Shown: one piece after another, positions 1 to 64,000 of the stretch
How positions within the stretch are numbered: the stretch's first letter is position 1
Layout: each line of letters begins with the position of its first letter
NCBI GenBank assembly: GCA_021613375.1
Contig: CM038716.1
Coordinates: 10,148,766-10,212,765, forward strand
From: Megaleporinus macrocephalus
Lineage: Eukaryota > Chordata > Actinopteri > Characiformes > Anostomidae
DNA length: 64,000 bases
Direction of reading: 5' to 3'
Program-made: the position numbers and the translations under genes
Notes under the pieces: generated by a model
Database searches by the model: none
Told to the model about the DNA's origin: nothing
The model's input: the letters and a program-made list of their open reading frames with translations, nothing else

Positions 1-56
1 AGCTGTTACCACATGGGCTCTATCTTTAGTTTCTGGTGCTCATTAGCTTTACTCAC

Positions 57-3000
57 TGAGATGCTGATCCCTCCCGGTGACGAGCTCCTCCAGGATGCTA
101 TCCAGGGCCTGGGTGATGATGTCGGCCCTGGACTCGTTGTTGTTCACTAGTTCATTTAGAAAGAATGAATGAAAACAGGTTCATGTTAACATTAAACATG
201 ATTCCTACTTTTACCTGCATGTTATTATGATGACTCACCTGGAGGTTCTCCGTGCACCTTACGGAGGTACATCAGGGCGTTAGCAGCCAGCTGGACCAAC
301 AGCCCTGTCAGCATCTCATCCACTGGATTCACATTGATACACACTGTCAGTTCTCCAGCTGCATCGTTTTCACTCTTCATATATTTGCACTGAGCGTTTC
401 CGGTACTTACCAAGCTGTGTGTACAGCGTGTCCAGGTGAGGGCAGAAGATGTTCCGCAGGGCCTCCACCTCTGCATCCACCCCCACCTGTACATCAGTTC
501 CTGGTTCTGAAAGGATCAGCAGATGTTCAGTCATATTATGGTGGGTTCTGATCATCAAGTCACATCACCAAATGCTGCCTGACTGAGTTTGAGTGGTCAT
601 CATCAACTGATATAGTTCTATCTGCTGGAATGGACCAACGCCAGCCTAGTCTATTCTGCTGCCCTGGTGTCAGAGAAGCTTCTGAGTTCTGTTACTCACC
701 CAGAGCCATGCTGGTGAATCCTCGGATGCTGTCCAGATGATGTGTTAACAGCACCCCGGCATCAGCAAACTCAGGAACCGTTCGCATCACCGCCAGCACC
801 TTGTTAACTGATTCAATAGAAATAAACATCAGCAGATGTTCAGCTGCTACATCATCACAGAACCTGGTGAAGATGCTGATCCAGATATTGAAGCTCTGAG
901 CATCAGCAGATCTGATATTTACTGACCCAGCCAACATGTTCATGTGGACCCCACATCAGTTAAAGACGGGCTGCCGATTGGGTCCACTTGGGGCAACCTG
1001 GTAGGGGCCCACAGAGATTTGTCCATTGCCTACATACGGGCCCTGTGTGTGTGTTAGTCAATGTGGACCAATAACTAGGGCCGATCCGGACTGCAAGATG
1101 GGCCCAAGTGAACAACCGACCATGTGAACAGTGCCATAACTGTGGGCCCCCAACAGTAGCCTAAGTGGGACTCACAACTGTAACCCAAACGGGGCAAAAA
1201 GCTATAACCCAGCGGGGCTCCATGTATCACCAATCATAAAGCCCCTACAAGCCCACGTGAAACCCATACAGGCCAGATAAGAACCATACGGGCCCCACAT
1301 GGACATGTTGGCTGTGAAGTCTTTAGTATCATGTTTAATATTTAGTGTTTATGTGCTTTACTCACTCAGGTGCTGGTCAGGTGAGAATGCGAGTCTCTGC
1401 AGCAGCACAAGAACTACCTCGCAGGCGGCCTCGATCAGGGCGTTGGTGTTGTTCGCTGATGTTTGTAGAAGATATTCAGTGAGAGTGAGATGTTGAGAGA
1501 TATTAAGATATTCATGTTTCTGCTTTTGTCTGAATGTAGTTTTTGTAGTGAGTTCTTCTTTTACTCACCCGGAGGGAACTTGAGGTTCTGCAGTTCAGAT
1601 ACCTGCATGTTCTCCAGCAGGTATCTGAATGCGTCTGCTGCAGAGATCACCCTGACGATGGTCATCATCTTCTGGTCGTCTTTCACATTAATAAACACTG
1701 TCAGTCGTCCAGCCGTGTTATTTTCATACTTGATATATTTCCACAGGTCATTTCCGTTACTTACCGAAGGACTGGACAGGGTGATCTACGTGGGAGGACA
1801 CTGGGGTCATAGGAGTCCCTACCCCCGTGTCCTCGACCTCATCCACGACCGGAGCTCCTGAGTCAGATTCTAAGAAGATCAGCAGATGTTCAGTAACGTT
1901 ATGGTCAGTTCTGATGATCCTTGTCAAGTCAGACAATAATGACATCACCAAATCTTAACTAGGGCCTGATGGAGTTCAGGTGGTCTTCATTAACTTCATT
2001 TATTACATCAACAGAACTGGACTGTGTGCTGGAGTGGACCACCAGCAGCCGGTTTGTTCTGGTAATGTTCTCCAGTGCTGTACAATTCAGAGTTAGCATG
2101 ATGCTAATAGTTTGTTCTGCTCACCCAGAGATGTGCTGGAGGTTGGAGGTTCCTCCAGCAGCGTTTCTCCTCTGGTCTCCTCCTCAGTGTGCTCGCAGGT
2201 CTCGGATTCTGTTTGAACATCAGTAAATATCAACATCTGTCCAGCTGGGTCGTTATCACAATATCCAACGTTTGATTCTTTTACTCACCAAGATGCTGGT
2301 CCACCACTTCTCCTCCAGCAACCTCCCTCGGCAGGATCTCCAGGAGCTCACTGGTCCCAGGAGCTCTCTGTTCTCCTGCTTTAATATTCATATCAGAATG
2401 AATAACATCAGCATTTGTTCTGTTAATGTAGAGATACAATGATGTTCATCATGATAACAGGTTCTCCTACTCACCCAGAGGGGTGCTAGAGGGTGGTCCA
2501 GCATCTTCAGACTGTAGCAGTTCAGGAGTCGTCTCGGTATTGACGCCTATTTAAATTAGAATTTAATCATTTAGACAGATTAGAGTTTATAATCAGTTCA
2601 ATTCCTGTTTTAATTAAACATGAAATAATATTAATAAATAAAATACATTCACCACAACTAACACAGAGTAACCTTAACATTAACCCTACACTAAACGCTA
2701 CCTAACATTAACATTAACCCTACACTTAACCTAACATTAACATTAACCCTACACTTAACCCTACCTAACCCTAACCCTACACTTAACCCTACCTAACATT
2801 AACATTAACCCTACACTTAACCCTACCTAACATTAACATTAACCTTACATTTAACCCTACCTAACATTAACATTAACCTTACACTTAACCCTACCTAACA
2901 TTAACCCTACACTTAACCCTACCTAACTTTAACCCTACACTTAACACTACCTAACATTAACATTAACCCTACCTAACATTAACATTCACCCTACACTTAA

Positions 3001-3910
3001 CCCTACCTAAAATTAACCCTACACTTAACACAACCAAACATTTACCCTACACTTAACCCTACCTAACCCTAACCCTACACTTAAACCTACCTAACATTAA
3101 CATTAACCCTACACTTAACCCTACCTAACATTAACCCTACACTTAACCCTACCTAACATCAACATTAACCCTACACTTAACCCTACCTAATATTAACATT
3201 AACCCTACACTCAACCCTACCTAACATTAACATTAACCCTAAACTTAACATTACCAAACATTAACATTAACCCTACAATTACATTAACTTAATATTAACT
3301 ACCTAACATTAACCCTAAACTTACATTAACCAAACATTAACTACTTAACATTAACATTAACCCTACACTTAAACTTACCTAACATTAACCTTGCACTTAA
3401 CCCTACATAACATTTACATTAATCCTTAACACTTACCCATTCACTCTCACATGTTAAAACATTTACTCTAATCTGATTGGTCAGTTCACACACTCTGTTC
3501 TGATTGGCCGTCCACCAGAGTGCTTAAAATTGGTTAAGCCCCCCTACACTAAAGTAAAGTGTATCCAGCGCTGAACTCTGATTTATTCAGTACGTACTGA
3601 GAATCACTGACTTGTTCAGTAACTACTGTTAATTCTAGTGACGTCGACTCATCTACTCACTCAGAAGCTGCTCAGTCTCTGTGCTGATGTCCACCGGCTC
3701 TGTCTCGGCTTCCTCCATCAGCACAGTCACGCTCTCCTGTAGTGGAGTCTCCCTCTCCTCCTCTTTCCTAGAGAAACTCCACTCTCTCTCTCTCCTCCTC
3801 CTCTTTCCTTTCTCTTTCTTCTCAATATGTTCTCCTTCCTTTCTGTGCTCCTCCTCCTCCTCACTCTCTCTATCTCCTCCTCCACAACAGCAAAACTTTC
3901 TCCAGCTCAT
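57..3910 (-). CDS. Tandem-array gene copy 1 (exons E1-E11, 3' end outside window)
   Basis: Unrecognised multi-exon gene. Coding exons on the minus strand, in order: E1 3661-3910, E2 2475-2546, E3 2289-2378, E4 2125-2208, E5 1765-1869, E6 1569-1679, E7 1366-1455, E8 700-807, E9 411-506, E10 239-322, E11 57-146. All are bounded by AG acceptors and GTGAG or GTAAG donors, and all internal junctions are phase 1, so the frame stays open throughout. The start is the first ATG (residues MSWRKFCCCGGG) with A at -3; an open frame further upstream has only a GTG. E1 encodes a Cys cluster, possibly palmitoylated (inference), then a highly charged Lys/Glu/Arg stretch. E2-E11 encode short, mostly helical-looking segments. 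Exons E12-E14 seen in the other copies would lie left of the window. Function is unknown; I do not assign a family. Confidence 0.72.
928..1314. mobile_element. MITE-like element in intron 7, copy 1
   Basis: A 387-bp non-coding element with imperfect terminal inverted repeats: left CAGCCAACATGTTCATGTGG, right end the reverse complement with one change (CCACATGGACATGTTGGCTG). The interior is rich in GGGCC blocks. No transposase and no clear target duplication were seen. It sits between E8 and E7 in every copy, so it was inserted before the array expanded. Confidence 0.7.
2655..3445. repeat. Telomere-like minisatellite in intron 1, copy 1
   Basis: Tandem array of about 34-35 bp units built from CCCTAC, CTTAACCCTACC and TAACATTAACATTAACC blocks, about 790 bp. 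Some units contain CCCTAACCCTA, the C-strand of the vertebrate telomere repeat, but most do not. It lies between E2 and E1. Confidence 0.85.
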
Positions 3911-3992
3911 TTTTCCTCCTCTCTCCTTCGACGCTTCAGCACAGACTGATTTCACACTGAGACGCGCGGAACTCCGTACATCTTCACCTCTA

Positions 3993-4022
3993 TGACGTCA
4001 CACGGCCTCTGTAGTGACATCA
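3993..4022 (-). promoter_or_regulatory. Paired CRE-like sites upstream of copy 1
   Basis: A perfect palindromic cAMP-response element TGACGTCA lies at 3993-4000 and a near match TGACATCA at 4015-4022, 22 bp apart start to start (about two helical turns). They are 83 to 112 bases upstream of the ATG of copy 1. No TATA box is obvious. Promoter function is inferred. Confidence 0.45.
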
Positions 4023-4211
4023 CAGCGGAATGTTGGACACTCTGTGGAGGTCTCTGTTGGTAAATGAATGTGAGGCTACAGTTAATGGGCTTCATGTAGT
4101 GAATCAGAGCGACGCTGCTGTGTTTACTCCTCACTTCTCAGATTTGAGCAGTTCATGTGAATCAGACTGACAATCAGACTCGCTGTAGCTTCATTTCATC
4201 ACCTCACAGAA

Positions 4212-4865
4212 CAGGGGGGGCAATTCATTTTCCCATGGGGCCACATGAGGAACTGGAATGGGTTTAGAGGACCAGACTAATATACTTAACTCAGTTCTAC
4301 CCAATACCTATATACTGTATACAGAATCTATTATATCTGTTTATAAAAACAGTAAATGAAACTTTACAATGATTCAATGAAAATGTGGAGGACAGAATTC
4401 TATCAGTATTTAATGAACTTGTGATTGTTCAGTTTAGAAAACTTAGCATCACATTCTCACATAAAATAGCAAGTTTTTCAAAGAGCAGCATCACTTTAAC
4501 TTAATAAAAACAGTAAATGAAACATTACAATAATGCAATGAAAATGTGGAGAACAGAATTGTAGCACAATTTAACAAACATTTCTAAACACAGTTTTGAA
4601 AATGAGCATCTTCTGCAGCATTTAAAACAACTAGCATCACAACTTTACACACAAACATCTAGTTTTTTAAAAACCAGCATCACATTAACTTCATACACAA
4701 ACGTTCAATGAGAGAAATCTAGCCTGGACTGGAACAAGTGCACTGAAGTCAGGTTGAATATCTGAGGTGGGTGTGAGAAGAACAGCACACGAGTGATCAT
4801 CACTGAGAGAGGATCTGTATCTGGACCTGTTCAACTTCATCACTGAGAATGTTTGTTCACATAGT
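4212..4865 (-). mobile_element. hAT transposon remnant, spacer 1
   Basis: The left end CAGGGGGGGCAATTC resembles hAT termini common in fish. On the minus strand, about 4691-4865 reads CEQTFSVMKLNRSRYRSSL, SDDH and DIQPDFSAL before a stop at 4691. This matches the conserved C-terminal dimerisation region of hAT transposases (GTF2IRD2/ZBED-like group). The rest of the transposase is gone, cut by the next element at 4866. Inactive. Confidence 0.7.
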
Positions 4866-5846
4866 TACACTGTTAACCCCTAATTAGTTTGTGTGTAAAG
4901 AGTTTGTGTACTGATTGATTAAAAACTAAAGTTTTATTTCATTACTTAAAATGTTCTAGTATGTTCTACTATTTTGAAAGAAGAACTGAGTACACTAATA
5001 TTTTTAAGTTGAACAAACTTCAAACATCAGGTTTTAGTTTGGACCACGTCCCTGTAGCACCTTGCCAGATTCTCATTGGTCAGTTCAGTCTAGACTAGTT
5101 TGAGTTGTTTAGTGGAGCTTGTAAAGGTTTTGAAGTCTTTTTCTATTTTCACTGTGAGGTTTGGTGTTTTCTGAGTTGAACTTCTTTTCCTCGGACAGAA
5201 ACTCTGTAGTGCTGGGATTTCTCTACAGTGGACATTTTCTCCATTGTTTTCATTTCTTGAAGAACTACAGAGGACTACAATTAACCAAGCCGCCATCTTC
5301 CCTCTCTTTTTCTCATTCTGGAACTTGGTAAGTTGTTTTCCGTGTTCAAGTGGTGTAAAACTGTTGTTCTGCAGTTGATGCTGATCTAAAGTTAGAAAAT
5401 GTAATTTACTGTGTTTTTATCATTTCAATGTGTAAACTGTGTTTAAGAATTATTGTAAGATAAACAGTTTTCTAACTAGACCAATCAAAACCAGTCATCA
5501 TCACTACTGAACCCTTCAAGAGCCAGAATCATCCTAGATGATCCCAGTGACGTAGTTTTAAATAAAATTAAACTAAATTTAAGTTTTTCACAACTTAATT
5601 CTGATTACAGGAAACTCAGTGTTGAGTTGAATTAAATGGTCAGTAGGTTTGATTTTACTAAATATTTTAAGTATAAATAATTTAGGTTTCATTGTATTCA
5701 ATTCAAATGATCACTTCCAGTCTACTTGATATTTAAGTTGATTTTACTCAAACTATTAGATTTTCTCCAGTTTTATTTACTTAAATATTTTAAGGCAATC
5801 ACTCAAACTCTTTAAGTACAATCAACTAATCCGGGTTTACAGTGTA
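4866..5846. mobile_element. TA-flanked element with inverted repeats, spacer 1
   Basis: Starts TACACTGTTAACCCC and ends GGGTTTACAGTGTA. The ends are imperfect inverted repeats of about 45 bp (with AAAGAGTTTG blocks) bounded by TA, as in Tc1/mariner-type insertions. No transposase is readable. The interior near 5285-5335 holds a YY1-like GCCGCCATCTTCC followed by GGAACTTG|GTAAGT, which resembles a transcription start with a splice donor. The right-hand ~280 bp is the reverse complement of the copy in spacers 2 and 4. Confidence 0.55.
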
Positions 5847-6465
5847 GAAGCAGAAAGGCCCCCCAACCAATACAGCTAGAATAGAACCGCCCCCAACAGT
5901 CCAATATCAACCACAGGAGTGTTTAGTAGTGATGTGAGAGAATATGTGAGGAGGTGTAACAGAGGAGGAGGTATTTCAGATTAGAGGAGTAACAGTTACT
6001 CTAGTGTTTTACACTCACACGACTTAAAACACACACAAGTACACACCAACACCAGAGTAGCTGCTCTTCAGTTCTCTTTACTAGCTGCTTCACTGTAGAC
6101 TACATGTGGGTGTGTTGTGCACACTGTTGCCAACTCCTCTGTAAGTAAAGTAGCTATTGGTGGTCCTAAAAGTCACTAGAAGTCACTAAATGATGTAATC
6201 ACCTAATTAGCATAATGGTCTATTTGTGTGTATTTGAAGGAATAACGTTGTGGGAGAGTAAAAAGTGAATAAAACACTCTAAATATGTTAGAACTCCAAA
6301 TAAACTCTGAATAAATGAACTTCTTCTGTGGATTCTTTTATTGTTACCTTTGAAATCAGCCGCATCACACTGAAGAACATGAAGTATCTACCTATCTAGA
6401 ACCCATTTCCATATACATCCTGCTCTGTAGATAGGGGGCGGGGTCAGCGGCAGCTTTGGACATGA
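5847..6465. other. Spacer 1 stretch without recognised gene
   Basis: AT-rich, not seen in the other spacers. It contains 'gttgccaactcctctgtaag' followed by several 'gtcacta' repeats, which suggests a repeat-element remnant. I see no coding region. Confidence 0.4.
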
Positions 6466-6852
6466 GCAGTGAGTGTAGTGGGTGGTGGAGTGGTGAGGGT
6501 CTTCTCTGACTGTGAGACTGAGCACTGTGAGTGTAGTGGGTGGTGGAGTGGTGAGGGTCTGCTCTGACTGTGAGACTGAGCACTGTGAGTGTAGTGGGTG
6601 GTGGAGTGGTGAGGGTCTGCTCTGACTGTGAGACTGAGCACCTTGAGTGTAGTGGGTGGTGGAGTGGTGAGGGTCTGCTCTGATTCTGAAGCTGAGCACT
6701 GTGAGTGTAGTGGGTCGTGGAGTGGTGAGGGTCTGCTCTGACTGTGAGACTGAGCACTGTGAGTGTTGGGGGTGGTGGAGTGGTGAGGGTCTGCTCTGAC
6801 TGTGAGACTGAGCACCTTGAGTGTAGTGGGTCGTGGAGTGGTGAGGGTTATC
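6466..6852. repeat. 58-bp minisatellite, spacer 1
   Basis: About 6.5 units with the core GTGGTGGAGTGGTGAGGGTC and CTGACTGTGAGACTGAGCAC. Open frames across it on the minus strand (repeated 'RADPHHSTTHYTHSAQ'-like text) are products of the repeat, not a gene. Confidence 0.85.
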
Positions 6853-6860
6853 TGACTAGG

Positions 6861-7290
6861 TGGGGTCTGATGGAGGTCCGGCTGCTTTGATCTCGTTAAA
6901 GTTGCTGCTTGGTTGCTCCTGTGTTGTCTGCTCCAGATCTTACTACACCTTTTAAACTGGAGGTGGATGCTAGTGCTACTGGTGCTACTGATGCTACTGG
7001 TGCTGGCGCTGTCCTTTCACAGTCGGACCAGAATGGACTTGATCATCTGGTGGTCTTTTATTTAAAGAAGTTCTTAAAACATCAGCTTAGTTCCAGTACA
7101 GTTGAGAAGGAGACGCTGGCGTTACTGCTGGCAGTGCAACATTCTGAAGTATATGTTGATAGTATCCGGTACCAGTTGTGGTGTATACGGATCAGAACCC
7201 TCTTATCTTTCTTTCTAGGATGAGTAATGCTGATCAGTGTTTAATGAGATGCTCTAACAGTTCAGGATTTAATCTAGAAATCTGTTAAGA
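6861..7290 (+). pseudogene. Ty3/gypsy RNase H fragment, spacer 1
   Basis: Reads APVLSAPDLTTPFKLEVDAS, then STVEKETLALLLAVQHSEVY: the RT-RNase H region of fish Ty3/gypsy Pol. The frame shifts after 'SIRYQ'; the normal YTDQNPL motif continues in another frame (about 7180-7290). The stretch then runs straight into a polypurine tract and LTR, so the rest of pol is deleted. Contains two ACT-GGT/GAT-GCT repeats. Confidence 0.8.
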
Positions 7291-7303
7291 AGGGGGGAGG
7301 ATG

Positions 7304-7550
7304 TGTTGGGGGACGTCCTCTCTTGGTATATTAGTTGTGGGTTAAATGGAGGATGTGTGTTTTTGGTTGTGGGGGTGTTACGTCCTGTGTTTTGTTCCTC
7401 TCTCTATCTCTGTAATTAGGTTCTCTGTGATTGCCATGTGACGTCCTGTTTCTCCTGCTATGTGATTGGCTGATTCCGTTGGTGCTGGTTGTTAAAAGGC
7501 GTCTGCTGCATCTGGAAGGGGGCGCTCTTTTTCTGATTCGGCTTGTTGGT
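7304..7550 (+). mobile_element. Ty3/gypsy 3' LTR, spacer 1 (3' end missing)
   Basis: Follows the polypurine tract AAGAAGGGGGGAGGA and starts TGTTGGGGGACG. An inverted CCAAT box (GATTGGCTGATT) and TTAAAAGG are visible. The LTR is cut near 7550 by a deletion that joins it to sequence found about 5.7 kb further on in spacer 3. Confidence 0.65.
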
Positions 7551-8260
7551 GCGCTGATTTCTAAAGTTCAGCCAGACGTGTGTTCACCTGTGAGCGCTGG
7601 GTTCAGGTAACTGGTACATGGGTGTGTGATGTACATGCCAGTGTTCTCCAATAGAAACACGAGGTGTTCAGTGTTTAAAGATGTAGTGTAAGGAATCAGA
7701 CTCGAGAGGAGACATGTGATTAAAAAAAATACTGCGTAGTCACTCATCGTAGAAGAGTCTTAAAGAGGACTGGCAGGAGCCGGGGAGACGAATCCCTACT
7801 TGAGCTTGGAGTTCGTGGATTCCGTGGTGGCACCAAACTCACTCTTTGGGCTCCGCCGTAGTGGGGCTCTGCCGCTTGGAGGTGGGTGATGTGGCTGGTG
7901 CTGAAGTCTGCGGGCTCTCTTGGGTTCCAGGGAGGCCGATGAGACCTCGCTGTGGAAATACCAATACTTGAAGAACCTGGGAAAAGACCTTGAGAGCACA
8001 TAAGCCTGAAGACCACGGACAGGTAGGATCTGATCCTCACAGTCTCAGACAGAAACCAGAGATGCTGAGAACAGAGTTACTGAGATCAACGCCGCACGTT
8101 GAGACTAGCGTGTGGCTGGCTTATATGGGAGTGCTAATGAGACGCTGCCACTAGCACTAATGGGATTCAGGTGTGTATGATAGGTAGCCATGGAGACGTG
8201 GGTGTGTGTGAGCCATGGCTGGGTTGCCATGATGACATAGGGGTGGGTGTGGAGTGTGTC

Positions 8261-9400
8261 CTAGGTTACCTGGTAAACAGGTGACTGCGACCTTACAATT
8301 CGGAGTGTAACGGCCCGGACCCTCCCCATGTCCATCTGCACCCCTTCCGTGCTGATGACATACCCATAAAAGGATATCCGGGACTGGTGGAATTCACACT
8401 TCTCTAATTCAACGAACAGCTGATGTGCACGCAGGCGTTCCAGGACCCGTCGAACGTGCGTGACATGCTCCACCGGATTCCTCGAGTATATGAGTATGTC
8501 ATCAATATACACAATCACCCATCGACCGAGCATGTATCTCACCTCGTTAATGAATGACTGGAACACGGAAGGGGCGTTTACCAGGTCATCGGCCATCACT
8601 AAGTACTCGTAGTGCCCACTATTGGTGACAAACGCGGTCTTCCACTCGTCTCCCTTACGAATACGAAAGAGGTTATAGGCAATACGGAGGGCCAACTTAG
8701 TGAAGACAGACGCCTGGTGCAGCTGTTCTAAGGTAGATGGAAAAAGGGGAAGCGGGTAGGAATACTTCACGGTAATTTCATTCAGCCCCCGGTAGTCGAT
8801 GCAAGGCCGGAGACCGCCGTCTTTCTTCCCAACGAGAAAGAACCCCGCGGCTGCAGGAGAAGTGGAGGTTCAAATGTATCCCCGCTCCAGGGCTTCCTGG
8901 ACGTACTGTTCCATCGCCTCAGTTTCTGGAATGGAGAGAGGGTAAACACGGCTTTTAGGAGGAAGAGTGCTGGGCAGCAACTCAATAGCACAATCCCAAG
9001 GCCTGTGAGGTGGAAACCGTTCAGCTCTAGCTCTATACATCGTGAAAGTCCAGGTACTCCCTCGGAATAGGTTGCCGAGGGTTCGTATCTGGGCTTTCAA
9101 TCGAGGTAGACAGCACCAAGGCCACTAAGCAATGAGCCTGGCAGTAGGGGCTCCAATGCGTGAGCTCCCCAGCGGACCAGGAGGATTAGGGGTTATGTTT
9201 AACCAGCCACGGATATCCCAGAATGAGGGGATGATCCGGGGATTCTATATTGTATGAAGAAATGGCCTCGGTGTGTATAGAGCCAACGATTAGTCTAGTA
9301 TTACCCGTCTCGTGAGGCACCAAGCCAGCGCCTAAAGGTCTCCCATCTGTGTCTTGAATGCGCAGCGCCACCTTCAGGAGCTGGACTGGGATATTATGTT
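8261..9400 (-). pseudogene. Protease and reverse transcriptase of the spacer 1 gypsy element
   Basis: Protease-side segment at 9186-9400 with HPLILGYPWLVKHNP. The linker at 8870-9100 carries [13 protein letters not shown] and [10 protein letters not shown] at 8261-8830 has [17 protein letters not shown] and the active site [12 protein letters not shown] with YIDD intact. Each piece is in a different frame or separated by stops, and the element ends after the RT thumb. Inactive. Confidence 0.8.
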
Positions 9401-9574
9401 AAATGATGAATGTCTTGTCAATAAAGTCCCCAGCTGCTCCTGAATCCACCAGCGCCGCTGCTGCACCAGAGGTGCTGGTCCAAGCAAGAACAGTGGTGAC
9501 CATCAGTTTATCGCAAGGCTTTGAGGAGATCTGTTAGCACTCACCTGAAGCCCGGACCCTTTCTTTAGGTGATG

Positions 9575-9616
9575 ACAACCATCCCTGAAGTGCCCGAGAG
9601 CCCCGCAGTAAACACA
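9575..9616 (-). other. CCHC zinc knuckle of the spacer 1 gypsy element
   Basis: Minus strand reads CVYCGALGHFRDGC, an exact C-x2-C-x4-H-x4-C knuckle of a Gag nucleocapsid. All four ligands are intact although the surrounding gag is broken. Confidence 0.75.
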
Positions 9617-9856
9617 CCTGACATCCCGGACGCTCTGTAGTTTTGCTTCCGGAGTGAGGCGGAGCTAACGGCTAACGGCGGGGCTGAGGTAGGTTTACCT
9701 CAAGGCTTGCGAGTCTGGAGATGTTTGTCAAGCGTGATTGCCAGTTTAATCAGGCCCTCCAGGTTCTGTCCCTCATCGCAGCAGGCCATCTCGGATTTCA
9801 CCGCTTCGGAATATTCCCCTACGGAAGACTGTCCGCAACGCCGACTCGTTCCACCC

Positions 9857-10193
9857 TCATTCTGCAGCCAAGGTACGGAAAGTTAGTGAATATTCCAAAA
9901 CGGTGTTCCTACCAGACAAGAGAGCTGCTCTCCCGGATCCATCCCCGTAGCAGCATGTGCGAAAACCTCCCGGAACTTTCTTTCGAAGAGAGCATACGAC
10001 TGGATCTCTGGCGACTCGCTCCCCCATAGCGCCGTAGCCCACCGCAGCGCTTTCCCTTCAGAAGCGATATCACAAAGTGCACCTTTTCCTGTTCTTGGGA
10101 ATACTCGAAAACGACCGGTTGACGTAGAGAGCATTGCATGAGGAACCCCAGACATGACTCAGGAGATCCGTCGTATTTCTCTGGGAGAGTCAT
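9857..10193 (-). pseudogene. gag remnant of the spacer 1 gypsy element
   Basis: Begins MTLPEKYDGSPESCLGFLMQ, typical of gypsy Gag capsid starts, then loses its frame. The same protein continues in a second frame (ALRWATALWG, FREVFAHAATG). Confidence 0.65.
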
Positions 10194-10394
10194 AAGAGGA
10201 GGAGATGAGCAGTGGTTGTGGTGAACTCACCGGAGCCGAGGGAGGCGGAGGAGGAGCTGTCTGCAGGGCCTTGAGAGAGCTGAATAGTTCGACTGAGAGC
10301 TGAATGGAGACTTGGGTGTGTGTGTGTGTGTGAGCCATGGCTGGGCTGCCATGGTGACATAGGGGTGACATTCGGCGTGTCGCAGAGCTTACAT

Positions 10395-10730
10395 GAATGT
10401 GATGAAAGAAGTGTGTTCAGTGTTTAATGATGTATGTGATGTAAGAAGTGTGTTCAGTGTTTAATGATGTATGTGATGTAGGAAGTGTGTTCAGTGTTTA
10501 ATGATGTATGTGATGTAGGAAGTGTGTTCAGTGTTTAATGATGTATGTGATGTAGGAAGTGTGTTCAGTGTTTAATGATGTATGTGATGTAGGAAGTGTG
10601 TTCAGTGTTTAGTGATGTATGTGATGTAGGAAGTGTGTTCAGTGTTTAGTGATGTATGTGATGTAGGAAGTGTGTTCAGTGTTTAATGATGTATGTGATG
10701 TAGGAAGTGTGTTGAGTGTAAAAGTGTGTT
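10395..10730. repeat. 37-bp minisatellite, spacer 1
   Basis: About nine units with the core AATGATGTATGTGATGTAGG and AAGTGTGTTCAGTGT. Confidence 0.9.
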
Positions 10731-11099
10731 CAGTGTTGATAAATGAGTGTTAAGGTAGAGAATGTACTTATGGTTTAGTGTATCAGGACAATGGAGAGAC
10801 TACATGAGTTACTAATTATCATAATTGTGCTACAAGTATCAGTTTTTGGGGGTCAGTGAGTGTAAAAGCTGTAAAAGTGTGTGGTTGATTATTAACTGCA
10901 GTAGATTCTAATAAATGACTCGTATGACTGTAAAGCAGAACACTTGTAGAACTGATTAACACTAAAAACACACTTTCTAAACTGGATCAGGTGGAGTTTA
11001 GAATCAGAACATATGTTTACACATAGATACATACAAACAAACACAGATTAAACAATATTATATATTAATATATACATCACTGCATAGTTACAGTTTCCA
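10731..11099. other. Spacer segment between 37- and 61-bp minisatellites, spacer 1
   Basis: About 370 bp, AT-rich, shared by all four spacers (also 26666-27033, 46651-47029, 61691-62063). No gene or known repeat is recognised. Confidence 0.5.
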
Positions 11100-12105
11100 A
11101 ACACTGTATTACACTAATAAAGCCTGTAGACTCTCAGCAGATCATTCAGTAACATACCTGAACACTGTATTACACTAATAAAGCCTGTAGACTCTCAGCA
11201 GATCATTCAGTAACATACCTGAACACTGTATTACACTAATAAAGCCTGTAGACTCTCAGCAGATCATTCAGTAACATACCTGAACACTGTATTACACTAA
11301 TAAAGCCTGTAGACTCTCAGCAGATCATTCAGTAACATACCTGAACACTATATTACACTAATAAAGCCTGTAGACCCTCAGCAGATCATTCAGTAACATA
11401 CCTGAACACTGTATTACACTAATAAAGCCTGTAGATTCTCAGCAGATCATTCAGTAACATACCTGAACACTGTATTACACTAATAAAGCCTGTAGACTTT
11501 CAGCAGAACATTCAGTAACATACCTGAACACTGTATTACACTAATAAAGCCTGTAGACTCTCAGCACATTATTCAGTACCATACCTGAACACTGTATTAC
11601 ATTAATAAAACCTGTAGACTCTCAGCAGATCATTCAGTAACATACCTGAACACTGTATTAAACTAATAAAGCCAGTAGACTCTCAGCAGATCATTCAGTA
11701 ACATACCTGAACACTGTATTACACTAATAAAGCCTGTAGACTCTCAGCAGATCATTCATTAACATACCTGAACACTGTATTACACTAATAAAGCCTGTAG
11801 ACTCTCAGCAGGTTATTCAGTAACATACCTGAACACTGTATTACACTAATAAAGCCAGTAGACTCTCAGCAGATCATTCAGTAACATACCTGAACACTGT
11901 ATTACACTAATAAAGCCTGTAGACTCTCAGCAGGTTATTCAGTAACATACCTGAACACTGTATTACACTAATAAAGCCTGTAGACTCTCAGCAGATCATT
12001 CAGTAACATACCTGAACACTGTATTACACTAATAAAGCCTGTAGACTCTCAGCAGAAGGTTCAGTAACGTACCTGAACACTGTATTACACTAATAAATAA
12101 TGAAG
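11100..12105. repeat. 61-bp minisatellite, spacer 1
   Basis: About 16 units of 61 bp (core CTAATAAAGCCTGTAGACTC and ATCATTCAGTAACATACCTG). Each unit carries AATAAA on the plus strand. On the minus strand each has an acceptor-like CTACAG and a donor-like CAG|GTATGT 27 bases apart. Confidence 0.9.
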
Positions 12106-12164
12106 AGTAGTAGCATATTTTAATTTTTTTAATTATTTTTATATTTGCTGATGTGTGGGATTGG

Positions 12165-12555
12165 GGAGCGAGGGTTAGGGTGAGTTGAAGAAGGGTGGGT
12201 TTGATTGTAAGAGGTTGGGTTTGATTGTAGGGGGTTTGGGTTGATTTAGGAGGTTAAGGTTGATTTAGGAGGTTGAGGTTGATTCAGGAGGTTGAGGTTG
12301 ATTTAGGAGGTTGAGGTTGATTCAGGAGGTTGAGGTTGATTCAGGAGGGTAAGGTTGATTTAGGAGGTAGGGGTTGATTGTTGGAGGTAGGGTTTGATTG
12401 TCGGAGGTAGGGTTTGATTGTAGGAAGTAGGGTTTGATTGTTGGAGGTAGGGTTTGATCGTAGGAGGTAGGGTTTGATTGTTGGAGGTAGGGTTTGAATG
12501 TTGGAGGTAGGGTTTATTGTAAGAGGGTTGGGGTTTATTGTAGGAGGTTGCGGTT
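12165..12555. repeat. 19/20-bp minisatellite overlapping E14 of copy 2
   Basis: Units TTGATTTAGGAGGTTGAGG (19 bp), then GTTTGATTGTTGGAGGTAGG (20 bp). The right part encodes the C-terminal tail of copy 2 on the minus strand. GTTTATTG variants supply AATAAA on the gene strand. Confidence 0.88.
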
Positions 12556-15500
12556 GTTCTTTATTGCCATCTGTTTTCATGCTGACACCAGTCTGGTCTC
12601 TTACGTCCTCTGCCTCCACCACGCCTCCCTCTTCCTCCAAAACCGCCTCTCTCCCTTTGTGGAGGAGCGCATCCATCATTATGGCTGGGGCCGTGACTTC
12701 TCTCAGTGGCCTCCTCCTCCCACTGGTGTCTCGGCACCCTAGGTCGTCCCTGGTGCCGATGCGTCCACTGAACTTCGGACTGCTGCCTGAGTCGATGATG
12801 GCAGTCAGTCCGTGGACGAGGAGGAGGCTGCACCCCAGGAGAGTCTCTGTGAGCTACAAATGCAGATACACTCATGTTAGTATCAGTGAGTAGTTACTGT
12901 AGAAGAACTTTTGGTTTCTGAAGAACGTTTTAATAGAAGCTTCTATGTAAAACAGATGTGTGAGCATGAAGAACCTTGTAGAAGCTCCACTACCAGTGAA
13001 AGTTTATCTCTAGAGTCGTATATCCAACGCAAGATCTGAAGAAGTACCTTTTTTTGTAAGAGTGTATGTTCATGTAAACAGAATCTGAGATCTGTTTCTT
13101 TACTCACCCCGAGATGACTGAGGTGGCTGACGTGGTGGAGGTGGCTGAGGACGTTGAGGCAGCTGACGTGGTTGACGCTGCTGACGTTGCTGAGGCGTCT
13201 GAGGTGGCTGACGCAGATGACGTGGCTGAGGTGGCTGAGGTGGCTGAGGTGGATGGCGCGAATGACGTGGCTTAGATGGCTGAATTTTAGGTGCCATCCT
13301 CTTCATTTCATCCGTGCTGGACTCAGCCGAAGCTCCACCTTCCTCCACCTCCTCGGTCTGGTCTTGTGCTGTAACATGAAGAAACATCAACAGCTGTCCA
13401 GATCCATCACTGTGGTTGGACCTGACTCTGGTGTTTGTGTTGCTCGCATACAAACTGGACTCAGAGTCACCTCGTAAAACGAGCCCGAGCAGAATCAGTA
13501 TGAGTTCAGATGAATATTAATAACTAACTAATACATCCTGATGAAACATTAGCAGTTCTTTAGACATTCTCAGTTATTATGATGATGATCATCAAGCTAC
13601 TAGGTTCTTCTACTCACCCAGACATCCGCAGTAATATGTACGGGCGGAGTCCAGCAGAGGCGCCAGCACCTCCACAATGTCCCGGTAATCAGGCGCCGAG
13701 GACATCAAGCACAGGAAGTCGTGGACTGATTTAATAGAAATAAATATTAGCAGTTGTTCAGCTGAGTCTTCATCACAGAACCTAGTAAAGATGTTGATAC
13801 TGATATTGAAGACTTGAGGATCAGCTGATCTGATGTTACTACTTCTTAAGCTCTAAAGATGATCAGCTCTTTCTGCTTATATCAGTCTGAGATCCACCAG
13901 CTGTTCCCACATGGGCTCTATCTTTAGTTTCTGGTGCTCATTAGCTTTACTCACTGAGATGCTGATCCCTCCCGGTGACGAGCTCCTCCAGGATGCTATC
14001 CAGGGCCTGGGTGATGATGTCGGCCCTGGACTCGTTGTTGTTCACTAGTTCATTTAGAAAGAATGAATGAAAACAGGTTCATGTTAACATTAAACGTGAT
14101 TCCTACTTTTACCTGCATGTTATTATGATGACTCACCTGGAGGTTCTCTGTGCACCTTACGGAGGTACATCAGGGCGTTAGCAGCCAGCTGGACCAACAG
14201 CCCTGTCAGCATCTCATCCACTGGATTCACATTGATACACACTGTCAGTTCTCCAGCTGCATCGTTTTCACTCTTCATATATTTGCACTGAGCGTTTCCG
14301 GTACTTACCGAGCTGTGTGTACAGCGTGTCCAGGTGAGGGCAGAAGATGTCACGCAGGGCCTCCACCTCTGCATCCACCCCCACCTGTATCTCAGTTCCT
14401 GGTTCTGAAAGGATCAGCAGATGTTCAGTCATATTATGGTGGGTTCTGATCATCAAGTCACATCACCAAATGCTGCCTGACTGAGTTTGAGTGGTCATCA
14501 TCAACTGATATAGTTCTATCTGCTGGAATGGACCAACGCCAGCCTAGTCTATTTTGCTGCCCTGGTGTCAGAGAAGGTTCTGGGTTCTGTTACTCACCCA
14601 GAGTCATGCTGGTGAATCCTCGGATGCTGTCCAGATGATGTGTTAACAGCACCCCGGCATCAGCAAACTCAGGAACCGTTTGCATCACCGCCAGCACCTT
14701 GTTAACTGATTCAATAGAAATAAACATCAGCAGATGTTCAGCTGCTACATCATCACAGAACCTGGTGAAGATGCTGATCCTTATATTGAAGCTCTAAGTA
14801 TCAGCAGATCTGATATTTACTGACCCAGCCAACATGTTCATGTGGACCCCACATCAGTTAAAGACGGGCTGCCGATTGGGTCCACTTGGGGCAACCTGGT
14901 AGTAACTAGGGCCGATCCGGACTGCAAGATGGGCCCAAGTGAACAACCGACCATGTGAACAGTGCCATAACTGTGGGCCCCCAACAGTAGCCTAAGTGGG
15001 ACTCACAACTGTAACCCAAACGGGGCAAAAAGCTATAACCCAGCGGGGCTCCATGTATCACCAATCATAAAGCCCCTACAAGCCCACGTGAAACCCATAC
15101 AGACCAGATAAGAACCATACGGGCCCCACATGGACATGTTGTCTGTGAAGTCTTTAGTATCATGTTTAATATTTAGTGTTTATGTGCTTTACTCACTCAG
15201 GTGCTGGTCAGGTGAGAATGCGAGTCTCTGCAGCAGCACAAGAACTACCTCGCAGGCGGCCTCGATCAGGGCGTTGGTGTTGTTCGCTGATGTTTGTAGA
15301 AGATATTCAGTGAGAGTGAGATGTTGAGAGATATTAAGATATTCATGTTTCTGCTTTTGTCTGAATGTAGTTTTTGTAGTGAGTTCTTCTTTTACTCACC
15401 CGGAGGGAACTTGAGGTTCTGCAGTTCAGATACCTGCATGTTCTCCAGCAGGTATCTGAATGCGTCTGCTGCAGAGATCACCCTGACGATGGTCATCATC

Positions 15501-18325
15501 TTCTGGTCGTCTTTCACATTAATAAACACTGTCAGTCGTCCAGCCGTGTTATTTTCATACTTGATATATTTCCACAGGTCATTTCCGTTACTTACCGAAG
15601 GACTGGACAGGGTGATCTACGTGGGAGGACACAGGGGTCATAGGAGTCTCTACCCCCGTGTCCTCGACCTCATCCACGACCGGAGCTCCTGAGTCAGATT
15701 CTAAGAAGATCAGCATATGTTCAGTAACGTTATGGTCAGTTCTGATGATCCTTGTCAAGTCAGACAATAATGACATCACCAGATCTTAACTAGGGCCTGA
15801 TGGAGTTCAGGTGGTCTTCATTAACTTCATTTATTACATCAACAGAACTGGACTGTGTGCTGGAGTGGACCACCAGCAGCCGGTTTGTTCTGGTAATGTT
15901 CTCCAGTGCTGTACGATTCAGAGATAACATGATGGTAATGGTTTGTTCTGCTCACCCAGAGATGTGCTGGAGGTTGGAGGTTCCTCCAGCAGAGTTTCTC
16001 CTCTGGTCTCCTCCTCAGTGTGCTCGCAGGTCTGGGATTCTGTTTGAACATCAATAAATATCAACATCTGTCCAGCTGGGTCGTTATCACAATATCCAAC
16101 GTTTGATTCTTTTACTCACCAAGATGCTGGTCCACCACTTCTCCTCCAGCAACGTCCCTCGGCAGGATCTCCAGGAGCTCACTGGTCCCAGGAGCTCTCT
16201 GTTCTCCTGCTTTAATATTCATATCAGAATGAATAATATCAGCATATGTTCCATTAATGTAGAGATACAATGATGTTCATCATGATAACAGGTTCTCCTA
16301 CTCACCCAGAGGGGTGCTAGAGGGTGGTCCAGCATCTTCAGACTGTAGCAGTTCAGGAGTCGTCTCGGTATTGACGCCTATTTAATTTAGAATTGAATCA
16401 TTTAGACAGATTAGAGTTTATGATCAGTTCAATTCCTGTTTTAATTAAACATTAAATAATATTAATAAATAAAATACATTCACCACAACTAACACAGAGT
16501 AACCTTAACATTAACCCTACACTTAACCCTACCTAACATTAACATTAACCCTACACTTAACCCTACCTAACATTAACATTAACCCTACACTTAACACTAC
16601 CTAACATTAACCCTACACTTAACCCTACCTAACATTAACCCTACACTTAACCCTACCTAACATTAACATTAACCCTACACTTAACCCTATCTAACATTAA
16701 CCTTAACCATAAACTTAACCCTACCTAACATTAACCCTACACTTAACCCTACCTAACATTAACATTTAACCCTACACTTAACCCTACCTAACATTAACAT
16801 TACCCCACACTTAACACTACTTAACATTAACATTTAACCCTACAATTAACCCTACCTAACATTAACATTACCCCACACTTAACACTACCTAACATTAACA
16901 TTAACCCTACACTTAACCCTACCTAACATTAACCCTACACTTAACCCTACCTAACATTAACCCTACACTTAACCCTACCTAACATTAACATTAACCCTAC
17001 ACCTAACCTTACCTAATATTAACATTAACCCTTTATTTAACCCTACCTAACATTAACATTAACCCTACACTTAACCCTACCTAACATTAAAATTAACCCT
17101 ACACTTAACCCTCCCTAACATTAACATTAACCCTACACTTAACCCTACCTAACATTAACCCTACACATAACCCTACCTAACATTAACCCTAAACTTAACC
17201 CTACCTAACATTAACATTAACCCTTCACTTAACCCTCCCTAACATTAACATTAACCCTACACTTAACCCTACCTAACTTTTAAATTAACCCTACACTTAA
17301 CCCCAACTAACATTAGCCCTACACTCAACCCTACCTAACATTACCCCTACACTTAACCCTACCTAACATTAACATTAACTCTACCTAACATTAACCCTAC
17401 ACTTAACCCTGCCTAACATTAACCCTACACTTATCCTTACCTAACATAAACCTCAAACTCAACCCTACCTAACATTACCCCTACACTTAACCCTATCCAA
17501 CATTAACATTAACTCTACACTTAACCCTACCTAACATTAACCATACACTCAACCCTACCTAACATTAACCCTACACTTAACCGTACCTAACATTAACCTT
17601 ACACTTAACCCTACCTAACATTAACATTAACCCTACACCTAACCTTACCTAATATTAACATTAACCCTACACTTAACCCTTCCTAACATTAACACTAACC
17701 CTTAACACTTACCCATTCCCTCTTATGTCTTAAACCTAACATTTACCCTGCTCTGATTGGTAAGTTCACACACTCTGTTCTGATTGTTCAAACACCAGAG
17801 TGCTTGAAATTGGTAGCAGCATCGGCTCTAACTTCCACCCCTTCACTAATGTATTTAAGCCCCGCCTCCCGCTGAGCTTAATATGCTCCTAATGGTCAGT
17901 TCACACACTCTTTTCTGATTGGCCGACCACCTGAGTGCTTAAAATTGGTTAAGCCCCCCTACACTAAAGTAAAGTGTATCCAGCGCTGTACTCTGATTTA
18001 TTCAGTACGTACTGAGAATCACTGACTTGTTCAGTAACTACTGTTAATTATAGTGACGTCGACTCATCTACTCACTCAGAAGCTGCTCAGTCTCTGTGCT
18101 GATGTCCACCGGCTCTGTCTCGGCTTCCTCCATCAGCACAGTCACGCTCTCCTGTAGTGGAGTCTCCCTCTCCTCCTCTTTCCTAGAGAAACTCCACTCT
18201 CTCTCTCTCCTCCTCCTCTTTCCTTTCTCTTTCTTCTCAGTATGTTCTCCTTCCTTTCTGTGCTCCTCCTCCTCCTCACTCTCTCTATCTCCTCCTCCAC
18301 AACAGCAAAACTTTCTCCAGCTCAT
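12341..18325 (-). CDS. Tandem-array gene copy 2 (complete, 14 coding exons)
   Basis: Exons: E1 18076-18325, E2 16306-16377, E3 16120-16209, E4 15956-16039, E5 15596-15700, E6 15400-15510, E7 15197-15286, E8 14598-14705, E9 14309-14404, E10 14137-14220, E11 13955-14044, E12 13618-13725, E13 13108-13368, E14 12341-12846. The joined frame has 685 codons including the stop, with no internal stop and every junction GT-AG, phase 1. Order in the protein: Cys cluster and charged N-terminus (E1), three exon cassettes (E1-E4, E5-E8, E9-E12), a Pro/Gln/Arg-rich stretch (E13), then E14. E14 is read from the CAG acceptor at 12846 and its tail is encoded by a 19/20-bp minisatellite. A competing reading of E14 starts two bases later and ends at 12561 in an RGG-rich tail. 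Intron 7 carries a MITE and intron 1 a large minisatellite. Function unknown. Confidence 0.72.
14826..15145. mobile_element. MITE-like element in intron 7, copy 2 (internal deletion)
   Basis: Same element and position as in copy 1 but about 67 bp shorter: the GGGCC-rich block after 'ggcaacctggta' is missing. The right inverted repeat has one extra change (gttgtctg). Confidence 0.7.
16497..17735. repeat. Telomere-like minisatellite in intron 1, copy 2
   Basis: Same repeat family as in copy 1, about 1.24 kb, the longest of the four intron-1 arrays. Confidence 0.85.
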
Positions 18326-18407
18326 TTTTCCTCCTCTCTCCTTCGACGCTTCAGCACAGACTGATTCCACACTGAGACGCGCGGAACTCCGTACATCTTC
18401 ACCTCTA

Positions 18408-18437
18408 TGACGTCACACGGCCTCTGTAGTGACATCA
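18408..18437 (-). promoter_or_regulatory. Paired CRE-like sites upstream of copy 2
   Basis: TGACGTCA at 18408-18415 and TGACATCA at 18430-18437, with the same 22-bp spacing and the same distance to the start codon as in copy 1. Confidence 0.45.
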
Positions 18438-18626
18438 CAGCGGAATGTTGGACACTCTGTGGAGGTCTCTGTTGGTAAATGAATGTGAGGCTACAGTTAA
18501 TGGGCTTCATGTAGTGAATCAGAGCGACGCTGCTGTGTTTACTCCTCACTTCTCAGATTTGAGCAGTTCATGTGAATCAGACTGACAATCAGACTCGCTG
18601 TAGCTTCATTTCATCACCTCACAGAA

Positions 18627-19177
18627 CAGGGGGGGCACTTCATTTTCCCATGGGGCCACATGAGGAACTGGAATGGGTTTAGAGGACCAGACTAATATAC
18701 TTAACTCAGTTCTACCCAATACCTATATACTGTATACAGAATATAATATATCTGTATATAAAAACAGTAAATGAAACTTTACAATGATTCAATGAAAATG
18801 TGGAGAACAGAATTCTATCAGTATTTAATGAACTTGTGATTGTTCAGTTTAGAAAACTTAGCATCACATTCTCACATAAAATAGCAAGTTTTTCAAAGAG
18901 CAGCATCACTTTAACTTAATAAAATCAGAAAATGAAACATTACAATAATGCAATGAAAATGTGGAGAACAGAATTGTAGCACAGTTTAACAAACATTTCT
19001 AAACACAGTTTTGAAAATGAGCATCTTCTGCAGCATTTAAAACAACTAGCATCACAACTTTACACACAAACATCTAGTTTTTCAAAAACCAGCATCACAT
19101 TAACTTCATACACAAACGTTCAATGAGAGAAATCTAGCCTGGACTGGAACAAGTGAACTGAAGTCAGGTTGAAAATC
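18627..19177 (-). mobile_element. hAT transposon remnant, spacer 2 (shorter)
   Basis: Same element end as in spacer 1 (CAGGGGGGG at 18627) but cut off within the last coding residues by a TA-flanked element starting at 19178, so the CEQTFSVMK part is missing. This truncation marks B-type spacers. Confidence 0.6.
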
Positions 19178-19445
19178 TACACTGTAAACCCGGATTGGTT
19201 GATTGTACTTAAAGAGTTTGAGTGATTGTCTTAAAATATTTAAGTAATTAAAACTAGAGAAAATCTAATGGTTTGAGTAAAATCAACTTAAATATCAAAT
19301 AGACTGGAAGTGATCATTTGAGTTGAATACAATGAAATCTAAATTATTTATACTTAAAATATTTAGTAAAATCAAACCAACTGACCATTTAATTCAACTC
19401 AACATTGAGTTTCCTGTAATCAGAATTAAAAACTTAAACTAGTCT
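19178..19445. mobile_element. TA-flanked element, one end only, spacer 2
   Basis: Begins TACACTGTAAACCCGG and matches the right part of the spacer 1 element on the opposite strand. The second inverted repeat was not found. Confidence 0.5.
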
Positions 19446-19694
19446 CCATAAAAAGCTGATGTTCTCCTACATCAAATAAACACAGACAGCAGTTACATTT
19501 AGTTTTTATTTAGATTTGATTTAAAACTCCATCACTTTGTTCTGATTACAGTCAGGTTAATGCAGTGACGAAGCCTGGTTCATTTCTCTTGTGTTAACAA
19601 AGTGGGTTCACCTAAATATGTGTTTAAATCAGACCAGCTTAAGTGTGATTGGTAGCTTCCTTTAACACCACGTGCTGCTGAAATATCTGCTTTT

Positions 19695-20095
19695 GTTACG
19701 TCGGATACCTTCCTAGAATATTCTGTTACGGCTTTTGGTCTTTGGAATGCACCGGCTACCTTTCAGCGTTTGATGAAGCGTGTGCTGATGGGCGTCTGGA
19801 ACTGTCAGGTGTATTTAGACCACATGGTTTTGTTTTCTTTTGACTGATCATGTAAAAGCTCTCCATCATGTATTTGATCCACTGCAAGAGGCTTCATTAA
19901 CTTTGAACCTTGAAAAATGGGAGTTTGGCACAGCAGCTGTTGTTGACCTGGGTAAACGGGTGGGACAGGGACAGCTTCGTCCTGTTGCAGTGAAAGTGCA
20001 GACCATTGAGTAATGTCCTGTGCCTCGTACCAAGCGCCAGCTCAGGCGGTTTCTTGGCATGGCCGGATATTATCTCGGGTTTTGAGAGAAGGGTC
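19695..20095 (+). pseudogene. Ty3/gypsy reverse transcriptase remnant, spacer 2
   Basis: Reads through FGLWNAPATFQRLMKR, VYLDHMVLFS (the YxDD active site changed to YLDH), LNLEKWEF and FLGMAGYY, which are landmarks of gypsy RT. In-frame stops and the lost catalytic Asp show it is dead. Present only in B-type spacers (2 and 4). Confidence 0.75.
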
Positions 20096-20533
20096 GAGCT
20101 GCAGACAGGGGCGTTCCTGGTTGGGGTGGTCCTGTACAAGCAGAAAAGAACAATGCGGCTTGAACAGAATCAACTAATGGAATATTAAGCGACTCTGGAA
20201 GGACTGGAACATGTCAGTCATGCTGTTTATGATTAACTTTGGAAATAAAACGTAACAAAATCATAAGTCGACAGTTTTTTGTAAGTGTTGATGATTTGTC
20301 GAACGTCTGAACGTGACGGACTGCACCATATATAGATTCAAATATGGCCAAATGAATAAAACAAACTGGACTGTAGGGGGCGCACTGTTACTGTAACGGA
20401 CTGCGAAACTACAGGAAAGCAGAACCGGTTAAAACAAGGAACAGATAGATCCTGCTGTAGTCAAGAGAATGATCCTGCTGTGTTGAAGAGAATGAAAAAG
20501 CCAGGACGTTCTTGTTTTAGCCAATGAGAACGA

Positions 20534-20580
20534 GGGGGCGTTCCTGAAAACACTAACGCCCTATAAACAGGAACGCCCCC
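20534..20580. repeat. 13-bp perfect inverted repeat with CCAAT and TATA, spacer 2
   Basis: GGGGGCGTTCCTG at 20534-20546 and its exact complement CAGGAACGCCCCC at 20568-20580, with a 21-base loop. A CCAAT box lies just upstream (20521) and CTATAAAC inside the loop. This looks like the promoter part of a retroelement LTR (inference). Confidence 0.6.
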
Positions 20581-20654
20581 GGCTGCAGACCGACGATATT
20601 GGTGGGTTTTGCTGAAACTTGCTCACCAATCTGCTTGGCTCCTCCTCTGACTAT

Positions 20655-21085
20655 GTGGGGTCTGATGGAGGTCCGGCTGCTTTGATCTCGTTAAAGTTGC
20701 TGCTTGGTTGCTCCTGTGTTGTCTGCTCCAGATCTTACTACACCTTTTAAACTGGAGGTGGATGCTAGTGCTACTGGTGCTACTGGTGCTACTGGTGCTA
20801 CTGGTGCTGGCGCTGTCCTTTCACAGTCGGACCAGAATGGACTTGATCATCTGGTGGTCTTTTATTCAAAGAAGTTCTTAAAACATCAGCTTAGTTCCAG
20901 TACAGTTGAGAAGGAGACGCTGGCGTTACTGCTGGCAGTGCAACATTCTGAAGTATATGTTGATAGTATCCGGTACCAGTTGTGGTGTATACGGATCAGA
21001 ACCCTCTTATCTTTCTTTCTAGGATGAGTAATGCTGATCAGCGTTTAATGAGATGCTCTAACAGTTCAGGATTTAATCTAGAAAT
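20655..21085 (+). pseudogene. Ty3/gypsy RNase H fragment, spacer 2
   Basis: Same fragment and same frameshift as in spacer 1, with a longer GATGATGATGAG codon repeat (GCTACTGGT units). Confidence 0.8.
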
Positions 21086-21099
21086 CTGGGGGGAGGATG

Positions 21100-21495
21100 T
21101 GTTGGGGGACGTCCTCTCTCAGGTATATTAGTTGTGGGTTAAATTCGGGACGTGTGTTTTTGGTGGTGGGGTGTTACGTCCTGTGTTTTGTTTCTCTCTT
21201 TCTTTCTGTAGTGAATATTTTGTTTTTCTTTTAGAGTTTTGTTTGTTATTGTGGGTCTTGGGGTCTCCCTGAAGAGAGAGAGATTCTTCTTTTTCTTATA
21301 TTGGGTATAAAATCTCAAAGCCAAGCGAAACTAAATCAAGCAATAAACAACAAACCTTGTAGCAGTAATTGTGATTTTGTCATTAGTTTTAATTTTTCTT
21401 CATTAATTTAAATAAATTATATTGGTGTGGTCTGGCGGCTGAGCGGGTGGTCTCACTTTCTCTTTTGTTGCTTTTTACTCCTAGAAGAAGTAACA
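21100..21495 (+). mobile_element. Ty3/gypsy 3' LTR, spacer 2 (internally deleted)
   Basis: Starts TGTTGGGGGACG after a purine tract and ends AGTAACA. About 220 bp shorter than the spacer 3 copy; the CCAAT-containing part is missing. Confidence 0.65.
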
Positions 21496-22069
21496 GAGAT
21501 ACTGTATATACATGTAAACATTCATATGTGATGATATTTGAGAGGATTTCAAACTACTTACATGTTCAAGATGTAGAGAATCTGCTCAGACCAGCTGCTC
21601 ACCAGTCAAACCAGCATTGAGCAGTGTTCTGGTCTGGTGCTTGTTCAGTGTTCAACACTGGAACCTGCTGGTTTGTGATGGTTAGCATATTAGCCTCCCA
21701 TGTTGGTGACCAGCATCGCAGCATGAACGTGTTCAAAGCCAACAAACGCTGGTCCTCCAGCAGAGCAGATACATGAGAACATGAAGTTGTGTCTGAATTG
21801 AATGGCTGTGTTTTTAATCTCAGTCTGATCCGTTTCTGAAGATCCAATAGGTCTGATTTGTTTAGCAGTGTAATATTACCTACAGACAGAGTCCGTCTGT
21901 TACCAACACCTTCACCTCAACACTTGTTCTAATGCACTTACAACAAAGTGTGAAGCCAGTCTTCAGGTTTGGGACACAGCCATTGTCTTATTTCCCCCAG
22001 ACTGAAGAGGTGGGGTCAGACTAACCATAGGTAGACACTTGTGTAATCATGAATACTTATTCTTTACTT
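21496..22069. other. Non-coding spacer between LTR and Tc1, spacer 2
   Basis: Shared with 40833-41404 and 56909-57484. Palindrome-rich sequence around 'ccagctgctcaccagtcaaaccagc' and 'ctgctggtttgtgatggttagc' suggests an old repeat. An 82-codon open frame on the minus strand shows no recognisable motif. Confidence 0.4.
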
Positions 22070-23360
22070 TCAGTGCAGCAAACTCACTCCAGAAGTTCAG
22101 TGAGGATCTCTGAATGATCCAATGTTGACCTAAATGACTGATGATGATAAATAGAATCCATCTGTGTGGAATCAGATCTCCGTATGAAAGCATCTGCTCT
22201 GTGATCATCTCAGAGTTCTGTTTAAAGGCACCTCCGAGATACTGTTGTGGAGAAGTTTAAAGCTGGATTTGGATACAAAAAGATTTTCCAAGCTTTAAAC
22301 ACCTGAAGGAGCACCGTGCAAGCAATCATATTGAAATGGAAGGAGTATCAGACCACTGCAAATCTACCAAGACCCGGCCGTCCCTATAAACTTTCAGCTC
22401 AAACAAGCAGAAGACTGATCAGAGATGCAGCCAAGAGGCCCATGATCACTCTGGATGAACTGCAGAGATCTACAGCTGAGGTGGAGAATCTGTCCATAGA
22501 ACAACAATCAGTCATACACTGCACAGATCTGGTCTTTATGGAAGAGTGGCTAGAAGAAAGCCGTTTCTCAAAGATATCCATAAAAAGTCTCGTTTAAAGT
22601 TTACCACAAGCCACCTGAGACACACCAAACATGTGGAAGAAGGTGCTCTGGTCAGATGAAACCAAAATCCAACTTTTTGACCACAATGCAGCTCATCACC
22701 CTGAATACACCATCTCCACTGTCAAACATGGTGGTGGCAGCATCATGGTTTGGGCTGCTTTTCTTCAGCAGGGACGGAGAAGATGGTTAAAATTGATGGA
22801 AAGATGGATGGAGACAAATACAGGACCATTCTGGAAGAAATCCTGTTGGAGTCTGCAGAAGACCTGACACTGGGACGGAGATTTATCTTCTAACAAGACA
22901 ATGATCCAAAACATAAAGCAAAATCTACAATGGACTGGTTCACAAATAAACATATCCAGGTGTTAGAATGGCCAAGTCAAAGTCCAGACCTGAATCCAAA
23001 CGAGAATCTGTGGAAAGATCTGAAAACTGCTGTTCATAAACGCTCTCCATCCAACCTCACTGAGCTCCAGCTGTTTTGAAGGACCAATGGGCAAAAAACT
23101 CAGTCTCTTGATGTGAGACTTGCTGCTGTAATCGCAGCCAAAGGTGGCGCTACAAAGTATTAACAAATAACTTTGCACAGTTTTTTATTTCTAAAAAAAT
23201 TTAAAATATCCAATAAATTTCGTTCCACTTCACGATTGTGTCCCACTTGTTGTTGATTCTTTACAAAGAATAAAAATTTCGTGTCGTTATGTTTGAAGCC
23301 TGAAATGTTGAAAAAGTTTGAAATGTTCAAGGGGGCTGAATACTTTTGCAAGGCACTGTA
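22070..23360 (+). mobile_element. Tc1-like transposon, broken, spacer 2
   Basis: The right end carries the typical fish Tc1 terminus ATACTTTTGCAAGGCACTGTA; the left inverted repeat is missing. The transposase lacks its start codon and is split by stops and frameshifts. Recognisable parts: Pro-Arg-Pro-Gly-Arg-Pro (PRPGRP) in the paired-type DNA-binding part, WSDETKI (first Asp), QDNDPKHKA (second Asp, after a stop) and the region before the catalytic Glu (NPNENLW). Confidence 0.85.
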
Positions 23361-23831
23361 TGTAGTGTAGTAGCAGTCTGCAGTTTGGGGCGTGGCCAGA
23401 GAGTAATGTAACTTTATGTTTCAGAGTACTTTCTGACTAAAGTTAATATAAATGCTAGCTAAACCCAAACCCTCCTAGTCTGTTACCATGACAACACATT
23501 ATACTAAAGCTGTTTATTACAGTGTATATGGTCATCATTGTTATTCACTGCTCTCATCACTGACCTCACGTTTAAAGCTGGCGTAGCTACCTGACGCTCC
23601 AGTGAGGCGAGAGCTCGGGTCAGTGAAGCTGCTGACTGCAGGATATTTCTGAACAGGCATCTCAACACAAGCCTTAACACAGTGAAAGACCACCCAGACC
23701 ACCTAACAACCAGAGCCTGAATTGTGAAGACTGTAACAACACACTTTTAAAAGAATCGTTTTTTAAACAGTTTCTGTTTTTCTGTGGTTTAATTTTTGGG
23801 TGGGACTAATCTACCTGTTTCTGGCTGGACT
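23361..23831. other. Non-coding spacer after Tc1, spacer 2
   Basis: Shared with 42636-43023 (which lacks about 75 bp near 42841) and 58828-59297. Nothing recognised. Confidence 0.4.
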
Positions 23832-24130
23832 GTTCCTCACTACTGACTGGACACCTGACTGTACAGCATCACTTTATACTGATTGCTTGGTCAGTACTTG
23901 AATGTATCTCACTACTGACTGGAGACCTGACTGTACAGCATCGCTTTATACTGATTGCTTGGTCAGTGCTTGAATGTATCTCACTACTGACTGGACACCT
24001 GACTGTACAGCATCACTTTATACTGATTGCTTGATCAGCGCTTGAATGTATCTCACTACTGACTGGACACCTGACTGTACAGCATCACTTTATACTGATT
24101 GCTTGGTCAGTGCTTGAATGTATCTCACTA
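23832..24130. repeat. 72-bp minisatellite, spacer 2
   Basis: About four units with the core CTCACTACTGACTGGACACC and GTACAGCATCACTTTATACT. Confidence 0.88.
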
Positions 24131-24929
24131 CTGACTAGAGTGCTGATACTGTGGAGTCTCTTTATGATGACTGCAGAGTCAGTGCCAGGCTATTCCTCAC
24201 TACTGACTAGAGTTCTGATTCTGGGTCGTTGATTAATACAGATTGCTTGTACAATGTCAGGCTGTTCCTTAATTCTGGCTGAAGATCTGATGCTGGGCTG
24301 TTCCTTACTTCAGTCTGGCTGAAGATCTGATGCTGGGCTGTTCCTTTCTACTGACTACACAGCAGATTCTGGAGCATTCCATTAGATGTAGCATTGGTTG
24401 AAGGGCTGATGCTGGAGGGTTCCTCACTATCAGGGTATGGTCCACCACTGTTGGATTCATTCTCATAGACCTACATAGAACAAACACATCAATCATTGTA
24501 ACAAGTTTACAATACAACATTGCCTGTTTTAAACTTTGAAACTCTGTTATTATGCTTGCCAGGTTCTCTACTACCTACTGGTCCCTGGATACACGGTCCA
24601 GCTCCACACTAGATACAGCATCACGTCCAGTATTTCTATTAGTTTCTGTATATACTAAACCAAAAAACAAAAATATCACTATGTGGTGGTCCTGTGGGGG
24701 TCCTGACCAATAAAGAACAGATAAAAGATAAACAATGTATTCAGAGAATCAGATGAACTACATTCTGGAGGTGGAGCTCCTATATGGTCAGTGGAGCTGA
24801 TGAAGCAGGCAATGTGTGTAGATACAAGGAGGTGGTATTAATGTTATGGCTGATCAGTGTACAAAACAAAATACGCTTGTAGCTCAAAAACAAAAGAAAA
24901 TAAGCTGCACCTCGTCTCCTCTCTGGGTC
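24131..24929. other. Non-coding spacer before the DDE relic, spacer 2
   Basis: Shared with 43976-44764 and 59461-60249. Contains short repeated phrases (gatctgatgctgggctgttcc). A minus-strand frame of about 70 codons recurs in all three spacers without a recognisable motif. Confidence 0.4.
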
Positions 24930-25925
24930 TGACCTCTACACCTCATCAGCATCACAGAGAATGTCCTGTATGGCCAGACAGCTAGAGACGAAGCATCTGG
25001 AGTGACTTATCCAGCTCTGGCAAGCTTCCTCATCAACGTCCCCACAAGCTTCCTCTATCGCATGGAGAAGAGGTACGTGCTGGGGACATATGGTGGGAAC
25101 ATAGACCCTCCACCTCCATGTTTAAGAACTCCTCAATAGGATAGTGGAACAGAGAGTCTGGCGGCAGGTGAACAACAAACTGTGGATGCTCAGTGAACCA
25201 GTTCAGTACTTGAGTAACCCGGTGAGAACTTACTTTGTACCAGACGACACCAAACCCGGACAGCTCTGGTTCCACTGGTGAAGAGAAGGAGTGTGTTGGG
25301 TAGTGTGTTGAGGAAGGTGATGAGGTGGTCAGTGTTGTAGGGACCAAGAGTGGCATCAGGATGAACAACACCATTCTGGCTAATGGCTGCACACGTTGAT
25401 TGATGTTGCCCCCCTGCTGCCCAGGGACACAGACAATGGCTCAAAGTTCCAGGATGTTCCTTCATCTGCAGCTTCATCAAAGTACAGGAGCTTGTGTTCC
25501 ACTGCAGCAACATCACCACCAACTCCATCACTCTCTGAAACCCACCAGTCCAGTATTGTATGAAAGTATGAGACAGACATTCAGTACTCAGTGTTGTGTT
25601 TCCACAGGACAGTGGATTACAGGACCAGTGAGAGGACAGCACAGCGTACTAGCACATATTCATACTGCAGCTGCTTCACTCCGTCAGAGCTGTGCTGAAA
25701 CAGAACCCTGTAGATCTGCTTCATGTGGTCTGGATGTGTTTTCAGGAGACCACCCAGCTCAGATAAGCTCACTGAGTGGATGTAGCTGAGTGTGGTGTTG
25801 TGGGTAATGATGTTCTGCTGTTGTAGTCGTGGTGAATGTGTGCTATTGTGGGCTCTGATCGTGTTAATGGTGGTCTCTTGCTGCTCTGGGGTGAACAGAC
25901 GTCTTCTTCCTCCAGTGAAGGTGGT
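24930..25925 (-). pseudogene. DDE transposase relic (IS630/Tc1-mariner type), spacer 2
   Basis: Minus-strand fragments in several frames: N-terminal RLFTPEQQETTINTIRAHN near 25900, then LLYFDEA, then CAAISQNGVVHPDATLGPYN and TDHLITFLNTL, VVWYKVSSHRVTQVLNWF, and PIEEF near 25120. This order matches a DDE transposase widespread in fish genomes. Stops and frameshifts make it inactive. Confidence 0.65.
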
Positions 25926-26419
25926 CTAGCAGCTCTGCAGAAACATGATGTGAGGGGTTTGTAATGAAACGTGACTGTAAGTGGCTGTAAGTACTGATTC
26001 TACACTGCAGTAGTACAGTGGTGGACACAGTTCAGCTGTGGGAGTTCAGTAGTAGGTCTACTCGCTTCTTCTCATCTCCAAACGTCTGGATGATGTTTGC
26101 TGCAGTGTAGCAGCTCAAATTAGGCTGGACCGTCTGCCCAGCCCCCCGACAACTCAACCCATGCTTCATAACATGGTCAACCAAAGTGGTCGGATCTCAT
26201 CAGTGATGGTTGCTGTGGCTCTTCCTCCTCTCCGTCCTCTTCGTCCAGCATCAGCCTCCATTGTTGTGCCAACCAAGATGTGGAACCTGTATTTTCTTTA
26301 TGGAGCTCAGGTGCTGATTTCTAAAGTTCAGCCAGACGTGTGTTCACCTGTGAGCGCTGGGTTCAGGTAACTGGTACATGGGTGTGTGATGTACATGCCA
26401 GTGTTCTCCAATAGAAACA
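25926..26419. other. Non-coding spacer between DDE relic and 37-bp repeats, spacer 2
   Basis: Shared with 45726-46219 and 60956-61449; its last ~110 bp also occur in spacer 1 (7553-7679). No gene recognised. Confidence 0.4.
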
Positions 26420-26665
26420 CAAGGTGTTCAGTGTTTAATGATGTATGTGATGTAGGAAGTGTGTTGAGTGTTTAATGATGTATGTGATTTAGGAAGTGTG
26501 TTGAGTGTTTAATGATGTATGTGATTTAGGAAGTGTGTTGAGTGTTTAATGATGTATGTGATGTAGGAAGTGTGTTGAGTGTTTAATGATGTATGTGATG
26601 TAGGAAGTGTGTTCAGTGTCTAGTGATGTATGTGATGTAGGAAGTGTGTTGAGTGTAAAAGTGTG
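26420..26665. repeat. 37-bp minisatellite, spacer 2
   Basis: About six units of the same repeat. Confidence 0.9.
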
Positions 26666-27033
26666 TTCAGAGTTGATAAATGAGTGTTAAGGTAGAGAAT
26701 GTACTTATGGTTTAGTGGACTAGGACAATGGAGAGACTACATGAGTTACTAATTACCATAATTGTGCTACAAGTATCAGTTTTGGGGGTCAGTGAGTGTA
26801 AAAGCTGTAAAAGTGTGTGGTTGATTATTAACTGCAGTAGATTCTAATAAAAGACTCGTATGACTGTAAAGCTGAAAACTTGTAAAACTGATTAACACTA
26901 AAAACACACTTTCTAAACTGGATCAGGTGGAGTTTAGAATCAGAACATATGTTCACACATAGATACATACAAACACAGATTAAACAATAATATATATTAA
27001 TATATACATCACTGCATAGTTACAGTTTCCAAA

Positions 27034-27424
27034 CACTGTATTACACTAATAAAGCCTGTAGACTCTCAGCAGATCATTCAGTAACATACCTGAACACTGT
27101 ATTACACTAATAAAGCCTGTAGACTCTCAGCAGATCATTCAGTAACATACCTGAACACTGTATTACACTAATAAAGCCTGTAGACTCTCAGCAGAACGTT
27201 CAGTAACATACCTGAACACTGTATTACACTAATAAAGCCTGTAGACTCTCAGCAGAACGTTCAGTAACATACCTGAACACTGTATTACACTAATAAAGCC
27301 TGTAGACTCTCAGCAGATCATTCAGTAACATACCTGAACACTGTATTACACTAATAAAGCCTGTAGACTCTCAGCAGAACGTTCAGTAACATACCTGAAC
27401 ACTGCATTACACTAATAAAGAATG
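27034..27424. repeat. 61-bp minisatellite, spacer 2
   Basis: About six units of the same repeat; several carry the 'cagaacgttcag' variant. Confidence 0.9.
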
Positions 27425-27474
27425 AAGAGTAGTAGGATATTTAAATTTTTTTTATTATTTTTATATTTGTTGAT

Positions 27475-27960
27475 GTCTGGGTTTGGGGAGCGAGGGTTGG
27501 GGTGAGTTGAAAAAGGTTGGGTTTGATTGTAGGGGGTTAAGGTTTATTGTAGGAGGTTTGGGTTGATTCAGGAGGTTGAGGTTGATTTAGGAGGTTGAGG
27601 TTGATTCAGGAGTTTGAGGTTGATTTAGGAGGTTGAGGTTGATTAAGGAGGTTGAGGTTGATTTAGGAAGTTGGGGTTGATTGTTGGAGGTAGGGTTTGA
27701 TTGTAGGAGGTAGGGTTTGATTGTTGAAGGTAGGGTTTGATTGTTGGAGGTAGGCTTTGATTGTTGGAGGTAGGGTTTGATTGTCGGAGGTAGGGTTTGA
27801 TTGTTGGAGGTAGGGTTTGATTGTAGGAAGTAGGGTTTGATTGTAAGAGGGTTGGGGTTTATTGTAGGAGGTAGGGTTTGATTGTTGGAGGTAGGGTTTG
27901 ATTGTTGGAGGTAGGATTTATTGTAGGAGGGTTGGGGTTTATTGTAGGAGGTTGGGGTTG
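27475..27960. repeat. 19/20-bp minisatellite overlapping E14 of copy 3
   Basis: Same repeat; the right ~100 bp is coding for copy 3 up to its stop at 27859. Confidence 0.88.
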
Positions 27961-30900
27961 TTCTTTATAGCCATCTGTTGTCATGCTGACACCAGTCCGG
28001 TCTCTTACGTCCTCGGCCTCCACCACGCCTCCCTCTTCCTCCAAAACCGCCTCTCTCCCTTTGTGGAGGAGCGAATCCATCATTATGGCTGGGGCCGTGA
28101 CTTCTCTCAGTGGCCTCCTCCTCCCACTGGTGTCTCGGCACCCTAGGTCGTCCCTGGTGCCGATGCGTCCACTGAACTTCGGACTGCTGCCTGGGTCGAT
28201 GATGGCAGTCAGTCCGTGGACGAGGAGGAGGCTGCACCCCAGGAGAGTCTCTGTGAGCTACAAATGCAGATACACTCATGTTAGTATCAGTGAGTAGTTA
28301 CTGTAGAAGAACTTTTGGGTTCCTGAAGAACGTTTTAATAGAAGCTTCTATGTAAAACAGATGTGTGAGCATGAAGAACCTTGTAGAAGCTCCACTACCA
28401 GTGAAAGTTTATCTCTAGAGTCATATATCCAACCCAAGATCTGGAGAAGTACCTTTTTTTGTAAGAGTGTATGTTCATGTAAACAGAATCTGAGATCTGT
28501 TTTCTTTACTCACCCCGAGATGACTGAGGTGGCTGACGTGGTGGAGGTGGCTGAGGACGTTGAGGCAGCTGACGTGGTTGACGCTGCTGACGTTGCTGAG
28601 GCACCTGAGGCGTCTGAGGTGGCTGACGCGGCTGACGCAGATGACGTGGCTGAGGTGGCTGGCACAGATGACGTGGCTGAAGCTGCTGAGGTGGCTGAGG
28701 TGGATGACGTGGCTGAGGCGGCTGAATTTTAAGTGCCGTCCTCTTCATTTCATCCATGGTGGACTCAGCCGAAGCTCCACCTTCCTCCACCTCCTCGGTC
28801 TGGTCTCGTGCTGTAACATGAAAGAAACATCAACAGCTGTCCAGATCCATCACTGTGGTTGGACCTGACTCTGGTGTTTGTGTTGCTCGCATACAAACTG
28901 GACTCAGAGTCACCTCGTAAAACGAGCCCGAGCAGAATCAGTATGAGTTCAGATGAATATTAATAACTAACTAATAAATCCTGATGAAACATTAGCATTT
29001 CTTTAGACATTCTCAGTTATTATGATGATCATCAAGCTACTAAGTTCTTCTACTCACCCAGACATCCACAATAATATGCCCTGGCGGAGTCCAGCAGAGG
29101 CGCCAGCACCTCCACAATGTCCCGGTAATCAGGCGCCGAGGACATCAAGCACAGGAAGTCGTGGACTGATTTAATAGAAATAAATATTAGCAGTTGTTCA
29201 GCTGAGTCTTCATCACAGAACCTAGTAAAGATGGTGATACTGATATTGAAGACTTGAGGATCAGCTGATCTGATGTTTCTACTTCTTAAGCTCTAAAGAT
29301 GATCAGCTCTTTCTACTCATATCAGTCTGAGACCACCAGCTGTTACCACATGGGCTCTATCTTTAGTTTCTGGTGCTCATTAGCTTTACTCACTGAGATG
29401 CTGATCCCTCCCGGTGACGAGCTCCTCCAGGATGCTATCCAGGGCCTGGGCGATGATGTCGGCCCTGGACTCGTTGTTGTTCACTAGTTCATTTAGAAAG
29501 AATGAATGAAAACAGGTTCATGTTAACATTAAACATGATTCCTACTTTTACCTGCATGTTATTATGATGACTCACCTGGAGGTTCTCCGTGCACCTTACG
29601 GAGGTACATCAGGGCGTTAGCAGCCAGCTGGACCAACAGCCCTGTCAGCATCTCATCCACTGGATTCACATTGATACACACTGTCAGTTCTCCAGCTGCA
29701 TCGTTTTCACTCTTCATATATTTGCACTGAGCGTTTCCGGTACTTACCGAGCTGTGTGTACAGCGTGTCCAGGTGAGGGCAGAAGATGTTATGCAGAGCC
29801 TCCACCTCTGCATCCACCCCCACCTGTACATCAGTTCCTGGTTCTGAAAGGATCAGCAGATGTTCAGTCATATTATGGTGGGTTCTGATCATCAAGTCAC
29901 ATCACCAAATGCTGCCTGACTGAGTTTGAGTGGTCATCATCAACTGATATAGTTCTATCTGCTGGAATGGACCAACGCCAGCCTAGTCTATTCTGCTGCC
30001 CTGGTGTCAGAGAAGGTTCTGAGTTCTGTTACTCACCCAGAGTCATGCTGGTGAATCCTCGGATGCTGTCCAGATGATGTGTTAACAGCACCCCGGCATC
30101 AGCAAACTCAGGAACCGTTCGCATCACCGCCAGCACCTTGTTAACTGATTCAATAGAAATAAACATCAGCAGATGTTCAGCTGCTACATCATCACAGAAC
30201 CTGGTGAAGATGCTGATCCTGATATTGAAGCACTGAGTATCAGCACATCTGATATTTACTGACCCAGCCAACATGTTCATGTGGACCGCACATCAGTTAA
30301 AGACGGGCTGCCGATTGGGTCCACTTGGGGTAACCTGGTAGGGGCCCCCATTGATTTGTCAATTGCCTTCATACGGGCCCTGTGTGTGTTTGTCAATGTG
30401 GACCAATAACTAGGGCCGATCCGGACTGCAAGATGGGCCCAAGTGAACAACCGACCATGTGAACAGTGCCATAACTGTGGGCCCCCAACAGTAGCCTAAG
30501 TGGGACTCACAACTGTAACCCAAACGGGGCAAAAACTTATAACCCAGTGGGGCTCCATGTATCACCAATCATAAAGCCCCTACAAGCCCACGTGAAACCC
30601 ATACAGGCCAGATAAGAACCATACGGGCCCCACATGGACATGTTGGCTGTGAAGTATTTAGTATCATCTTTAATATTTAGTGTTTATGTGCTTTACTCAC
30701 TCAGGTGCTGGTCAGGTGAGAATGTGAGTCTCTGCAGCAGCACAAGAACTACCTCGCAGGCGGCCTCGATCAGGGCGTTGGTGTTGTTCGCTGATGTTTG
30801 TAGAAGATATTCAGTGAGAGTGAGATGTTGAGAGATATTAAGATATTCATGTTTCTGCTTTTGTCTGAATGTAGTTTTTGTAGTGAGTTCTTCTTTTACT

Positions 30901-32663
30901 CACCCGGAGGGAACTTGAGGTTCTGCAGTTCAGATACCTGCATGTTCTCCAGCAGGTATCTGAATGCGTCTGCTGCAGAGATCACCCTGACGATGGTCAT
31001 CATCTTCTGGTCGTCTTTCACATTAATAAACACTGTCAGTCGTCCAGCCGTGTTATTTTCATACTTGATATATTTCCACAGGTCATTTCCGTTACTTACC
31101 GAAGGACTGGACAGGGTGATCTACCTGGGAGGACACTGGGGTCATAGGAGTCTCTACCCCCGTGTCCTCGACCTCATCCACGACCGGAGCTCCTGAGTCA
31201 GATTCTAAGAAGATCAGCAGATGTTCAGTAACGTTATGGTCAGTTCTGATGATCCTTGTCATGTCAGACAATAATGACATCACCAAATCTTAACTAGGGC
31301 CTGATGGAGTTCAGGTGGTCTTCATTAACTTCATTTATTACATCAACAGAACTGGACTGTGTGCTGGAGTGGACCACCAGCAGCCGGTTTGTTCTGGTAA
31401 TGTTCTCCAGTGCTGTATAATTCAGAGTTAGCATGATGCTAATAGTTTGTTCTGCTCACCCAGAGATGTGCTGGAGGTTGGAGGTTCCTCCAGCAGCGTT
31501 TCTCCTCTGGTCTCCTCCTCAGTGTGCTCACAGGTCTCGGATTCTGTTTGAACATCAATAAATATCAACATCTGTCCAGCTGGGTCATTATCACAATATC
31601 CAACGTTTAATTCTTTTACTCACCAAGATGCTGGTCCACCACTTCTCCTCCAGCAATCTCCCTCGGCAGGATCTCCAGGAGCTCACTGGTCCCAGGAGCT
31701 CTCTGTTCTCCTGCTTTAATATTCATATCATATATTCATGAATAATATCAGCAATTGTTCCATTAATGTAGAGATACAATGATGTTCATCATGATAACAG
31801 GTTCTCCTACTCACCCAGAGGGGTGCTAGAGGGTGGTCCAGCATCTTCAGACTGTAGCAGTTCAGGAGCCGTCTCGATATTGACGCCTATTTAATTTAGA
31901 ATTGAATCATTTAGACAGATTAGAGTTTATAATCAGTTCAATTCCTGTTTTAATTAAACATTAAATAATATTAATAAATAAAATACATTTACTACAACTA
32001 ACACAGAGTAACCTTAACATTAACCCTACACTTAACCCTACCTAACATTAACATTAACCCTACACTTAACCCTACCTAACATTAACATTAACCCTAAACT
32101 TACCACTACCTAACATTAACCCTAAACTTAACACTGCCTAACATTAACATTAATCCTACACTTAACCCTACCTAACATTAATATTAACCTTACACTTAAC
32201 CCTACCTAACATTAACATTAACCCTGCTCTGATTTGTCAGACACACTCTGTTCTGATTGGCCAACCACCAGAGTGCTTAAAATTGGTTAAGCCCCCCTAC
32301 ACTAAAGTAAAGTGTATCCAGCGCTGAACTCTGATTTATTCAGTACGTACTGAGAATCACTGACTTGTTCAGTAACTACTGTTAATTCTAGTGACGTCGA
32401 CTCATCTACTCACTCAGAAGCTGCTCAGTCTCTGTGCTGATGTCCACCGGCTCTGTCTCGGCTTCCTCCGTCAGCACAGTCACGCTCTCCTGTAGTGGAG
32501 TCTCCCTCTCCTCCTCTCTCCTAGAGAAACTCCACTCTCTCTCTCTCCTCCTCCTCTTTCCTTTCTCTTTCTTCTCAATATGTTCTCCTTCCTTTCTGTG
32601 CTCCTCCTCCTCCTCACTCTCTCTATCTCCTCCTCCACAACAGCAAAACTTTCTCCAGCTCAT
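27859..32663 (-). CDS. Tandem-array gene copy 3 (complete, 14 coding exons)
   Basis: Exons: E1 32414-32663, E2 31815-31886, E3 31624-31713, E4 31460-31543, E5 31100-31204, E6 30904-31014, E7 30701-30790, E8 30037-30144, E9 29748-29843, E10 29576-29659, E11 29394-29483, E12 29058-29165, E13 28514-28810, E14 27859-28250. The frame is open for 659 codons including the stop. Exons E2-E12 have the same lengths as in copy 2; E13 is 36 bases longer. Amino acid changes are scattered, for example REI instead of RDV in E3 and RAYYC instead of RTYYC in E12, and no change breaks the frame. Intron 1 is the shortest in the array because its minisatellite is only about 230 bp. It looks intact, but expression cannot be judged from sequence. 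Confidence 0.72.
30265..30649. mobile_element. MITE-like element in intron 7, copy 3
   Basis: Same element and site as in copy 1, full length (about 385 bp), both inverted repeats present. Confidence 0.7.
31998..32226. repeat. Telomere-like minisatellite in intron 1, copy 3
   Basis: Same repeat family, contracted to about 230 bp, which accounts for most of the shorter gene span of copy 3. Confidence 0.85.
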
Positions 32664-32745
32664 TTTTCCTCCTCTCTCCTTCGACGCTTCAGCACAGACT
32701 GATTTCACACTGAGACGCGCGGAACTCCGTACATCTTCACCTCTA

Positions 32746-32775
32746 TGACGTCACACGGCCTCTGTAGTGACATCA
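32746..32775 (-). promoter_or_regulatory. Paired CRE-like sites upstream of copy 3
   Basis: TGACGTCA at 32746-32753 and TGACATCA at 32768-32775, unchanged in spacing. Confidence 0.45.
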
Positions 32776-32964
32776 CAGCGGAATGTTGGACACTCTGTGG
32801 AGGTCTCTGTTGGTAAATGAATGTGAGGCTACAGTTAATGGGCTTCATGTAGTGAATCAGAGCGACGCTGCTGTGTTTACTCCTCACTTCTCAGATTTGA
32901 GCAGTTCATGTGAATCGGACTGACTATCAGACTCGCTGTAGCTTCATTTCATCACCTCACAGAA

Positions 32965-33618
32965 CAGGGGGGGCAATTCATTTTCCCATGGGGCCACATG
33001 AGGAACTGGAATGGTTTTAGAGGACCAGACTAATATACTTAACTCAGTTCTACCCAATACCTATATACTGTATACAGAATATATTATATCTGTTTATAAA
33101 AACAGTAAATGAAACTTTACAATGATTCAATGAAAATGTGGAGGACAGAATTCTATCAGTATTTAATGAACTTGTGATTGTTCAGTTTAGAAAACTTAGC
33201 ATCACATTCTCACATAAAATAGCAAGTTTTTCAAAGAGCAGCATCACTTTAACTTAATAAAAACAGTAAATGAAACATTACAATAATGCAATGAAAATGT
33301 GGAGAACAGAATTGTAGCACAATTTAACAAACATTTCTAAACACAGTTTTGAAAATGAGCATCTTCTGCAGCATTTAAAACAACTAGCATCACAACTTTA
33401 CACACAAACATCTAGTTTTTCAAAAACCAGCATCACATTAACTTCATACACAAACGTTCAATGAGAGAAATCTAGCCTGGACTGGAACAAGTGCACTGAA
33501 GTCAGGTTGAATATCTGAGGTGGGTGTGAGAAGAACAGCACACGAGTGATCATCACTGAGAGAGGATCTGTATCTGGACCTGTTCAACTTCATCACTGAG
33601 AATGTTTGTTCACATAGT
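32965..33618 (-). mobile_element. hAT transposon remnant, spacer 3
   Basis: Same as spacer 1, including the coding remnant from about 33444 to 33618 with the CEQTFSVMK region. Followed by the stub of the TA-flanked element and then the endogenous retrovirus. Confidence 0.65.
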
Positions 33619-33636
33619 TACACTGTTAATCCCTGT

Positions 33637-34080
33637 TTTAACTTCGTCTTTTGCCGTCAGAATGAAGAGGGAGACCAGACAGAGTTTCAAGCTTGTTTAA
33701 TTGCGGTACCGTTTTAGCCCTGATCAGGAGCTGTTCAGGATCTGGTCTGATCTGAACTGGTCTGTGTATGGTGTCTTATAGGGGCCGGCCTTCTATTGCC
33801 CTCGGGTCACATGGGATTCTCCTGGCCATGTCGTAAACTCTTGCGGTTCGGGGCCGTCTCTGGGCCAGCTGTTATCTCCTGGTGGAGGGGCTCTTGAGCC
33901 CTGGCGTGTCTAAAGATAACATCATAAAGGCTATCCCACTGTCGGGAACAATAAAATCAGGATGTTCACGTATTCTTCTGGCCACCTGTCTTCAACAACC
34001 GCCATAGTGTGTTTTTTCCAAAATATAATACAAACAAGATTGATACAAGCTAAAAGTTCTATAAAGAAAAAGATACAACA
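33637..34080 (-). repeat. 3' LTR of the endogenous retrovirus
   Basis: About 444 bp, lacking the 35-bp block of the other LTR. Its terminal dinucleotide is changed (TT instead of TG on the plus strand). Confidence 0.8.
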
Positions 34081-34094
34081 ACTCCTCCCCTTTT
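34081..34094 (-). other. Polypurine tract of the endogenous retrovirus
   Basis: Minus strand AAAAGGGGAGGAGT directly before the 3' LTR, the expected plus-strand primer. Confidence 0.8.
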
Positions 34095-34199
34095 GTACGT
34101 GAAATGAAAGTAGAAACGAGAAAAACAAACAACAATAAGGAAAAAAAAGAAAATAACCTACTAATCTAGTTACAAAGCAGAACACACAAACATGCATTC

Positions 34200-35781
34200 A
34201 CTGGAATACTTGACAATTGTTCATGTTCCTGTGGTGAACAGGTTGCAGTAAATGTAATTTATTGTTGCTGTTGTTTGCATGGTTTGTAATGTGGCTGATT
34301 CTGTTTCAATACATACCTTGTGACAATATCAGTATCACTCCGCAGCAAAACATCCTCATGTGCTAAACCTAAAGGCTAAGAAATTCAGGTTTGTTTCATC
34401 TATATGGTTAAGACGGCCTCCCAAATCCTCCATTATTAAGATATTTACCTTTAGCTTTAGTCGGATCCATTGCATCAAAACAACATTTAGGCCCCATAAG
34501 TTTTAACTTCATGGGCTAGAACTCTTATTTGATCCCAAGCTATCATTATGCCATAATTTGGAATAAGTTCTCCTAAGAACTACTCCAAACGTTTGGCTAC
34601 AAGTGAAATACCTAATTCAAGGATTTGGATCACTGCCTAACATTAGTGCACTAAGAGACTGGTTGAAACCTTTTGTCGACGAGTGAACTTAAAATTTAAT
34701 TGGACATGGAATTTCATTGACCACGAATGGGAGGGTAGCATCTATGTCCAAAGCTGGGCAATCAATGATACTAATTTGGGAGTTATTGTTTGATTAGTAT
34801 TTAAAATGTGACTGAAGACTATTGGTTGAACTTAGTTTGGTGGCATAAGAATTATGGTACCTTTCTGAGAAATTTAGCATTTAAAGATAATGAATATTTG
34901 GTATTGGCGAATGCCTCACTAATTTTGTACCATGTATAATCTTGGGTTTGACAATTTACAGGACTGCATGTCTTTGGGACATCTAAAGAAATGTCATCAT
35001 TAATTGTATTTGCAGTTCAGTGCATAAGAACAACATGACTTTCTGAACTGACATTACTGGCTGATCGTACTTCAGTAAGTGGTTGAGGTCTCATCGCTGG
35101 TAGTATGTAAACTAACGTACAGCGATTGTTAAATCTGGCTGGCAGTTCACTTAATGCACTACTTCTGCATAACCTGTAGGTTCCTGTGAGCGCAGGAATG
35201 CGACAAAACGTATTAACGTCTAGACAGTTTATCCAAAGACCATGACTATGAAGACCATCAGTTATTGTTTCAGTCACGACGACTGGTGGTTGATTTTGGT
35301 AAGTGTTGCTCATTTGTTTGAGTTGTACCACAAACCCACATAATGTTTTTGGTATCTTCTAGAAATGGTGACGTATTAGAATGATTTCCTACACACCAAG
35401 GAAACCTGAATGGTGAACTGATATCAGTGATATTATGTGCTGGAGCATATAATTGATCACATTTTGACATACCTGGTGTACCTCACTGTGTGGTTTTAGG
35501 TTGTGTGATGTTGTGACATGAACTAATATGAAATGAAGGCATATCTGTATGTAACCAGGCACATGTATCACAATCGGACATAGCATGTGCAGTCCATGCT
35601 ATTCCTGCAGATACACTGACTGGATGAGGGACACAGACATTTTGTCCTGGAAATAACGTCCGGTTACATTGAATAATGTCTGCAATAAATTGTCGTTGCC
35701 CACATCAGTGATGGGCACAAAAACACAGGAAGTCCATGTTGCTAGTAGAGATAGCAATAGTTCCATGTTCCTTCTGGTCAT
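34200..35781 (-). pseudogene. Retroviral envelope remnant
   Basis: Starts at 35781 with a hydrophobic signal-like segment (LLLSLLATWTSCVF) and continues in fragments with N-glycosylation sites and spaced Cys (35270-35586, 35017-35331). Several stops and frame changes make it non-functional. Assignment rests on position and composition. Confidence 0.5.
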
Positions 35782-35799
35782 CCTGCCTGGGTTCGGATT

Positions 35800-36962
35800 G
35801 TCTCTTCAGGACTGGTACGATGAATGCATCCACACCTCCCCTTGAGACAGGTCATCCACTGTTGTCTTCTGATTTCACTTAGAAGACATAAACAAACTTC
35901 GGCAGTATCTTGTGTGTTGGGTATTTGGAATGTACTTCAACATCATTCTTGCATAGAAGGTTACCGCATCTTGCCCTACCTAACAAAGGGTCCTATGATA
36001 CCAGCTGGAAGTGTGGAAAATGTGGGGGTAGGGAAGTCTTCACTTTGGGTGTAGCCCCTGCAGCGTAAATGCTAACAAATCTGCCCAAAGCTCTTCCAGC
36101 TAGTTCACCCAACTATCCCTATTTAGGCGGCAACACTACCTTGCAACGAAACACATGTCCAAGTTTCCTGACCTTGATATAATACTGCTGCGTCTATGAG
36201 TAAAAACACAAATGAATGTCCCCCTTTAAGAGGTTCCATCCAACGCTTTTTGACACCTGGCCGTGCCTAAGGTCTATGGTTCCCTGTTGAGCCATAGCAC
36301 GTCCTGTAATGATTTCTTATGGACTTAAAACAACCTTGCGTGTGGGTGTGGCTCCGATGCTACATAACTCCAGTAATGCATCCACCCTAGACTTTGCTAC
36401 TTGAGCTGAGAAGTGGTCTGGGGAGTGGCCCTAAGCTATCACAGCATGTGGTGACCAGACGGCTCACCCAATGCGTTTACAGCCTTTTGTCACCTGTTCT
36501 GAAGCCTTTGTAAACATAAGCAAATCAGGATTTTCCCAAAGTTCTCTCAGAATACCTAAAAGTGTAGTGTGGGATGAAATCACCACACAGTCATGATCAT
36601 CCTAACCCTCATAAGTCTCAGACATTTGCTGTCTTCATTAATGATGAGGAATTGATGATCAGAGCTCTTTGAAGGCAAACGTTAGGGGCTGTGAGTGCTG
36701 CAAGCCAATTACCCCATCCTTAGGCAGTAACTGTCCTGATCCGAGCTACAAACAATAATGCTTTTAACTGCATGTGAACAACACACTGTAAGTGGATGTG
36801 ATAAGACAACAGGAGCACAGGTAGTGACACCTACATATGTACAATAGCTTGCTCATGGGTCAATTAATCACATGCATGTTCATTCACAGTGGTTCTCACA
36901 TACAATCTATCATCATGTGTCTGAAGGATCAGCTGCTAACACCCTCTCCTAACATCTCCAGT
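35800..36962 (-). pseudogene. Retroviral pol remnant
   Basis: Only about 1.2 kb lies between gag and env, far too short for pol. A minus-strand segment around 36280-36440 resembles the end of a retroviral integrase (EIITGRAM-type text) with stops. Protease, RT and RNase H were not found. Confidence 0.45.
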
Positions 36963-38187
36963 TTAGATGATCCTGAGAACTGGGCTTGTGTTTATGCTCT
37001 CATCATGTTTCTTTTTGCAATTACGTGCCCAGTATGCTGGTTCCTCACAGAAGTGACCCATATTCTCCTGGTCACTCTGTGTGTCCTGACTACTTAGTTG
37101 CTGAAACACAGTTTGCAAAACTGAGGAAACGTGTACGTTGACATGGGCATCTCTCTGATAGGCAGTCAAGCATTCATTCAGTTCAGCCAGCGTGCTAGTC
37201 CTCCAGTTGGACTTAAACAGAAGCAAACCTGTTCTCATGTCCTGTGTCAATCCATCCGCCCATTGGGCCACAGACGCCCTCGACTTCAACACGTCTGCTA
37301 CTGACTCAAACTCTGCCCATCCCCCATGCAACAGAAACACCTCAGCGAACCTCTGTGTGTATCGGCTCACAGATTCATTCTTCCCTTGATGACACTCCAC
37401 AACCTTCTGCCAGCACACAGTAGACCCTAAACTGTTCTGAAGCACTGTCAACAACCCCGTATTACAAGTCTGTACTGCTCTCAGACAATTCAACCTCTCT
37501 ACCTGGGCCTCAGAATACTCTTCCATGGTCTCAACCTCAGTTGGCGTGAGTCCAGTGGGTGGAGCGAATACATCTTGTCATCAGTGACAAAAAAGGACCA
37601 AGTCCCATCTCCTTTGGATGTTCAAACTCTTTTGATATGTGGTCTATCTGTTCTGGGTCCAGTGGGCTGTGCTTAATGGAGGTTTCTACCTCCCCTTCTT
37701 TGGAGCGCACCTGTTGGACCTCTACTGGGGCTGTGTGTAGCAGTTTTACGACCTTACTGCTGTCACTGGAATCTGAGCTAAACTGCTCTTCTGCTTTAGT
37801 CCTTGCAGACTCCACAAGTTCCCTTTTCTCCTTTTCTAGCTGTTCTATTCTTTCCTCTAGTGCTTTGAGGGAATGTTGTGTTTGTTCACTCGTATTCTGC
37901 GCATTAATGGCTGCACGCTTACAGTCAGCACACTCCTGTATTAGTCGTGCACTTTCTTCTTTATGCTCAGTCATTAATATGCAATGCCACTGTCTGAACA
38001 CCTGAACAGAACCCTCAAGGTCTTTCTTCTTCATACACTTGGCTAAGATGGTAAAGCACTGCTCCTGACTCCAACTGAGTTTAGCTTTCCGCTTGGAGCA
38101 TAATTTGTCTAACATCTTTGTAAGACCAGCTTCGAATGAAGCTCTGTCTACAAAAGCTGTTGGCACTTTAACCTTAGATGTAAACAT
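36963..38187 (-). pseudogene. Retroviral gag, frameshifted
   Basis: First part 37537-38187 opens with ATG, is rich in Glu/Lys with a predicted coiled coil (LKALEERIEQLEKEKRELV), and stops at 37537. The second part, 36963-37526, is in another frame and looks like capsid plus nucleocapsid. Its single zinc knuckle is degenerate: CEEPAYWARNC keeps two Cys but has lost the other Cys and the His. Confidence 0.7.
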
Positions 38188-38782
38188 CTTTACACAAAAC
38201 AGTAAACACTTAAGACAAACAACCCCTGCGTCCTCTCAGACCAGGTGAATCTAAGCACATATAATGGGCAAGAGCCACACTCATCTTTTGTCCCAAGGAA
38301 ACACCTTGAGAATATCACAGTTTAGCAATGGATAATGGCACTCCCTACACCCATGTCCTCAGGATACACTTTGAAAGGACCTGTGCGTCCCAAAAGACCA
38401 GTATCTGATTTGAGAACCCCCTCAAATCCTCCTAAGGAAACACCTTTAGGATAAGCTATGTGCTAAGGCGAGGAAATTCCGGCCTACCCTCCTAGACTAG
38501 TACTAGGCTCACATACAAGGACAAACATAGACAGCACAACTCTCTTCTTCTGACAGCTCTCTTTGCCCACAAACTGGTTCTTAAGTTCAGGTGGACTCAC
38601 CGAAAGCAGCTTGGTTTGTTGTCGTCAGAAAGAGAATCAGCACCCCATCCGGATTAGGAAGCCAATTCTGTCCCTGGGCTGCTGCTGCGGCTTGAAGCGA
38701 CTGAAGACGTTCAGAAGAACCACCGGAAACCTGGGCCAACTGGAAAATCGTCAACCGGGAAATCAGGAACCGGAAAATCTTC

Positions 38783-38800
38783 AACCGGGCGGAAACACCA
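38783..38800 (-). other. Primer binding site, tRNA-Val type
   Basis: The plus strand reads AACCGGGCGGAAACACCA, identical to the 3' end of vertebrate tRNA-Val including CCA, so the minus-strand genome begins TGGTGTTTCC four bases after the LTR. Confidence 0.75.
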
Positions 38801-38804
38801 ATGT

Positions 38805-39283
38805 TGTAACTTCGTCTTTTGCCGTCAGAATGAAGAGGGAGACCAGACAGAGTTTCAAGCTTGTTTAATTGCGGTACCGTTTTAGCCCTGATCAGGAGCT
38901 GTTCAGGATCTGGTCTGATCTGAACTGGTCTGCGTACGGTGTCTTATAGGGGCCGGCCTTCTATTGCCCTCGGGTCACATGGGATTCTCCTGGCCATGTC
39001 GTAAACTCTTGCGGTTCCGGGCCGTCTCTGGGCCAGCTGTTATCTCCTGGTGGAGGGGCTCTTAAGCCCTGGGGTGTCTAAAGATAACATCGCAGGGTCT
39101 GGCTCTCGAGCTTTAAATTGCCTGTCATAAAGTCTATCCCACTGTCGGGAACAATAAAATCAGGATGTTCACGTATTCTTCTGGCCACCTGTCTTCAACA
39201 ACCGCCATAGTGTGTTTTTCCCAAAATATAATACAAATAAGATTGACACAAGCTAAACGTTCTATAAAGAAAAAGATACAACA
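38805..39283 (-). repeat. 5' LTR of the endogenous retrovirus
   Basis: About 479 bp, TG...CA in minus orientation. Carries AATAAA (plus-strand TTTATT absent here; 'caataaaatc' lies on the plus strand). It differs from the 3' LTR by a 35-bp block near 39092-39126 and a few substitutions. Confidence 0.8.
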
Positions 39284-39291
39284 CCTGTAAT

Positions 39292-39720
39292 TAGAGTGAG
39301 ACTGAGCACTGTGAGTGTTGGGGGTGGTGGAGTGGTGAGGGTCTGCTCTGACTGTGAGACTGAGCACTGTGAGTGTAGTGGGTGGTGGAGTGGTGAGGGT
39401 CTGCTCTGACTGTGAGACTGAGCACTGTGAGTGTTGGGGGTTGTGGAGTGGTGAGGGTCTGCTCTGACTGTGAGACTGAGCACTGTGAGTGTTGGGGGTG
39501 GTGGAGTGGTGAGGGTCTGCTCTGACTGTGAGACTGAGCACTGTGAGTGTAGTGGGTGGTGGAGTGGTGAGGGTCTGCTCTGACTGTGAGACTGAGCACT
39601 GTGAGTGTTGGGGTGGTGGAGTGGTGAGGGTCTGCTCTGACTGTGAGTGTAGTGGGTGGTGGAGTGGTGAGGGTCTGCTCTGACTGTGAGACTGAGCACT
39701 GTGAGTGTTGGGGGTCATGG
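39292..39720. repeat. 58-bp minisatellite, spacer 3
   Basis: Same repeat as in spacer 1, about 7 units with one partial unit near 39640. It directly follows the 5' LTR flank of the endogenous retrovirus. Absent from spacers 2 and 4. Confidence 0.85.
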
Positions 39721-39747
39721 GGTCTGCTTGTCTCCTCCTCTGACTAT

Positions 39748-40195
39748 GTGGGGTCTGATGGAGGTCCGGCTGCTTTGATCTCGTTAAAGTTGCTGCTTGG
39801 TTGCTCCTGTGTTGTCTGCTCCAGATCTTACTAAACCTTTTAAACTGGAGGTGGATGCTAGTGCTGCTAGTGCTACTGGTGCTACTGGTGCTACTGGTGC
39901 TACTGGTGCTACTGGTGCTGGCGCTGTCCTTTTACAGTCGGACCAGAATGGACTTGATCATCTGGTGGTCTTTTATTCAAAGAAGTTCTTAAAACATCAG
40001 CTTAGTTCCAGTACAGTTGAGAAGGAGACGCTGGCGTTACTGCTGGCAGTGCAACATTCTGAAGTATATGTTGATAGTATCCGGTACCAGTTGTGGTGTA
40101 TACGGATCAGAACCCTCTTATCTTTCTTTCTAGGATGAGTAATGCTGATCAGTGTTTAATGAGATGCTCTAACAGTTCAGGATTTAATCTAGAAA
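39748..40195 (+). pseudogene. Ty3/gypsy RNase H fragment, spacer 3
   Basis: Same fragment; the Gly-Ala-Thr repeat is the longest of the four. Same frameshift. Confidence 0.8.
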
Positions 40196-40218
40196 TCTGT
40201 TAAGAAGGGGGGAGGATG

Positions 40219-40832
40219 TGTTGGGGGACGTATTAGTTGTGGGTTAAATTGGGGACGTGTGTTTTTGGTGGTGGGGGTGTTACGTCCTGTGTTTTGTTTC
40301 TCTCTCTCTCTTTCTTTTGTCTCTAATTAGGTGCTCTGTGATTGCCGTGTCATGTCTTGTTTCTCCTGCTATGTGATTGGCTGATTCCGTTGGCGCTGGT
40401 TGTTAAAAGGTGTCTGCTGCATCTGGAAGGGGGCGCTCTCTTTCTGATTCGGCTCGTTGGCGCTCCATCAGTAATTTTTTTTTCTTGAAGGATCGAAGAC
40501 CTGCTCATTTAGTTTGAACTTGTTTGTTGTTGTTTATGGTTGGGCTAGTTAGGAGTAGTGTTTCTGTAATTTAGTTTATTTTCTTTTGTTACTTTAGTGA
40601 ATATTTTGTGTTTCTTTTAGAGTTTTGTTTGTTATTGTGGGTCTTCGGGTCTCCCTGAAGAGAGAGAGATCCTTCTTTTTCTTATATTGGGTATAAAATC
40701 TCAAAGCCAAGCGAAACTAAATCAAGCAATAAACAACAAACCTTGTAGCAGTAATTGTGATTTTGTTATTAGTTTTAATTTTGCTTCATTAATTCAAATT
40801 AATTATATTATTATATTATATTATAAGTAACA
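40219..40832 (+). mobile_element. Ty3/gypsy 3' LTR, spacer 3
   Basis: Longest copy, about 614 bp, from TGTTGGGGGACG to AAGTAACA, including the CCAAT-like GTGATTGGCTGATTCC and TTAAAAGG. No matching 5' LTR was found. Confidence 0.65.
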
Positions 40833-41404
40833 GAGATACTGTATATACATGTAAACATTCATATGTGATGATATTTGAGAGGATTTCCAACTACTTACAT
40901 GTTCAAGATGTAGAGAATCTGTTCAGACCAGCTGCTCACCAGTCAAACCAGCATTGAGCAGTGTTCTGGTCTGGTGCTTGTTCAGTGTTCAACACTGGAA
41001 CCTGCTGGTTTGTGATGGTTAGCATATTAGCCTCCCATGTTGGTGACCAGCATCGCAGCATGAACGTGTTCAAAGCCAACAAACGCTGGTCCTCCAGCAG
41101 AGCAGATACATGAGAACATGAAGTTGTGTCTGAATTGAATGGCTGTGTTTTTAATCTCAGTCTGATCCGTTTCTGAAGATCCAATAGGTCTGATTTGTTT
41201 ACCGGTGTAATATTACCTACAGACAGAGTCTGTCTGTTACCAACACCTTCACCTCAACACTCGTTCTAAAGCACTTACAACAAAGTATAAAGCCAGTTTT
41301 CAGGTTTGGGACACAGCCATTGTGTTATTTCCCCCAGACTGAAGAGGTGGGGTCAGACTAACCATAGGTAGACACTTGTGTAATCATGAATACTTATTCT
41401 TTAC

Positions 41405-42635
41405 TTTCAGTGCAGCAAACTCACTCCAGAGGTTCAGTGAGGATCTCTGAATGATCCAATGTTGACCTAAATGACTGATGATGATAAATAGAATCCATCT
41501 GTGTGGAATCAGATCTCCGTATGAAAGCACCTGCTCTGTGATCATCTCAGAGTTCTGTTAAAAGCCCAGAGAGCATCATGAAGACCAAAGAACACACCAG
41601 GCACCTCCCAGATACTGTTGTGGAGAAGTTTAAAGCTGGATTTGGATACAATAAGTTTTCCCAAGCTTTAAAGATGCTTTAGAGATGCAGCCAAGAGGCC
41701 CATGATCACTCTGAACTGCAGAGATCTACAGCTGAGGTGGGAGAATCTGTCCATAGGACAACAATCAGTCGTACACTGCACAGATCTGGTCTTTATGGAA
41801 GAGTGGCAAGAAGAAAGCCATTTCTCAAAGATATCCATAAAAAGTCTCATTTAAAGTTTACCACAAGCCACCTGGGAAACACACCAAACATGTGGAAGAA
41901 GGTGCTCTGGTCAGATGAAACCAAAATCGAACTTTTTGGCCACAATGCAGCTCATCACCCTGAACACACCATCTCCACTGTCAAACATGGTGGTGGTGGC
42001 AGCATCATGGTTTGGGCTGCTTTTCTTCAGCAGGGATGGAGAAGATGGTTAAACTTGATGGGAAGATGGATGGAGACAAACACAGGACCATTCTAGAAGA
42101 AAACGTGTTGGAGTCTGCAGAAGACCTGAGACTGGGACAGAGATGTATCTTCCAACAAGACAATGATCCAAAACATAAAGCAAAATCTACAATGGACTGG
42201 TTCACAAATAAACATATCCAGGTGTTAGAATGGCCAAGTCAAAGTCCAGACCTGAATCCAATCGAGAATCTGTGGAAAGATCTGAAAACTGCTTTTCACA
42301 AATGCTCTCCATCCAACCTCACTGAGCTCCAGCTGTTTTGAAGGACCAATGGGCAAAAAACTCAGTCTCTTGATGTGAGACCTGCTGCTGTAATCGCAGC
42401 CAAAGGTGGCGCTACAAAGTATTAACAAATAATTTTGCACGCCCAAATTTTCAGTTTTTTATTTTTAACAAAAGTTTAAAATATCCAATAAATTTCGTTC
42501 CACTTCACGATTGTGTCCCACTTGTTGTTGATTCTTTACAAAAAATAAAAATTTCATATCTTTATGTTTGATGCCTGAAATGTCGAAAAAGGTTGAAATG
42601 TTCAAGGGGGCCGAATACTTTTGCAAGGCACTGTA
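41405..42635 (+). mobile_element. Tc1-like transposon, broken, spacer 3
   Basis: Same insertion. Start codon ATG at 41578 is kept, but the DNA-binding part after 'SQALK' is deleted and joined to 'RDAAKRPMI'. The catalytic half is the best preserved of the three: [29 protein letters not shown], although in two frames. Confidence 0.85.
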
Positions 42636-43023
42636 TTTAGTGTAGTAGCAGTCTGCAGTTTGGGGCGTGGCCAGAGAGTAATGTAACTTTATGTTTCAGA
42701 GTACTTTCTGACTAAAGTTAATATAAATGCTAGCTAAACCCAAACCCTCCTAGTCTGTTACCATGACAACACATTATACTAAAGCTGTTTATTACAGTAT
42801 ATATGGTCATCATTGTTATTCACTGCTCTCATCACTGACCTGATATTTCTGAACAGGCATCTCAACACAAGCCTTAACACAGTGAAAGACCACCCAGACC
42901 ACCTAACAACCAGAGCCTGAATTGTGAAGGCTGTAATAACACGCTTTTGAAATAAACAGTTTCTGTTTTTCTGTGGTTTAATTTTTGGGTGGGACTAATC
43001 TACCTGTTTCTGGCTGGACTGTT

Positions 43024-43975
43024 CCTCACTACTGACTGGACACCTGACTGTACAGCATCACTTTATACTGATTGCTTGGTCAGTGCTTGAATGTATCTCA
43101 CTACTGACTGGACACCTGACTGTACAGCATCACTTTATACTGATTGCTTGGTCAGTGCTTGAATGTATCTCACTACTGACTGGACACCTGACTGTACAGC
43201 ATCACTTTATACTGATTGCTTGGTCAGTGCTTGAATGTATCTCACTACTGACTGGACACCTGACAGTACAGCATCACTTTATACTGATTGCTTGGTCAGT
43301 GCTTGAATGTATCTCACTACTGACTGGACACCTGACTGTACAGCATCACTTTATACTGATTGCTTGGTCAGTACTTGAATGTATCTCACTACTGACTGGA
43401 CTCTTGACTGTACAGCATCACTTTATACTGATTGCTTGGTCAGTGCTTGAATGTATCTCACTACTGACTGGAGACCTGACTGTACAGCATCACTTTATAC
43501 TGATGGCTTGGTCAGTGCTTGAATGTATCTCACTACTGACTGGACACCTGACTGTACAGCATCACTTTATACTGATTGCTTGGTCAGTGCTTGAATGTAT
43601 CTCACTACTGACTGGACACCTGACTGTACAGCATCACTTTATACTGATTGCTTGGTCAGTGCTTGAATGTATCTCACTACTGACTGGACACCTGACAGTA
43701 CAGCATCACTTTATACTGATTGCTTGGTCAGTGCTTGAATGTATCTCACTACTGACTGGACACCTGACTGTACAGCATCACTTTATACTGATTGCTTGGT
43801 CAGTGCTTGAATGTATCTCACTACTGACTGGAGACCTGACTGTACAGCATCACTTTATACTGATTGCTTGGTCAGTGCTTGAATGTATCTCACTACTGAC
43901 TGGACACCTGACTGTACAGCATCACTTTATACTGATTGCTTGGTCAGTGCTTGAATGTATCTCACTACTGACTAG
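43024..43975. repeat. 72-bp minisatellite, spacer 3 (expanded)
   Basis: About thirteen units of exactly 72 bp. Because 72 is a multiple of three, an open frame of 328 codons crosses the array; it is judged spurious. Confidence 0.9.
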
Positions 43976-44764
43976 AGTGCTGATGCTGTGGAGTCTCTTT
44001 ATGATGACTGCAGAGTCAGTGCTAGGCTGTTCCTCACTACTGACTAGAGTTCTGATTCTGGGTCGTTGATTAATACAGATTGCTTGTACAATGTCAGGCT
44101 GTTCCTTAATTCTGGCTGAAGATCTGATGCTGGGCTGTTCCTTACTTCAGTCTGGATGTCTAATGCTGGGCTGTTCCTTTCTACTGACTACACAGCAGAT
44201 TCTGGAGCATTCCATTAGATGTAGCATTGCTTGAAGGGCTGATGCTGGAGGGTTCCTCACTATCAGGGTATGGTCCACCACTGTTGGATTCAATCTCATA
44301 GACCTACATAGAACAAACACATCAATCATTGTAACAAGTTTACAACACAACATTGCCTGTTTTAAACTTTGAAACTCTGTTATTATGCTTGCCAGGTTCT
44401 CTACTACCTACTGGTTGCTGGATACACGGTCCAGCTCCACACTAGATACAGCATCACGTCCAGTATTTCCATTAGTTTCTGTATATACTAAACCAAAAAA
44501 CTAAAATATCACTATGTGGTGGTCCTGTGGGGTCCTGACCATTAATGAACAGGGTAAAAGATAAACAATGTATTCAGAGAATCAGATGAACTACACTCTG
44601 GAAGTGGAGATCCTATATGGTCAGTGGAGCTGATGAAGCAGGCAATGTGTGTAGATACAAGGAGGTGCTATTAATGTTCTGGCTGATCGGTGTACATAAC
44701 AAAATAGGCTTGTAGCTCAAAAACAAAAGAAAATAAGCTGCACCTCGTCTCCTCTCTGGGTCTG

Positions 44765-45725
44765 ACCTCTACACCTCATCACCATCACAGAGAATGTCCT
44801 GTATGGCCAGACAGCGAGAGACGAAGTGTCTGGAGTGACTTATCCAGCTCTGGCAAGCTTCCTCATCAACACCTGGAGAAGAGGTACGTGCTGGGTACGT
44901 ATGGTGGGAACATAGACCCTCCACCTCCATGTTTAAGAACTCCTCAATAGGATAGTGGAACAGAGAGTCTGGCAGCAGGTGAACAACAAACTGTGGGTGC
45001 TCAGTGAACCAGTTCAGTACTTGAGTAACCCGGTGAGAACTTACTTTGTACCAGACGACACCAAACCTGGACAGCTCTGGTTCCACTGGTGAAGGGAAGG
45101 AGTGTGTTGGGTGGTGTGTTGAGGAAGATGATGAGGTGGTCAGTGTTGTAGGGACCAAGAGCGGCATCAGGATGAACAACACCATTCTGGCTAATGACTG
45201 CACACATTGTGATGTTGCCCCCCTGCTGCCCAGGGACACTGACGATGGCAAAGAGGTCCAGGATGTTCCTTCATCTGCAGCTTCATCAAAGTACAGCAGC
45301 TTGTGTTCCACTGCAGCAACATCACCACCAACTCCATCACTCTCTGAAACCCACCAGTCCAGTATTGTATGAAAGTATGAGACAGACACTCAGTACTCAG
45401 TGTTGTGTTTCCACAGGACAGTGGATTACAGGACCAGTGAGAGAACAGCACAGCGTACTAGCACATATTCATACTGCAGCTGCTTCACTCCGTCAGAGCT
45501 GTGCTGAAACAGAACCCTGTAGATCTGCTTCATGTGTTCTGGATGTGTTTTCAGGAGACCACCCAGCGCAGATAAGCTCACTGAGTGGATGTAGCTGAGT
45601 GTGGTGTTGTGGGTAATGATGTTCTGCTGTTGTAGTCGTGGTGAATGTGTGCTATTGTGGGCTCTGATCGTGTTAATGGTGGTCTCTTGCTGCTCTGGGG
45701 TGAACAGACGTCTTCTTCCTCCAGT
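44765..45725 (-). pseudogene. DDE transposase relic (IS630/Tc1-mariner type), spacer 3
   Basis: Same relic. The C-terminal half is the longest readable piece (EEACQSWISHSRHFVSRCLA, ending DGDEV at about 44770). Confidence 0.65.
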
Positions 45726-46219
45726 GAAGGTGGTCTAGCAGCTCTGCAGAAACATGATGTGAGGGGTTTGTAATGAAACGTGACTGTAAGTGACTGTAAG
45801 TACTGATTCTACACTGCAGTAGTACAGTGGTGGACACAGTTCAGCTGTGGGAGTTCAGTAGTAGGTCTACTCTCTTCTTCTCATCTCCAAACGTCTGGAT
45901 GATGTTTGCTGCAGTGTAGCAGCTCAAATTAGGCTGGAACGTCTGCCCAGCCCCCCGACAACTCAACCCATGATTCATAACATGGTCAACCAAAGTGGTC
46001 GGATCTCATCAGTGATGGTTGCTGTGGCTCTTCCTCTTCCTCGTCCTCTTCGTCCATCAGCCTCCATTGTTGTGCCAACCAAGATGTGGAACCTGTGTTT
46101 TCTTTATGGAGCTCAGGTGCTGATTTCTAAAGTTCAGCCAGACGTGTGTTCACCTGTGAGCGCTGGGTTCAGGTAACTGGTACATGGGTGTGTGATGTAC
46201 ATGCCAGTGTTCTCCAATA

Positions 46220-46650
46220 GAAACACGAGGTGTTCAGTGTTTAATGATGTATGTGATGTAGGAAGTGTGTTCAGTGTTTAGTGATGTATGTGATGTAGGA
46301 AGTGTGTTCAGTGTTTAATGATGTATGTGATGTAGGAAGAGTGTTCAGTGTTTAATGATGTATGTGATGTAGGAAGTGTGTTCAGTGTTTAGTGATGTAT
46401 GTGATGTAGGAAGTGTGTTCAGTGTTTAATGATGTATGTGATGTAGGAAGTGTGTTCAGTGTTTAATGATGTATGTGATGTAGGAAGTGTGTTCAGTGTT
46501 TAATGATGTAAGTGATGTAGGAAGTGTTTTCAGTGTTTAATGATGTATGTGATGTAGGAAGTGTGTTCAGTGTTTAATGATATATGTGATGTAGGAAGCG
46601 TGTTCAGTGTTTAATGTTGTAAGTGATGTAGGAAGTGTATTGAGTGTAAA
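46220..46650. repeat. 37-bp minisatellite, spacer 3
   Basis: About eleven units of the same repeat. Confidence 0.9.
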
Positions 46651-47029
46651 AGTGTGTTCAGAGTTAATAAATGAGTGTTAAGGTAGAGAATGTACTTATG
46701 TTTTAGTGGACCAGGACAATGGAGAGACTACATGAGTTACTAATTATCATAATTGTGCTACAAGTATCAGTTTTTGGGGGTCAGTGAGTGTAAAAGCTGT
46801 AAAAGTGTGTGGTTGATTATTAACTGCAGTAGATTCTAATAAAAGACTCGTATGACTGTAAAGCTGAACACTTGTAGAACTTATTAACACTAAAAACACA
46901 CTTTCTAAACTGGATCAGGTGGAGTTTAGAATCAGAACATATGTTCACACATAGATACATACAAACACAGATTAAACAATATTATATATTAATATATACA
47001 TCACAGCATAGTTACAGTTACCAAACAAC

Positions 47030-47784
47030 AATGTACTACACTAATAAAGCCTGTAGACTCTCAGCAGATCATTCAGTAACATACCTGAACACTGTATTAC
47101 ACTAATAAAGCCTGTAGACTCTCAGCAGATCATTCAGTAACATACCTGAACACTGTATTACACTAATAAAGCCTGTAGACTCTCAGCAGATCATTCAGTA
47201 ACATACCTGAACACTGTATTACACAAATAAAGCCTGTAGACTCTCAGCAGATCGTTCAGTAACATACCTGAACACTGTATTACACTAATAAAGCCTGTAG
47301 ACTCTCAGCAGATCATTCAGTAACATACCTGAACACTGTATTACACTAATAAAGCCTGTAGACTCTCAGCAGATCATTCAGTAACATACCTGAACACTGT
47401 ATTACACTAATAAAGCCTGTAGACTCTCAGCAGATCATTCAGTAACATACCTGAACACTGTATTACACTAATAAAGCCTGTAGACTCTCAGCAGATCATT
47501 CAGTAACATACCTGAACACTGTATTGTACTAATAAAGCCTGTAGACTCTCAGCAGATCATTCAGTAACATACCTGAAAACTGTATTGCACTAATAAAGCC
47601 TGTAGACTCTCAGCAGAACGTTCAGTAACATACCTGAACACTGTATTGCACTAATAAAGCCTGTAGACTCTCAGCAGAAGGTTTAGTAACATACCTGAAA
47701 ACTGTATTACACTAATAAAGCCTGTAGACTCTCAGCAGAAGGTTTAGTAACATACCTGAAAACTGTATTACACTAATAAAGAAT
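47030..47784. repeat. 61-bp minisatellite, spacer 3
   Basis: About twelve units of the same repeat. Confidence 0.9.
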
Positions 47785-47829
47785 GAAGAGTAGTAGCATA
47801 TTTTAATTTTTTTTATTATTTTTATATTT

Positions 47830-48122
47830 GCTGATGTGTGGGTTTGGGGAGCGAGGGTTAGGGTGAGTTTAAGAAGGGTGGGTTTGATTGTAGGGGGTTT
47901 GGGTTGATTCAGGAGGTTAAGGTTGATTTAGTAGGTTGAGGTTGATTCAGGAGGTTTAGGTTGATTTAGGAGGTTGGGGTTAATTGTAGGAGGTAGGGTT
48001 TAATCGTAGGAGGTAGGGTTTGACTGTAGGAGGTAGGGTTTGATTGTAGGAGGTAGGGTTTGATTGTTGGAGGTAGGGTTTGATTGTAAGAGGGTTGGGG
48101 TTTATTGTAGGAGGTTGGGGTT
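47830..48122. repeat. 19/20-bp minisatellite overlapping E14 of copy 4
   Basis: Shortest array of this repeat; coding for copy 4 from about 48122 down to 47980. Confidence 0.88.
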
Positions 48123-51100
48123 GTTCTTTATAGCCCTCTGTTGTCATGCTGACACCAGTCCGGTCTCTTACGTCCTCTGCCTCCACCACGCCTCCCTCTT
48201 CCTCTAAAACCGCCTCTCTCCCTTTGTGGAGGAGCGCATCCATCATTATGGCTGGGGCCGTGACTTCTCTCAGTGGCCTCCTCCTCCCACTGGTTTCTCG
48301 GCACCCCAGGTCGTCCCTGGTGCCGATACGTCCACTGAACTTCGGACTGCTGCCTGGGTCGATGATGGCAGTCAGTCCGTGGATGAGGAGGAGGCTGCAC
48401 CCCAGGAGAGTCTCTGTGAGCTACAAATGCAGATACACTCATGTTAGTATCAGTGAGTAGTTACTGTAGAAGAACTTTTAGTTTCCTGAAGAACGTTGTA
48501 ATGGAAGCTTCTATGTAAAACAGATGTGTGAGCATGAAGAACCTTGTAGAAGCTCCACTACCAGTGAAAGTTTATCTCTAGAGCCGTATATCCAACCCAA
48601 GATTTGAGGAAGTCCCTTTATTTGTAAGAGTGTATATTCATGTAAACAGAATCTGAGATCTGTTTTCTTTACTCACCCCGAGATGACTGAGGTGGCTGAC
48701 GTGGTGGAGGTGGCTGAGGACGTTGAGGCAGCTGACGTGGTTGACGCTGCTGACGTTGCTGAGGCGTCTGAGGCGTCTGACGCGGCTGACGCAGGTGACG
48801 TGGCTGAGGTGGCTGGCACAGATGACGTGGCTGAAGCTGCTGAGGTGGCTGAGGTGGATGACGTGGCTTAGATGGCTGAGCCGGTTGTGGTGGCTGAGGC
48901 GGCTGAATTTTAAGTGCCGTCCTCTTCATTTCATCCATGGTGGACTCAGCCGAAGCTCCACCTTCCTCCACCTCCTCTGCCAGGTCTCGTGCTGTAACAT
49001 GAAGAAACATCAACAGCTGTTCAGATCCATCACTGTGGTTGGACCTGACTCTGGTGTTTGTGTTGCTCGCATACAAACTGGACTCAGAGTCACCTCGTAA
49101 AACGAGCCCGAGCAGAATCAGTATGAGTTCAGATGAATATTAATAACTAACTAATAAATCCTGATGAAACATTAGCAGTTCTTTACACATTCTCAGTTAT
49201 TATGATGATCATCAAGCTACTAGGTTCTTCTACTCACCCAGACATCCACAGTAATATGTACGGGCGGAGTCCAGCAGAGGCGCCAGCACCTCCACAATGT
49301 CCCGGTAATCAGGCGCCGAGGACATCAAGCACAGGAAGTCGTGGACTGATTTAATAGAAATAAATATTAGCAGTTGTTCAGCTGAGTCTTCATCACAGAA
49401 CCTAGTAAAGATGGTGATACTGATATTGAAGACTTGAGGATCAGCTGATCTGATGTTACTACTTCTTAAGCTCTAAAGATGATCAGCTCTTTCTGCTCAT
49501 ATCAGTCTGAGACCACCAGCTGTTACCACATGGGCTCTATCTTTAGTTTCTGGTGCTCATTAGCTTTACTCACTGAGATGCTGATCCCTCCCGGTGACAA
49601 GCTCCTCCAGGATGCTATCCAGGGCCTGGGCGATGATGTCGGCCCTGGACTCGTTGTTGTTCACTAGTTCATTTAGAAAGAATGAATGAAAACAGGTTCA
49701 TGTTAACATTAAACATGATTCCTACTTTTACCTGCATGTTATTATGATGACTCACCTGGAGGTTCTCCGTGCACTTTACGGAGGTACATCAGGGCGTTAG
49801 CAGCCAGCTGGACCAACAGCCCTGTCAGCATCTCATCCACTGGATTCACATTGATACACACTGTCAGTTCTCCAGCTGCATCGTTTTCACTCTTCATATA
49901 TTTGCACTGAGCGTTTCCGGTACTTACCGAGCTGTGTGTACAGACTGTCCAGGTGAGGGTAGAAGATGTCACGCAGAGCCTCCACCTCTGCATCCACCCC
50001 CACCTGTAGATCAGTTCCTGGTTCTGAAAGGATCAGCAGATGTTCAGTCATATTATGGTGGGTTCTGATCATCAAGTCACATCACCAAATGCTGCCTGAC
50101 TGAGTTTGAGTGGTCATCATCAACTGATATAGTTCTATCTACTGGAATGGACCAACGCCAGCCTAGTCTATTCTGCTGCCCTGGTGTCAGAGAAGGTTCT
50201 GGGTTCTGTTACTCACCCAGAGTCATGCTGGTGAATCCTCGGATGCTGTCCAGATGATGTGTTAACAGCACCCCGGCATCAGCAAACTCAGGAACCGTTC
50301 GCATCACCGCCAGCACCTTGTTAACTGATTTAATAGAAATAAACATCAGCAGATGTTCAGCTGCTACATCATCACAGAACCTGGTGAAGATGCTGATCCT
50401 GATATTGAAGCTCTGAGTATCAGCAGATCTGATATTTACTGACCCAGCCAACATGTTCATGTGGACCCCACATCAGTTAAAGACGGGCTGCCGATTGGCT
50501 CCACTTGGGGCAACCTGGTAGGGGCCCACAGAGATTTGTCCATTGCCTTAATACGGGCCCTGTGTGTGTTTGTCAATGTGGACCAATAACTAGGGCCGAT
50601 CCGGACTGCAAGATGGGCCCAAATGAACAACCGACCATGTGAACAGTGCCATAATTGTGGGCCCCCAACAGTAGCCTAAGTGGGACTCACAACTGTAACC
50701 CAAACGGGGCAAAAAGTTATAACCCAGTGGGGCTCCATGTATCACCAATCATAAAGCCCCTACAAGCCCACGTGAAACCCATACAGGCCAGATAAGAACC
50801 ATACGGGCCCCACATGGACATGTAAGCTGTGAGGTATTTAGTATGATCTTTAATATTTAGTGTTTATGTGCTTTACTCACTCAGGTGCTGGTCAGGTGAG
50901 AATGCGAGTCTCTGCAGCAGCACAAGAACTACCTCGCAGGCGGCCTCGATCAGGGCGTTGGTGTTGTTTGCTGATGTTTGTAGAAGATATTCAGTGAGAG
51001 TGAGATGTTGAGAGATATTAAGATATTCATGTTTCTGCTTTTGTCTGAATGTAGTTTTTGTAGTGAGTTCTTCTTTTACTCACCCGGAGGGAACTTGAGG

Positions 51101-53733
51101 TTCTGCAGTTCAGATACCTGCATGTTCTCCAGCAGGTATCTGAATGCGTCTGCTGCAGAGATCACCCTGACGATGGTCATCATCTTCTGGTCGTCTTTCA
51201 CATTAATAAACACTGTCAGTCGTCCAGCCGTGTTATTTTCATACTTGATATATTTCCACAGGTCATTTCCGTTACTTACCGAAGGACTGGACAGTGTGAT
51301 CTACGTGGGAGGACACTGGGGTGTTAGGAGTCTCTACCCCCGTGTCCTCGACCTCATCCACGACCGGAGCTCCTGAGTCAGATTCTAAAAAGATCAGCAG
51401 ATGTTCAGTAACGTTATGATCAGTTCTGATGATCCTTGTCAAGTCAGAAAATGATGACATCACCAAATCTTAACTAGTGCCTGATGGAGTTCAGGTGGTC
51501 TTCATTAACTTCATTTATTACATCAACAGAACTGGACAGTGTGCTGGAGTGGACCACCAGCAGCCGGTTTGTTCTGGTAATGTTCTCCAGTGCTGTATAA
51601 TTCAGAGTTAGCATGATGCTAATAGTTTGTTTTGCTCACCCAGAGATGTGCTGGAGGTTGGAGGTTCCTCCAGCAGCGTTTCTCCTCTGGTCTCCTCCTC
51701 AGTGTGCTCACAGGTCTGGGCTTCTGTTTGAACATCAGTAAATATCAACATCTGTCCAGCTGGGTCGTTATCACAATATCCAACGTTTGATTCTTTTACT
51801 CACCAAGATGCTGGTCCACCACTTCTCCTCCAGCAACGTCCCTCGGCAGGATCTCCAGGAGCTCACTGGTCCCAGGAGCTCTCTGTTCTCCTGCTTTAAT
51901 ATTCATATCAGAATGAATAACATCAGCATTTGTTCTGTTAATGTAGAGATACAATGATGTTCATCATGATAACAGGTTCTCCTACTCACCCAGAGGGGTG
52001 CTAGAGGGTGGTCCAGCATCTTCAGACTGTAGCAGTTCAGGAGTCGTCTCGGTATTGACGCCTATTTAATTTAGAATTCATTCATTAAGACAGATTAGAG
52101 TTTATAATCAGTTCAATTCCTGTTTTTATTAAACATTAAATAATATTAATAAATAAAATACATTCACTACAACTAACACAGAGTAACCTTAACATTAACC
52201 CTACACTTAACCCTACCTAACATTAACATTAACCCTACACTTAACCTAACATTAACATTAACCCTACACTTAACCCTACATAACCCTAACCCTACACTTA
52301 ACCCTACCTAACATTAACATTAACCCTACACTTAACCCTACCTAACCCTAACCCTACAGTTAAACCTACCTAACATTAACATTAACCCTACACTTAACCC
52401 TACTTAACCCTAACCCTACACTTAAACCTACCTAAGATTAACATTAACCCCACACTTAACCCTACCTAACATTAATATTAACCCTACACCTAACCCTACC
52501 TAACACTAACAATAACCCTACATTTAACCCTACCTAACATTAACATTAACCCTACACCTAACCCTACCTAACATTAACATTAACCCTACACTTAATCCTA
52601 CCTAACATTAACATTAACCCTACACTTAACCCTACCTAACATTAACATTAACCCTACACTTAACCCTACCTAACATTAACATTAACCCTACACTAAACCC
52701 TACCTAACCCTAACCCTACACCTAAACCTACCTAACATTAACCCTAGACTTAACCCTACCTAACATTAACTTTAACCCTACACTTAAAACTACCTAACAT
52801 TAACATTAATCCTACACTTAACCCTACCTAACATTAACAATAACCCTACACTAAACCCTACCTAACCCTAACCCTACACTTAAACCTACCTAACATTAAC
52901 CCTACACTTAACCCTACCTATCATTAATTTTAACCCTACACTTAACCCTACCTAACATTAACATTAATCCTACACTTAACCCTACCTAACATTACATTAA
53001 CCCTACACTTAACCCTACCTAACGTTAACATTAATCCTACACTTAACCCTACCTAACATTAACCATAAACTTAAACCTACCTAACCTTAACCCTACACTT
53101 AACCCTACCTAACATTAACATTAACCCTAAACTTACCGCTACCTAACATGAACCCTAAACTTAACCCTGCCTAACATAAACATTAACCCTACACTTAACC
53201 CTACCTAACATTAACATTAACCCTACACTTAACCCTACCTAACATTAACATTAACCCTACACTTAACCCTACCTAACATTAATATTAACCCTGCTCTGAT
53301 TTGTCAGTTCATACACTCTGTTCTGATTGGCCGACCACCAGAGTTCTTAAAATTGGTTAAGCCCCCCTACACTAAAGTAAAGTGTATCCAGCGCTGTACT
53401 CTGATTTATTCAGTACGTACTGAGAATCACTGACTTGTTCAGTAACTACTGTTAATTCTAGTGACGTCGACTCATCTACTCACTCAGAAGCTGCTCAGTC
53501 TCTGTGCTGATGTCCACCGGCTCTGTCTCGGCTTCCTCCATCAGCACAGTCACGCTCTCCTGTAGTGGAGTCTCCCTCTCCTCCTCTTTCCTAGAGAAAC
53601 TCCACTCTCTCTCTCTCCTCCTCCTCTTTCCTTTCTCTTTCTTCTCAATATGTTCTCCTTCCTTTCTGTGCTCCTCCTCCTCCTCACTCTCTCTATCTCC
53701 TCCTCCACAACAGCAAAACTTTCTCCAGCTCAT
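47980..53733 (-). CDS. Tandem-array gene copy 4 (complete, 14 coding exons)
   Basis: Exons: E1 53484-53733, E2 51990-52061, E3 51804-51893, E4 51640-51723, E5 51280-51384, E6 51084-51194, E7 50881-50970, E8 50217-50324, E9 49928-50023, E10 49756-49839, E11 49574-49663, E12 49238-49345, E13 48677-48991, E14 47980-48413. The frame is open for 679 codons including the stop. E13 is the longest copy (315 bases) through extra Pro/Gln/Arg repeats. In E14 several differences from copies 2 and 3 are silent in the frame used here (12th-codon-region CGC/CGT, CTA/CTG, TTG/TTA) but change amino acids in the alternative RGG frame. All donors and acceptors are preserved. The gene is followed on its 3' side by the A-type spacer carrying the endogenous retrovirus. 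Confidence 0.72.
50445..50829. mobile_element. MITE-like element in intron 7, copy 4
   Basis: Same element and site; full length, with the right inverted repeat altered to 'tgtaagctg'. Confidence 0.7.
52183..53293. repeat. Telomere-like minisatellite in intron 1, copy 4
   Basis: Same repeat family, about 1.1 kb, with several CCCTAACCCTAC units. Confidence 0.85.
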
Positions 53734-53815
53734 TTTTCCTCCTCTCTCCTTCGACGCTTCAGCACAGACTGATTTCACACTGAGACGCAAAGAACTCCGT
53801 ACATCTTCACCTCTA

Positions 53816-53845
53816 TGACGTCACACGGCCTCTGTAGTGACATCA
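53816..53845 (-). promoter_or_regulatory. Paired CRE-like sites upstream of copy 4
   Basis: TGACGTCA at 53816-53823 and TGACATCA at 53838-53845. The copy 4 leader differs just 3' of this (gacgcaaag instead of gacgcgcgg) but both sites are kept. Confidence 0.45.
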
Positions 53846-54034
53846 CAGCGGAATGTTGGACACTCTGTGGAGGTCTCTGTTGGTAAATGAATGTGAGGCT
53901 ACAGTTAATGGGCTTCATGTAGTGAATCAGAGCGACGCTGCTGTGTTTACTCCTCACTTCTCAGATTTGAGCAGTTCATGTGAATCAGACTGACAATCAG
54001 ACTCGCTGTAGCTTCATTTCATCACCTCACAGAA

Positions 54035-54585
54035 CAGGGGGGGCAATTCATTTTCCCATGGGGCCACATGAGGAACTGGAATGGGTTTAGAGGACCAGAC
54101 TAATATACTTAACTCAGTTCTACCCAGTACCTATATACTGTATACAGAATATAATATATCTGTTTATAAAAACAGTAAATGAAACTTTACAATGATTCAA
54201 TGAAAATGTGGAGGACAGAATTCTATCAGTATTTAATGAACTTGTGATTGTTCAGTTTAGAAAACTTAGCATCACATTCTCACATAAAATAGCAAGTTTT
54301 TCAAAGAGCAGCATCACTTTAACTTAATAAAAACAGTAAATGAAACATTACAGTAATGCAATGAAAATGTGGAGAACAGAATTGTAGCACAATTTAACAA
54401 ACATTTCTAAACACAGTTTTGAAAATGAGCATCTTCTGCAGCATTTAAAACAACTAGCATCACAACTTTACAAACAAACATCTAGTTTTTCAAAAACCAG
54501 CATCACATTAACTTCATACACAAACGTTCAATGAGAGAAATCTAGCCTGGACTGGAACAAGAGCACTGAAGTCAGGTTGAAAATC
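54035..54585 (-). mobile_element. hAT transposon remnant, spacer 4 (shorter)
   Basis: Same truncated form as in spacer 2, cut at the same point by the TA-flanked element. Confidence 0.6.
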
Positions 54586-54850
54586 TACACTGTAAACCCG
54601 GATTGGTTGATTGTACTTAAAGAGTTTTAGTGATTGTCTTAAAATATTTAAGTAATTAAAACTAGAGAAAATCTAATGGTTTGAGTAAAATCAACTTAAA
54701 TATCAAATAGACTGGAAGTGATCATTTGAGTTGAATACAATGAAATCTAAATTATTTATACTTAAAATATTTAGTAAAATCAAACCAACTGACCATTTAA
54801 TTCAACTCAACATTGAGTTTCCTGTAATCAGAATTAAAAACTTAAACTAG
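54586..54850. mobile_element. TA-flanked element, one end only, spacer 4
   Basis: Near-identical to the spacer 2 fragment and in the same place, after the truncated hAT remnant. Confidence 0.5.
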
Positions 54851-55102
54851 TCTCCATAAAAAGCTGATGTTCTCCTACATCAAAAGAACACAGACAGCAG
54901 TTACATTTAGTTTTTATTTAGATTTGATTTAAAACTCCATCACTTTGTTCTGATTACAGTCAGGTTAATGCAGTGACGAAGCCTGGTTCATTTCTCTTGT
55001 GTTAACAAAGTGGTTTCAACTAAATATGTGTTTAAATCAGACCAGCTTAAGTGTGATTGGTAGCTTCCTTTAACGCCACGTGCTGCTGAAATATCTGCTT
55101 TT

Positions 55103-55503
55103 GTTACGCCGGATACCTTCCTAGAATATTCTGTTACGGCTTTTGGTCTTTGGAATGCACCGGCTACCTTTCAGCGTTTGATGAAGCGTGTGCTGATGGG
55201 CGTCTGGAACTGTCAGGTGTATTTAGACCACATGGTTTTGTTTTCTTTTGACTGATCATGTAAAAGCTCTCCATCATGTATTTGATCCACTGCAAGAGGC
55301 TTCATTAACTTTGAACCTTGAAAAATGGGAGTTTGGCACAGCAGCTGTTGTTGACCTGGGTAAACGGGTGGGACAGGGACAGCTTCGTCCTGTTGCAGTG
55401 AAAGTGCAGACCATTGAGTAATGTCCTGTGCCTCGTACCAAGCGCCAGCTGAGACGGTTTCTTGGCATGGCCGGATATTATCTCGGGTTTTGAGAGAAGG
55501 GTC
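55103..55503 (+). pseudogene. Ty3/gypsy reverse transcriptase remnant, spacer 4
   Basis: Near-identical to the spacer 2 copy, with the same YLDH change and stops. Confidence 0.75.
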
Positions 55504-55941
55504 GAGCTGCAGACAGGGGCGTTCCTGGTTGGGGTGGTCCTGTACAAGCAGAAAAGACCAATGCGGCTTGAACAGAATCAACTAATGGAATATTAAGCGA
55601 CTCTGGAAGGACTGGAACATGTCAGTCATGCTGTTTATGATTAACTTTGGAAATAAAACGTAACTAAATCATAAATCGACAGTTTTTTGTAAGTGGAGAT
55701 GATTTGTCGAACGTCTGAACGTGACGGACTGCATCAAATATAGATTCAAATATGGCCAAATGAATAAAACAAACTGGACTGTAGGGGGCGCACTGTTACT
55801 GTAACGGACTGCGAAACTACAGGAAAGCAGAACCGGTTAAAACAAGGAACAGATAGATCCTGCTGTAGTCAAGAGAATGATCCTGCTGTGTTGAAGAGAA
55901 TGAAAAAGCCAGGACGTTCTTGTTTTAGCCAATGAGAACGA

Positions 55942-55988
55942 GGGGGCGTTCCTGAAAACACTAACGCCCTATAAACAGGAACGCCCCC
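55942..55988. repeat. 13-bp perfect inverted repeat with CCAAT and TATA, spacer 4
   Basis: Same structure at the same place: arms 55942-55954 and 55976-55988. Confidence 0.6.
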
Positions 55989-56059
55989 GGCTGCAGACCG
56001 ACGATATTGGTGGGTTTTGCTGAAACTTGCTCACCAATCTGCTTGGCTCCTCCTCTGAC

Positions 56060-56490
56060 TAGGTGTGGTCTGATGGAGGTCCGGCTGCTTTGATCTCGTT
56101 AAAGTTGCTGCTTGGTTGCTCCTGTGTTGTCTGCTCCAGCTACTACAGCTTTTAAACTGGAGGTGGATGCTGGTGCTACTGGTGCTACTGGTGCTACTGG
56201 TGCTACTGGTGCTGGCGCTGTCCTTTCACAGTCTGACCAGAATGGACTTGATCATCTGGTGGTCTTTTATTCAAAGAAGTTCTTAAAACATCAGCTTAGT
56301 TCCAGTACAGTTGAGAAGGAGACGCTGGCGTTACTGCTGGCAGTGCAACATTCTGAAGTATATGTTGATAGTATCCGGTACCAGTTGTGGTGTATATGGA
56401 TCAGAACCCTCTTATCTTTCTTTCTAGGATGAGTAAAGCTGATCAACGTTTAATGAGATGCTCTAACAGTTCAGGATTTAATCTAGAAAT
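56060..56490 (+). pseudogene. Ty3/gypsy RNase H fragment, spacer 4
   Basis: Same fragment and frameshift, with a three-base loss near 'SAPATTAFKLEVDAG'. Confidence 0.8.
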
Positions 56491-56512
56491 CTGTTAAGAA
56501 GGGGGGAGGATG

Positions 56513-56908
56513 TGTTGGGGGACGTCCTCTCTCAGGTATATTAGTTGTGGGTTAAATTGGGGACGTGTGTTTTTGGTGGTGGGGTGTTACGTCCTGTGTT
56601 TTGTTTCTCTCTTTCTTTCTGTAGTGAATATTTTGTTTTTCTTTTAGAGTTTTGTTTGTTATTGTGGGTCTTGGGGTCTCCCTGAAGAGAGAGAGATCCT
56701 TCTTTTTCTTATATTGGGTATAAAATCTCAAAGCCAAGCGAAACTAAATCAAGCAATAAACAACAAACCTTGTAGCAGTAATTGTGATTTTGTTATTAGT
56801 TTTAATTTTTCTTCATTAATTTAAATAAATTATATTGGTGTGGTCTGGCGGCTGAGCGGGTGGTCTCGCTTTCTCTTTTGTTGCTTTTTACTCCTAGAAG
56901 AAGTAACA
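56513..56908 (+). mobile_element. Ty3/gypsy 3' LTR, spacer 4 (internally deleted)
   Basis: Same shortened form as in spacer 2. Confidence 0.65.
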
Positions 56909-57484
56909 GAGATACTGTATATACACGTAAACATTCATATGTGATGATATTTGAGAGGATTTCAAACTACTTACATGTTCAAGATGTAGAGAATCTGTTC
57001 AGACCAGCTGCTCACCAGTCAAACCAGCATTGAGCAGTGTTCTGGTCTGGTGCTTGTTCAGTGTTTAACACTGGAACCTGCTGGTTTGAGATGGTTAGCA
57101 TATTAGCCTCCAATGTTGGTGACCAGCATCGCAGCATGAACGTGTTCAAAGCCAACAAACGCTGGTCCTCCAGCAGAGCAGATACATGAGAACATAAAGT
57201 TGTGTCTGAATTGAATGGCTGTGATTTTAATCTCAGTCTGATCCGTTTCTGAAGATCCAATAGGTCTGATTTGTTTACCAGTGTAATATTACCTACAGAC
57301 AGAGTCCGTCTGTTACCAACACCTTCACCTCAACACTTGTTCTGAAGCACCTACAACGAAGTATGAAGCCAGTCTTCAGGTTTGGGACACAGCCATTGTG
57401 TTATTTCCCCCAGACTGAAGAGGTGGGGTCAGACTAACCATAGGTAGACACTTGTGTAATCATGAATACTTATTCTTTACTTTC

Positions 57485-58827
57485 AGTGCAGCAAACTCAC
57501 TCCAGAAGTTCAGTGAGGATCTCTGAATGATCCAATGTTGACCTAAATGACTGATGATGATGAATAGAATCCATCTGTGTGGAATCAGATCTCCGTATAA
57601 AAGCACCTGCTCTGTGATCATCTCAGAGTTCTGTTTAAAGCCCAGAGAGCATCATGAACACCAAAGAACACACCAGGCACCTCCAAGATACTGTTGTGGA
57701 GAAGTTTAAAGCTGGATTTGGATACAAAAAGATTTCCCAAGCTTTAAACACCTGAAGGAGCACCATGCAAGCAATCATATTGAAATGGAAGGAGTATCAG
57801 ACCACTGCAAATCTACCAAGACCCGGCCGTCCCTCTAAACTTTCAGCTCAAACGAGGAGAAGACTGATCAGAGATGCAGCCAAGAGGCCCATGATCACTC
57901 TGGATGAACTGCAGAGATCTACAGCTGAGGTGGAGAATCAGTCCATAGGACAACAATCAGTCGTACACTGCACAAATCTGGCCTTCATGGAGGAGTGGCT
58001 AGAAGAAAGCCATTTCTCAAAGATATCCATAAAAAGTCTCATTTAAAGTTTACCACAAGCCACCTGAGACACACCAAACATGTGGAAGAAGGTGCTCTGG
58101 TCAGGTGAAACCAAAATCCAACTTTTTGGCCACAAAGCAAAACGTTATGTTTGGCGTAAAAGCAGCACAGCTCATCACCCTGAACACACCATCTCCACTG
58201 TCAAACATGGTGGTGGTGGTGGCATCATGTTTTAGGCCTGCTTTTCTTCAGCAGGGACAGGAACGATGGTTAAACTTTATGGGAAGATGGATGGAGACAA
58301 ATACAGGACCATTCTGGAAGAAAATCTGTTGGAGTCTGCAGAAGACCTGAGACTGGGACGGAGATGTATCTTCTAACAAGACAATGATCCAAAACATAAA
58401 GCAAAATCTACAATGGACTAGTTCACAAATAAACATATCCAGGTGTTAGAATGGCCAAGTCAAAGTCCAGACCTGAATCCAATCGAGAATCTGTGGAAAG
58501 ATCTGAAAACTGCTGTTCACAAACGCTCTCCATCCAACCTCACTGAGCTCCAGCTGTTTTGAAGGACCAATGGGCAAAAAACTCAGTGATGTGAGACTTG
58601 CTGCTGTAATCGCAGCCAAAGGTGGTGCTACAAAGTATTAACAAATAATTTTTATTTCTAAAAAAATGTAAAATATCCATTAAATTTTGTTCCATTTCAT
58701 GATTGTGTCCCACTTGTTGTTGATTCTTTACAAAAAATAAAAGATTGATATCTTTATATTTGAAGCCTGAAATGTTGAAAAAGGTTGAAATGTTCAAGGG
58801 GGCCGAATACTTTTGCAAGGCACTGTA
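57485..58827 (+). mobile_element. Tc1-like transposon, broken, spacer 4
   Basis: Same insertion. ATG at 57654. Retains PRPGRPSKLSAQTRRRLIRD in the DNA-binding part, but stops and frameshifts follow: WSGET replaces WSDET, losing the first catalytic Asp. Confidence 0.85.
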
Positions 58828-59297
58828 TTTAGTGTAGTATCAGTCTGCAGTTTGGGGGCGTGGCCAGAGAGTAATGTAACTTTATGTTTCAGAGTGCTTT
58901 CTGACTAATGTTAATATAAATGCTAGCTAAACCCAAACCCTCCTAGTCTGTTACCATAACAACACATTATACTAAAGCTGTTTATTACAGTATATATGAT
59001 CATCATTGTTATTCACTGCTCTCATCACTGACCTCACGTTTAAAGCTGGCGTAGCTACCTGACGCTCCAGTGAGGCGAGAGCTCGGGTCAGTGAAGCTGC
59101 TGACTGCAGGATATTTCTGAACAGGCATCTCAACACAAGCCTTAACACAGTGAAAGACCACCCAGACCACCTAACAACCAGAGCCTGAATTGTGAAGGCT
59201 GTAACAACACGCTTTTAAAATAATCGTTTTTAAACAGTTTCTGTTTTCTGTGGTTTAATTTTTGGGTGGGACTAATCTACCTGTTTCTGGCTGGACT

Positions 59298-59460
59298 GTT
59301 CCTCACTACTGACTGGACACCTGACTGTACAGCATCACTTTATACTGATTGCTTGGTCAGTACTTGAATGTATCTCACTACTGACTGGAGACCTGACTGT
59401 ACAGCATCACTTTATACTGATTGCTTGGTCAGTGCTTGAATGTATCTCACTACTGACTAG
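59298..59460. repeat. 72-bp minisatellite, spacer 4 (two units)
   Basis: About two units of the same repeat. Confidence 0.88.
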
Positions 59461-60249
59461 AGTTCTGATTCTGTGGAGTCTCTTTATGATGACTGCAGAG
59501 TCAGTGCTAGGCTGTTCCTCACTACTGACTAGAGTTCTGATTCTGGGTCGTTGATTAATACAGATTGCTTGTACAATGTCAGGCTGTTCCTTAATTCTGG
59601 CTGAAGATCTGATGCTGGGCTGTTCCTTACTTCAGTCTGGCTGAAGATCTGATGCTGGGCTGTTCCTTTCTACTGACTACACAGCAGATTCTGGAGCATT
59701 CCATTAGATGTAGCATTGGTTGAAGGGCTGATGCTGGAGGGTTCCTCACTATCAGGGTATGGTCCACCACTGTTGGATTCATTCTCATAGACCTACATAG
59801 AACAAACACATCAATCATTGTAACAAGTTTACAACACAACATTGCCTGTTTTAAACTTTGAAACTCTGTTATTATGCTTGCCAGGTTCTCTACTACCTAC
59901 TGGTCCCTGGATACACGGTCCAGCTCCACACTAGATACAGCATCACGTCCAGTATTTCTATTAGTTTCTGTATATACTAAACCAAAAAACAAAAATATCA
60001 CTATGTGGTGGTCCTGACCATTAATGAACAGGTAAAAGATAAACAATGTATTCAGAGAATCAGATGAACTACAGTCTGGAAGTGGAGCTCCTATATGGTC
60101 AGTGGAGCTGATGAAGCAGGCAATGTGTGTAGATACAAGGAGGTGGTATTAATGTTATGGCTGATCAGTGTACAAAACAAAATACGCTTGTAGCTCAAAA
60201 ACAAAAGAAAATAAGCTGCACCTCGTCTCCTCTCTGGGTCTGACCTCTA

Positions 60250-60955
60250 CACCTCATCACCATCACAGAGAATGTCCTGTATGGCCAGACAGCGAGGGAC
60301 GAAGCATCTGGAGTGACTTATCCAGCTCTGGCAAGCTTCCTCATCAACGTCCCCACAAGCTTCCTCTATCGCATGGAGAAGAGGTACGTGCTGGGGACAT
60401 ATGGTGGGAACATAGACCCTCCACCTCCATGTTTAAGAACTCCTCAATAGGATAGTGGAACAGAGAGTCTGGCGGCAGGTGAACAACAAACTGTGGATGC
60501 TCAGTGAACCTGTTCAGTACTTGAGTAACCCGGTGAGAACTTACTTTGTACCAGACGACACCAAACCCGGACAGCTCTGGTTCCACTGGTGAAGGGAAGG
60601 AGTTTGTTGGGTAGTGTGTTGAGGAAGGTGATGAGGTGGTCAGTCTTGTAGGGATTACAGGACCAGTGAGAGAACAGCACAGCGTACTAGCACATATTCA
60701 TACTGCAGCTGCTTCACTCCGTCAGAGCTGTGCTGGAACAGAACCCTGTAGATCTGCTTCATGTGGTCTGTTTTCAGGAGACCACCCAGCGCAGATAAGC
60801 TCACTGAGTGGATGTAGCTGAGTGTGGTGTTGTGGGTAATGATGTTCTGCTGTTGTAGTCATGGTGAATGTGTGCTATTGTGGGCTCTGATCGTGTTAAT
60901 GGTGGTCTCTTGCTGCTCTGGGGTGAACAGACGTCTTCTTCCTCCAGTGAGGGTG
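60250..60955 (-). pseudogene. DDE transposase relic (IS630/Tc1-mariner type), spacer 4
   Basis: Same relic with a further deletion of about 270 bp near 60652, removing the central catalytic part (LLYFDEA to GPYN). Confidence 0.6.
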
Positions 60956-61449
60956 GTCTAGCAGCTCTGCAGAAACATGATGTGAGGGGTTTGTAATGAA
61001 ACGTGACTGTAAGTGGCTGTAAGTACTGATTCTACACTGCAGTAGTACAGTGGTGGACACAGTTCAGCTGTGGGAGTTCAGTAGTAGGTCTACTCGCTTC
61101 TTCTCATCTCCAAACGTCTGGATGATGTTTGCTGCAGTGTAGCAGCTCAAATTAGGCTGGACCGTCTGCCCAGCTCCCCGACACCTCAACCCATGATTCA
61201 TAACATGGTCAACCAAAGTGGTCGGATCTCATCCGTGATGGTTGCTGTGGCTCTTCCTCTTCCTCGTCCTCTTCGTCCATCAGCCTCCATTGTTGTGCCA
61301 ACCAAGATGTGGAACCTGTGTTTTCTTTATGGAGCTCAGGTGCTGATTTCTAAAGTTCAGCCAGACATGTGTTCACCTGTGAGCGCTGGGTTTAGGTAAC
61401 TGGTACATGGGTGTGTGATATACATGCCAGTGTTCTCCAATAGAAACAC

Positions 61450-61690
61450 GAGGTGTTCAGTGTTTTAATGATGTATGTGATGTAGGAAGTGTGTTCAGTG
61501 TTTAATGATGTATGTGATGTAGGAAGTGTGTTCAGTGTTTAATGATGTATGTGATGTAGGAAGTGTGTTCAGTGTTTAATGATGTATTTGATGTAGGAAG
61601 TGTGTTCAGTGTTTAGTGATATATGTGATGTAGGAAGTGTGTTCAGTGTTTAGTGATGTATGTGATGTAGGAAGTGTGTTGAGTGTAAAA
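61450..61690. repeat. 37-bp minisatellite, spacer 4
   Basis: About six units of the same repeat. Confidence 0.9.
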
Positions 61691-62063
61691 GTGTGTTCAG
61701 GGTTGATAAATGAGTGTTAAGGTAGAGAATGTACTTATGGTTTAGTGGACCAGGACAATGGAGAGACTACATGAGTTACTAATTACCATAATTGTGCTAC
61801 AAGTATCAGTTTTTGGGGGTCAGTGAGTGTAAAAGCTGTAAAAGTGTGTGGTTGATTATTAACTGCAGTAGATTCTAATAAAAGACTCGTATGACTGTAA
61901 AGCTGAAAACTTGTAGAACTGATTAACACTAAACACACACTTTCTAAACTGGATCAGGTGGAGTTTAGAATCAGAACATATGTTTACACATAGATACATA
62001 CAAACAAAGATTAAACAATATTATATATTAATATATACATCACTGCATAGTTACAGTTTCCAA

Positions 62064-62694
62064 ACACTGTATTACACTAATAAAGCCTGTAGACTCTCAG
62101 CAGATCATTCAGTAACATACCTGAACACTGTATTACACTAATAAAGCCTGTAGACTCTCAGCAGATCATTCAGTAACATACCTGAACACTGTATTACACT
62201 AATAAAGCCTGTAGACTCTCAGCAGATCATTCAGTAACATACCTGAACACTGTATTACACTAATAAAGCCTGTAGACTCTCAGCAGATCATTCAGTAACA
62301 TACCTGAACACTGTATTACACTAATAAAGCCTGTAGACTCTCAGCAGATCATTCAGTAACATACCTGAACACTGTAATACACTAATAAAGCCTGTAGACT
62401 CTCAGCAGATCATTCAGTAACATACCTGAACACTGTACTACACTAATAAAGCCTGTAGACTCTCAGCAGATCATTCAGTAACATACCTGAACACTGTATT
62501 ACACTAATAAAGCCTGTAGACTCTCAGCAGATCATTCAGTAACATACCTGAACACTGTATTACACTAATAAAGCCTGTAGACTCTCAGCAGATCATTCAG
62601 TAACATACCTGAACACTGTATTACACTAATAAAGCCTGTAGACTCTCAGCAGAACGTTCAGTAACATACCTGAACACTGCATTACACTAATAAA
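62064..62694. repeat. 61-bp minisatellite, spacer 4
   Basis: About ten units of the same repeat. Confidence 0.9.
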
Positions 62695-62756
62695 GAATGA
62701 AGAGTAGTAGGATATTTTAATTTTTTTTATTATTTTTATATTTGTTGATGTCTGGG

Positions 62757-63134
62757 TTTGGGGAGCGAGGGTTAGGGTGAGTTGAAAAAGGTTGGGTTTG
62801 ATTGTAGGGGGTTAAGGTTTATTGTAGGAGGTTTGGGTTGATTCAGGAGGTTGAGGTTGATTTAGGAGGTTGAGGTTTATTCAGGAGGTTGAGGTTGATT
62901 TAGGAGGTTGAGGTTGATTAAGGAGGTTGAGGTTGATTTAGGAAGTTGGGGTTGATTGTTGGAGGTAGGGTTTGATTGTAGGAGGTAGGGTTTGATTGTT
63001 GAAGGTAGGGTTTGATTGTTGGAGGTAGGCTTTGATTGTTGGAGGTAGGGTTTGATTGTTGGAGGTAGGGTTTGATTGTTGGAGGTAGGGTTTATTGTAG
63101 GAGGGTTGGGGTTTATTGTAGGAGGTTGGGGTTG
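62757..63134. repeat. 19/20-bp minisatellite overlapping E14 of copy 5
   Basis: Same repeat; gives copy 5 the longest tail, ending at 62877. Confidence 0.88.
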
Positions 63135-63984
63135 TTCTTTATAGCCATCTGTTGTCATGCTGACACCAGTCCGGTCTCTTACGTCCTCTGCCTCCACCAC
63201 GCCTCCCTCTTCCTCCAAAACCGCCTCTCTCCCTTTGTGGAGGAGTGAATCCATCATTATGGCTGGGGCCGTGACTTCTCTCAGTGGCCTCCTCCTCCCA
63301 CTGGTGTCTCGGCACCCTAGGTCGTCCCTGGTGCCGATGCGTCCACTGAACTTCGGACTGCTGCCTGGGTCGATGATGGCAGTCAGTCCGTGGACGAGGA
63401 GGAGGCTGCACCCCAGGAGAGTCTCTGTGAGCTACAAATGCAGATACACTCATGTTAGTATCAATGAGTAGTTACTGTAGAAGAACTTTTGGGTTCCTGA
63501 AGAACGTTTTAATGGAAGCTTCTATGTAAAACAGATGTGTGAGCATGAAGAACCTTGTAGAAGCTCCACTACCAGTGAAAGTTTATCTCTAGAGTCATAT
63601 ATCCAACCCAAGATCTGAAGAAGTACCTTTTTTTGTAAGAGTGTATGTTCATGTAAACAGAATCTGAGATCTGTTTTCTTTACTCACCCCGAGATGACTG
63701 AGGTGGCTGACGTGGTGGAGGTGGCTGAGGACGTTGAGGCAGCTGACGTGGTTGACGCTGCTGACGTTGCTGAGGCACCTGAGGCGTCTGAGGTGGCTGA
63801 CGCGGCTGACGCAGATGACGTGGCTGAGGTGGCTGGCACAGATGACGTGGCTGAAGCTGCTGAGGTGGCTGAGGTGGATGACGTGGCTGAGGCGGCTGAA
63901 TTTTAAGTGCCGTCCTCTTCATTTCATCCATGGTGGACTCAGCCGAAGCTCCACCTTCCTCCACCTCCTCGGTCTGGTCTCGTG
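62877..63984 (-). CDS. Tandem-array gene copy 5 (last two exons only)
   Basis: Only E13 (63688-63984, 297 bases) and E14 (62877-63424, 548 bases) lie in the window; the rest lies to the right. E13 has the same length as in copy 3 and the same Pro/Gln/Arg pattern. E14 has the longest minisatellite-encoded tail of the array and stops at 62877. Sequence and spacer type both group this 3' end with copy 3 rather than with copies 2 or 4. Confidence 0.68.
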
Positions 63985-64000
63985 CTGTAACATGAAGAAA

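What the first reader, a model, noticed from the sequence alone, without database searches (positions are those of the whole stretch)
1..64000. Head-to-tail array of an unrecognised 14-exon gene, with at least three copies open from start to stop
Seen: five copies in one orientation. Copies 2, 3 and 4 each give one frame of 685, 659 and 679 codons over 14 exons, with all GT-AG junctions kept and exons E2-E12 identical in length. Inference: selection has kept them open despite heavy repeat invasion, so this may be an expanded, fast-changing gene family.
Basis: partly seen in the sequence, partly recalled or inferred. Interest (0 to 1): 0.85.

Follow-up and report, generated by a model that had tools for sequence, protein, structure and literature searches.

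The report
Large array of an uncatalogued gene
The window is part of a 16-copy tandem array of a 14-exon, apparently protein-coding gene that matched no protein family in the libraries searched, and many related copies lie elsewhere in the same genome, so it looks like a large, unnamed gene family that selection keeps readable.

Summary
On the minus strand, copies 2, 3 and 4 each give one frame over 14 GT-AG exons. In the genome the array has 16 head-to-tail copies in 264 kb. 13 of 16 are open from start to stop; two share one exon deletion and one has a frameshift.

Constraint is real but loose. Frameshifting indels: 1 in 1578 exon columns, 15 in 2311 intron columns (about 10 expected in exons). 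No splice site is broken, exons vary less than introns, codon ML omega is 0.73; missense/silent alone is not significant.

The family is larger than the window. Short probes to E1, E6 and E12 give 79, 92 and 84 hits: arrays on C7, C15, C19 and C26, hits on twelve other contigs. Distinct changes between subfamilies favour third codon positions (20 of 31), and the 73 E12 matches listed have no stop.

No relative was found in the Pfam, NCBIfam, PDB and protein-database searches made. Best reading: an uncatalogued, expanded coding family. Its function is only inferred.

The parts
57..3910 (-). Copy 1 (array copy T04), E1-E11; E12-E14 lie left of the window
   Evidence: completed from the genome (624 aa, open)
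12561..18325 (-). Copy 2 (T05), complete 14-exon gene, 612 aa: E1 18325-18076, E2 16377-16306, E3 16206-16120, E4 16039-15956, E5 15700-15596, E6 15510-15400, E7 15286-15197, E8 14705-14598, E9 14404-14309, E10 14220-14137, E11 14044-13955, E12 13725-13618, E13 13368-13108, E14 12853-12561
27965..32663 (-). Copy 3 (T06), complete, 624 aa; E1 32663-32414 to E14 28257-27965
48128..53733 (-). Copy 4 (T07), complete, 630 aa; E1 53733-53484 to E14 48420-48128
63139..63984 (-). Copy 5 (T08), E13-E14 only; the rest lies right of the window; this copy lacks the end of E5 through E7
28514..28810 (-). E13 of copy 3: Pro/Gln/Arg-rich exon on a 9-base repeat; its length differs between copies in multiples of 9 bases
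29058..31204 (-). Core E5-E12 of copy 3: a four-exon cassette (E5-E8) duplicated as E9-E12, phase-1 introns throughout
41683..42338 (+). Tc1/mariner-like transposase pieces between copies 3 and 4
   Evidence: HTH_Tnp_Tc3_2 and DDE_3
8264..8869 (-). Reverse transcriptase piece between copies 1 and 2
   Evidence: RVT_1

Best explanation
SHOWN: The window is the middle of a 16-copy head-to-tail array of a 14-exon gene model whose introns are all phase 1. The array is one of many belonging to a family with probe hits on 16 contigs of this genome, and the reading frame has been kept against frameshifts and splice-site loss, as expected of a protein-coding gene. INFERRED: Arrays grew by unequal crossing-over of 13-24 kb units, with block duplications and inversions between arrays. 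The protein is probably an intracellular, non-enzymatic adaptor: a Cys-cluster, charged N-terminus, a mildly hydrophobic acidic core made of two diverged four-exon repeats, and a very basic Pro/Gln/Arg and RGG-like tail that could bind RNA or chromatin. High copy number would give dose or variety, most likely in germline conflict or in defence. Which of these is not decided.
For: 16 copies mapped. 13 of 16 open from start to stop, T13 two codons short; frameshifting indels in exons 1 of 1578 columns, in introns 15 of 2311, expected 10.2 in exons, P 0.0004; no splice-site defect in introns 2-13 (48 dinucleotide positions, P 0.011); variable columns 100/1578 in exons against 209/2311 in introns, p 0.002; omega 0.73 against 1, 2dlnL 4.0. 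The model frame of E1-12 has the lowest missense/silent ratio of the three frames (0.66, p 0.08, no nonsense; others 1.12 with 2 and 1.68 with 7 nonsense changes). Genome-wide 79, 92 and 84 probe hits, reversed-pattern controls 0; 140 loci by a merging rule, 87 with two or more probes in exon order. Distinct changes between subfamilies at third codon positions 20 of 31, p 0.0004. 73 of 73 E12 matches listed without a stop (my count; the list is cut and 150 of 1061 candidates were scored). Composition of the parts.
Against: No transcript evidence was available. Missense/silent across the array is not significantly below neutral (0.72, p 0.11) and is 1.01 in E1-4 and 0.97 in E14 (0.45, p 0.055, in E5-8). 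Three of 16 copies are damaged or shortened. Three C7 matches to E6 carry two stops (one TAG, one TAA) whose place in or beyond the exon I could not settle. Introns may be more indel-prone by their sequence. Concerted evolution makes the copies non-independent. The function is inferred from composition only: no domain or structure match.
Confidence: 0.78

Rival explanations
1. A recent neutral segmental duplication of a gene that is already dead or dispensable; the copies are open only because they are young.
For: Window copies differ by only 1.2-1.9% in exons and 1.5-2.6% in introns, with pairwise dN/dS 0.50-1.62; few intron indels per pair; missense/silent 0.72 not significant.
Against: About 10 frameshifts expected in 16 copies, 1 seen; no splice-site loss; third-position bias between subfamilies; stop-free E12 matches on ten contigs.
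Confidence: 0.12
2. A family that is already annotated in vertebrate databases (as an uncharacterised or named protein), unseen here because the protein collections at hand may hold few vertebrate proteins. This does not exclude the best explanation; it bears on novelty.
For: Searches of a collection drawn from public genomes and metagenomes found nothing at E up to 10 or up to 1, so vertebrate coverage may be poor; a family this large would normally receive automatic gene models (general knowledge).
Against: No Pfam match at E up to 1 for the spliced protein, none in NCBIfam above chance, none in the PDB.
Confidence: 0.5
3. Amplification by germline conflict (meiotic drive or sex-linked dose competition), like Slx/Sly in mice. 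A cause of the best explanation, not an alternative to it.
For: Many high-identity arrays in both orientations on C15; a CRE palindrome 90 bases before the ATG in 16 of 16 copies, a motif that I recall from germ-cell promoters; low-complexity basic tail.
Against: Probe hits on 16 contigs rather than one chromosome pair; the CRE lies in a stretch conserved as a whole (mismatch 0.66%); no expression or sex-linkage data.
Confidence: 0.2
4. A mobile element, or a host gene carried by one.
For: Copies on many contigs; transposon pieces between copies.
Against: The RT, RNase H and Tc1 pieces lie between genes, in upstream sequence that only 4-9 of the 15 other copies share with copy T05; copies sit in head-to-tail arrays with their introns, 13-24 kb apart, the pattern of segmental duplication. 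Ends of scattered single copies were not examined.
Confidence: 0.04

Closest known systems
Mouse ampliconic germline families (Slx/Sly, Laidx; PMC7263670, abstract and introduction seen)
   Same: Amplified, near-identical protein-coding copies in large amplicons; the title calls the Laidx protein intrinsically disordered.
   Different: Here probe hits lie on 16 contigs; no sex linkage or testis expression is known; many phase-1 mini-exons; no sequence relation was tested.
Large teleost immune expansions (finTRIM, PMC2657112, search listing and start of abstract only; NLR families recalled)
   Same: Strong duplication of a gene family within one lineage; here, too, arrays on several contigs.
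   Different: No NACHT, RING, B-box, B30.2 or other Pfam domain in the spliced protein at E up to 1.
Accelerated segment switch in exons (ASSET) of snake toxins (PMC2711939, passages seen)
   Same: Introns flanking duplicated exons are more alike than the exons, clearly for E5/E9 and E8/E12.
   Different: Seen only between the two internal cassettes, and hardly for E6/E10; between array copies introns vary more than exons; omega between cassettes is 0.48-0.64, not above 1.

Membership tests
Protein-coding tandem gene family | Several copies with intact, phase-consistent frames and splice sites | tested here: met
   13 of 16 copies full-length; 0 splice-site defects
Protein-coding tandem gene family | Signature of coding constraint | tested here: met
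   Frameshift deficit P 0.0004, third-position bias p 0.0004; array-level missense/silent alone p 0.11
Protein-coding tandem gene family | Spliced transcripts | not testable with these tools
   No RNA data; a search for intron-less retrocopies was asked nine times and never answered
NLR or finTRIM immune expansion | NACHT, RING, B-box or B30.2 domain | tested here: not met
   No Pfam match at E up to 1
Ampliconic germline (drive-type) family | High-identity arrays, also in opposite orientation | tested here: met
   C15 arrays at 10.1-10.36 (-), 10.88-10.94 (+), 11.38-11.41 (-), 11.50-11.53 (+), 12.24-12.29 (-), 12.43-12.47 Mb (+)
Ampliconic germline (drive-type) family | Germ-cell expression, sex linkage or transmission bias | not testable with these tools
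   No expression, sex or cross data
ASSET-type accelerated exon evolution | Exons diverge faster than introns | tested here: inconclusive
   True between cassettes for E5/E9 and E8/E12, weak for E7/E11, absent for E6/E10; false between the 16 copies
ASSET-type accelerated exon evolution | Excess of replacement changes (omega above 1) | tested here: not met
   Omega 0.48-0.64 between cassettes, 0.73 in the array

The most novel reading that the evidence does not exclude
A vertebrate lineage carries a previously unnamed protein family of around 100 or more gene copies with no known domain, built from phase-1 mini-exons. It spread by array duplication and inversion over many chromosomes and is kept in frame because copy number itself is selected, as in a dose-driven germline or host-parasite conflict.
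Probability: 0.2. Interest if true: 0.85.

Novelty: new member of a known kind. Interest (0 to 1): 0.58.

Why it matters
A coding family with 92 hits to one of its exons in one genome (three mismatches allowed, so a lower bound) and no catalogued domain is unusual. If expressed, it is a fresh case for asking what drives rapid gene amplification: defence, germline conflict or dose. The family gives natural replicates: arrays of different divergence on several contigs, with internal exon cassettes and built-in intron controls. If it is already annotated elsewhere as uncharacterised, the copy number, the gene model and the tests for constraint remain useful.

Tried and rejected
No relative was found in three protein searches, in viral contigs, in a phage-collection search with window 22000-25000, in the PDB (best E 0.7, entry KWOCA_73) or in NCBIfam (E 0.12, far below its cut-off). 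Open frames at both flanks of the array were read by eye only; they look repeat-derived, with a transposase-like one on the left, and gave no anchor gene. Seven literature searches (listings, plus passages of PMC13431229) showed no paper on this family, which is weak evidence because no name or species is known.
Full report
WHAT IS IN THE WINDOW. A self-comparison shows long head-to-tail repeats, with long pieces at 92-98% identity. The gene lies on the minus strand. Reading copy 2 base by base gave 14 exons: a start exon with the peptide MSWRKFCCCGGG, eleven short exons of 72-111 bases, a Pro/Gln/Arg-rich exon on a 9-base repeat and a basic Gly/Arg-rich last exon. Mapping these exons to the other copies gave three complete genes and two cut by the window's edges. 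Every intron is GT-AG and phase 1. The proteins are 612, 624 and 630 aa.

THE ARRAY. The window's own genome is held (1.28 Gb, 100 contigs; the window is C15:10148766-10212765). Fetching the surroundings (333 kb with the window) showed 16 copies, T01-T16, all on the minus strand, from 10093276 to 10357344 and 13.1-23.5 kb apart. No exon hit of useful length was found in the 35 kb to the right (to 10392000) or in the readable part of the left flank (from 10059001; 17,500 bases there read N). 13 of 16 copies are open from start to stop (579-630 aa, T13 ending two codons early). T08 and T09 share a deletion from the end of E5 through E7; skipping the damaged exon would keep the frame (522 aa). 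T01, at the array's end, has one extra base in E4.

IS IT KEPT OPEN BY SELECTION? The window copies alone cannot say. Pairwise NG86 dN/dS over E1-E11 is 0.50-1.62, and introns themselves have only 1-5 indels per pair. With 16 copies (E13 left out because it is repetitive, intron 1 left out because it holds a minisatellite), 18 intron indels, 15 of them not multiples of three, lie in 2311 columns, against one in 1578 exon columns. About 10 frameshifting ones would be expected in the exons, P 0.0004. No intron of introns 2-13 has lost GT or AG (48 positions, P 0.011). Exon columns vary less than intron columns (6.3% against 9.0%, p 0.002). Nonsense: only one codon, in T13, two codons before the end, with two changed bases; 3.6 such changes were expected. 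Against my reading: missense to silent is 65 to 38, 0.72 of neutral, p 0.11; by part it is 1.01 (E1-4), 0.45 (E5-8, p 0.055), 0.71 (E9-12) and 0.97 (E14). Codon ML omega is 0.73, 2dlnL 4.0 against omega 1 on the same tree with kappa held at 3.2 in the null. As a frame control, the model frame of E1-12 has the lowest missense/silent ratio (0.66, p 0.08, 0 nonsense) against 1.12 (2 nonsense) and 1.68 (7) in the other frames; in E14 the three frames do not differ clearly. The copies are related and probably convert each other, so these probabilities are guides only.

THE FAMILY. A 2.4-kb core query found further arrays on C15 (10.88-12.47 Mb, both orientations, 93-97%) and on C26 (90-91%); only 40 of 855 first-look candidates were scored. 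Three short probes with up to three mismatches gave 79 hits for E1, 92 for E6 and 84 for E12, with none for the reversed-pattern controls. Merging hits on the same strand within 9 kb and in exon order gives 140 loci on 16 contigs, 87 of them with two or more probes: C7 44, C15 34, C26 22, C19 16, others 1-4. A gene with long introns could be counted twice, so the firmer lower bound is the 92 hits of E6. Between subfamilies the distinct changes within the E6 and E12 probes fall at third codon positions in 8 of 11 and 12 of 20 cases, jointly 20 of 31, p 0.0004. E6 replacements are all among Met, Ile and Val; E12 has also less conservative ones, such as Glu to Gly or Val and Pro to Ser, Thr or Ala. 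A protein search scored 150 of 1061 candidates. The 73 matches to E12 in its list (my count; the list is cut) are all free of stops, on C1, C2, C7, C12, C15, C19, C24, C26, C39 and C96. Matches to E6 and E11 mostly show stops; for the C15 copies these fall, by the query ends, where the match runs past the exon into the intron (my reading). For three C7 matches to E6 with two stops each I could not tell.

INTERNAL STRUCTURE. E5-E8 and E9-E12 are two copies of one four-exon cassette; the protein repeats are 32% identical. Three of five intron pairs align over 83-142 bases at 78-86% identity; the other two align over only 24-25 bases. The exons, aligned by codon, have pN 0.47-0.49 and pS 0.60-0.65. 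In gapped alignments the exon falls clearly below its flanks for E5/E9 (0.66 against 0.78-0.79) and E8/E12 (0.62 against 0.79-0.83), little for E7/E11 and not for E6/E10. Because silent sites are strongly diverged too, this is not plain positive selection. It could be exon replacement, conversion of introns, or alignment trouble at this distance, and I leave it open. By composition the first 84 residues are charged with a Cys cluster, the core is mildly hydrophobic and acidic (pI 4.4) and the tail is very basic (pI 11.6). A CRE palindrome lies 90 bases before the ATG in 16 of 16 copies (19 occurrences in 333 kb); its name and link to germ-cell promoters are recalled, and the whole stretch is conserved.

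WHAT WAS NOT FOUND. No Pfam match at E up to 1 for the spliced protein, none in the PDB for the core (profile of the two repeats, best E 0.7), nothing credible in NCBIfam, nothing in three protein-database searches (one search scored 7994 candidates), none in viral contigs. Reverse transcriptase, RNase H and Tc1 pieces lie between the genes.

HOW IT MAY WORK. Shown: a constrained, multi-exon, much amplified family that behaves as coding sequence. Inferred: growth by unequal crossing-over. The function as an intracellular adaptor with a nucleic-acid-binding tail, and the cause of amplification (defence or germline conflict), are informed guesses, perhaps one in four and one in five. The chief doubt about novelty is that vertebrate annotation could not be searched here.

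Noticed in passing
window 2669-3435, 16500-17711, 32009-32225, 52184-53292: Intron 1 of each copy holds a minisatellite (units near 28, 34 and 62 bases, consensus TAACATTAACCCTACACTTAACCCTACC) whose length differs between copies and which coincides with the strong GC skew there.
   Followed up: no
E5-E8 against E9-E12, e.g. window 31204-29058: Introns next to E5/E9 and E8/E12 are more alike than these exons, silent sites included, the reverse of what the 16 copies show.
   Followed up: partly
C15:10213975-10214983 and 10227546-10228553: T08 and T09 share a deletion from within E5 through E7; in both the E5 donor is lost.
   Followed up: partly
C15:10357700-10392000: The right flank of the array is dense in micro- and minisatellite-like sequence with long spurious open frames (read by eye).
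   Followed up: no
C7:28.7-49.5 Mb: All 37 E1 probe hits on C7 have a Trp codon (TGG) in place of the first Cys codon after MSWRKF, in scattered groups over 20 Mb.
   Followed up: no
window 11100-12097, 27032-27420, 47027-47781, 62063-62695: A 61-base minisatellite between genes, 6 to 16 units per copy, units 95-98% alike.
   Followed up: no
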